38,130 bases of DNA from Bacteroidales bacterium (GTDB lineage: Bacteria > Bacteroidota > Bacteroidia > Bacteroidales > GCA-2748055), in contig JAOZQY010000012.1 of NCBI GenBank assembly GCA_029931975.1, forward strand, positions 1 through 38,130. Direction: 5' to 3'. The position numbers and the translations under genes were made by a program. The notes below the pieces were generated by a model, which worked only from the letters and a program-made list of their open reading frames with translations, was not told where the DNA came from and searched no databases. Of the stretch, positions 1 to 38,130 are shown in pieces. Position 1 is the stretch's first letter. Each line of letters begins with the position of its first letter.

Positions 1-2
1 AG

Positions 3-284
3 TTGAAGGAGGATGTTGCCCAGGGCACCTACTCCAATCTGGCCATCATTACCCACTCATCGTCCGAATTTGTGTTGGACTTTGTCAGGGTGATGCCAGG
101 CGTGCCCAAAGCCGAGGTGAAGTCGAGGGTGATTCTGACTCCTGAGCATGCCAAGCGTCTGCTGAAGGCACTTCAGGACAATGTGGAAAAGTTTGAAAAG
201 GCCCACGGGCCCGTAAAGAACATAGAACCAGCCGGCGGACCAATTGTACCGATGAATTTCGGCGGACCCGCAGGCGAGGCTTAA
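3..284 (+). CDS. DUF3467 family protein, 5' end cut by window
   Basis: This is the C-terminal part of a small cytosolic protein of the DUF3467 family, whose function is not established. The visible sequence carries the family hallmarks YSNLAIITHSSSEFVLDF, then MPGVPKAEVKSRVILTPEHAKRLL, and ends in a Gly/Pro-rich tail. Family members usually have about 10-20 residues before the KEDVAQGTYSN stretch, so the TTG at position 3 is probably an internal Leu codon and the true start lies upstream of the window. Its stop codon (282-284) overlaps the stop codon of the convergent DUF1858 gene in the palindrome TTAA, so there is no room for a separate terminator. Confidence 0.85.
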   Translation: MKEDVAQGTYSNLAIITHSSSEFVLDFVRVMPGVPKAEVKSRVILTPEHAKRLLKALQDNVEKFEKAHGPVKNIEPAGGPIVPMNFGGPAGEA

Positions 285-544
285 TCCATCTGTAATAACT
301 CAGTGACAAAAGTATTGATTTCTTCATCGCTGAAACCTTTTTTCTTCGCAGCTTCTTCCAGTGTGCCCCATATGGGTTCCCCACAGGCAATGCACATTAT
401 TCCCCTGTCAGCCAGGTACCTCACAGAGCCCGGAATCTGATGAACCATGTCTTCTATATAGATGTCTTTAGTAATTTTCATGGGTTGCATGTTCAGTCGA
501 TAAATGAAAACACCGGGCTTGACTCCAATTGCAGCGGGGATCAT
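281..544 (-). CDS. DUF1858 domain protein
   Basis: An 87-residue protein whose last 66 residues (from MKITKDIYIEDMV) form a DUF1858 domain, also found next to hybrid-cluster proteins and in redox enzymes of anaerobes. A Cys pair is visible in MCIACGEPIWGTLEE. The function is not established. The first ATG (544) overlaps the stop of the upstream gene in ATGA, which favours translational coupling. An internal ATG at 481 would give only the domain, and the first 21 residues are not typical of the family, so the start is uncertain. It is the last gene of the long minus-strand run that begins near 14010, and may be a small redox accessory of the membrane complex encoded there. Confidence 0.8.
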   Translation of the reverse strand: MIPAAIGVKPGVFIYRLNMQPMKITKDIYIEDMVHQIPGSVRYLADRGIMCIACGEPIWGTLEEAAKKKGFSDEEINTFVTELLQMD

Positions 545-837
545 CGATCTTTGATACGGGATTCAATCTCCTTGATATGATCCACCAGGAAAGAAGAACT
601 ACTTCCCGAGATGGCCCTGATCCATGATTTTAGCCGGAGGTTCTGTTCATATACCTTCTGACAACTGCGCTCCTCTTCTTCGTCGGTGATTGTTTTGTTC
701 TGGTCATACACGGATTTTAGTTTCTCCAGCAAACGATTCTTCTCCCTGCACCAATCCGAGTTGCGATCCTCGCAACCACACTTTGCATCATCAATCCACT
801 GGAATAATCCCTCCGGAATATAAACTCTGTGTTTCAT
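541..837 (-). CDS. Small uncharacterised Cys-containing helical protein
   Basis: I do not recognise a family for this 98-residue protein. It is rich in charged residues and looks helical. It has a CGC at residues 20-22, a Cys at 30 and another Cys near the middle (SCQKVYEQ). There is no signal peptide or membrane segment. It starts 5 bases after the stop of the upstream gene (842-1555) and overlaps the downstream DUF1858 gene by 4 bases, so it is co-transcribed and probably translationally coupled. The position suggests a partner of its neighbours; no activity can be assigned from sequence. Confidence 0.6.
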   Translation of the reverse strand: MKHRVYIPEGLFQWIDDAKCGCEDRNSDWCREKNRLLEKLKSVYDQNKTITDEEEERSCQKVYEQNLRLKSWIRAISGSSSSFLVDHIKEIESRIKDR

Positions 838-841
838 TCGC

Positions 842-1555
842 TTAGAATTTTTTACTAATCTCTTCTTTCAGTTCGTGAAATTTGCTTTTCTCACAATGCT
901 TAGAGTAGATCCCTATGAAATGCACTACCTCCTCTTTAATAAAATGATAACTAAAAAAGGAGTCAAAGAGATTGAAGTCACAGCTTAACTTGATCTGCTC
1001 CATTCCTTTAGTAAATTTATCGAACTCTATCCAGTGCGGAGCTTTAAAAAAATACCTGTTTTCATTGTTGGCATCCTGGAACACCCCCTCCTCCAGTTCT
1101 TCAAATTCAATGTATTTTTTGTACACCACATGTGCCTTATCATCTGCTGTTTTTTTGTCTCCAAGGAATTTGATTCCATTGGATTCAAGTTCTGCAATTA
1201 GCAGGGGTAACTCTTTTAGATCCTTCATATTGATCCGGATGCACTGATATAGATTTTTATGAAATCTGATCTGACCGGGAAACACTTTAATAGTAAGGTT
1301 TTGTTTTCGTCTCAGGTGATCCGCCTGTCGGAGCACAAGGTCCTGAAAACAGATAACCTGCGCCTTTACCAACAGATAGAGGTGCCGCCTGTCCGTACTA
1401 TGTTTTTCATTAGGGGGAAAGTTATTCCTGGCATAATAATCAGGAGAAGAGGATGATTCGAGTACCAGTCGACCATGCGACTCACTCAAGGGTGAACGTG
1501 ATACATTTGCATCAAATTCAAAGCAGGTAAATCCTTCGATTTTGTTTTTTTTCAT
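842..1555 (-). CDS. Uncharacterised protein, distant paralogue of the protein at 13273-14010
   Basis: A 237-residue soluble protein with no family that I recognise. By eye it aligns along most of its length with the first protein of the same minus-strand run (13273-14010). Shared landmarks in the same order are an SSxxPxYY segment near residues 36-41, a Tyr-rich strand followed by KAQ/QAP, a P-x-x-IR motif near residue 93, a 53-residue stretch that aligns without gaps (about 10 identities) ending in K-F/L-L, and a C-terminal aromatic segment (NLFDSFFSYHF against KNFDAAIGYWF). It starts 17 bases after the DHODH-like gene, behind an A-rich tract. The two paralogues bracket the whole complex operon. 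Candidate roles are assembly factor or regulatory subunit; this is inference. Confidence 0.65.
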   Translation of the reverse strand: MKKNKIEGFTCFEFDANVSRSPLSESHGRLVLESSSSPDYYARNNFPPNEKHSTDRRHLYLLVKAQVICFQDLVLRQADHLRRKQNLTIKVFPGQIRFHKNLYQCIRINMKDLKELPLLIAELESNGIKFLGDKKTADDKAHVVYKKYIEFEELEEGVFQDANNENRYFFKAPHWIEFDKFTKGMEQIKLSCDFNLFDSFFSYHFIKEEVVHFIGIYSKHCEKSKFHELKEEISKKF

Positions 1556-1572
1556 GATGCTTTTTTTTTCGT

Positions 1573-2556
1573 TTAATAACCGGCGTCTGAAAAGTACTTC
1601 ATGAACTGGGTGCGTTCAAAGAGTACAGGCTGTTTGATATTGTGCTGACTGGCATGTCCCCGGAAGTCGGCAATAGACTTGTATTCGTGTCTTTTCATCC
1701 AGTCCTTCAGGGTGTCCAGCATCTCCTCGATGACCTTTGGACCACTTTTGTATACAGCAGAAACTACCTGGACCGCCTGAGCACCCACCAGCAGGTTTTT
1801 AATGACGGTCTCTCCATTATAAATCCCCCTGGATGCTGCCATATCCATACGGATCTTTTCATATAGGATGCCAATCCATCTGATAGTCATCACGTTAAGC
1901 TCTTTGCAGCTATAGATGTCCCCGGGAATAATCTTTTCGCGTTCGATGTCCACATCGGGACTATAGAACCTGTTAAACAATACTACAGCCGATGCTTTGG
2001 TCTGCGAAAGCTTATAAACAAAGTTAGCCAGCCCCGAGAAGTAGTAACTGATCTTTAAGGCAAAAGGGATGGTGATGGCCTGACTGATCTGTTGGATGAT
2101 GTCAAAGTATATCTGCTCCTTTTGTTCTCCGTTCTGGTCAACTTCGGCGGGTAGCAGGAAGAGGTTAATCTCAAGCGCATCGGCTCCTGCCTCTTCAATC
2201 AATTTGGCATAATCGGTCCATCCTTCGGCGGAGACACAGTTAATGCTGGCAATCACCGGGATGTTGAGTGCAGTCTTGTTCTCTTTGATGAGCCTGACAT
2301 ACTTGGTCAGGTTGTGTTTCTTGGAGTAGTACATGGCATAATACTCCTGTTCGGAATAGGAGCCGTACATGTTGTTTAGTCGTTGCTCGTCTACATCATG
2401 CAGAATCTGTTCTTCGAAAAGGGATTTAAGCACGATGGCTCCTGCACCGGCTTTTTCATAAGCAATGGAGTTTTCAATGTGTTCTGTTAGTCCCGAACTC
2501 CCTATAATAATGGGGCTCTTTAACTGCAATCCCATGTAGCTGGTAGAGATGTCCAT
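1573..2556 (-). CDS. Dihydroorotate dehydrogenase-like FMN TIM-barrel protein
   Basis: A 327-residue protein of the DHODH fold. The first strand region is SPIIIGSSGLTEH, then AGAGAIVLKS (K44), AGADALEINL (N131), the FMN-type lysine in PFALKIS (K168) and a C-terminal phosphate-binding stretch NLLVGAQAVQVVSAV. The substrate-loop motif of true DHODH and dihydropyrimidine dehydrogenase (N-x-S-C-P-N/H) is replaced by NLFLLPAEVDQN, so it is unlikely to be pyrimidine PyrD and the substrate is unknown. The ATG at 2556 is chosen because it lies 4 bases after the stop of the NuoI-GltD fusion; the longer reading would overlap that gene and adds residues foreign to the family. The neighbouring Fe-S/FAD protein is the obvious electron partner. 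Confidence 0.8.
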   Translation of the reverse strand: MDISTSYMGLQLKSPIIIGSSGLTEHIENSIAYEKAGAGAIVLKSLFEEQILHDVDEQRLNNMYGSYSEQEYYAMYYSKKHNLTKYVRLIKENKTALNIPVIASINCVSAEGWTDYAKLIEEAGADALEINLFLLPAEVDQNGEQKEQIYFDIIQQISQAITIPFALKISYYFSGLANFVYKLSQTKASAVVLFNRFYSPDVDIEREKIIPGDIYSCKELNVMTIRWIGILYEKIRMDMAASRGIYNGETVIKNLLVGAQAVQVVSAVYKSGPKVIEEMLDTLKDWMKRHEYKSIADFRGHASQHNIKQPVLFERTQFMKYFSDAGY

Positions 2557-2560
2557 GATC

Positions 2561-4378
2561 TTATGTTTTTGGTGTGTCTTTCTGTTTTTCAAAAAGGAAC
2601 TCATCAATTCCCTTGGCAGCCTTGTGTCCATTGGCAATGCCGTGGATCACATCGGGACCCTGGATAATATCACCGCCCAGGAACAACCAGGGAAGGCCGC
2701 TCTGGAAATTCTCATTGACCTTGATCCGTCCGCGCTTGTCAATTTCCAGCTCATGTTTCAGATCCTCGGAAAGATAGGAGAGATCCATTCCCTGTCCGAT
2801 GGATTCCACCACCATGCTTCCTTCAAAGAACTGCAGGTTATCCATGTTGCACTGGGGATTGAATTTGCCTTCATCATCGAAAAGGGAATAGCACTGGGCC
2901 ACATGCAGCCCTTTGATTTTATCATTTTCAATCTCTATACGTTGGGGTGCCCAGCCCGGATTAACTGTTGCATCCTCCTCCCTTGCCTCAAGCACTTCTT
3001 CGCGGTCAGCAGGCATTTTATCTTCTGTCTCAAGGCTGGTGGCGATGATTCCTGCTTTGCCATACTTCTGCTTTTGCAGGCGGGCCAGCGAACGGGTGAT
3101 GTCCATGGCCACATTGCCGCCTCCGATCACGATTATATCTTCGGTCAGGGGAACTTCTTTGCCCAGTGTGATATCGCGGAGCAGGTCGATGGATTGGTAA
3201 ACGTTTTTGTGATCTGATCCTTCTATCCGGGTGCTACGTCCAAGGTGCAGTCCTGTTCCTGAAAATACTGCATCATGCTTCTCACCAAGCTCTTCAAGGG
3301 TGATATCCACACCCACAGTGGTATTGTATTTGATATCCACACCCAGGGATTCAATATAGCTGATGTCCTTGTCGATCTGGTCGTATGGAAGCCGGTATTC
3401 AGGGATCCCGAATCGCATCATACCTCCCGCTTTGGCCAGTTTTTCAAAAATGGTACACGTATATCCCATCAGGGCCAGATAGTGTGCGGCTGATAATCCG
3501 CTGGGACCGGAACCGATGATTGCGATCTTCTTCCCATTTTTCTTCAAAAATCCAGAATTTAGAATTTTCTTGTATTTTTCAGAAGGGTTCTGGTCGGCTA
3601 TGTACCTTTTCAGCCAGCGGATGGAGAGTGCTTCCCCCCTTTGTCCCAGGGTACAAACGGTTTCACATTTATGGGTACAGATCCGTCCGCATATCTCAGG
3701 CAGCGGGTTGGTATCATATAAAATACGCAGTCCCTCTTCCAGATCATCGTTACGAATGGCTTTGATGTATTCAGGGATGCCCATGTGGGCCGGGCAGGTT
3801 GCGGTACATATACCGCATTCCACACAACGGTCTGCCTCTTTTTCGGCCTGCTCTTTTGAATATCCCTTCACCATCTCCACGAAGGAATCGCTTCGCTCTT
3901 CAGGATGAAGGTGTTCCATCGTTACCCGATTCAGGTTGTAGAACTCGTAATTGGGCTCCGGTTTCTTCCAGCCCTTCTCTTCGTTATCCCAGGGCTTCTC
4001 ATCCACTCCAGGAGTATACCTGTACTTCTCAGGGTCTTCTTCTACCCAGGTGTATGCATTGGTAAGGCTCAGCGAGCCGGTGGTGCAGATATCCACGCAG
4101 AGTCCACACCAGCAGCAACGGCCATAGTCCACCCGTGGCCTTAATCCACTATCCCCGTCTTTGGTCTCCACACCCTCCACCGGAACCATGTCAATGGCTT
4201 CATTTTCGCAGATGGTTTCGCAGGTGCCACATCCAATACAAGAAGTGATATCGTTCTTATGAAAACCCCTGTACCTGTCAGCCCCCGGCCTTTCACTGAT
4301 GGGGTCCTTTATGGTAACCGGCTTTTCGAAAACCTTTCTCCAGGCTGAAAAGGGTGAGAATGTATCTTTCAGGCTCAT
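2561..4378 (-). CDS. NuoI-like ferredoxin fused to GltD-like NAD(P)H/FAD oxidoreductase
   Basis: A 605-residue electron-transfer protein. Residues 40-100 hold two [4Fe-4S] motifs of the NuoI/ferredoxin type (C47, C50, C53, C57 and C88, C91, C94, C98). Residues 180-245 form the Fe-S domain of glutamate synthase small subunits (C185, C188, C191, C195, then C230, C234, C238, C242). FAD binding follows (IAIIGSGPSGLSAAHY, 285-300) and then the NAD(P) site (IIVIGGGNVAMDI, 415-427). There is no glutamate synthase large subunit nearby. The position after NuoD makes it the peripheral arm of the membrane complex, probably linking NAD(P)H to the complex. A related GltD-like gene accompanies the Thermotoga Mbx-type cluster, from memory. 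The start is the ATG 20 bases after the NuoD stop. Confidence 0.88.
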   Translation of the reverse strand: MSLKDTFSPFSAWRKVFEKPVTIKDPISERPGADRYRGFHKNDITSCIGCGTCETICENEAIDMVPVEGVETKDGDSGLRPRVDYGRCCWCGLCVDICTTGSLSLTNAYTWVEEDPEKYRYTPGVDEKPWDNEEKGWKKPEPNYEFYNLNRVTMEHLHPEERSDSFVEMVKGYSKEQAEKEADRCVECGICTATCPAHMGIPEYIKAIRNDDLEEGLRILYDTNPLPEICGRICTHKCETVCTLGQRGEALSIRWLKRYIADQNPSEKYKKILNSGFLKKNGKKIAIIGSGPSGLSAAHYLALMGYTCTIFEKLAKAGGMMRFGIPEYRLPYDQIDKDISYIESLGVDIKYNTTVGVDITLEELGEKHDAVFSGTGLHLGRSTRIEGSDHKNVYQSIDLLRDITLGKEVPLTEDIIVIGGGNVAMDITRSLARLQKQKYGKAGIIATSLETEDKMPADREEVLEAREEDATVNPGWAPQRIEIENDKIKGLHVAQCYSLFDDEGKFNPQCNMDNLQFFEGSMVVESIGQGMDLSYLSEDLKHELEIDKRGRIKVNENFQSGLPWLFLGGDIIQGPDVIHGIANGHKAAKGIDEFLFEKQKDTPKT

Positions 4379-4398
4379 TGTCTGTACTGTTTCTAAAG

Positions 4399-5589
4399 TT
4401 ATCGTTCAATTTCAGGTGGGCATGTTGCCAGGGAAACCATGATGGAGGAAACATCGGAGATGTTGGCATTGATCAAAAGTTTCTCCAGGAGAGTCACTGC
4501 ATGGGCATAGCTTGGTCCACGCAAATTGATCCTTCTAGGGTACATGGAACCATCGGCCACCAGGTAAAAAATGTATTCACCCCTGCTTGATTCACATCGT
4601 ACCAGGGTTTCTCCCCTGGGTATCTTCCAGTGAAGCACATTGGGCGTTTCTGCTTTGATATCTCCTTTATCCGGCATCTTGCTCATAATCTGCCGGAGTA
4701 GATCAATGGTGGTATCCACATCTTTTCTCCGGACCAGGAACCTGGCAAATACATCAGATTCATGTTCCACATTGACACCGAAGTCCAGTTGATCATAATA
4801 GAGGTAGGGATAGTCCTTTCGTACATCCCTTTCATAGCCTGCAGCACGTGCAACCGGTCCGGTTACACCATAGGGATCGATCCAGTCGGCAGGGATTATT
4901 CCGATTCCTTTGGTTCGTTTTTTAAATACAGTATTTGCATAGATCACCCGGTCCACATCCTTCATGAAGGATTCAATTTTGACCAGGTTCTCCTCCAGTC
5001 GCTTCTTAAATCCGGCGGGCAGCAATCCCCTTACCCCGCCTGGCAGGATGTACATATGGTATATTCTGCCTCCTGTCAGCTCCTCAAACCTGTCCAGGAT
5101 CAGTTCGCGGTAGTACAGTCCCCACTGGGACGGTAGTCCAAGTCCCATGGTGCCAGCCTGGCCCGGCACCATCCTCAGCAGGACCTGGAGGCGTGCCATC
5201 TCCAGGGCTATCATTCTTAACCAGTTGGCCATTTCGGGGACCTCAATTCCTCCCAGGAGCTCTGTTCCCCGTGCCAGGTTGTATTCATTGGTATCCGGTT
5301 CGGGAACACACATGCGAATGCAAGTGGGGAAGCATTGTATATAACGTCGTCGTTCGAACAGTTTTTCAAAGCCACGGTGGAGGTAACCTACATGTGTTTT
5401 GGCTTCAACCACTTCATCTCCGCTTACAGTGAGTTCCAGCGACATATTTCCGGTTACACCAGGATGATTGGGTCCCTGCCATACTTTGATGTATTTTTGT
5501 GAATCCAGGTCCACTACCAGTTTACCCGTTTCATCGGCTTCAGGAAACAGGCTCCTGTTATTCTTCCAGCTATAATTTGTATTACTCAT
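4399..5589 (-). CDS. NuoD/hydrogenase large-subunit-like protein (Mbx/Mbs type)
   Basis: A 396-residue homologue of complex I NuoD and group 4 NiFe hydrogenase large subunits. The N-terminal hallmark HPGVTGNMSLEL and HVGYLHRGFEKLFE (near residues 42-77) are clear. The NiFe-binding CxxC motifs are not intact. At the N-terminal site there are three Cys (C86, C90, C94) and C94 is followed by VPE97. At the extreme C-terminus the expected DPCxSC is ATC390PPE393. It is therefore not a NiFe hydrogenase, and it lacks evident quinone-site proof. It overlaps the NuoC gene by 8 bases. It should sit on the membrane arm with NuoB and NuoH. Confidence 0.88.
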   Translation of the reverse strand: MSNTNYSWKNNRSLFPEADETGKLVVDLDSQKYIKVWQGPNHPGVTGNMSLELTVSGDEVVEAKTHVGYLHRGFEKLFERRRYIQCFPTCIRMCVPEPDTNEYNLARGTELLGGIEVPEMANWLRMIALEMARLQVLLRMVPGQAGTMGLGLPSQWGLYYRELILDRFEELTGGRIYHMYILPGGVRGLLPAGFKKRLEENLVKIESFMKDVDRVIYANTVFKKRTKGIGIIPADWIDPYGVTGPVARAAGYERDVRKDYPYLYYDQLDFGVNVEHESDVFARFLVRRKDVDTTIDLLRQIMSKMPDKGDIKAETPNVLHWKIPRGETLVRCESSRGEYIFYLVADGSMYPRRINLRGPSYAHAVTLLEKLLINANISDVSSIMVSLATCPPEIER

Positions 5590-6109
5590 CCGGATAAAGC
5601 TTTTGTTTCATGTATTCGGCGGGATCGTTGGTCTCTCTGCCCGGTCTTGGGAAATAGGTATCCTCTGAATACTGCTTTGTGTCGAAATCTCTGCGCATGG
5701 GGGGTAGATTATCCCATCCTTCCAGAAGGAAGGGTTCATCCACGCGTGGACTACCGGGAAAGTTGATACCAAACATCTCTTTGATTTCCCGTTGAAAAGT
5801 TGCAGCGTGTTCCCACAGGGAATGAATGGACTCCATCTCTGCATCTTCCCTTTTAATAAATACCCGAATTCCCAAATCCCTTTTTTCATCCGGGTTATTA
5901 ATGATGTAGGTAAGTTGGAATTTGCAATCCTCCAGCCAGTCCACAGCTGACAGTATTACCAGAATGCCGTACCCGTGGTTGGTTTTGAGGCTGGTGAGCA
6001 TGGGTACCAGCTTTGCAGCTTCCACTGACATAAGAATTACGCCATTCGGACCCTCGCCGATCTCATATACCGGGAATCTTTTTTTCAAATGATCTATTAT
6101 CTCTTTCAT
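5582..6109 (-). CDS. NuoC-like (30 kDa) subunit
   Basis: A 175-residue homologue of the NADH dehydrogenase 30-kDa subunit / MbhK. The signature is FQREIKEMFGINFPGSPRVDEPFLL, followed by WDNLPPMRRDFD. It is cytoplasmic and has a structural role between the NuoB- and NuoD-like subunits. The ATG at 6109 (MKEIIDHLKK) is chosen; a longer reading to 6223 would run into the NuoB gene and gives no family-like sequence. It begins 10 bases after the NuoB stop and ends overlapping the start of NuoD. Confidence 0.88.
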   Translation of the reverse strand: MKEIIDHLKKRFPVYEIGEGPNGVILMSVEAAKLVPMLTSLKTNHGYGILVILSAVDWLEDCKFQLTYIINNPDEKRDLGIRVFIKREDAEMESIHSLWEHAATFQREIKEMFGINFPGSPRVDEPFLLEGWDNLPPMRRDFDTKQYSEDTYFPRPGRETNDPAEYMKQKLYPDE

Positions 6110-6119
6110 TGTAAGTAAG

Positions 6120-6794
6120 TTACCAGTTATAGCTTGGCATATTCCAGTCCTTGATAATTTTTTTCTGGTTGGCCTTGTACCAATCCAGTTTTTCGGCATA
6201 GTCATTTGCCCCTTCTGCATCACCGTTCTTGATGCGTTCTTTCAGCTTGTTAAATCCTGAGAGAATGGATTCCGGACGAGGCATGTAACCGGCTATATAT
6301 ATATCTACAGGAAGATACTGGTCCAGCCTGTTGATGGTGTTGTAACTATCCCAATACATGCCTCCATTAATGGTACAACTTCCCAGGGCAATGACATATT
6401 TTGGGTTCTGCATCTGTTCATAGCTTCTGATGACCCGTTTCAGGGTTTTTACGGATAGATAGCCTGAGATGATCAGGACACCAGACTGACGTGGGGTAGG
6501 ACGCATCGCCACACCAAAGCGGTATGCATCAAAGCGCGGAGAGAAGAGTGGGGGTAATTCAATACTCCCGCATCCGGTCCCAAATGCAAGAACCCAGAGT
6601 GATTCGGCACGGGCCCAGTTCAGGAATTTCTCCAGGATCCCCTTGTAGGGTGCTTCCACCTTTGGCAAGTCCTGGCAAAAGTAATCATTCAAGGGGTCTA
6701 CATGGATCTCTTCTCCTTCCGGACCAATCACAGTGTGTTTCCTGTTCTCGGGAGCCAGGAATTTATCTTCTTGATTCTGTTGTTTATCTGACAT
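6120..6794 (-). CDS. NuoB-like subunit with incomplete N2-cluster ligands
   Basis: A 224-residue homologue of NuoB / MbhJ, the subunit that normally holds the cluster nearest the catalytic site. Visible motifs are GTGCGSIEL (C75), LGSCTINGGMYWDSYN (C140) and AGYMPRPESIL (Y170). In canonical NuoB these are ACCAxE, GxCxxxGG and GCPPRPE. The second Cys of the first motif is Gly and the last Cys is Tyr, so only two of the four N2 ligands remain. The only other Cys is C40 in an N-terminal extension of about 50 residues. Codons were checked on the minus strand: TGC for C75, TAC for Y170. It lies directly after the NuoH gene (1-base gap). Confidence 0.88.
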   Translation of the reverse strand: MSDKQQNQEDKFLAPENRKHTVIGPEGEEIHVDPLNDYFCQDLPKVEAPYKGILEKFLNWARAESLWVLAFGTGCGSIELPPLFSPRFDAYRFGVAMRPTPRQSGVLIISGYLSVKTLKRVIRSYEQMQNPKYVIALGSCTINGGMYWDSYNTINRLDQYLPVDIYIAGYMPRPESILSGFNKLKERIKNGDAEGANDYAEKLDWYKANQKKIIKDWNMPSYNW

Positions 6795-6795
6795 T

Positions 6796-7707
6796 TTATT
6801 TAATCATAAGTAATACAATGGCCAGTATTCCAGATACCAGTGGTATCTTTAGCAACCACGGAATGGATTGATCAACACGGAACCTGGGGAACACCATTCC
6901 CACAAAAACTGCCCAGAAATAGATCAGGAAGCTCTTCAGGATTAATACGCCCCAGTTGCCTGCACCTCCAAAGAAAAGGTTCATATAGAGCACTGCTTCT
7001 ACCACATGTAAAATCGCCCTGTTGGTTTGTAGTACCCCCAGGAAGGTGCCATGGTACTCGGTGGGAGGTCCAATGGGATTTTCCTGTGGAGCCATGACAA
7101 CATTGAAAGGGGAATGCCCCATGGCTCCTAAAAAGGATAGCATGGCCGCAATGGTTGCCAGTGGATTGGTAAACAGGGTCCAATGCATGATTCCACCCTG
7201 TTGAGCTGCAACGATCTCTGAGATGGACAGCGTTTTGTACTGAATAGCTAAAGCGATTATTGCCAGGGTGAAGGGGACCTCCACTGCTGTAAACTGTGCC
7301 AGTCCGCGTGCTACACCGATGCCAGAATAGGGATGCCCGCCTTCTCCTGCTCCAAGGGCCATTCCCAGCATTCCAAAGAACATGAAATAGGCTATTAGAA
7401 TCAGGTCGCCCGTGAATGAGAAATTGCTCCAGTATTCAGAGCCATAAATCAGCGGCATAAAGAGGAATATCCCGACGCCCCCCGATAACCTGAATACAGG
7501 TCCCAGGTAGAACATTACACCGTGTGTTAACTGCGAACGGAGGCTATAGTTTTTAATCAGGTTGATATAGGGCTGATAGACTTTTATTCCGCGTCGCATT
7601 CCCACCCTGGCGATTATTTTTCGAATTATCCCGGACATGATGAGTCCCCAGTTCAGCACTATGAACAGGCCGAGCAGTACGAATAATATTTTCAGAAATA
7701 TGTTCAT
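6796..7707 (-). CDS. NuoH/MbhM-like membrane subunit
   Basis: A 303-residue membrane protein of the respiratory-chain NADH dehydrogenase subunit 1 family (NuoH, MbhM, EchB). About eight hydrophobic segments are visible. Family marks are FTAVEVPFTLA, MGHSPFNVVMAPQENPIGPP, EYHG near the loop, and FPRFRVDQ near the C-terminus. It would anchor the NuoB/C/D module to the membrane and pass the conformational signal to the antiporter-like modules. It starts 2 bases after the stop of the large antiporter-like gene, so the two are surely co-transcribed. Confidence 0.9.
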   Translation of the reverse strand: MNIFLKILFVLLGLFIVLNWGLIMSGIIRKIIARVGMRRGIKVYQPYINLIKNYSLRSQLTHGVMFYLGPVFRLSGGVGIFLFMPLIYGSEYWSNFSFTGDLILIAYFMFFGMLGMALGAGEGGHPYSGIGVARGLAQFTAVEVPFTLAIIALAIQYKTLSISEIVAAQQGGIMHWTLFTNPLATIAAMLSFLGAMGHSPFNVVMAPQENPIGPPTEYHGTFLGVLQTNRAILHVVEAVLYMNLFFGGAGNWGVLILKSFLIYFWAVFVGMVFPRFRVDQSIPWLLKIPLVSGILAIVLLMIK

Positions 7708-7709
7708 AA

Positions 7710-10700
7710 TTAAAACATTAGCATGTAGACAATGAGGATATAGATCAAAATATGGATAATATAGGTCTGGCCGTTACCGGTATAAATCCTTCGTGTGGAG
7801 TCTGCTACCTGATGAGTTACTGAGTTGACCCCGTTCCAGAATCCGGTTGCTAGGGGTAATGATAAGAATCCCAGAGCCTTGTAATAGTGCGAAAACATGT
7901 TGTGTGAAAAGTGTGTGGTTTCAGGTTTAAAAGGCCTTTCTCCAGCATATACAATGTTAAATTGCTTGATTTTCTGTGCTTTTCGACTCATAAGCATTAG
8001 CCAGAGAAGCAAAATAACGAACATCACTCCAATCACCAGCATGATTTTATATCCACTCCAGTAACCCAGGTTGGTGGAAGCTGTTACATTTTCCCAGCTT
8101 AAGGGATCTGTGGGAAAGTAGTTGCTTTGTGCCAACATATTCCCCAGGGGTTTAAGAATAAGGTCGGGCCGGGCAGAAAAGATCATAATTCCAATGATCA
8201 AGACTGCCTGGGGAATAATGTACCAGATGGGAACCTCCTTCACCTTTCGAAATTTGTCTTTGGGCTGCCCCAGGAATATGGAGTAAATAAGTTTGAAACA
8301 ATAGAGAAATGCGATAGTTCCAGAGAAGAAAACCAGGGCACCCTGGAAGTACCATCCCTTTGTGATCACCGCATTATAGAAGAGCCATTTACCTGCGTAA
8401 CCTGCCAGTGGGGGGATTCCTGCCAGGGTGATGATTCCGATTAGTACTGCAATAAAACTCCATGGCATCTGCTTGATCAGGCCGCCCATTTCATACATTT
8501 TATGGGTTTTGACTCGCATAACCACGCCCCCGATGGCCAGGAAGAGCAGGGTTTTAAACAAAAAGTGGTTAATGGAATAGGTAAGCGCGGTGAGCCAGCC
8601 CACATTGGTCATAAAGGCCAGGGCAAATAGAATATAGCCCAGGTTTCCGACACTGGAATAGGCCAGCAGGCGTTTGGCATCCTCCTGAAATACAGCCAGT
8701 AAATTGCCCACAAGGGCGGTTAAAGCTCCCAGCCATCCCAGAACATAGAGCAGGGTATGTTGTTCTGACTGCTCCGCACCCATTAGCAGAAAAAGCAGGA
8801 TCAAACCAAACACACCGCCTTTTAGAAGAATGCCGGAAACCATTGGCGAGACATCCGACTCAGCTTCAGCATGTGCTCCGGGTAACCAGATATGTAGTCC
8901 CAGTGCAGCGGTTTTTGTCAGGAAACCAATGGCCAGCAGACTATAGCTCCAACCGGGCATAGTGCTGCTGGACAGGATATTGAGATCCATGGAATGGTGG
9001 CCGAAGTAGGAGAGGGCTATGCCGATAAAAATCAGGTAGGCCCCTCCCAGGGAGAACAACATGTAATTAAAGGCATGGATCAAACTTTTCTTTCCCCGGA
9101 GGATCAGTATATAGGATCCCAGGGTCATAAGCTCCCAGGAAAAGAAAAACTGGAAGAGATTCTCTGCTTCGATCAGACCCATCAGCCCCGCATACATCAT
9201 GACGGCAAAAGGGAAAAAACCTGCTCTTTTGCCCTTGATCGAATATCCGGCAAAAAGTGTCAGGATGCCACCAAGCATAAATATACCTGCAAATATCAGC
9301 CGGAGGCTGTCATCGGCAATAAGAGGATAGAGTCTTACTGAATAGATAACCATGGCTGTGATTACCAGGGAATTTTTGATCCATGCAGGCAGAAAATCGA
9401 GCAGGAATAACAGGATGATGAAATAGATAGGAATCAGGTTAAGGGAATGACCATATTCCGAAGCATTGTTCAGAAAATATGAAGCAATAACTGCAAAAAT
9501 GGTAAAGAGCACAGGGGGGAGGATCTTCTCCCATTTGATCACCAGGCTATTTTCTTTTTCTTCTTCTCCTTTCATAACCTTACCGAACCACCTGAAAAGA
9601 TAGAGCCCTTCAAAAAAGGATCCGGCCAGGATTGCCACGATTAAGATGAAAAACCGCTGCTGTGCAAGCTCCATGATAAGTTGCCACTTCCCATAAAATG
9701 ACGGGAATGGTGGGAAGCCTATCAGTGTCAGGATAAAAAATCCAAACATAAAAAGTAATAAGCTGTTTTTTCTGAGTACCGACCATTCCTTGATGTTCTG
9801 TTTCTGAACAATTCCAGATATCCAGAACAGGCCGGCTTTGGCAAGAAAGTGGCTGATAAAGATGGACAGGAAGATAAAATGAAAGTGTTCACCGAGTCTG
9901 GGTGCCAGACCCAGGATTGTCAGCATAAAACCAATCTGTCCGATCGAGGAGTACCCCAGCAAGCGGTTTCCGTTTTTTTGGGCTATTCCCAGAATATTGG
10001 ATCCCACAAATGTAATTAAGCCAATGGCTATCAGGTATGGAGTCCAGTCATTGCTACTTAATGGCAGCAGTTTATATAGTAAGTAGATGGAAGCAGTTGC
10101 TGTTCCAGATGAGATCATGGCGCTGATGCCTGGATGGGCAGCCTGATAAACATCAAGAGCCCAACCATTGGCAGGAAAAGGTTTTAGCTCCAGTATTATG
10201 GCTATCAGAATAAGAAAAATGGCCATTGAAATACCCTTTACCGCTGTAGGATTGCTTTGGAGATAGGTGTCAATATTCAAGGTGCCGCTGTGCAGGTAGA
10301 AAAAACCAATTCCTATCAGAAGAAACGAGGAGATTACTCCAACGGCTATTAAATACTTGAAACCAGCGGCAGAAGAGCGAAAATCCTTTTTCAGATAGAG
10401 GAGCCCTGCAGTGGCGATAGAAGCCACTTCCAAAAACACAAAGATGTTGAAGATATCCCTGGTCATGATCAATACATTCATGGCCATCATTAGTACAAGA
10501 AATATAACAGAGCCTTTGATTCCCTCCTCCCTGAAATCCCGGTACAGGTAGATGAATCCCAGCAGTCCAAGTACATTGATAACCATTGTGAAGAGTGATT
10601 CTTCCAAACCCATCTGCAGATTAATGGCGAATGGAGGCCTGGCACCACCTGTGAATATTTGCAGCACTTCCTGCTGGCCGGAGGTAAAATGAATAAACCA

Positions 10701-10838
10701 GCTCACCGAAACAAAGACGGCAAAGGCTAGGGCAAGAACTGAGAGTATGCCGGCCAGGCCTTTTTCCTTTTTTTGAAATAATCCAATCAAAAAAGCCGAG
10801 CCCAGCAGTATGGCGATTATATAGATAGGGTTTACCAT
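7710..10838 (-). CDS. Fused double antiporter-like subunit (MrpD/MbxH-H'-like plus MbhI-like tail)
   Basis: A 1042-residue membrane protein built of two NuoL/M/N (MrpD)-type modules, about 1-480 and 490-880, followed by a tail of about 110 residues (AGERPFKPETTHFSHN...) like MbhI or the end of NuoL. Module 2 has the usual ion-path residues: E569 (FFSWEL), K642 (FLTKTAALG), K673 (ILLKGG) and K762 (HFLFKTLL). Module 1 keeps E137 (FVFLEVAS), K219 (ILELKPFPANGW) and K334 (SHFLAKAGLF), but the TM8 lysine is replaced by S244 (MISSGTA). Archaeal Mbx/Mbs also have two such modules, so the fusion fits that class. It starts inside the last codons of MrpC (7-base overlap). Confidence 0.9.
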   Translation of the reverse strand: MVNPIYIIAILLGSAFLIGLFQKKEKGLAGILSVLALAFAVFVSVSWFIHFTSGQQEVLQIFTGGARPPFAINLQMGLEESLFTMVINVLGLLGFIYLYRDFREEGIKGSVIFLVLMMAMNVLIMTRDIFNIFVFLEVASIATAGLLYLKKDFRSSAAGFKYLIAVGVISSFLLIGIGFFYLHSGTLNIDTYLQSNPTAVKGISMAIFLILIAIILELKPFPANGWALDVYQAAHPGISAMISSGTATASIYLLYKLLPLSSNDWTPYLIAIGLITFVGSNILGIAQKNGNRLLGYSSIGQIGFMLTILGLAPRLGEHFHFIFLSIFISHFLAKAGLFWISGIVQKQNIKEWSVLRKNSLLLFMFGFFILTLIGFPPFPSFYGKWQLIMELAQQRFFILIVAILAGSFFEGLYLFRWFGKVMKGEEEKENSLVIKWEKILPPVLFTIFAVIASYFLNNASEYGHSLNLIPIYFIILLFLLDFLPAWIKNSLVITAMVIYSVRLYPLIADDSLRLIFAGIFMLGGILTLFAGYSIKGKRAGFFPFAVMMYAGLMGLIEAENLFQFFFSWELMTLGSYILILRGKKSLIHAFNYMLFSLGGAYLIFIGIALSYFGHHSMDLNILSSSTMPGWSYSLLAIGFLTKTAALGLHIWLPGAHAEAESDVSPMVSGILLKGGVFGLILLFLLMGAEQSEQHTLLYVLGWLGALTALVGNLLAVFQEDAKRLLAYSSVGNLGYILFALAFMTNVGWLTALTYSINHFLFKTLLFLAIGGVVMRVKTHKMYEMGGLIKQMPWSFIAVLIGIITLAGIPPLAGYAGKWLFYNAVITKGWYFQGALVFFSGTIAFLYCFKLIYSIFLGQPKDKFRKVKEVPIWYIIPQAVLIIGIMIFSARPDLILKPLGNMLAQSNYFPTDPLSWENVTASTNLGYWSGYKIMLVIGVMFVILLLWLMLMSRKAQKIKQFNIVYAGERPFKPETTHFSHNMFSHYYKALGFLSLPLATGFWNGVNSVTHQVADSTRRIYTGNGQTYIIHILIYILIVYMLMF

Positions 10839-11203
10839 TTCAATGATTTGTATTGATTGATTTCTAAGGATTTATTTTGTCTGTACAGTTTCAGTGCATA
10901 GGTGAGCATGAGCCCTGTGATGCCAATTCCAATGACTATTGCTGTGAGTACCAGCGCCTGGGGCAAGGGGTCTGTGATCTGATCTGCTGCCTTAAGCTTA
11001 TCAACCGAGGAATCGATGATAGGAGCTGTTCGGTTCCTGATAAATCCAATGGCCACCAGCAACAGGTGTATGCTGGTATCGATGATGCTGAAGCTGATGA
11101 TCATCTTAATGATGTTTTTCTGCGAAATGATTCCCCATAGGCCCACTATCAGTAGCAGAAAGCCGGCAATAACAGTAATATATTCTAATCCAAGATATTT
11201 CAT
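10832..11203 (-). CDS. mrpC: MrpC/MbhG-like (NuoK-like) subunit
   Basis: A 123-residue protein with three hydrophobic segments, of the NuoK/MrpC family. Visible marks are FLLIVGLWGIISQKNIIKMIISFSIID near the N-terminus and the PLPQALVLTAIVIGIG segment (DPLPQALVLTAIVIG is the MrpC signature). It is part of the cation-translocating Mrp half of the complex. It lies 11 bases after the fused MbhE/MrpB gene and overlaps the next gene by 7 bases. The start is the ATG at 11203; nothing downstream fits better. Confidence 0.92.
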   Translation of the reverse strand: MKYLGLEYITVIAGFLLLIVGLWGIISQKNIIKMIISFSIIDTSIHLLLVAIGFIRNRTAPIIDSSVDKLKAADQITDPLPQALVLTAIVIGIGITGLMLTYALKLYRQNKSLEINQYKSLKW

Positions 11204-11214
11204 TCGTTTAAGAT

Positions 11215-11919
11215 TTAATCTTCTTTGCCCTGTACCTGGTTAAGTTCAAGAATGATCGTTGATAATTCGGCCCCCACTTTTAGTCCGATTAGACTGTAAA
11301 TGATGGGGATGGCTCCTGCGCTCAGCAATGAGCCAAATGTACCGGTCCCGAGAATTTTATTATCCAGGAAGCCAGCTGCCAGGATGACCCCCAGGATGCC
11401 AATCAGCACAAAGGATAAGCCAGACAGGGCCTCTGTTAGTTCCAGCACTTTGTGGCCTATCTTATTCCGGGATATGGAGATCAGCAGCAAAATAAAGGTG
11501 GAAGCCAGTATGGCTCCTCCCTGGAAACCACCACCGGGGGTAAGATGGCCATTAACAAATATATAAACCCCTATCAAAGAGATCATTGGGATCAGAAGCT
11601 TTGCAGCAGTGATCATAAATTCGCTGGATGCTCTCATGGCTGTTTTCCTGGTACCATTCTCGGTTTTAAGCAGTAGGCCGATGATGGCGGAAACCAGAAA
11701 AAGGATGGTGACTTCCCCGAGGGTGTCCAGTCCCCTGTAGGTAACTACCACCGAGGTGACCAGGTTGGCAGCACCCGTTTCATCCGGCCCTTTTTCTGCA
11801 TAGTAACGGGCTGTATCGTTCAATGTATCCCGGCTGTCATAATCTTTATACAGGTTGAACAACATCCAGGTCATGAAACCTAAAAGGACTAGGAGGATAC
11901 TATTTTTCAGGATCTTCAT
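11215..11919 (-). CDS. Fused MbhE- and MrpB/MbhF-like subunit
   Basis: A 234-residue membrane protein. The N-terminal part (1-95) has the MbhE-like segment ETGAANLVTSVVVTYRGLDTLGE. The C-terminal part (about 100-220) is the MnhB/MrpB domain with VNGHLTPGGGFQGGAILAS. In Pyrococcus Mbh these are separate genes (mbhE and mbhF); here they are one polypeptide. The protein belongs to the sodium/proton antiporter half of the complex. Its start overlaps the end of the DUF4040 gene by 20 bases. Confidence 0.88.
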   Translation of the reverse strand: MKILKNSILLVLLGFMTWMLFNLYKDYDSRDTLNDTARYYAEKGPDETGAANLVTSVVVTYRGLDTLGEVTILFLVSAIIGLLLKTENGTRKTAMRASSEFMITAAKLLIPMISLIGVYIFVNGHLTPGGGFQGGAILASTFILLLISISRNKIGHKVLELTEALSGLSFVLIGILGVILAAGFLDNKILGTGTFGSLLSAGAIPIIYSLIGLKVGAELSTIILELNQVQGKED

Positions 11920-12151
11920 GGCGGATCTTATTTAGGACGTAAAAGAAAATAGCAACGGTCAGCACACTTCCAATGGAGGCTTCGGTAATGGCAACATCGG
12001 GTGCAGCAAGGAATAAATATACAACAGAGGCAAAAAGACTTATGATTCCGGAGGCAATAACCGCTACCTGCAGGTTTTTATGATAAATGGCAACGAATGC
12101 CATCAAAAGCATACCCACAGATATCAGGATAATGAGGATGGTTTGGATCAT
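11900..12151 (-). CDS. DUF4040 / MbhD-like subunit
   Basis: An 83-residue protein with three hydrophobic segments. The phrase LFLAAPDVAITEASIGSVLTV is the hallmark of the MbhD/DUF4040 family, equivalent to a C-terminal piece of MrpA. It is part of the Mrp module. It overlaps the preceding MrpG gene by 4 bases (ATGA) and the following gene by 20 bases. Confidence 0.88.
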   Translation of the reverse strand: MIQTILIILISVGMLLMAFVAIYHKNLQVAVIASGIISLFASVVYLFLAAPDVAITEASIGSVLTVAIFFYVLNKIRHEDPEK

Positions 12152-12504
12152 GATTCGTTTTCTTTAGTGACTGGATTTTCCTGACGATCTTGTTTTAAAT
12201 TATCGATATGTGTTTTAGCGGAAAGTGGAATACCGATAAAGTATGCTGCTCTACCCAGTACATGGGAGGAGACCGGATTTGAGATCAAAACAAAGAGGAT
12301 CAGGAGGATCAGTTTCAGCAACCAGTCGGGATGAATCAGTCCAATCCCCAGTAGGGTGAGTATTGATCCCAGAGTAGTGGCTTTTGTCCCTGCCTGGATT
12401 CGGTTATATATATCGGGCATCCTGAGCAGACCAATGGCCGCAAAGAGAATAAACAGGGATCCGATCAGGGTGAGTACTGCACCGCATATTTTTATAAATT
12501 CCAT
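12148..12504 (-). CDS. mrpG: MrpG/MbhC-like subunit
   Basis: A 118-residue MnhG/MrpG family protein. Typical marks are LIGSLFILFAAIGLLRMPDIYNRIQAGTKATTLGS and, further on, SSHVLGRAAYFIG. It has three membrane segments and a short charged C-terminus. It is needed for the Mrp-type antiporter assembly in characterised systems. It starts 1 base after the MrpF stop. Confidence 0.92.
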   Translation of the reverse strand: MEFIKICGAVLTLIGSLFILFAAIGLLRMPDIYNRIQAGTKATTLGSILTLLGIGLIHPDWLLKLILLILFVLISNPVSSHVLGRAAYFIGIPLSAKTHIDNLKQDRQENPVTKENES

Positions 12505-12505
12505 G

Positions 12506-12766
12506 TTATAAGCTTTTTTCTAGATATTTGGCAACGATGATCACTCCTATGAAGCTCAGAATAGCGTAAACGATCGAAACATCTATGTAGATCTTTCTGT
12601 CCAGAAAATGAGCAAGAAGTACGATCAGTCCTATGGTGCTAATTGTTAGAGCGTCCAGTGCTACAACTCTGTCTGCCACACTTTTACCTATTAGGAATCG
12701 AACAATGACCAGCAGGAAGGATAGCCCGATGATCAATAATGCAATTGAAAGAATAGTATTAACCAT
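12506..12766 (-). CDS. mrpF: MrpF/MbhB-like subunit
   Basis: An 86-residue MnhF/MrpF family protein with three membrane segments. The signature is FLIGKSVADRVVALDALTISTIGLIVLLA (residues about 25-53). It overlaps the MrpE gene by 8 bases and is followed after 1 base by MrpG, the same E-F-G order as in Mrp antiporter and archaeal Mbh operons. Confidence 0.92.
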   Translation of the reverse strand: MVNTILSIALLIIGLSFLLVIVRFLIGKSVADRVVALDALTISTIGLIVLLAHFLDRKIYIDVSIVYAILSFIGVIIVAKYLEKSL

Positions 12767-13268
12767 AAATTACCTCCAGATATTTTTCAAATTTCCTGAT
12801 GATCTGTTGCCCATATTGTTCGGGATCCTCTGAATCCACATATACGCAGTGTATATAAAGAGTGTCATCGATAATATCGATGGTAAAGGTGCCCGGAGTA
12901 AGTGTGATGGAGTTGGCCAGGATCAGCCTGGCCATTTTCGACTGCAGGGTGGTGGTGGCCCTGATGATTCCCGGTTTAATGGGAAGAGAGGGACTTAAGA
13001 CTCTCCATGCAATATCAAAATTTGCTTTTATCAGCTCCTTTATAAAGGTGAACAGGAACAGCAGGGTGAAGAGGAAGGCCTTCGGGCTTAGTCTCAACTC
13101 ATCAAAGACTGTACAATGCCGGCACATAAGCATTGAAATGGCAAGAGCAATCAGAGCTCCTGAAACAAGGTACTCTGTTGCAGTTGATTGATTCAGTATG
13201 AGCCAGGCCGCAAACAGAATAATGAAAATGATACTAATTTCTTTTAACTTCATTGTTTTTAGGTTCAT
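12759..13268 (-). CDS. mrpE: MrpE/MbhA-like subunit
   Basis: A 169-residue MnhE/MrpE family protein. The N-terminus has two hydrophobic segments (residues about 8-50). The middle carries the family marks LFTFIKELIKANFDIAWRVLSP, then GIIRATTTLQSKMARLILANSITLTPGT. It is the first clearly recognisable subunit of the Mrp-linked complex. Two close starts are possible, ATG at 13268 (MNLKTMKLKE) or ATG at 13253 (MKLKEIS); neither has a clear Shine-Dalgarno sequence. It follows the uncharacterised upstream gene by 4 bases. Confidence 0.9.
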   Translation of the reverse strand: MNLKTMKLKEISIIFIILFAAWLILNQSTATEYLVSGALIALAISMLMCRHCTVFDELRLSPKAFLFTLLFLFTFIKELIKANFDIAWRVLSPSLPIKPGIIRATTTLQSKMARLILANSITLTPGTFTIDIIDDTLYIHCVYVDSEDPEQYGQQIIRKFEKYLEVIYG

Positions 13269-13272
13269 AGGT

Positions 13273-14010
13273 TTACACCAGGATGTCCTGTTGCTTATAC
13301 CGTTTCAGGTTTACCAGAAACTCTTTGTGGATTTTCCTCAGTTGTTCCACCTCCAGTCCTTTCCCATTAATTCTCAGGAAATCCTGAAAGGAGGGTTTAT
13401 CAAACCAATAACCGATGGCAGCATCGAAGTTTTTGAATTTGCTGTTTAATTTCTGATAGGTAATTAGTTTTTCAAATATACTCCAGTCCACATGATCCTG
13501 TATCATAAGGTAATAGAGTCCATTGGAGCTGGTGTTTTTGTAGATGGCAGGCTCAATTTGACGAATATCAAAAAATGCATTCAGTTGTATTTGAGCCAGA
13601 AAACTATTTGTAATGTTACCCTTAAGGAGCTTGAATTTGTGATCTGAAAGTGAGTCCAGTACATCCGATAATTGTCCGGGTTCAATCTCTTTGACACGGA
13701 ATGACCGTCTGTATTCCCCTTGCATACGAATCAGGGAAGGACAGATATTCACCGAGAGCTTTGATTGAAGCTCCAGGCTGATCCTGCAAAGGTTTTCTTC
13801 CATCAGTTGGTCAGGAGCCTGAATAGGAATATAGTAGGAGAACTCCTTGCAACTATTGTCTGCTGGCTCATTTTCGTTACAGTAATATCCTGGGAAGGGA
13901 TCGCTTGAATAGAGTAATTGAAATTTCGTACTGAATGGCAGAGGAGCCGCTGAAAGGGTCTCCCTTTTCATTATAGAGCCAAATTTGAGCGTCGATTGTC
14001 TGGAATTCAT
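13273..14010 (-). CDS. Uncharacterised protein heading the complex operon, paralogue of 842-1555
   Basis: A 245-residue soluble protein of no family known to me, and the first gene of the long minus-strand run. It aligns by eye with the protein at 842-1555 over most of its length: SSDPFPGYY near residue 36, Tyr-rich FSYYIPIQAP near 57-66, CPSLIR near 90-95, and KNFDAAIGYWF near 193-203. The ATG at 14010 (MNSRQSTLKF) is preferred over an in-frame TTG at 14022. It has no signal peptide. It ends 4 bases before mrpE. Its role is unknown; regulation or assembly of the membrane complex is a guess from position. Confidence 0.65.
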   Translation of the reverse strand: MNSRQSTLKFGSIMKRETLSAAPLPFSTKFQLLYSSDPFPGYYCNENEPADNSCKEFSYYIPIQAPDQLMEENLCRISLELQSKLSVNICPSLIRMQGEYRRSFRVKEIEPGQLSDVLDSLSDHKFKLLKGNITNSFLAQIQLNAFFDIRQIEPAIYKNTSSNGLYYLMIQDHVDWSIFEKLITYQKLNSKFKNFDAAIGYWFDKPSFQDFLRINGKGLEVEQLRKIHKEFLVNLKRYKQQDILV

Positions 14011-14071
14011 TAGTTTTGCCAATCAGGTGGTAAATATATTTCCTTATGTTTTTGTTTAATCATTGATAACA

Positions 14072-14107
14072 TTGAGATATCCGCACATTAATATTGAGAT
14101 ATCTCAC
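14072..14107. promoter_or_regulatory. Two FNR-like operator candidates between divergent genes
   Basis: The sequence TTGAGATATC occurs twice, at 14072-14081 and 14094-14103, 22 bases apart (about two helix turns). The second copy extends to TTGAG-ATAT-CTCAC (14094-14107) and contains the perfect 12-bp palindrome TGAGATATCTCA. The 5-4-5 layout is that of an FNR box (TTGAT-N4-ATCAA), with G for T at the fifth base. The sites lie between the FNR-type regulator (start 14122) and the complex operon (start 14010), so control of both is plausible. Site function is inferred, not shown. Confidence 0.5.
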
Positions 14108-14121
14108 ATTTTATAATTTCT

Positions 14122-14820
14122 ATGCAGAATTATAATCGGAAACAGAATTGTATCCAATGCTCACATCGGAGCCAGTGTTTTTTTAACGACTTAAGCGATC
14201 CTGAATATGAATTTCTCTTTTCAAATAAAAAAGAGGTGGATTTTAAGGCAGGGGAAACAATTTATAAACAGGGGACTGAATCAAAATACCTGGTATTCCT
14301 GCTTTCGGGGATGGCCAAGATATATGTTGAAGGAGATAATGGCAAGACTTTTATTCTGGAATTGATAAAACCCTTCCAGTTTCTGGACATACCAGCTATA
14401 TTCGAAGATGACATGCTTTATCGTTCCAGTTCTGCTGTGGAGGATTCCAGAGCATGTCTTATAGATATTGATGTGTTTAAATCATTTATTCTTAGCAGTA
14501 ATAAGAACATTCCCAAACTGGTGAGGCATTTTAATCATGCTCAGTCCAGATATTCGCTCAGGGTTACCAATGTGATCTATAAGAACATGGATGCCCGGAT
14601 TGCCGACTCAATCCTTTATCTGGTGAATGAGGTATACTTTAGTCGGGCATTTGACATGAATATTAGCAGGTCAGACCTGGCCGACCTGGCGGGTATGTCA
14701 CGGGAGAGCACAAGCCGTATCCTGGGACAGTTTAAAGCTCAGCAGATTTTGAATGTTAAGGGTCGCAGGGTCGAAGTGCTGAATAAGAAACAGCTGGAGC
14801 AGATTGCCAGATACGGATAA
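14122..14820 (+). CDS. FNR-type oxygen-sensing transcription regulator
   Basis: A 232-residue Crp/Fnr family regulator. The N-terminus has C10, C13 and C19, and a fourth Cys (C112, in SRACLIDIDVF). Their spacing equals that of the [4Fe-4S] ligands C20, C23, C29 and C122 of E. coli FNR, each shifted by ten. A cyclic-nucleotide-binding fold covers residues about 25-130. The HTH at the C-terminus reads SRSDLADLAGMSRESTSRILGQF, with the E-xx-SR recognition residues of FNR (RESTSR). It should bind DNA as a dimer under anaerobic conditions. It is divergent from the complex operon, with two TTGAGATATC sites between. Confidence 0.9.
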   Translation: MQNYNRKQNCIQCSHRSQCFFNDLSDPEYEFLFSNKKEVDFKAGETIYKQGTESKYLVFLLSGMAKIYVEGDNGKTFILELIKPFQFLDIPAIFEDDMLYRSSSAVEDSRACLIDIDVFKSFILSSNKNIPKLVRHFNHAQSRYSLRVTNVIYKNMDARIADSILYLVNEVYFSRAFDMNISRSDLADLAGMSRESTSRILGQFKAQQILNVKGRRVEVLNKKQLEQIARYG

Positions 14821-14864
14821 TCCGGATTGCTGCAGCAGTCATCGTAGAGAATGAGAGCTTAAAT

Positions 14865-15299
14865 CTATTCTGCCTGTTTCAATAAAATTTCGGAGGTAAT
14901 TTCAAGAGCCTTATTGTATACGGCACTTACGCCGCAGTACCTTTCTTCAGAAAGTGATACCGCCTTTTTGATTTTATCCAGGGGCAAATCCTTGCCTTCA
15001 ATTTCGTAGGTCACGTGCATTTTGTAGAAGCTCTTGGGATGCTCTGTGGTGAGTCCACCCTCAACCTTTACATTCAGACTCTTGATATCCACTCTCATCT
15101 TCTTCAGGATAGAGACCACATCCATCCCGGTACACCCACCCAGGGATGCCAGCATAAAAGGCTTGGGCCGGGGACCCAGGTCTTCGCCACCCACATCGGA
15201 GTCTGCATCAATGATGATCTTATGCCCGTTGATCTCTGTTTCAAAGGCCATGTTCTTAAGCCATCTGGTATTGACCACTTCAGTATTATTTACTGCCAT
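14865..15299 (-). CDS. OsmC family protein
   Basis: A 144-residue OsmC/Ohr-like protein. Both family cysteines are present: GGCTGMDVVSILKKM and EERYCGVSAVYNKA. Such proteins reduce organic hydroperoxides or handle other thiol-reactive species in the cytoplasm. The protein is closer to the YhfA-like OsmC branch than to Ohr as judged by the GGCTGMDV motif; this is a weak call. It is convergent with the FNR gene (44 bases between stop codons, no clear terminator hairpin seen) and probably has its own promoter in 15321-15358. Confidence 0.88.
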   Translation of the reverse strand: MAVNNTEVVNTRWLKNMAFETEINGHKIIIDADSDVGGEDLGPRPKPFMLASLGGCTGMDVVSILKKMRVDIKSLNVKVEGGLTTEHPKSFYKMHVTYEIEGKDLPLDKIKKAVSLSEERYCGVSAVYNKALEITSEILLKQAE

Positions 15300-15320
15300 T
15301 TTTTATCGGTTTTTGCAATG

Positions 15321-15358
15321 CAAATATACATACTAAAACAATGTGAATTTCAAATATA
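15321..15358 (-). promoter_or_regulatory. Candidate promoter region of the OsmC gene
   Basis: CAAATATA occurs at 15321-15328 and again at 15351-15358, exactly 30 bases apart. On the minus strand each reads TATATTTG, a perfect match to the Bacteroidetes -7 consensus TAnnTTTG. The proximal copy ends 22 bases upstream of the OsmC start. A TTTG lies 22 bases upstream of the proximal copy, three more than the usual spacing to a -33 box, so the match is partial. Confidence 0.4.
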
Positions 15359-15419
15359 AAAAACGAATCATGGATCCCATAAGTTTGAGATCGTCGGAAC
15401 TTATAAGCTCAATATCTGC

Positions 15420-16346
15420 TTATGATCTGAGATGTTCAACTGCACTCAGTGAGGCTATGGTTCCATCAGCTACCGCAGTGGTTACCTGCCTGTATTTTTT
15501 CGCAATGCAGTCTCCCGCAGCAAACACACCGGGAATATTTGTCTTCATATCACTATCCACAATAATCTCCTTTCGCTGGTTGAGGGCAATAGTCTTTTCC
15601 AGATCAGCTGTATTGGGTATATAACCTGCAAAAATAAATACCCCATCGATTTTTTTTGTGGTGATAAGCCCGCTGGGAAGGTGTTCCATACTTACCTCTT
15701 GCAGCACGCTGTTTCCATGGAAGGACCTTAGCTCCGACTCCATGATAAATTCAATCTTTGGATTCATTTTAGCCTGATTCACAGCATGCTGAAAGGCCTG
15801 GAAATGATCAAACTGGTGAACAATGGTAACTTTTTTTGCATATGTGGTTAGCGCAACAGCTTCCTCAAGTGCCGAATTTCCGCCACCCACTACAATAAGC
15901 TCTTTTCCTGTGAAGAATTCGCCATCACAGGTGGCACAATAGGAGATGCCACTCCCTTTATATTGCTCTTCTCCAGGTATCTGTAAAGGTCTTGGTCTTC
16001 CTCCCGGGGAAAGAATTACGCTCCTTGACCGGAACTCCCTGCCATCTTCAAGTACAACACGCTTGATCTTTTCTTCCAGGTAGTATGCCTGAATCTTCAG
16101 ATTGGATTTGATCTTACATCCAAACTGCTTGGCCTGGTTCTTCATTATAGAGGCCAGCAGGTAACCATTGGTCTTTTCAACCCCCGGGTAGTTGGCAATT
16201 TCATCGGTGAGGACCATCTGTCCACCAATGGCTCCTTCATTTAGAATCAGAGTGGAGAGGTGTGCACGGGAGCTATATATGCCAGCAGTGAGGCCTGCAG
16301 CCCCACCACCGACAATTATAAGGTCAAATATTTCTTCTGAGCTCAT
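15420..16346 (-). CDS. trxB: Thioredoxin reductase
   Basis: A 308-residue FAD/NADPH enzyme of the bacterial thioredoxin reductase family. The FAD site is DLIIVGGGAAGLTAGIYSSR at the N-terminus. The redox-active disulfide is in GISYCATCDGEFF. The NADPH site is ELIVVGGGNSALEEAV, and the second FAD motif is GVFAAGDC near the C-terminus. Length is normal. It starts 2 bases after the upstream thioredoxin-fold gene, so the two form an operon and are likely partners. Cellular location is cytoplasmic. Confidence 0.93.
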   Translation of the reverse strand: MSSEEIFDLIIVGGGAAGLTAGIYSSRAHLSTLILNEGAIGGQMVLTDEIANYPGVEKTNGYLLASIMKNQAKQFGCKIKSNLKIQAYYLEEKIKRVVLEDGREFRSRSVILSPGGRPRPLQIPGEEQYKGSGISYCATCDGEFFTGKELIVVGGGNSALEEAVALTTYAKKVTIVHQFDHFQAFQHAVNQAKMNPKIEFIMESELRSFHGNSVLQEVSMEHLPSGLITTKKIDGVFIFAGYIPNTADLEKTIALNQRKEIIVDSDMKTNIPGVFAAGDCIAKKYRQVTTAVADGTIASLSAVEHLRS

Positions 16347-16348
16347 GC

Positions 16349-16717
16349 TTATGCATTTTCCACGTTCGACACGCTGAATTGAGCATCCAGGATGGAGGTC
16401 ACTTGCTGCATATTTTGAATACTGGAGGTAGCATGGACAACTTTACCTTTCTTATAATACATGGTGAAGGGCAATCCCATAAAGCCCCGGCATGCCTCAT
16501 GATTCCTGATGATACCTGCTTCAGGTGAATCAAAGGACATGACTGCGAACTTCACGTCTTCACGCTCTTCTTCCAGCTCTTCCATCACGTCATATACGGG
16601 GATACACATGGGGCCCATGCGGCCAAGGCATACCATTACATTGTCGTTCTCGGTAATCAGCTTCTCAAGTTCTGCTGCAGTTTCTATCTCATGTACATTA
16701 GTGTGTAGCATTTTCAT
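16349..16717 (-). CDS. Thioredoxin-fold protein lacking CxxC
   Basis: A 122-residue thioredoxin-like protein. The fold is supported by a strand ending VMVCLGRMGPMCIPVYDVMEEL, which aligns with the WCGPC region of thioredoxin, and by the cis-Pro motif in MGLPFTMYYKKGK (P83). The active-site cysteines are shifted: M34-G-P-M37-C38 replaces CGPC. Other cysteines are C30 and C76. A C30/C38 or C38/C76 pair could serve instead of CxxC. It is the first gene of the operon with thioredoxin reductase. It starts at ATG 16717; an ATG two codons later is possible. Confidence 0.75.
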   Translation of the reverse strand: MKMLHTNVHEIETAAELEKLITENDNVMVCLGRMGPMCIPVYDVMEELEEEREDVKFAVMSFDSPEAGIIRNHEACRGFMGLPFTMYYKKGKVVHATSSIQNMQQVTSILDAQFSVSNVENA

Positions 16718-16741
16718 TTTTTCTATCTTTTAATGATTCAA

Positions 16742-16784
16742 TATATTTGTAAAAATTGATCGTGCAAAGATCGACTTTTACAAA
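16742..16784. repeat. 39-bp inverted repeat and TATATTTG box between divergent genes
   Basis: Left arm TTTGTAAAAATTGATC (16746-16761) and right arm GATCGACTTTTACAAA (16769-16784) pair at 14 of 16 positions around the 7-base loop GTGCAAA. The repeat lies between the thioredoxin-like gene (start 16717, minus) and the second Crp/Fnr gene (start 16888, plus). A perfect TAnnTTTG box on the plus strand (16742-16749) overlaps the left arm. An operator for the adjacent Crp/Fnr protein is the simplest reading, but a transcript hairpin is also possible. Confidence 0.55.
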
Positions 16785-16887
16785 GTAAGGAGCACCATTG
16801 TCAATATCGGGATTTGACAGCTTTTTTACTATCATTTTTCAACTAACTTTGGATTGATTTTTTTGCAAACTAAACAGAGACAGATTG

Positions 16888-17583
16888 ATGTCGGATCAAA
16901 GTTTTGAAAGGGGAGGAGACAAACGGAAGATTGAGCCGGACTGTTTTCAGCTGATTTCCAGGAAGGACCTGGAGTCGCTCAGTGAAAACAGAACCCAGCT
17001 TACCTATCTGAAAGGGGAAACTATTTTCAAACAGGGGGCCTTTGCACCCCATGTACTTTTTATCCAGTCGGGACTTATCAGGGTCTACCTGCAGACAGGC
17101 AGGAATAAACTTCAAAATCTCTGGATATCAAAAGCCGGAGATTTCCTGGCATTCTCCTCCATGTTCGGTGAACGGACCTACTCCTATTCGGCTTTGGTCA
17201 TGAAAGATGCTGAACTACTGATGATTGATAAGGAGAGCCTGAGAAGGCTTCTGCAGACCAATCCGGAATTTGGCTTCAGAATCACTTCCAAAAATTACAA
17301 ATCGGAAAAGCACCTTTTGGACCTGGTAGCAAGCCTTTCCTATAAACAGATGCGTGGTAAGCTGGCCTCTGCACTTCTTTATCTTAGCTCGGAAAACCTG
17401 AAAGGTGAAGAGGTCTTCAGCTATCTTACTCGTCAGGACATTGCGGATTTTGCCTCCATTTCGGTGGAAAGCGTTATCAAGTTCCTGAAGGAATTTGAAA
17501 AGGAGGGAATCCTGTCCCTGGGCAACAAAAATATCTCGATTATGGATGCGGGCAGACTGGAGGCGATCAGCGAAATGGCTTAG
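16888..17583 (+). CDS. Crp/Fnr family transcription regulator without Fe-S cysteines
   Basis: A 231-residue Crp/Fnr family protein. The sensor domain (about 35-140) has GETIFKQGAFAPHVLFIQSGLIRVYL. The HTH near the C-terminus reads TRQDIADFASISVESVIKFLKEFEKEGIL; the usual E-xx-SR recognition residues become ESVIK, so DNA specificity probably differs from FNR. Only one cysteine (about residue 19) is present, so no FNR-type cluster. The ATG at 16888 is preferred to the TTG just before it. It is divergent from the thioredoxin-like gene and precedes the ETF operon by 216 bases, and could control either. Confidence 0.85.
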   Translation: MSDQSFERGGDKRKIEPDCFQLISRKDLESLSENRTQLTYLKGETIFKQGAFAPHVLFIQSGLIRVYLQTGRNKLQNLWISKAGDFLAFSSMFGERTYSYSALVMKDAELLMIDKESLRRLLQTNPEFGFRITSKNYKSEKHLLDLVASLSYKQMRGKLASALLYLSSENLKGEEVFSYLTRQDIADFASISVESVIKFLKEFEKEGILSLGNKNISIMDAGRLEAISEMA

Positions 17584-17768
17584 ACTGAGAGCTATCCTGA
17601 ACACAGTGTCGAAATTATCTCCACTGCCAATTATGATCAATTTTTTGGGGCCTGATCGGGTTGTTTTGCTTTTCGTAGTTTCTCTCACTTAAATATCTGA
17701 TTGAGACATTCTCTTTTTTGAATTGATTTTAGATAACTGGAACATGTCGGGCATTTTTAGAATTCTTT

Positions 17769-17776
17769 TATATTTG
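17769..17776 (+). promoter_or_regulatory. Candidate -7 promoter box of the ETF operon
   Basis: TATATTTG matches the Bacteroidetes TAnnTTTG consensus and ends 23 bases before the etfB start codon (17800). No good -33 TTTG is seen at the expected distance. The rest of 17584-17799 shows only an AT-rich leader and a weak GATCA/TGATC inverted repeat near 17635-17658. Confidence 0.4.
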
Positions 17777-17799
17777 TCAGGTCTTAAAAACAGATTATT

Positions 17800-18549
17800 A
17801 TGCGTATTCTCGTTTGTATAAGCAATGTTCCGGATACCACCACCAAGGTGAAGTTTTCGACCGATCAAAAATCTTTTGATGATGGCGGGGTACAGTGGAT
17901 CATTAATCCATGGGATGAACTGGCACTTACCAGGGCCATGGAGTTGAAGGAAGATGCCTCCAATCCGGTATCAAATGTAACGGTAGTAACAGTGGGATCA
18001 GCAAGCGCAGAGCCTACTCTCAGAAAGGCCCTGGCCATTGGGGCCGACGATGCCATCCGGGTGGATGCTGTATCTTCTGATGCCTATTTTGTGGCTGCTC
18101 AACTGGCTGCGGTAGCCGGAAGCGGCGATTTTGGAATAATTCTTTGCGGAATCGAATCCAGCGATTACAATGGTTCATCTGTTGGGGGAATGATCTCTGA
18201 AATCATGGGCATTCCTTCTGTATCGGCGGTCTCAGGACTGAAGCTCGAAGGTGAAGAGGTGGTGATCACCCGCGATATCGACGGAGGTAGGGAGGAGCTA
18301 AGTGTTCCTGCACCTTTTGTGGGTGTTGTTCAGAAGGGAATTGCCAAAGAACCCAGGATTGCCGCCATGCGTGGAATCATGATGGCCAGGAAGAAACCCT
18401 TGCAGGTAGTACCTGCAGCGGATGCAGAATCCTATACTTCTTACAAGGAGTTTGCCATGCCGGAGCCCAAGGCTCCCTGTAAAATGGTGGAAGCCGACAA
18501 TGTGAAGGAACTTGTCAACCTCCTCCAGAATGAGGCCAAAGTCCTCTAA
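17800..18549 (+). CDS. etfB: Electron transfer flavoprotein beta subunit
   Basis: A 249-residue ETF beta subunit. Features are MRILVCISNVPDTTTKVKF at the start, the WIINPWDELALTRAMELKE segment, GADDAIRV, and the ESSDYNGSSVGGMISEIMGIPSV stretch typical of the family. It forms a heterodimer with EtfA, binds AMP in most ETFs, and takes electrons from acyl-CoA dehydrogenase. It is the first of four co-directional genes (etfB, etfA, Fe-S oxidoreductase, acyl-CoA dehydrogenase), with 45 bases to etfA. Confidence 0.95.
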   Translation: MRILVCISNVPDTTTKVKFSTDQKSFDDGGVQWIINPWDELALTRAMELKEDASNPVSNVTVVTVGSASAEPTLRKALAIGADDAIRVDAVSSDAYFVAAQLAAVAGSGDFGIILCGIESSDYNGSSVGGMISEIMGIPSVSAVSGLKLEGEEVVITRDIDGGREELSVPAPFVGVVQKGIAKEPRIAAMRGIMMARKKPLQVVPAADAESYTSYKEFAMPEPKAPCKMVEADNVKELVNLLQNEAKVL

Positions 18550-18594
18550 GTAACAAGCAATAACGACTAACTAATAACCTTTAACGATATTTTT

Positions 18595-19563
18595 ATGTCA
18601 GTATTAGTTTATACAGAAAACTGGGATGGTAAATTCAAGAAACTCTCTTATGAATTGCTATCATATGCGAAAAGTGTTGCCACCCTGGTAGGGGGTGATG
18701 TTAACGCTCTCTCCATTGGAAAAGTGAACCAGGATGAACTGTCAAGTCTTGGCAACTATGGAGCCTCCCTGGTATTGAGTGCGGATGGAACGCCATCCGG
18801 ACTCGATAACCAGGTTTACACTGAAATCATTGCAGCAGCCATGGACAAGGTGGGTGCCAGGATACTGATCATGGCCCACAACAACAGTGGCAAGGCGCTT
18901 GCTCCTCGTCTGTCTGTCAGGCTGAAGGCCGGGCTGGCTGCCGGTGTGATCGCAGTGCCGGAGTCGGTTAATCCGCTGGTAGTAAGTAAGAAAGTGTTCA
19001 GCGGGAAAGCTAAGGGAAAGGTGGAGATCCTGACTGAAAAGGCAGTGTTGACTCTTTCGCAAAACTCCTTTGAGATCAATGAGACTGCAGGGACCGCCTC
19101 AGTCGAATCCTTTGATTCGGGTGTGGATCTTGCTGCTGCCGCTACTACTATCAAGGATGTGCAGAAGCAGGAGGGTAAGTTGCTTCTTACCGATGCTGAT
19201 GTGGTGATCTCAGGAGGCCGGGGCATGAAATCGGGCGACAACTGGGCTCCCATTGAGGAGCTTGCCACTGTACTGGGTGCTGCCACTGCCTGCTCACGCC
19301 CCGTATCGGACGAGGGTTGGAGGCCACACGATGAGCATACTGGTCAGACCGGGAAAATCATAGCTCCCAACCTTTATATGGCCTTTGGTATCTCCGGTGC
19401 CATTCAGCATCTGGCGGGTGTAAGCTCCTCCAAGTGCATTGTGGCGGTAAATACCGATAAGGATGCCCCCATTTTCGAATCGGCCGATTACGGAATCGTT
19501 GGAGATGCCCTGAAAGTATTGCCCGAACTGATCAGTGAGATCAAGACGGTCAAGGCCCAATAG
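18595..19563 (+). CDS. etfA: Electron transfer flavoprotein alpha subunit
   Basis: A 322-residue ETF alpha subunit. The C-terminal FAD domain is clear: VVISGGRGMKSGDNW, TACSRPVSDEGW, GQTGKIIAPNLYMAFGISGAIQH and AVNTDKDAPIFESADYGIVGD. It carries the FAD that shuttles electrons from acyl-CoA dehydrogenase to the membrane oxidoreductase encoded next. Nothing suggests a bifurcating ETF specifically. Its leader (18565-18588) resembles the leader of the acyl-CoA dehydrogenase gene. Confidence 0.95.
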   Translation: MSVLVYTENWDGKFKKLSYELLSYAKSVATLVGGDVNALSIGKVNQDELSSLGNYGASLVLSADGTPSGLDNQVYTEIIAAAMDKVGARILIMAHNNSGKALAPRLSVRLKAGLAAGVIAVPESVNPLVVSKKVFSGKAKGKVEILTEKAVLTLSQNSFEINETAGTASVESFDSGVDLAAAATTIKDVQKQEGKLLLTDADVVISGGRGMKSGDNWAPIEELATVLGAATACSRPVSDEGWRPHDEHTGQTGKIIAPNLYMAFGISGAIQHLAGVSSSKCIVAVNTDKDAPIFESADYGIVGDALKVLPELISEIKTVKAQ

Positions 19564-19582
19564 CTCACTTAATCCTCTCTTC

Positions 19583-21670
19583 ATGGACAAACAGATTATT
19601 TTCCTGGTAGTATTGCTGCTTACCCTGCTGGCATTTGCATATACCATACGCAGGTATATTGGCTATTTCAAACACACCCGGAAAGGCTTTCCCGTGAAAC
19701 AGCTTGGACGCCGTTTCGGGATCATGATGGAGGTGGCCATCGGTCAGACCAAGATTTTCCGACGTCCGGTGATGGGACTGCTTCATGCCCTGGTATTCTG
19801 GGGTTTCCTGGTGATCCTGATCGGTAGTATCGAGATGATTGTTGACGGACTCTTTGGTACCGAGCGGGTGCTTTCTTTCCTGGGTGAGTTTTACAGTTTT
19901 ATAATGGCATCAGGCGATATTTTTGCATTAATCATCGCTGTGGCCATCCTGGTATTTCTCTTTAGAAGAGTGTTTCTGCACGTTAAGCGCTTCTCGGGGA
20001 TCGAAATGAAACATATCTCCCATCTGGACGCTAATGTGGCGCTCACCTTGATCCTCCTTTTAATGCTTTCGCTTCTGGGCATGAATACTTTCTATATCCA
20101 GTCGGCCACCCGGGCAGGTCATGAGCTAGTGGGCCTCTTTCCGGTCAGCAATTTGCTGTCTTCCTGGATCGATGCCGGGGATTATAGTGAATTCTGGCAT
20201 CAGTTCAACTGGTGGGCCCATATCGGACTGATCTTTGTATTTGCAAATTATCTTCCCTACTCCAAGCATTTTCATGTATTTTTGTCTGTTCCCAATGTCT
20301 TTTTGAGCAGACTGGAGCCTCTGGGCAAGGTGGATATCATGGAGAGTATTACCAAAGAGGTAAAGATTATGATGGATCCCGACCAGGCTTTTGCTTCACC
20401 GCAGGAAGGAGCCGAAGCGGAGGCGGAAGTTCCGGAGCGTTTCGGCATCATGGATGTGGAAGATGTAAGCTGGAAAAACTATTTCGATTCACTGGCATGT
20501 ACCGAATGTGGTCGTTGTACCGCGGTTTGTCCGGCTAATATCACAGGAAAGAAACTTTCGCCACGAAAAGTGGTCATGGATGTAAGGGCCAGGATGAAGG
20601 AGAAGGGACCGGGCCTGGTCAAAAACGGGAAGGAATACAGCGACAATAAGGCCCTGTTAAGGGATTATATCTCCGAAGAAGAGCTCTGGGCCTGTACCCT
20701 GTGTAATGCCTGTGCGCAGGAATGCCCCATTAATATTAATCATCCTTCGATTATTCTGGGAATGCGGCGCTACCTGGTCATGGAAGAGTCTGCTGCACCG
20801 GGCGAACTAAATGCCATTTTCTCGAATATTGAGAATAATGGAGCCCCCTGGCAATTCGCTCAGGATGATCGTATGCTCTGGACCGAAGGAAAGGTGGAAG
20901 TGCCACTGATGTCTGATATGCTGGCCAAAGGAGAAACACCCGAATACTTGCTGTGGGTAGGGAGTGCCGGAGCCTTTGACGATCGTTACAAGCAGGTAAG
21001 TGTGGCTTTTACCAAGGTGCTGAATCACCTGGGAGTTTCTTACGCTGTTCTGGGCACCGAGGAATCTTCCAGTGGAGATGTGGCCCGAAGAGCCGGTAAC
21101 GAAATGCTTTTCCAGATGCAGGCCATGATGAACATAGAAATTTTGAACGGATACGAGGTAAAGAGAATCATTACCTGCGATCCGCATGCCTTCAATACCC
21201 TGAAGAATGAGTATCCTGATCTGGGTGGTGAGTACGAGGTAATTCACCATACTCAGTTCCTGCGCGATCAGATGTCCGAAGGAAAACTGTCCCTGAATGG
21301 CGGTTCGCTGGCAGGTAAGAAGATTACCTTCCATGATCCCTGTTACCTGGGTCGTGCCAATGGGGAGTACAGGGCACCGAGAGTGGTGCTGGAAGCGCTT
21401 GGCACCTCTGTGGAGATGAAACGAAACAAAAGCTTTGCTCTTTGTTGTGGTGCGGGCGGCGGACAAATGTTCAAGGAAGCAGAGAAAGGAGAGAAGGAGG
21501 TCTTTATCGAACGGACCGAGGAAGCCCTGGAGACCGGTGCAAATATTATTGCTACTGCCTGTCCTTATTGCATGGTGATGATGACGGACGGACTCAAATA
21601 CAAGAATAAGGAACAGGAGATCAGCAACTACGATATTGCAGAATTGGTTGCCCTGTCTCTGGAATTATAA
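19583..21670 (+). CDS. Membrane Fe-S oxidoreductase, EtfD/DUF224 type (ETF:menaquinone oxidoreductase)
   Basis: A 695-residue protein. The first 235 residues have five or six membrane segments of the NarI-like type. Two [4Fe-4S] motifs follow (C306, C309, C312, C316 and C371, C374, C377, C381). The C-terminus has two CCG-type domains: the second is complete (HDPCYLGR C587, CCGAGGG C621/C622, CPYC C660/C663), while the first has lost most cysteines (VGSAG, SSSGD, CDPHAF). Related proteins pass electrons from ETF to quinone in bacteria doing beta-oxidation or syntrophic fatty-acid oxidation. The ATG at 19583 is chosen; a longer reading overlaps etfA and adds a non-family peptide. Confidence 0.87.
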   Translation: MDKQIIFLVVLLLTLLAFAYTIRRYIGYFKHTRKGFPVKQLGRRFGIMMEVAIGQTKIFRRPVMGLLHALVFWGFLVILIGSIEMIVDGLFGTERVLSFLGEFYSFIMASGDIFALIIAVAILVFLFRRVFLHVKRFSGIEMKHISHLDANVALTLILLLMLSLLGMNTFYIQSATRAGHELVGLFPVSNLLSSWIDAGDYSEFWHQFNWWAHIGLIFVFANYLPYSKHFHVFLSVPNVFLSRLEPLGKVDIMESITKEVKIMMDPDQAFASPQEGAEAEAEVPERFGIMDVEDVSWKNYFDSLACTECGRCTAVCPANITGKKLSPRKVVMDVRARMKEKGPGLVKNGKEYSDNKALLRDYISEEELWACTLCNACAQECPININHPSIILGMRRYLVMEESAAPGELNAIFSNIENNGAPWQFAQDDRMLWTEGKVEVPLMSDMLAKGETPEYLLWVGSAGAFDDRYKQVSVAFTKVLNHLGVSYAVLGTEESSSGDVARRAGNEMLFQMQAMMNIEILNGYEVKRIITCDPHAFNTLKNEYPDLGGEYEVIHHTQFLRDQMSEGKLSLNGGSLAGKKITFHDPCYLGRANGEYRAPRVVLEALGTSVEMKRNKSFALCCGAGGGQMFKEAEKGEKEVFIERTEEALETGANIIATACPYCMVMMTDGLKYKNKEQEISNYDIAELVALSLEL

Positions 21671-21689
21671 ATAACCATTAACCAATAAC

Positions 21690-21704
21690 GTTTACGTAGT
21701 AAAC
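21690..21704. repeat. Short perfect inverted repeat before the acyl-CoA dehydrogenase gene
   Basis: GTTTAC-GTA-GTAAAC is a perfect 6-bp stem with a 3-base loop, ending 8 bases before the start codon at 21713. It could be a small operator or an RNA hairpin that affects initiation. The bases just upstream (TTAACCAATAACGTTTACG) resemble the etfA leader (CTAACTAATAACCTTTAACG, 18568-18587). Confidence 0.35.
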
Positions 21705-21712
21705 TAAATATT

Positions 21713-23497
21713 ATGGAAGAGAAGAAACTGATTACCGGTGGAGAATTCCTGGTCAAAGAGACCAGTCCGGCCGATGTATTTATCCCCGAGCAGCTTGATG
21801 AAGAGCAGCGAATGATTGGTGAAACCTGTAAGGATTTTCTGAATAGTGAAGTATTTCCTGTAGCCGATCGTATTGATGCACAGGAAGAGGGACTCATGAG
21901 GAGCCTGATACAGAAGACAGGCGAACTGGGACTGTTGGGAATTGCCATTCCCGAAGAGTATGAAGGCTTCGGACAAAACTTTATTACAACCATGTATGCC
22001 AGTGAGGTCATGGGATCGGGTTACTCCTATGCAGTAGCTTACTCCTGTCACACCGGAATCGGTACCCTGCCCATTCTCTATTATGGAAACGAAGAGCAGC
22101 GTGCCCGCTACATTCCCCAGCTGGCTACTGGTGAAAAGGTCGGGGCCTACTGCCTCACCGAGCCGGGAGCAGGATCAGATGCCAATTCGGGAACCACCAA
22201 GGCGATTCTTTCCGAGGATGGAAAGCATTACATCCTGAACGGTGCCAAGATGTGGATCACCAATGCCGGCTTTGCAGATGTATTCACCGTATTTGCCAAG
22301 ATTGACAATGATCGTGTACTGAGTGCTTTCATTCTTGAACGTGATTTTGAGGGGATCACCTTCAACCCCGAAGAAAAGAAAATGGGGATCAAGGGTTCAT
22401 CCACCCGCCAGATCTTTTTCAACGATGTAAAGGTACCGATAGAGAATATGCTGGGCAAGCGTGGAGAAGGTTTTCGTATTGCCCTGAATATCCTGCATAT
22501 GGGTCGTATCAAGTTGGGGGCCAATGTGATTGGATCGGCTAAGATGGCCATCGACCAGTCGGTTGGATATGCCAACGAGCGTAAGCAATTTAAAAGCTTG
22601 CTTTCCCAGTTTGGAGCCATCAAGCACAAGCTGGCCGAACAGGTAATTCGAACTTTTGCCACGGAATGCTCAGTGTACCGAGCCAGTCAGGCCCTGGATG
22701 ATGCCATTAATTACTACGTGGCCAATGGCGATGACAAGGGACGCAATACTATGGAGGCTTTCAACCACTTTGCTATTGAAGCTGCAGCCATGAAGGTCTT
22801 TGGATCTGAGGCCCTGGATTTCGTGGTGGACGAGGGTGTTCAGATCCATGGCGGTATGGGTTTCTCTGCCGAGATGATGATCGACAGGGGCTACCGTGAT
22901 TCCAGGATCAACAGGATATTTGAAGGGACCAACGAGATCAATCGCCTGCTTCTGGTGGACAGTGTCCTGAAGAAGGGGGCAAAAGGAGTACTGCCTGTCT
23001 TTGAACTGGCAGAAGAGGCTTTCCGGGAGGTACAGGGTCTCAATGGAGTACCTGCACCTGTAGCGGGATATTTCGAGGAGAAGGATCAGTATATCGCCAA
23101 CTTTAAGAAGGTAGTGCTCATGCTGCTTAAATCGGCTTCGGATACCTTCCAGCGGAAGCTGTCTCAGGAGCAGGAGGTTCTCAGTAATATTTCTGACTGT
23201 ATCATTCAGACCTATGCTGCCGAATCGGTGGTGCTTCGCCTGAAGAAGATGGAAACCATGAAGAGTGAGGCCGAAATCGCTATTTACCGCGATATGGCCA
23301 ATGTATTTGTCTATGATGCTGCAACCCGGATCAGGAAATTTGCCAGTGATTCAGCCAACTCTTTTGCAGAGGGTGATCTTGCTGAGAAACTTGAAAAGGG
23401 AATATCCTACTTTACTTCGGTGGCAGGTGTGAATGTGAAAGAAGCGCGCAGAAGGATTGCCGACCGTCTGATTGAAGAGAACAGATACTGTTTTTAA
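21713..23497 (+). CDS. Acyl-CoA dehydrogenase
   Basis: A 594-residue flavoenzyme, longer than the usual 380-400 residues because of a C-terminal extension of about 170 residues like VLCAD-type enzymes. Visible motifs are CLTEPGAGSDANS, WITNAG, the QFGAIKHKLAE region, GVQIHGGMGFSAE and RIFEGTNEINRLLL, in which E404 is the expected catalytic base. It oxidises acyl-CoA to enoyl-CoA and hands electrons to the ETF encoded upstream. The chain length cannot be read from sequence. No thiolase or hydratase gene is in the window. Confidence 0.95.
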   Translation: MEEKKLITGGEFLVKETSPADVFIPEQLDEEQRMIGETCKDFLNSEVFPVADRIDAQEEGLMRSLIQKTGELGLLGIAIPEEYEGFGQNFITTMYASEVMGSGYSYAVAYSCHTGIGTLPILYYGNEEQRARYIPQLATGEKVGAYCLTEPGAGSDANSGTTKAILSEDGKHYILNGAKMWITNAGFADVFTVFAKIDNDRVLSAFILERDFEGITFNPEEKKMGIKGSSTRQIFFNDVKVPIENMLGKRGEGFRIALNILHMGRIKLGANVIGSAKMAIDQSVGYANERKQFKSLLSQFGAIKHKLAEQVIRTFATECSVYRASQALDDAINYYVANGDDKGRNTMEAFNHFAIEAAAMKVFGSEALDFVVDEGVQIHGGMGFSAEMMIDRGYRDSRINRIFEGTNEINRLLLVDSVLKKGAKGVLPVFELAEEAFREVQGLNGVPAPVAGYFEEKDQYIANFKKVVLMLLKSASDTFQRKLSQEQEVLSNISDCIIQTYAAESVVLRLKKMETMKSEAEIAIYRDMANVFVYDAATRIRKFASDSANSFAEGDLAEKLEKGISYFTSVAGVNVKEARRRIADRLIEENRYCF

Positions 23498-23538
23498 TTT
23501 TCTGAATCATCGAATCGCTTGATTCTAATAGGATTGTA

Positions 23539-24291
23539 ATGATTGGTGCCGGGAATGTGTCTACCCACATTTCCCGGCATCTTCGTTCAGCAGGGCATCA
23601 GATTACCTGTGTTTATTCACGAACCCCTGAATCGGCCGGGCAGCTTGCTGAAGAATTGGATGTTCCTGGTACATCAAAGGTGGAAGAGGTCCCTGCAGAA
23701 GCTGATTTCTATATTCTGGCAGTACCCGACCGGGAAGTGATCCGGGTGGCAAAAAGTTTCAGTTTTACTTCAGGCACATGGCTTCATACCGCCGGGGCGC
23801 TTGCCATGGATGTATTCAAAGGGATATTTGAAAACTATGGGGTGCTTTACCCCCTGCAGAGTCTGAGTTCTGACAGGCCACTGGATGCTTCGAAGCTTCC
23901 CATACTTGTGGAGGGCTCGTCCCCGGAAGTGACAGATTCCATATTGAAATTACTTTCTAGGGTCTATGAGCAGGTCAGGGAGGTGGACTCTGAAACACGA
24001 CTGGCTATTCATATCGCTGCAGTATTCGCCAATAACTTCTCCACTCAGATGGTCCATATGGCAAAACAGATTCTTGTGAACAGGAACGTGGATCCAAAGG
24101 TGCTGGATCCTTTACTGGAGGAAACTTTTGAGAAGATAAAAGCCATGGGTACAGAAGACGCACGAACCGGTCCGGCCGTTCGTGGCGACAGGGAAACAAT
24201 GAATATACATAGAGAATTGTTGAAGGACCACCCTGAATGGGAGAAATTGTATACTTTTATAAGTCGGGAAATTGAAAGATCCCGGGAGTAG
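23539..24291 (+). CDS. DUF2520 Rossmann-fold protein
   Basis: A 250-residue NAD(P)-binding protein with an N-terminal Rossmann domain ([14 protein letters not shown]) and a C-terminal helical DUF2520 domain ([30 protein letters not shown]). The function is not established, though a reductase role is likely from the fold. The ATG at 23539 leaves the first beta strand unusually short; the in-frame codons just upstream encode R-I-V, typical of this family's first strand, but offer no ATG, GTG or TTG. It heads a co-directional string with kdsC, ubiA-like and maf genes. Confidence 0.85.
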
Positions 24292-24317
24292 TTTACCTCT
24301 GGAAGTTTAAAGATTGC

Positions 24318-24839
24318 ATGACAAATTTTAAAGAAGGATTACAGGAAGTAAGAGCTTTTGCATTTGATGTGGACGGTGTACTCAGTAACCCGGAAGTTTA
24401 CCTCCATCCCTCCGGGGAGATTATGCGTTCCATGAATACCAAGGATGGCTATGCCATGCATTATGCGGTAAAACAGGGCTATCCCATTGCCATCATTACA
24501 GGTGGCAATACCCAGTCGGTGGCTCAGCGTTTTAAAGGTCTCGGTATTACAGATATCTACCTGGCTTCTTCCTGCAAAATGGATGACTTTAAGGATTTTC
24601 TATTTAAATATGACCTGAAACCAGAGGAGGTACTCTATATGGGCGATGACCTACCTGATCTGGAAGTGATGAAGACAGTGGGCGTGCCATGCTGTCCGGC
24701 CGACGCTGTAGAAGAGGTGAAGTCGGTGGCCCACTATATTTCTTCTTTTAACGGAGGGAAAGGATGTGTCCGGGATGTGATGGAACAGGTACTTCGTCTG
24801 CATGGCCGCTGGAATAACGGAGAACCATTTACCTGGTAG
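24318..24839 (+). CDS. kdsC: 3-deoxy-D-manno-octulosonate 8-phosphate phosphatase (KdsC-like HAD)
   Basis: A 173-residue capless HAD phosphatase. Motif I is [11 protein letters not shown], motif II is [10 protein letters not shown] and motif IV is [12 protein letters not shown]; the [11 protein letters not shown] segment and [13 protein letters not shown] tail match KdsC. It makes KDO for lipopolysaccharide, which fits a Gram-negative organism. It is cytoplasmic. It lies 26 bases after the DUF2520 gene and 9 bases before the UbiA-like gene. Confidence 0.88.
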
Positions 24840-24848
24840 ATAAAAACG

Positions 24849-25829
24849 ATGATTAAAAGGCTCCAATCCATATTCAGTCTGATCAGGTTTCCCAACCTGT
24901 TGATCATTGCTTTCACCCAATATGCCATGCGTTATCTGTTGATGGAACCTCTTCTTCCATCGGATACTTTTGAACTTCAGTTTGGTGATTTTCAGTTTGC
25001 CTTGCTGGTATTCTCCACCATGCTTATTGCAGCTGCCGGGTACATAATCAATGACTATTTTGATACACGGGCCGATCTGATTAATAAGCCGACGCGGGTT
25101 GTGGTGGGTGTGACCATCAGCCGCAAGGTGGCCATGATTCTTCATATGATCCTGAATGTTATTGGTGTGGGGATTGGTGTTTACCTTGCTTTTTATGTGG
25201 GGCTTCCCTCCCTGTCGCTGGTTTTTGTGATTGCAACCGGATTGCTATGGTTTTACTCCACCAACTATAAGAAGCAATTTCTGATCGGGAACCTGGCAGT
25301 GTCCTTTCTTACCGCTTTGGTTCCTTTGATGGTGGTGCTCTTCGAAATTCCACTGTTGAACAGAGAATATGGTGAGGTGATGATCCGCTATGATGCTGAT
25401 TTTAATTATCTGTTTGCCTGGGTAAGCGCCTTCAGTTTTTTCGCTTTTATTACCACCTTGATCAGGGAGATTATCAAGGATGCAGAGGATCTCGAGGGCG
25501 ATATGGCCTATGGAATGAAGACCCTGCCCATTATTCTTGGGAACTTCTGGACCAGATTTGTGGTGGTGACACTCATTGTCATTACCCTTGCAACACTGTT
25601 TTTTTTGTTGTTTAAATTCATATTTTTCTCGGTGGATCCGGTGGATTATATTTCGCTGGTCTATTTTATATTGTTTCTGCTACTACCCATGATTGCTCTG
25701 GTCGTCCAGGTGATAACAGCCAGTGGAAAACGAGGTTTCCATCGCGCCAGTATCCTGATAAAGCTGGTAATGATTTCAGGAATTCTTTATTCAGTGGTGG
25801 TGTTCTATCTACTTGGTTTTATGTATTAG
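24849..25829 (+). CDS. UbiA-family prenyltransferase
   Basis: A 326-residue integral membrane prenyltransferase with about nine hydrophobic segments. The first Asp-rich motif is NDYFDTRADLINKP and the second DAEDLEGDMAYGMKTLPI. Closest by character is the geranylgeranylglycerol-phosphate geranylgeranyltransferase-like group often annotated in Bacteroidetes, but menaquinone or heme side-chain transferases share the motifs, so the substrate is uncertain. It follows kdsC by 9 bases and precedes maf by 6. Confidence 0.87.
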   Translation: MIKRLQSIFSLIRFPNLLIIAFTQYAMRYLLMEPLLPSDTFELQFGDFQFALLVFSTMLIAAAGYIINDYFDTRADLINKPTRVVVGVTISRKVAMILHMILNVIGVGIGVYLAFYVGLPSLSLVFVIATGLLWFYSTNYKKQFLIGNLAVSFLTALVPLMVVLFEIPLLNREYGEVMIRYDADFNYLFAWVSAFSFFAFITTLIREIIKDAEDLEGDMAYGMKTLPIILGNFWTRFVVVTLIVITLATLFFLLFKFIFFSVDPVDYISLVYFILFLLLPMIALVVQVITASGKRGFHRASILIKLVMISGILYSVVVFYLLGFMY

Positions 25830-25835
25830 CGCTTT

Positions 25836-26426
25836 TTGGATCCTTTTAACTCATATGAAATATTACTGGCTTCCCAATCGCCAAGGAGGGCAGCCCTGAT
25901 GCAGGAACTGGGAATTCCCTTCCGGGTAGTGGAAACCGAACATGTTGATGAGGAATATCCCACTGATCTTTCAGCTGGAGCCATAGCGCGCTTTCTTGCC
26001 GAGCATAAGTCGGAGGTCTATACAAAGCCCCTGGAGCATAATCAGATCCTGCTTACAGCCGACACCATTGTGTGGCATAAGGAGAAGGAGCTGGGAAAAC
26101 CTGCCAGCAGGGAGGAAGCCATAGGGATGATCACGGCTCTTTCGGGCAATACCCACCAGGTATATACCGGGGTGTGTTTGCGTTCCGTTGCAGCAAGCTC
26201 TTCCTTTTTTTCGGTCACAGACGTTAGCTTTTCGAAGCTGGAAAGCCGGGAGATTGACCATTATGTGGACCAGTACAAGCCCTTCGATAAGGCGGGGGCC
26301 TATGGCATCCAGGAGTGGATCGGTCATATCGCTGTGGAGAAGATTGTGGGTAGCTATTTTAATGTGATGGGTCTTCCCGTACAGAAAGTATACAGTGAAT
26401 TGAAAAGATTTAGAAGTAATGAATAA
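25836..26426 (+). CDS. maf: Maf-like nucleoside triphosphate pyrophosphatase
   Basis: A 196-residue Maf/HAM1-type protein. Family marks are ILLASQSPRRAALMQELGIPF, ADTIVWHKEKELGKP, THQVYTGVCL and DKAGAYGIQEW, with the conserved Glu in HVDEEYP. Maf proteins hydrolyse non-canonical or pyrimidine NTPs. The start appears to be a TTG: the frame is closed by a stop just upstream (25827), and the next in-frame ATG lies beyond the conserved SQSPRR motif. Its last 8 bases overlap the following peptidase gene. Confidence 0.92.
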   Translation: MDPFNSYEILLASQSPRRAALMQELGIPFRVVETEHVDEEYPTDLSAGAIARFLAEHKSEVYTKPLEHNQILLTADTIVWHKEKELGKPASREEAIGMITALSGNTHQVYTGVCLRSVAASSSFFSVTDVSFSKLESREIDHYVDQYKPFDKAGAYGIQEWIGHIAVEKIVGSYFNVMGLPVQKVYSELKRFRSNE

Positions 26427-28584
26427 AAGCCAGATAGTTTCAAAGCGTGGTTTTATGTGGGTTCTGGTGCTGGTACTGGTGACTGCCGGCATGGTTAATG
26501 TGAGGGCCGATGAGGGTATGTGGATTCCCATGTTGCTGGAGAAATACAACGTTGAAGCCATGCAGGAAGCTGGCTTGAGACTTTCAGCCGAAGATATTTA
26601 CAGTATTAACCAGGATTGTCTGAAGGATGCCCTGGTGATCTTTGGCAGGGGCTGTACCGGGGAGATGATTTCAGCCGATGGACTCTTACTTACCAACCAT
26701 CATTGTGGTTATGGTGCCATTCAGCGACACAGTTCGATTGAGAATGACTACCTCACCCATGGATTCTGGGCCATGAGCAGGGAAGAGGAGCTTCCCAACG
26801 AGGGACTTACCGTAACCTATCTGCGCTATATGAAAGATGTTACCGAGGAGATGGCGGAGGTAATTGTCGGGGGGCAGGATCCGGGTGAGCTCGAAGAACA
26901 AATGAATCTCAATATGAGAAAGCTGATTGAAGCTGCCACCGAGGGAAGCCATTACAGTGCCATAATAAAACCCTTCTATTATGGGAATGCCTACTATATG
27001 TTCGTCTATGAAACATTTATCGATGTCAGGTTGGTGGGTGCACCCCCCGAGTCGATTGGTAATTTTGGTGCCGACCAGGATAACTGGATGTGGCCGCGGC
27101 ATACGGGCGATTTTTCCATGTTCAGGGTCTATGCCAATGAAGACAATGAGCCAGCTGCCTATGATCCTTCCAACCAGCCTTACAAACCCAGAAAACACCT
27201 GGAGATTGCAGCAGGGGGGATCGAAGAAGGCGACTTTACCATGGTCATGGGCTACCCGGGTTCCACCCAACAATATCTGTACTCTGCTGCCGTGCGCTCC
27301 ATGTTGGAAACTACCCTTCCTGCAAAGATTGATCTCCGTACCACCCGGCTGGAGATTATGGATCGCCACATGCGGGCCGATGATGTGGTCCGGATTCAGT
27401 ATGCCAGTAAATACCGTGGTGTGAGTAATGCCTGGAAGAAGTGGCAGGGAATTATCCTGGGACTGACACGGAACCATGCTGTTGAGGTGAAGCTGGAGGA
27501 GGAGGCACAGTTTGCTGCCTGGCTTGCGGCAGACGGTGAGCGCACCTTGAAATACGACGCAGTGCTGGATGAGTTTGACCGGCTCTATAAGGAGATGGGA
27601 CAGTATGAACTGGCTCTTGATATGATGAATGAATCAGTTTTATCCATAGAGCTTTTCAGACAGGCATCCCGCGTTGGCAGGATGATGACACAGGGGGCCT
27701 CCGTGGAACGGATTGAAGGACAGATGGCTGGATTCTATAAAGATTTCCACAGGCCAATTGACCAGGAAATTTGCGCAGCCATGCTGGAAGCCTATTTCAG
27801 CAGGATGTCAGCATCGTTTACTCCTGCTTTTGCTGAGGAAATCACAGGCAAGTACAAGGGTAGTTACAGCTCATATGCGGCGGCTCTCTACGACAAAAGT
27901 GTATTTGCCAGTCCCGAGAGCTTTGCAAAATTGATGGCTAAGTACAGCAAAGATGCTGCGAAAGCAAACAAATCCCTGGAGAAAGATCCGATTATGGTCG
28001 CTGTGAATCAGTTTACAGAGCTTTTTATGATGGAAGCGATTCCTGTATATGGGAAGCTGGAGGATGCCTTGCAAAGGAACTACAAGACCTATATGGCAGC
28101 ACTCCTGGAGAAGGAGCAGGACCATCTGCTCTATCCGGATGCCAATTTTACCATGCGCTTAACCTATGGAAAGGTTGACGGCTATAAACCCAGGGATGGT
28201 GTTGATTACCGTTACTATACAAACCTGTCGGGAATCATGGATAAGGGGACCGAGGGTTTTGTGGACTATACCATTCCGGATAAACTACGTGAGCTGTATG
28301 AAAGCAAAGATTTTGGGAAGTATGGGGTAAATGGAACGATGCCGGTCTGTTTTATCGCTTCCAACCACACCTCTGGTGGTAATTCCGGAAGTCCGGTGAT
28401 GGACGCAGATGGCCGGCTGATCGGGATCAATTTCGACCGTAACTGGGAAGGTACCATGAGCGATGTGCATTACGATCCTTCTCTCTGTCGCAATATATCA
28501 GTGGATATCCGTTACGTGCTCTTTATTATTGATAAGTTTGCCGGAGCAGAATACCTGCTCGACGAAATGGATATCCTATGGTAA
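26419..28584 (+). CDS. S46 family dipeptidyl peptidase, DPP11-like
   Basis: A 721-residue secreted or periplasmic serine dipeptidyl peptidase of family S46. A signal peptide covers about residues 1-30 (hydrophobic WVLVLVLVTAG). The catalytic triad region is visible: His in LLTNHHCGYGA, D231 in RHTGDFSMF and S656 in GGNSGSPVMD. Eighteen residues after the Ser lies R674 (NFDRNWEG). In DPP11 the Arg at this place confers preference for Asp/Glu at P1, while DPP7 has Gly. This points to peptide nutrition based on acidic dipeptides. Confidence 0.9.
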   Translation: MNKSQIVSKRGFMWVLVLVLVTAGMVNVRADEGMWIPMLLEKYNVEAMQEAGLRLSAEDIYSINQDCLKDALVIFGRGCTGEMISADGLLLTNHHCGYGAIQRHSSIENDYLTHGFWAMSREEELPNEGLTVTYLRYMKDVTEEMAEVIVGGQDPGELEEQMNLNMRKLIEAATEGSHYSAIIKPFYYGNAYYMFVYETFIDVRLVGAPPESIGNFGADQDNWMWPRHTGDFSMFRVYANEDNEPAAYDPSNQPYKPRKHLEIAAGGIEEGDFTMVMGYPGSTQQYLYSAAVRSMLETTLPAKIDLRTTRLEIMDRHMRADDVVRIQYASKYRGVSNAWKKWQGIILGLTRNHAVEVKLEEEAQFAAWLAADGERTLKYDAVLDEFDRLYKEMGQYELALDMMNESVLSIELFRQASRVGRMMTQGASVERIEGQMAGFYKDFHRPIDQEICAAMLEAYFSRMSASFTPAFAEEITGKYKGSYSSYAAALYDKSVFASPESFAKLMAKYSKDAAKANKSLEKDPIMVAVNQFTELFMMEAIPVYGKLEDALQRNYKTYMAALLEKEQDHLLYPDANFTMRLTYGKVDGYKPRDGVDYRYYTNLSGIMDKGTEGFVDYTIPDKLRELYESKDFGKYGVNGTMPVCFIASNHTSGGNSGSPVMDADGRLIGINFDRNWEGTMSDVHYDPSLCRNISVDIRYVLFIIDKFAGAEYLLDEMDILW

Positions 28585-28611
28585 TTCTCCTGGTTGATTA
28601 AGGCATCCGGA

Positions 28612-29517
28612 ATGGGAAATGATAACAGAAAAGGGGCACTCTATGCCGTCCTCACAGCTTCCATGTGGGGATTTATGGCCATCGTACTGAAGGTCATCAC
28701 CAGCGAGCTCTCCCCCGTAACCGTAGTCTGGTTTCGCTTCGCCATTGCCTTTGTGGTGCTGGGTACATGGACGCTGATTTTCAGAAGAAGTGATTTCAGG
28801 ATATTTCTTCGTCCCCCGTTTCTGTTGATCTTAACAGCTCTGTTCCTGGCATTGAACTATCTTGGATTTATCGCGGGAATAAAGTATGTCTCCCCCTCCA
28901 GTTCCCAGGTCTTTATTCAGATTGCACCAGTAAGCTTTGCGCTCTCTGGCATCATTATTTTCCGGGAACATGTCAACTGGAGGCATATTCTGGGATTTAT
29001 TCTTGTGCTGGCGGGTATTGGCTTGTTCTATTCGGAGCAGCTGCGGGAGCTTACAGCTACCGGAGAGCACTTTACCCGGGGAATGTTGTTGGTGTTGGGA
29101 GGCGGACTTTCCTGGGCTGTTTTTGCCACACTGCAGAAATCGCTTTTAACCAGGATCTCGCCCAATCAGCTGAACCTGTTTATCTATGGAGCCTGCGCCC
29201 TGGCCCTGGCTCCTCTGGTGAAGTTTGTCCAGTTGCAGGGAATGCCTGCGGCCCACTGGTACCTTCTCATTTACCTTGGGCTGAATACCGTCGTGGCTTA
29301 CGGTTCACTGGCCATGGCCATCAAACTCACCGAGGCCACCCGGGTGAGCGTGATCATTACGCTCAACCCCATTATTACCTTTGTGACCATGGCCATTCTT
29401 ACCAAAATGGAGGTAAGCTGGATGGATCCAGAAACCTTCTCCCTGCTAAGTCTTTTTGGTGCCCTGATGGTTCTAGGAGGAGCGATTACGGTCATCTATG
29501 CGGGGTGGAAGCGGTAA
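28612..29517 (+). CDS. EamA/DMT family transporter
   Basis: A 301-residue membrane protein with ten hydrophobic segments arranged as two EamA repeats (about 8-140 and 155-300). Typical parts are GALYAVLTASMWGFMAIVLK, ISPVSFALSGIIIFREHVNW and, in the second repeat, TRVSVIITLNPIITFVTMAIL. Such proteins export or import metabolites; the substrate is unknown. The ATG at 28612 is preferred over a TTG at 28594. It follows the peptidase gene by 27 bases. Confidence 0.87.
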   Translation: MGNDNRKGALYAVLTASMWGFMAIVLKVITSELSPVTVVWFRFAIAFVVLGTWTLIFRRSDFRIFLRPPFLLILTALFLALNYLGFIAGIKYVSPSSSQVFIQIAPVSFALSGIIIFREHVNWRHILGFILVLAGIGLFYSEQLRELTATGEHFTRGMLLVLGGGLSWAVFATLQKSLLTRISPNQLNLFIYGACALALAPLVKFVQLQGMPAAHWYLLIYLGLNTVVAYGSLAMAIKLTEATRVSVIITLNPIITFVTMAILTKMEVSWMDPETFSLLSLFGALMVLGGAITVIYAGWKR

Positions 29518-29573
29518 GATACCACATAGAAAGTAGTAGTTGTACCGGGCAGAAATCTCTGATCGATATAATA

Positions 29574-29605
29574 ATTGATTGGCTTTAATAAAGTTTGTAG
29601 ATTTG
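29574..29605 (+). promoter_or_regulatory. Candidate Bacteroidetes promoter for the RCC1 lipoprotein gene
   Basis: A TTG (29575-29577) and TAGATTTG (29598-29605) are separated by 20 bases, close to the Bacteroidetes -33/-7 arrangement (TTTG, then about 19 bases, then TAnnTTTG). Transcription would begin about 20 bases before the ATG at 29633. Confidence 0.45.
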
Positions 29606-29632
29606 AAATAATTCCGCTTCTGAACTGCAAAG

Positions 29633-30460
29633 ATGGCTCCTTTATCCAGAATAATATTTTCTAGCACTTTCCTGGCCATCCTGACCAGTATTGTATTGCA
29701 TTCGTGTACTAAAGATCAAATTCTTCCTGATGATGATTTCAAAATTGATACTGAAGATCATTTATTTGGAAAAATGAAGTCTGATTTTGGCACCCATGTC
29801 CTATTAAAACTTGATAGTACACTATGGATTTGGAGCTGGAATTTTTCTGGTCAATTAGGCACTGGCACTAATGAAAACAGCGACATTCCGCTTCAAGTTC
29901 CAATCACCGAAAAGATCGTTGACTTTGATATAGCTGCGGGGATGGTCACAGCCATTGATTGTATCGGCAATATTTGGTTTTGGGGAAGTGATATGCATTC
30001 AAGTATGATGTGGCCTGAAATTACATCTCCCATAAATTGCAGTTACTTAAATGGTGCTAAAGCTATCGGAAAAGTTTTTGATAAGCATAATATCCTCAGG
30101 GAGGATGGAACAGTCTGGGCCTGGGGGCGAAATAGTATTGGCCAATTGGGCGATGGAAGTTCTGAAGATCGTACAGTTCCTGTCCAGGTGAAGGGTTTGG
30201 ATCATATTGTTCAAATATCAGCAAATTATGACTTTAACCTTGCCTTAAGAGATGATGGAACGGTCTGGTTCTGGGGTTTTACCTGTGTATGGGATGAGCC
30301 ACATGATCCCATCGGTATTAATACTCCAGTGAAAATAGATAATTTGGATCAGGTGGTTTCGATCTTTGCAGATGCTACAAGTTTAGTGATGAAAGATGAT
30401 AACACGTACTGGTATTTTGATTGTGAGGACAGGAATCCCCAACTGGTCTCTTTTGAGTAA
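29633..30460 (+). CDS. RCC1-repeat lipoprotein
   Basis: A 275-residue protein with a lipoprotein signal peptide (hydrophobic stretch ending in a lipobox SIVLHSC, Cys about residue 24). It is followed by RCC1-type repeats, seen as WSWNFSGQLGTGTNENSDIPLQV, then a degenerate copy around IWFWGSD, a clear copy VWAWGRNSIGQLGDGSSEDRTVPVQV and VWFWGF. About four or five blades are present against seven in complete propellers, so it is short or partial. Its DNA looks more AT-rich than its neighbours, suggesting acquisition. It probably sits on the periplasmic or outer face; its function is unknown. Confidence 0.75.
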   Translation: MAPLSRIIFSSTFLAILTSIVLHSCTKDQILPDDDFKIDTEDHLFGKMKSDFGTHVLLKLDSTLWIWSWNFSGQLGTGTNENSDIPLQVPITEKIVDFDIAAGMVTAIDCIGNIWFWGSDMHSSMMWPEITSPINCSYLNGAKAIGKVFDKHNILREDGTVWAWGRNSIGQLGDGSSEDRTVPVQVKGLDHIVQISANYDFNLALRDDGTVWFWGFTCVWDEPHDPIGINTPVKIDNLDQVVSIFADATSLVMKDDNTYWYFDCEDRNPQLVSFE

Positions 30461-30580
30461 GGAATAGTCCCTGTAAGTTTTGGGCATGCATGTAATTTCA
30501 TCAGGTACTGAGGTCTGCACATACGATTCCTGGCTATATATGAGCCGTTCCGTGTTCCATTATTTGATTGCCCGGAGCTA

Positions 30581-30793
30581 TTACTCTTCCGTCTTCTTTT
30601 TAAATAGCCGCGAAGTGAAAAGCATGAAACAGCCAAACACCAGCATGATCAGGCCCGACAGGAGATTAATGTTGTAACCGAGCGATTGCTCATACATGGC
30701 AGTGTCGCCTTTGGTGACAAGTCCCAGTATGGTTAGAATCAGTCCAAAGATGGTGAACATTAATCCGATAGGTATTTTTATATCTAGTCCCAT
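30581..30793 (-). CDS. Small two-TM membrane protein next to symporter
   Basis: A 70-residue protein with two hydrophobic segments (residues about 8-28 and 43-62) and a basic, Lys-rich end (SRLFKKKTEE). Small proteins of this type often follow SSS symporters in Bacteroidetes (from memory, not checked). It begins 10 bases after the stop of the symporter gene, so it is in that operon. It could be an accessory subunit; nothing in the sequence proves that. Confidence 0.65.
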   Translation of the reverse strand: MGLDIKIPIGLMFTIFGLILTILGLVTKGDTAMYEQSLGYNINLLSGLIMLVFGCFMLFTSRLFKKKTEE

Positions 30794-30803
30794 AGTTGTT
30801 TTT

Positions 30804-32522
30804 TTACCAGAAGATTATACTTAATACAATAGCTATAGCGCCCACTATTATTGCAAGGAACTCAGGTTTCTGATACCAGTATTTGGAGTCGTCCTTGATT
30901 TTCGGGGTCAGTGAGTAGACCAGTCCCTTCAGCTCATCATCCGTTTTCAGTTTCTTGGTCAGCAGTGTAATAACCAAAGTGAGTATCAGGGCCGTTGAGA
31001 AGGCGTAGATGGCAGTCCAGAAGTTTTGGGCCATCTCGCTGGGATAGGTGTGAAGTAGTCCGAAAAATCCTCCTTTGACACCAATGGATCCGCCTGCAGG
31101 CAGGGTAAATCCATGATGGAGGGCTGCCGAAATGGTTCCGCCGATGAGTCCCCAGAAGGCAGCATGACCGGTGGTGCGTTTCCAGAACATCCCCAGCAGG
31201 AAGGCTGCAAACAGCGGGGCATTCACAAAGGCAAAGATCAACTGGAGGAAGTCCATCACATTGTTGAAGGACCTGGCTACATAGGCAGTCATGATACTTG
31301 CCAGCACACCCACCACGGTGGTCCATCTTCCCACTTTCAGGTAGTGTTTGTCGCTCTTGTCAGGCCTGATATAGGCCTGGTAGATATCGAAGGTAAATAC
31401 AGTATTGAATGCAGAGACATTTCCGGCCATGCCCGACATAAAGGAGGCCATCAGGGCAGTGATTCCCACTCCCAGCACCCCCATGGGCATGTACCGCATC
31501 AGCAATACCGGAATCACCTTATCGAAATCCTGGATATTGGTTCCGGCTTTCAGGGGAATATCCAGTTCCCCCATATTGGAGAGGGCCAATGCGATCATTC
31601 CGGGAATCACTACCAGAGCGGGCAGGAACATCTTTGGAAGGGCACCTATGAGTGGTGTTTTCCGGGCGGCCGACATGGAGCCGGCTGCCATAGCTCGCTG
31701 CACCACCAGGAAATTGGTGGTCCAGTACCCAAAGGAGAGTACAAAGCCAAGTCCCATAACTACCCCGAACCATTCAACGCCAAGCGGGTTGGCACCTGCA
31801 CTGCCGGTAAACTTCCAGGAGTGCATCATATTTTCGGGCAGGTTGGCTTTGATCCCTTCCCAGCCCCCGATCTCCTTCAGTCCAATAAAGACCAGTGGTG
31901 CGAAGCCGATAACAATCAGGAAGAACTGCAGCACCTCGTTATAGATCGCGGAGGTAAGTCCACCGAGTACCATATATACCAGTACAATTACCGCGGAGAC
32001 CATCAGGTAGAAATCAAACTCCCCGATATGAATCCCCATAATATTCCAGTCGATCTGTAGCGGCATGATCACCTGGGCCAGCAGCGCCAGTGCATACATG
32101 GATATACCCGAGGAGAAGACCGTCATGATGGCAAAGGCAAATGCGTTAAATCCCCTGGTCTTTTCATCAAAGCGCATCTTCAGGTATTCCGGAACCGAAC
32201 GTGCCTTGGAGCCGTAGTAAAAGGGCATCATAAAGATGGCCAGGAAGATCATGGCCGGAATGGCACCGATGAAGTAAAAGTGAACGGTCATCATCCCGTA
32301 CTTTGCTCCCGAGGCTGCCATCCCGATCATCTCGATGGCCCCCAGATTGGCCGAAATAAAGGCCAGACCTGTAACCCAGGCCGGAAGTGATCTGCCAGCC
32401 TCCAGGAAGGCAGAGGAGTCTTTCATGTATCTTTTCAGGGCCCAGCCTATTCCAAGAACAAAAATGAAATAGATAAGGATAATGGCCCAGTCGATTGTAC
32501 TCAGTGAAAAAGTAGTCTGCAT
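30804..32522 (-). CDS. Sodium/solute symporter (SSS/SLC5 family)
   Basis: A 572-residue membrane protein of the sodium:solute symporter family with about 14 hydrophobic segments. Family marks are SSAFLEAGRSLPAWVTGLAFISANLGAIE near the N-terminus and ALMASFMSGMAGNVSAFNTVFTFDIYQ in the middle. A sugar substrate is likely from the adjacent arabinose operon, with which it is divergent; the exact sugar is not readable. It forms an operon with the small membrane protein downstream. Confidence 0.88.
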   Translation of the reverse strand: MQTTFSLSTIDWAIILIYFIFVLGIGWALKRYMKDSSAFLEAGRSLPAWVTGLAFISANLGAIEMIGMAASGAKYGMMTVHFYFIGAIPAMIFLAIFMMPFYYGSKARSVPEYLKMRFDEKTRGFNAFAFAIMTVFSSGISMYALALLAQVIMPLQIDWNIMGIHIGEFDFYLMVSAVIVLVYMVLGGLTSAIYNEVLQFFLIVIGFAPLVFIGLKEIGGWEGIKANLPENMMHSWKFTGSAGANPLGVEWFGVVMGLGFVLSFGYWTTNFLVVQRAMAAGSMSAARKTPLIGALPKMFLPALVVIPGMIALALSNMGELDIPLKAGTNIQDFDKVIPVLLMRYMPMGVLGVGITALMASFMSGMAGNVSAFNTVFTFDIYQAYIRPDKSDKHYLKVGRWTTVVGVLASIMTAYVARSFNNVMDFLQLIFAFVNAPLFAAFLLGMFWKRTTGHAAFWGLIGGTISAALHHGFTLPAGGSIGVKGGFFGLLHTYPSEMAQNFWTAIYAFSTALILTLVITLLTKKLKTDDELKGLVYSLTPKIKDDSKYWYQKPEFLAIIVGAIAIVLSIIFW

Positions 32523-32527
32523 GCGAG

Positions 32528-32550
32528 TCAGTGTTGTTAGATGTCACTTA
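32528..32550. promoter_or_regulatory. Weak second copy of the arabinose operator-like palindrome
   Basis: TCAGTGT-N9-TCACTTA lies 6 to 28 bases upstream of the minus-strand symporter start. Its arms match six of seven bases of the TAAGTGT/ACACTTA arms at 32692-32712, but the spacer is 9 rather than 7 bases, so it is at best a degenerate site. Confidence 0.25.
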
Positions 32551-32675
32551 AAAAATACTAAAAGTAAGAACAAATAGCTTTCAGACAAACTACAAATGGA
32601 TTTTAGAATGTTTGACACTCCAGTTTTGCATCATCCATCTACAAATAGGATTCTTTCTAAATTATTTCTTTGCTC

Positions 32676-32712
32676 TTGACGCTTTCCAATATAAGTGTTA
32701 TACTTACACTTA
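32676..32712 (+). promoter_or_regulatory. Arabinose operon promoter with overlapping palindromic operator
   Basis: TTGACG (32676-32681) and TATACT (32699-32704) are 17 bases apart, a near-perfect -35/-10 pair of the common bacterial sigma-70 type. A 21-bp palindrome TAAGTGT-N7-ACACTTA (32692-32712) is centred on the -10 box, ideal for repression. It ends 48 bases before the symporter start. The AraR encoded two genes downstream is the most likely ligand-controlled repressor; this is inferred from position and symmetry. Confidence 0.6.
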
Positions 32713-32760
32713 AAACTAATCAGGAACTAGACACTATTTACCAGGCACTAATAAACTACC

Positions 32761-34449
32761 ATGGCTACACTCGACTGGATCATTCTCGGACTCTTCTGTC
32801 TTGCGCTCGTAGGGATCATTATCTGGACACTCAGAAAAAAAGACAAAAACACATCCGACTACTTCCTGGCAGGCAGGGATGCCACCTGGATCGCAATCGG
32901 AGCATCCATTTTTGCCTCCAATATTGGATCGGAACACCTGGTAGGACTGGCCGGTGCCGGTGCTGAAAGCGGTATGGCCATGGCACACTGGGAGATGCAC
33001 GGCTGGCTGATACTTATGTTGGGTTGGCTCTTTGTTCCCTTCTATGCACGAAGTGGTGTTTTTACCATGCCCGAGTTCCTGGAGAAACGTTACAACGCAA
33101 AATCCCGCTCCTTTCTATCCATCATCTCCATCGTCAGTTATATACTGACCAAGGTGGCGGTGACGGTCTATGCGGGAGGGGTGGTATTTAAGGATGTTTT
33201 TAATATAGAATATGTAACTCTCTTTAACCAGCAGATCGATTTTTTCTGGGTTAGTGCCATCGGACTGGTGGTGCTCACCGGAATCTATACGGTGTTTGGC
33301 GGGATGAAGGCGGTACTTTATACCTCGGTGTTGCAGACCCCGATTCTTTTGGCGGGTTCCATTGCCATCCTGGTGATTGGCCTGACCCAGTTGGGAGGCT
33401 GGGGCAACCTGATGGAGATTGTCCGGGCTACCGATGTAAGCTACGTGAACGATGCAGGTGAGATGGTCCGCTCCAGCAGCATGGCAAATTTGATGCGATC
33501 GCCCGGGGATCCCGATTTCCCCTGGACCGGGGTGATTCTGGGATCGGCTATTATCGGCTTTTGGTACTGGTGCACCGACCAGTTTATAGTACAGCGGGTA
33601 CTCTCCGGAAGAGACCAGAAACAGGCACGACGGGGGACCATCTTCGGGGCCTATTTGAAACTGACCCCGGTATTTCTGTTTTTGATTCCCGGGATGATTG
33701 CTTTTGCTTTGAAGCAGCAGGGGGCCATGGATTTTGATACCAACGACGCTGCCTTCTCAACCCTGGTTAAGGACTTGTTGCCCAAGGGTTTTACCGGAAT
33801 CGTGGTGGGAGGGATCCTGGCGGCGCTGATGAGTTCCCTGGCTTCGCTGTTTAACTCTTCCTCCATGCTCTTTACTGTTGATTTTTATCAAAAGATAAAG
33901 CCCAATGCTTCCGAGAAGCATTATGTGATGGTAGGACGGATTGCCACTGTAGTAATTGTGGCACTGGGCATCCTCTGGATCCCGGTGATGAAGGGCATTG
34001 GCAAGGTCCTCTATGAGTACCTGCAGGATGTTCAGTCCCTGCTGGCACCGGGAATTGCAGCTGTATTTCTACTGGGGGTGATCTCCAAGCGAACGACCCC
34101 CTCAGCCGGATTTATCGGACTGGTGGTTGGATTTACCCTGGGAATGTTACGGCTGGGACTCAATATTTATTATGGTGATACCGTATCTGATGGCTTCATA
34201 TATGAACTGATTGTGGCACCCAACTGGCTGCACTATGAGATTGCACTCTTTGCCGTTGTGATTGTTCTGATGATCATAGTCAGTTTCTTTACCAAACCCA
34301 TGGACCCTGCCAAGATCCAAGGACTCTTTTTTGGATCGGCCTCGGCCGAACAGCGGGCCATCACCCGGGCCAGCTGGAGCAAATGGGATGTGGTCAACTC
34401 GGCCATTATCATCGCTATTATTATCGCTTTCTATATCTATTTCTGGTAA
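32761..34449 (+). CDS. Sodium/solute symporter, probable L-arabinose transporter
   Basis: A 562-residue SSS/SLC5 family membrane protein with about 14 hydrophobic segments. Marks are SDYFLAGRDATWIAIGASIFASNIGSEHLVG and ALMSSLASLFNSSSMLFTVDFYQKI. It is the first gene of the arabinose operon, directly ahead of araR and araA, which supports L-arabinose (or a related pentose) as substrate. The ATG at 32761 is the only sensible start. The araR reading frame begins within 15 bases of its stop. Confidence 0.88.
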   Translation: MATLDWIILGLFCLALVGIIIWTLRKKDKNTSDYFLAGRDATWIAIGASIFASNIGSEHLVGLAGAGAESGMAMAHWEMHGWLILMLGWLFVPFYARSGVFTMPEFLEKRYNAKSRSFLSIISIVSYILTKVAVTVYAGGVVFKDVFNIEYVTLFNQQIDFFWVSAIGLVVLTGIYTVFGGMKAVLYTSVLQTPILLAGSIAILVIGLTQLGGWGNLMEIVRATDVSYVNDAGEMVRSSSMANLMRSPGDPDFPWTGVILGSAIIGFWYWCTDQFIVQRVLSGRDQKQARRGTIFGAYLKLTPVFLFLIPGMIAFALKQQGAMDFDTNDAAFSTLVKDLLPKGFTGIVVGGILAALMSSLASLFNSSSMLFTVDFYQKIKPNASEKHYVMVGRIATVVIVALGILWIPVMKGIGKVLYEYLQDVQSLLAPGIAAVFLLGVISKRTTPSAGFIGLVVGFTLGMLRLGLNIYYGDTVSDGFIYELIVAPNWLHYEIALFAVVIVLMIIVSFFTKPMDPAKIQGLFFGSASAEQRAITRASWSKWDVVNSAIIIAIIIAFYIYFW

Positions 34450-34464
34450 GTGAGGACTAAACAT

Positions 34465-35163
34465 ATGAGTACAGATAAGCAGTTTTATAAGGAGCATCCC
34501 ACTTTTCATGTGGCCGTAGATAGTATCATCTTTGGTTTTGACCAGGGAGAGCTGAAACTACTGATTCACAAACGGAAGTTTGAACCGGCCAAAGGAGAGT
34601 GGTCTCTTTTTGGGGGTTTTGTTCAGCAGGGGGAGAGCCTTGATGAGGCAGCCAACAGGGTTCTTTTTGAACTAACAGGTCTTGAAAAAATCTACATGGA
34701 GGAGTTACAGTCCTATGGGGAGGCGGATAGGGATCCGGCAGGCCGGGTAATTTCAGTAGCTTACTACGCCTTGATTCCGGCAAAGGAGTTTATCGAGGCT
34801 GGCAATAGTAAATATGGTGCCACCTGGGTCAGTGTAAAGGATTTGCCTCCCATGATTATGGATCATGGAGTGATGGTGAAGAAGGGCTTGCGGCGCTTGA
34901 AAAGAAGGGCCGCTTCTCAACCAATCGGTTTTGAATTGCTCCCCGGGGAATTTACCATGCCCCAGCTTCAGTCCCTTTATGAAGCAATTTACCAGGAGGA
35001 ACTGGATAAGCGGAATTTTCGCAAAAAGATTCTGGCCATGGATGTGTTGATCAAGCTGGATCGGAAGGACAAAAGCAGCTCCCGGAAGGGTGCCTTTCTA
35101 TACAGGTTTGACCAGAAGAAATATAAAAAGCTGGTCAACGGAGGATATAATTTTACAATATAA
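34465..35163 (+). CDS. araR: AraR-type regulator, Nudix fold with winged-helix C-terminus
   Basis: A 232-residue protein. The Nudix-like N-terminal domain (about 10-145) has [23 protein letters not shown] and [20 protein letters not shown]. The Nudix box is degenerate: the catalytic REXXEE is [10 protein letters not shown], so hydrolase activity is unlikely and sugar binding is expected. The C-terminal part (about 150-230) is the winged helix of the NrtR/AraR group. It matches the Bacteroides AraR described as an arabinose-responsive regulator. It lies between the symporter and araA, 5 bases before araA. The ATG at 34465 is preferred to an upstream GTG. Confidence 0.88.
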
Positions 35164-35168
35164 TAGGT

Positions 35169-36677
35169 ATGATAAATGATTTGAAGACCCTGGAGCTCTG
35201 GTTTGTGACTGGCAGTCAGCACCTCTATGGAGAGGAAACATTGAAACAGGTAGATCGTGATTCACGGGAGATTGCAGCAGCACTGGATCGCAGCCGTGAG
35301 ATTCCGGTAAGGATTGTTTTTAAGCCTGTACTAACAAGGCCTGATGCAATCCTGGCCCTCTGCCGGGAGGCTAATAATGCGGATTACTGCATCGGCCTGA
35401 TCACCTGGATGCATACCTTCTCTCCGGCCAAAATGTGGATCGGGGGATTGAAAGTATTATCGAAGCCCTTTATGCATCTGCATACGCAGTTTAACAGGGA
35501 TATTCCCTGGGATTCCATCGATATGGACTTTATGAACCTGAACCAGAGTGCCCACGGAGGGCGGGAGTTTGGATTTATCGGATCGCGCCTGCGCATCGAT
35601 CGCAAGGTAGTGGTGGGCCACTGGTCAAGCGAAGAGGTTCAGCGAAAGACCGGTGTCTGGAGCAGGGCGGCAGCAGCCTGGCACGAGTGGCAGGGAACAA
35701 GGGTGGCTCGTTTTGGGGACAATATGCGTGAGGTGGCTGTAACAGAAGGAAACAAAGTGTCAGCGCAGATCCAGTTTGGCTACAGTGTATCCGGCTATGG
35801 TGTGGGCGACCTGGTGGCCATAGTTAATGCAGTTTCCGATAGTGAGATAGGAACGCTTATGGAGGAATATGAGGAACTCTACCATGTCCCTTCAGAGACT
35901 AAAGAGGGGGGAAGTCTGAATGAAGCCCTGAAGGAGGCGGCCCGCATAGAAAAGGGGATGCGCAACTTTTTGGAAGAGGGTGGTTTTTCTGCCTTCACCA
36001 CTACTTTTGAGGACCTGCATGGTCTCTCCCAGTTGCCCGGTCTGGCTGTTCAGCGACTGATGGCAGATGGCTATGGATTTGGTGCCGAAGGGGACTGGAA
36101 GACCGCCGCGTTGGTGCGGGCCATGAAGGTAATGGCCATGGGATTGGAAGGAGGAACTTCATTTATGGAGGATTATACCTACCACCTCCATCCCGATGGA
36201 ATGAAGGTGCTGGGTGCCCACATGCTGGAGGTGTGTCCCTCCATTTCAAATGGGAAAGCATGCCTGGAGGTTCATCCCCTGGGAATCGGAGGAAAGGCCG
36301 ATCCGGCCCGACTGGTATTTGATGTGGCATCCGGGACCGGGTTAAATGCATCGCTGATGGATATGGGCAACCGTTACCGAATGCTGGTGAATCCCTGTGA
36401 AGTGGTTCCGGCCAATGCACCCCTGCCTAATCTGCCGGTCGCCAGGGTGGTATGGGAACCTGCTCCTAACCTGGAAGTGGCAGCCGGTGCATGGATTCTG
36501 GCTGGCGGCGCCCACCATACGGGATTTAGCATGGCATTAAGCGCTGAGCATCTTGAAGATTTCTCTGAGATCGCCGGTATTGAATATCTGCTGATTGACA
36601 AGGATACCTCCATATCCTCCTTTAAGAAGGAGCTTCGCTGGAACGATTTGTATTATCACCTGGCTAAAGGAATTTGA
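35169..36677 (+). CDS. araA: L-arabinose isomerase
   Basis: A 502-residue enzyme that converts L-arabinose to L-ribulose with Mn2+. Recognisable stretches are [21 protein letters not shown] at the start, [48 protein letters not shown], and [18 protein letters not shown]. Length equals the family norm (about 500). It lies between araR and araD, with a 1-base gap to araD. Confidence 0.97.
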
Positions 36678-36678
36678 T

Positions 36679-37368
36679 ATGCTTGAAAAATTAAAGGAAA
36701 AGGTGTTGGAGGCTAATCTGGCCCTGGTTCACCACGGCTTGGTGGTATTCACCTGGGGGAATGCCAGTGAACGTGATCCCGAAACAGGATATGTGGTGAT
36801 TAAACCATCAGGTCTTTCTTATACGCAGATGAAGACAGAGCATATGGTGGTACTGGATGCCACCGGGAAACAGTTGGAGGGAACTCTGAAACCTTCCTCC
36901 GATGCGGCTACCCACTTTGAGCTTTACAGGAGTTTTAAGGAGATCGGTGGTGTGGTACATACCCACTCTCCCTGGGCTACTTCCTGGGCCCAGGCTGGGA
37001 AAGCGATTCCCGTTTACGGGACCACCCATGCCGACAATTTTTACGGAGCGATCCCCTGTTCCAGGGCGCTTATTAAAGAAGAGGTGGAGGGCGACTATGA
37101 GCTGAATACCGGAAAGGTGATTGTGGAAACCCTTGCAGAGCTCGATTACCATAGTATTTCCGGTGTATTGGTGCATGGTCACGGGCCTTTCGTTTGGGGG
37201 AAAGATGGAGCTGAAGCGGTACATAATGCTGTGGTACTGGAAGAGGTGGCAAGAATAGCATATCACACAGAGACCCTGGGAAAGCTGGAACCGGTGGATC
37301 AGTTTCTCCTGGACAAACACTACCTGCGTAAGCATGGCAAGGATGCCTATTATGGCCAGGACAACTAA
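36679..37368 (+). CDS. araD: L-ribulose-5-phosphate 4-epimerase
   Basis: A 229-residue class II aldolase-fold enzyme that converts L-ribulose 5-phosphate to D-xylulose 5-phosphate. The metal site histidines are in VVHTHSPWATSWAQAGK; other marks are TWGNASERDPETG, GTTHADNFYGAIPCSR and GVLVHGHGPFVWGKDGAEAV. The ATG at 36679 is chosen; a longer reading to 36595 overlaps araA and is not family-like. It is followed 31 bases later by the kinase gene. Confidence 0.96.
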   Translation: MLEKLKEKVLEANLALVHHGLVVFTWGNASERDPETGYVVIKPSGLSYTQMKTEHMVVLDATGKQLEGTLKPSSDAATHFELYRSFKEIGGVVHTHSPWATSWAQAGKAIPVYGTTHADNFYGAIPCSRALIKEEVEGDYELNTGKVIVETLAELDYHSISGVLVHGHGPFVWGKDGAEAVHNAVVLEEVARIAYHTETLGKLEPVDQFLLDKHYLRKHGKDAYYGQDN

Positions 37369-37399
37369 CAATTTTACAGACTTTTGATTATACGATTTT

Positions 37400-38130
37400 A
37401 TGACTTACACCATTGGAGTAGATTACGGTACTGATTCGGTACGAGCCCTTGTTGTGGATACACAGACCGGCGAAGAAATGGGAACCCATGTATTTTATTA
37501 TCCCCGTTGGAAGAAGGGGCAATTCTGTGATCCGGCTAAGAACCAATTCCGGCAGCATCCCCTGGATTACCTGGAGGGACTGGAAGCTTGTGTTATTGGG
37601 GCACTTGCAGCTTGTCCGGCCGGGACTGCCGAAAAGGTGGTGGGCATCTCTGTGGATACTACCGGTTCCACACCGGTGGCCGTAAATCGCTTGGGAACCC
37701 CCCTGGCACTGCTACCCGGTTTTGAGGAGAATCCCAATGCCATGTTTGTTCTGTGGAAGGACCATACGGGCCTGAAGGAGGCTGACGAGATCAATGCCCT
37801 GGCACGCTCATGGGGCGGAGTGGATTATACAAAGTTTGAAGGAGGTATCTATAGCTCCGAGTGGTTCTGGGCAAAAGTTCTGCATGTGATCCGGGAAGAC
37901 AAAGCCGTAAGGGAACAGGCCTGGTCGTGGGTGGAACACTGCGACTGGATCCCGGCGATGTTGGTGGGCGATACCGATCCGTTGAAGCTAAAAAGAAGTC
38001 GTTGTGCAGCAGGACATAAGGCCATGTGGCACGAAAGTTTCGGGGGACTTCCCCAGGAGGAGTTCCTGGTCAGACTGGATCCCTTGCTGGCAGGTGTGAA
38101 GGAGCGCCTGTTCGAGGAGACCGCTACCTG
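37400..38130 (+). CDS. araB: L-ribulokinase, 3' end cut by window
   Basis: The first 243 codons of a FGGY-family ribulokinase. The N-terminal phosphate-binding motif is TIGVDYGTDSVRALVVDT. Other marks are VVGISVDTTGSTPVA and the substrate-binding stretch LWKDHTG, then GGIYSSEWFWAKVLHV and SWVEHCDWIPAML. AraB phosphorylates L-ribulose between the AraA and AraD steps. The full enzyme is about 550 residues, so more than half lies beyond the window. Confidence 0.95.
   Translation, partial: MTYTIGVDYGTDSVRALVVDTQTGEEMGTHVFYYPRWKKGQFCDPAKNQFRQHPLDYLEGLEACVIGALAACPAGTAEKVVGISVDTTGSTPVAVNRLGTPLALLPGFEENPNAMFVLWKDHTGLKEADEINALARSWGGVDYTKFEGGIYSSEWFWAKVLHVIREDKAVREQAWSWVEHCDWIPAMLVGDTDPLKLKRSRCAAGHKAMWHESFGGLPQEEFLVRLDPLLAGVKERLFEETAT

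Follow-up and report, generated by a model that had tools for sequence, protein, structure and literature searches.

The analysed window, a 38,130-nt stretch of a Bacteroidales contig, carries 17 minus-strand ORFs at positions 281–14022 (or up to 14010 if the first gene starts at its next ATG). The spacing between the called ORFs ranges from −104 to +20 nt, confirming the preliminary description of 17 minus-strand genes with overlaps or short gaps (Table 1). Two long overlaps, as read from the sequence, come from over-long start calls in NuoC and the DHODH-like gene, whose true starts probably lie near 6109 and 2556, respectively; the stop-to-stop frames of NuoC in near relatives encode 177–181 aa (L113 and L117) and 219 aa (L112). 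The ORFs were assigned to families with Pfam and NCBIfam models, which back MrpE, MrpF, MrpG, MbhD (DUF4040), a fused MbhE/MnhB, MrpC, a double Proton_antipo_M protein, NuoH, NuoB, NuoC, NuoD, a NuoI-Fer4_20-Pyr_redox fusion, and a DHODH-like protein. Neither a NuoEFG module nor an NfnS-like gene was found among the 17 ORFs by these scans.

Table 1. Genes and other features of the operon and its upstream region
Position	Strand	Feature	Model or remark
281..544	-	DUF1858-like small protein with CxxC (CIAC)	TIGR03980 E 3.2e-7, below cut-off
541..837	-	98-aa protein	no convincing Pfam/NCBIfam family
842..1555	-	237-aa protein, paralogue of the 249-aa gene	also at this place in L024
1573..2637	-	DHODH-like flavoprotein (PRK07565 type)	NF005741 397.8 bits vs cut-off 303
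2561..4378	-	NuoI (MbsN) fused to GltD-type FAD/NAD(P)H module	PF14691, PF07992, Fer4 models
4399..5589	-	NuoD / MbsL, without quinone His/Tyr and without full NiFe cysteine set	
5582..6223	-	NuoC / MbsK	PF00329 E 7.4e-25
6120..6794	-	NuoB / MbsJ, carrier of the proximal 4Fe-4S cluster	
6285..6287	-	NuoB codon 170, TAC (Tyr), at the MbsJ C123 position	
6796..7707	-	NuoH / MbsM membrane anchor	PF00146 E 2.6e-40
7710..10838	-	Fused double antiporter subunit, N half MbsH, C half MbsH'	
10832..11203	-	MrpC / MbsG	PF00420 E 2.9e-22
11215..11919	-	Fused MbhE/MnhB / MbsE	PF20501 and PF04039
11900..12151	-	DUF4040 / MbsD	PF13244 MbhD E 7.6e-19
12148..12504	-	MrpG / MbsC	PF03334 E 4.9e-27
12506..12766	-	MrpF / MbsB	PF04066 E 5e-19
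12759..13268	-	MrpE / MbsA	PF01899 E 5.5e-39
13273..14022	-	249-aa protein, first operon gene	no assigned family
14023..14121	.	Shared intergenic region with palindrome TGAGATATCTCA, candidate operator	
14122..14820	+	Divergent CRP/FNR-family regulator with N-terminal cysteines	PF13545, PF00027

Gene order was compared with that of 80 fetched loci, taken from records with ten phylum labels. All 12 core genes were complete in 56 of these loci and collinear on one strand in every one of the 56, and NuoI-GltD came next after NuoD in each of the 79 loci whose downstream sequence exceeded 200 nt; this core gene order is far beyond chance. The 12 window genes are counterparts of all 13 subunits of the Pyrococcus furiosus MBS (formerly MBX, PDB 6u8y) and run in the published mbx order (E F G D E/B C D D H B C D I for the 13-subunit set), equal to that of PF1453–PF1441 in Table 4 of PMC2678158. 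Two antiporter subunits and a single E subunit are likewise shared; in the MBS structure paper, in which the PDB code 6u8y occurs, MbsE is a single subunit that spans both modules, its TMH1-2 lying in the proximal and its TMH3-6 in the distal one. Unlike P. furiosus, the hosts of the GltD-armed operons are bacteria, mostly uncultured; locus L054, for example, comes from a metagenome-assembled Sphaerochaeta.

A further difference from MBS is that the two antiporter subunits are fused in the window. Residues 7–274 of the fused protein match 6u8y_H and residues 469–1038 match 6u8y_X; in the PDB ranking, a 6u8y chain was the best overall for the C half, and 6u8y_H was the top-ranked chain with its best stretch in the N half. 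Among the 80 fetched loci, the double antiporter was fused in 43 and split in 20.

The subunits around the reaction chamber were compared with PDB chains. NuoB of the window matched 6u8y_J best (215.9 bits, followed by cyanobacterial NdhK with 134.1), and NuoD ranked 6u8y_L (294.6 bits) above Thermus Nqo4 (183.4) and MbhL (111.1). A quick NuoD tree, with long branches between its reference groups, grouped 82 rows including MbsL together (SH-aLRT 99). The quinone residues H38 and Y87 of Nqo4 are replaced by Thr and Val, respectively, in 80/80 loci, in the window, and in MbsL, and Glu replaces the second cysteine in each of the two NiFe motifs in 81/81 NuoD rows, the window motifs reading CVPE and CPPE in place of the two CxxC motifs of a hydrogenase. 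NuoB lacks the fourth cluster cysteine: in contrast to MBS, where MbsJ has a spare cysteine (C25) at this position, all 77 rows that include the loop have Gly. Because both the quinone His/Tyr of NuoD and the fourth cysteine of NuoB are absent, the core is that of MBX/MBS rather than of complex I or MBH; the Mbx/Mbs assignment of the preliminary description thus holds on the best PDB matches, the gene order, and the place of NuoD beside MbsL. The MbsL cysteines C85 and C385 were dispensable for activity in MBS mutants (PMC7684303), so their presence or absence says nothing on function.

The cysteines at MbsJ C28, C93, and C123 are retained in the relatives of the window NuoB that cover these sites, where the proximal cluster site thus has three cysteines as in MBS. 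The C123 position is Cys in 78 of 79 aligned rows and Tyr only in the window, where the NuoB copy may be impaired or the base underlying the Tyr may be an error.

An ordinary complex I or a hydrogenase, reducing quinone or protons, is very improbable, although Pfam labels the subunits NADH dehydrogenase. Complex I (Thermus Nqo, E. coli Nuo) has a homologous core and is likewise laid out with an NADH arm from which a wire leads to the chamber, but it carries NuoEFG instead of GltD, the quinone His and Tyr missing here in all 80 loci, and four cysteines at N2. P. furiosus MBH shares the Mrp-type membrane arm and the NuoB/C/D/H/I-like subunits, but it has a four-cysteine NiFe site, a NuoH gene after NuoD, and one antiporter subunit, whereas the order in the window is mbx, not mbh. 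Both identities were dropped on the NuoD PDB ranking, the residue sites, and the tree.

The real departure from MBS is the fusion of NuoI to a GltD-type module, and in this respect the claim that the peripheral arm differs from that of the archaeal complexes was borne out. The NuoI part itself ranked MbsN (6u8y) first in the PDB (88.4), followed by complex I (44.2), while the GltD arm brings two more cluster motifs, an FAD site, and an NAD(P) site. The preliminary description named NAD(P)H and FMN modules; the module fused to NuoI is of the FAD (GltD) type, and the DHODH-like protein is the only one for which FMN is predicted. Seventeen cysteines of the fusion are invariant in 72/72 rows, and all eight N-terminal cysteines of the GltD module are present in the alignment with 4ylf_B. 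These cysteines and the Fer4_20 plus FAD/NAD(P) fold are shared with Nfn and GltD flavoproteins; here the module is instead fused to NuoI in a membrane complex, without NfnS. With about 885.8–888.7 bits against a cut-off of 946, the window protein is by its model score a close relative of the NF010590 (PRK13984) equivalog and not a member of it. The Thermotoga maritima genome holds a protein of this family above the cut-off, encoded by a gene that we take to adjoin its mbx operon; searches of open-access literature showed no description of a GltD arm in a bacterial MBX. The predicted structure of the fusion had low confidence in the NuoI part, with block means of 29–45 over residues 1–150. The motif at the NAD(P) site is YRR in 51 of the 72 rows and LE in the other 21, including the window, which we read as specificity for NADP and NAD, respectively; the arm would accordingly be of the NAD(H) type in the clade of the window and of the NADP(H) type in other clades.

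On these sequence features, our favoured reading, which we believe and doubt in about equal measure, is that this complex of the MBX/MBS branch would pump ions as it reduces sulfane sulfur at the NuoB cluster with electrons from NAD(P)H and/or ferredoxin. Electrons would run from the FAD via NuoI to the NuoB cluster along a single chain of clusters, which ferredoxin could also enter at NuoI. At the NuoB cluster, polysulfide or a comparable compound with S-S bonds would be reduced, and this reduction would power the Mrp Na+/H+ part as well as both antiporter-type pumps. Because the residues that distinguish the MBS site are conserved here, a final acceptor within the chamber fits better than NAD(P)+. 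By standard potentials, the step from NADH to polysulfide yields little energy; several pumps could therefore hardly run on NADH alone, and the complex would have to use ferredoxin, NADPH, or a better acceptor. Polysulfide is reduced at the NuoB-type cluster in P. furiosus MBX, and the proximal cluster of MBS, with three Cys ligands, catalyses sulfane reduction (PMC7684303). The T. maritima MBX (12 or 13 genes in print) is, as here, an MBS homologue in a bacterium, although its host, unlike that of the window, is a thermophile; it was proposed to reduce sulfur with ferredoxin, and mbxA rises 4.36-fold with S0 (PMC9431562).

The FAD and NAD(P) sites joined to NuoI would also suit an ion-pumping ferredoxin:NAD(P)+ oxidoreductase, in which ferredoxin binds at NuoI and electrons leave via the GltD FAD. 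Transfer from ferredoxin to NAD(P) was an early proposal for P. furiosus MBX (PMC2678158; PMC6349859), later superseded by polysulfide reduction (PMC7684303). We regard this route as unlikely here: we infer that it would bypass the NuoB/NuoD chamber, the place of coupling in characterised relatives, and it needs no conservation of an MBS-like site, yet the site is conserved. Moreover, the genome of the window encodes an RnfC protein, and a ferredoxin:NAD+ pump may already exist there. The earlier suggestion of coupling from ferredoxin to NAD(P) is one option only, and it leaves the conserved site without a role.

In a flavin-based bifurcating or confurcating pump, GltD would play the role of the NfnL flavin and connect NAD(P)H, ferredoxin bound via NuoI, and an acceptor of higher potential; in some lineages the DHODH-like protein would be a partner. 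In sequence, the closest matches of the GltD arm are Nfn large subunits, an identity that we presume for part of these PDB entries, together with GltD portions of bigger Fe-S flavoenzymes. In 24 of 80 loci, the DHODH-like gene sits on the same strand no more than 165 nt from the core (19 at the 3' end and 5 at the 5' end). However, an NfnS-like second subunit is absent, bifurcation cannot be read from sequence, and the DHODH-like protein is unlikely to be essential, since none of the DNA fetched for Spirochaetota and Cloacimonadota loci gave a match to it. We therefore consider this mechanism quite improbable.

The trees suggest two exchanges of the GltD arm between operons, in L030 and L057. 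NuoD alone does not settle these swaps (AU p 0.09 and 0.516, respectively). The arm test of L030 with all 21 LE rows gave p 0.00038, and the four-gene concatenation gave p 0.00124 for L030 and 0.00939 for L057. An earlier arm test of L030 (p 1.4e-62) was discarded, its 12 constrained rows forming no clade even without L030 (p 0.0018). The two loci are likely natural arm swaps available for comparison.

Returning to sulfane-sulfur reduction at the NuoB cluster, the GltD arm would serve the MBS core as NuoEFG serves complex I. More tentatively, an MBS core with a GltD-derived nicotinamide arm instead of NuoEFG could represent an independent counterpart of complex I, with exchanges of that arm between operons and, in one clade, a switch of its cofactor from NADP(H) to NAD(H). 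Bacteria would then have an ion-pumping oxidoreductase that links NAD(H) to sulfane sulfur. If so, unrelated flavoprotein families supplied complex-I-like machines with nicotinamide arms on at least two occasions, and a cryptic energy-conserving sulfur or NAD(P)H metabolism would be spread over the ten phylum labels of the 80 loci.

The outer genes of the operon, encoding the 249-aa, 237-aa, 98-aa, and DUF1858-like proteins, have counterparts only in the nearest relatives or in none of the fetched loci, many of which end there. Homologues of the 249-aa protein occupy the same place in L023, L025, L026, L027, and L059, and the 98-aa protein has a homologue only in L024 among the fetched loci. 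The 249-aa protein had no Pfam/NCBIfam match (one scan used a 237-residue form starting at 13986), and its AF2 model (pLDDT 83.7) had no PDB structure match at E ≤ 0.001. It is 20.7% identical to the 237-aa protein (E 2e-11), and the two are paralogues.

Among the 16 flank clusters seen in at least four loci, no sulfur-metabolism genes were recognised, mostly as judged by eye; several of these clusters resemble antisense or shadow frames. Scans for FNR boxes (6 matches vs 6.6 expected), promoters (29 vs 32.2), and terminators (19 vs 16.9) were near chance, and the window scans found no Rfam match and no tRNA. Upstream of the operon, a divergently oriented homologue of the regulator occurs in 13 of the 80 loci; the 5' flank exceeds 1.5 kb in 48 of the 80. 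The palindrome is exact in the window, L023, L025, and L027 among the 14 rows compared.

The operon comprises 17 minus-strand ORFs with no real break, as the preliminary description had observed; the start given there (14010) is the next ATG within the first ORF. The window is on contig 364 of a draft genome of 4.76 Mb (366 contigs, 96.21% complete, 3.1% contamination), and its closest named relatives are Bacteroidales metagenome-assembled genomes. The proposed Mbx/Mbs family assignment was borne out by PDB ranking, gene order and a NuoD tree. For NuoD, NuoB, the NuoI part and the C half of the double antiporter protein, the closest relatives of solved structure were chains of 6u8y, a PDB code that appears in the MBS structure paper (PMC7684303); 6u8y_H ranked first among the chains with their best stretch in the N half. 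The score margins were wide for both NuoD (294.6 bits vs 183.4 for Thermus Nqo4 and 111.1 for MbhL) and NuoB (215.9 vs 134.1 bits for the next chain). According to Table 4 of PMC2678158, P. furiosus PF1453-PF1441 (mbx) has the same order, MrpE-F-G-DUF4040-E/B-C-D/D-NuoH-B-C-D-I, whereas NuoH of mbh comes after NuoD; MBS and the window operon have a single E subunit each, while two genes are listed for mbh. A quick NuoD tree placed 82 rows, among them MbsL (the MBS NuoD), in one group (SH-aLRT 99, long branches flagged), separate from the three complex I and three hydrogenase-like rows. Bacterial MBX as such is not new, because a 2005 report, cited in PMC2246101, described the transfer of a twelve-gene mbx operon from Thermococcales to Thermotoga.

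Coordinates of the operon and of other features discussed
Feature	Record	Position	Strand
Operon, 17 ORFs	window	14022-281	minus
249-aa end gene	window	13273-14022	minus
237-aa end gene	window	842-1555	minus
NuoI-GltD fusion	window	2561-4378	minus
NuoB codon TAC (Tyr)	window	6285-6287	minus
Spacer, operon to CRP/FNR-type gene	window	14023-14121	
OsmC-like and thioredoxin-reductase-like genes, small gene	window	14865-16717	
EtfB, EtfA, membrane protein, acyl-CoA dehydrogenase	window	17800-23497	plus
GltD-like and DHODH-like genes	L096	10653-13104	
Second NuoD-like protein of the source genome	L118	4193-5656	

Two NuoD-type proteins were found in the source genome, the operon copy and a hydrogenase-like fragment on contig 125 whose N-terminal motif is without CxxC. 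The best PDB match of the second NuoD-like protein was formate hydrogenlyase subunit 5 (HycE), and it is perhaps part of an Ehr-like (hydrogenase-related) complex. The genome also encodes RnfC (PF13375) and four other PF01512 proteins, NuoF/HydB-like by eye; no NqrA scored over the cut-off.

Relatives of the locus were chosen by NuoD similarity to the window (95 found in genome_contigs, 80 kept), so the frequency of arm-less MBX cannot be read from them. By record labels, they belonged to Bacteroidota (34), Spirochaetota (23), Chlorobiota (5), Cloacimonadota (4), Ignavibacteriota (4), Fidelibacterota (2), Pseudomonadota (2), Delongiibacteriota (1), Caldisericota (1) and Acidobacteriota (1), with no phylum for three. 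All 12 genes of the MBS-type core were present in 56 of the 80 loci, and each of these 56 was collinear with the window core on one strand; the remaining 24 had at least one core gene without a match, mostly because the locus ends. The NuoI-GltD gene followed NuoD in all 79 loci with >200 nt downstream; the two antiporter subunits are fused in 43 loci and separate in 20. The operon is patchy among the window's own kin: full-length fusion orthologues (≥45% identity) occurred in 5 of 41 genomes of the same genus, family and order, own genome counted, and a fusion fragment in one further genome (G017). Across the phylum, 4 of 296 genomes matched at E≤1e-100, with a whole-fusion match only in the own genome and one other. 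One operon lies in an unexpected host, a record labelled Celeribacter (Roseobacteraceae; L042), possibly through transfer or a mislabelled assembly.

The reaction site is of the MBS type. The positions of Nqo4 H38 and Y87 are Thr and Val, respectively, in the window, in all 80 loci and in MbsL, and these sites lie outside all six peptide patterns with which the loci were found. The NiFe cysteines kept in MBS, C85 and C385, are Cys in 61 and 43 of the 80 loci, and the second position of each NiFe motif is Glu in 81/81 rows. In NuoB (78 loci plus the window, 79 rows), the position of MbsJ C25 is Gly in all 77 covering rows, and the cluster cysteines are kept (C28 in 77/77, C93 in 78/78 and C123 in 78/79 rows). 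In MBS, three cysteines ligate the proximal cluster, which evidence in PMC7684303 identifies as the place where sulfane is reduced. The only exception at C123 is the window itself, with Tyr where its three nearest relatives have Cys. The Tyr may reflect a genuine lesion, strain variation or an error in sequencing.

The 605-aa fusion consists of NuoI (approximately residues 1-150) followed by a GltD-type FAD/NAD(P) flavoprotein. It scored 885.8 bits against NCBIfam PRK13984, below the cut-off of 946; at E≤1e-100, the T. maritima protein was over the cut-off, and the other 13 control genomes had no match. In an alignment of this arm (71 loci plus the window; the other 9 of 80 loci had only a partial row or none), 17 cysteines were invariant in 72/72 rows, a number that suffices for two clusters each in NuoI and in the N-terminus of GltD. 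Both reference rows, 4ylf_B and 9bov_A, carry YRR at the second strand of the NAD(P) fold, a motif that we take to bind the 2'-phosphate of NADPH. It occurred in 51 of the 72 rows, and xLE, following a short insertion in the rows shown, in 21, including the window; we infer that YRR arms bind NADP and LE arms NAD. With the motif columns removed, the LE rows formed a single clade (support 100), and the tree needs one change.

Two exchanges of the arm between operons are likely, judging from the phylogenies. NuoH-B-C-D of L030, a Chlorobiota record, grouped with the window's clade (support 100), and its GltD protein with the YRR clade of Ignavibacteriota, Chlorobiota and other Bacteroidota (support 99). 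Constraining its arm to group with all 21 LE rows was rejected (AU p 0.00038), and so was a tree that placed its four core genes with the other clade (AU p 0.00124). The arm of L057, a Marinimicrobia record, is of the LE type (forced with Cloacimonadota, p 1.5e-41), and its NuoH-B-C-D grouped with Cloacimonas (support 97; LE group forced, p 0.00939). These p-values are optimistic, since the groups were named after the trees were seen, and AU tests on NuoD alone decided neither swap (L030, p 0.09; L057, p 0.516).

Coupling would occur where electrons reach the NuoB/NuoD chamber, as in characterised relatives; because this chamber is of the MBS type, the best-guess acceptor there would be an S-S substrate. 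NAD(P)H would enter (or leave) through the GltD arm, at the distal end of the wire, and ferredoxin could still donate at the NuoI surface. By their potentials, ferredoxin or NADPH can drive the pump against polysulfide and NADH hardly can, so the LE clade may use ferredoxin too, have a better acceptor, or work near equilibrium. Ion-pumping electron transfer from ferredoxin or another low-potential donor to NAD(P), as proposed in the preliminary description, appears to us less likely than sulfane reduction. The best experimental lead is T. maritima MBX, reported to be up 4.36-fold with S0 (PMC9431562).

The DHODH-like gene is of the PRK07565 type (over the cut-off). In 24 of 80 loci, it shares the strand of the core and lies ≤165 nt away from it (19 at the 3' end, 5 at the 5' end); in a 25th (L096), it is located 2.5 kb downstream, after a separate GltD-like gene. 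All 25 records are labelled Bacteroidota, Chlorobiota or Ignavibacteriota. Class 1 DHODHs carry NxSCPN, and the stretch at this position reads like NMFILP in 24/24 aligned copies (from the window and 23 loci, after removal of two short copies), which makes pyrimidine oxidation unlikely. The adjoining GltD-like and DHODH-like genes downstream of the L096 operon resemble a PreT/PreA pairing. The 249-aa and 237-aa genes at opposite operon ends are paralogues of no known family, and the predicted fold of the 249-aa protein had no confident PDB match.

Upstream of the operon, the window and 13 of the 80 loci have a divergent CRP/FNR-type gene; the 5' flank exceeds 1.5 kb in 48 of the 80. Of the window and these 13 loci, the window, L023, L025 and L027 share the palindrome TGAGATATCTCA in the spacer, and L026 and L059 have close variants of it; in the more distant L037, L038 and L066, AACATATGTT palindromes were seen by eye in its place. 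Just upstream in the window, on the same strand, a small gene with no family match accompanies an OsmC-like and a thioredoxin-reductase-like gene, which both scored below NCBIfam cut-offs; the group perhaps has a thiol or peroxide theme. Further on, EtfB, EtfA, a 4Fe-4S/heterodisulfide-reductase-like membrane protein and an acyl-CoA dehydrogenase (the last by eye) look like an ETF-to-quinone route. In 12 loci (L058, L064, L067-L069, L071-L076 and L078; 11 from Spirochaetota), the operon is followed on its 3' side by a gene that looks rubrerythrin- or ferritin-like, its family having been checked in two of the 12.
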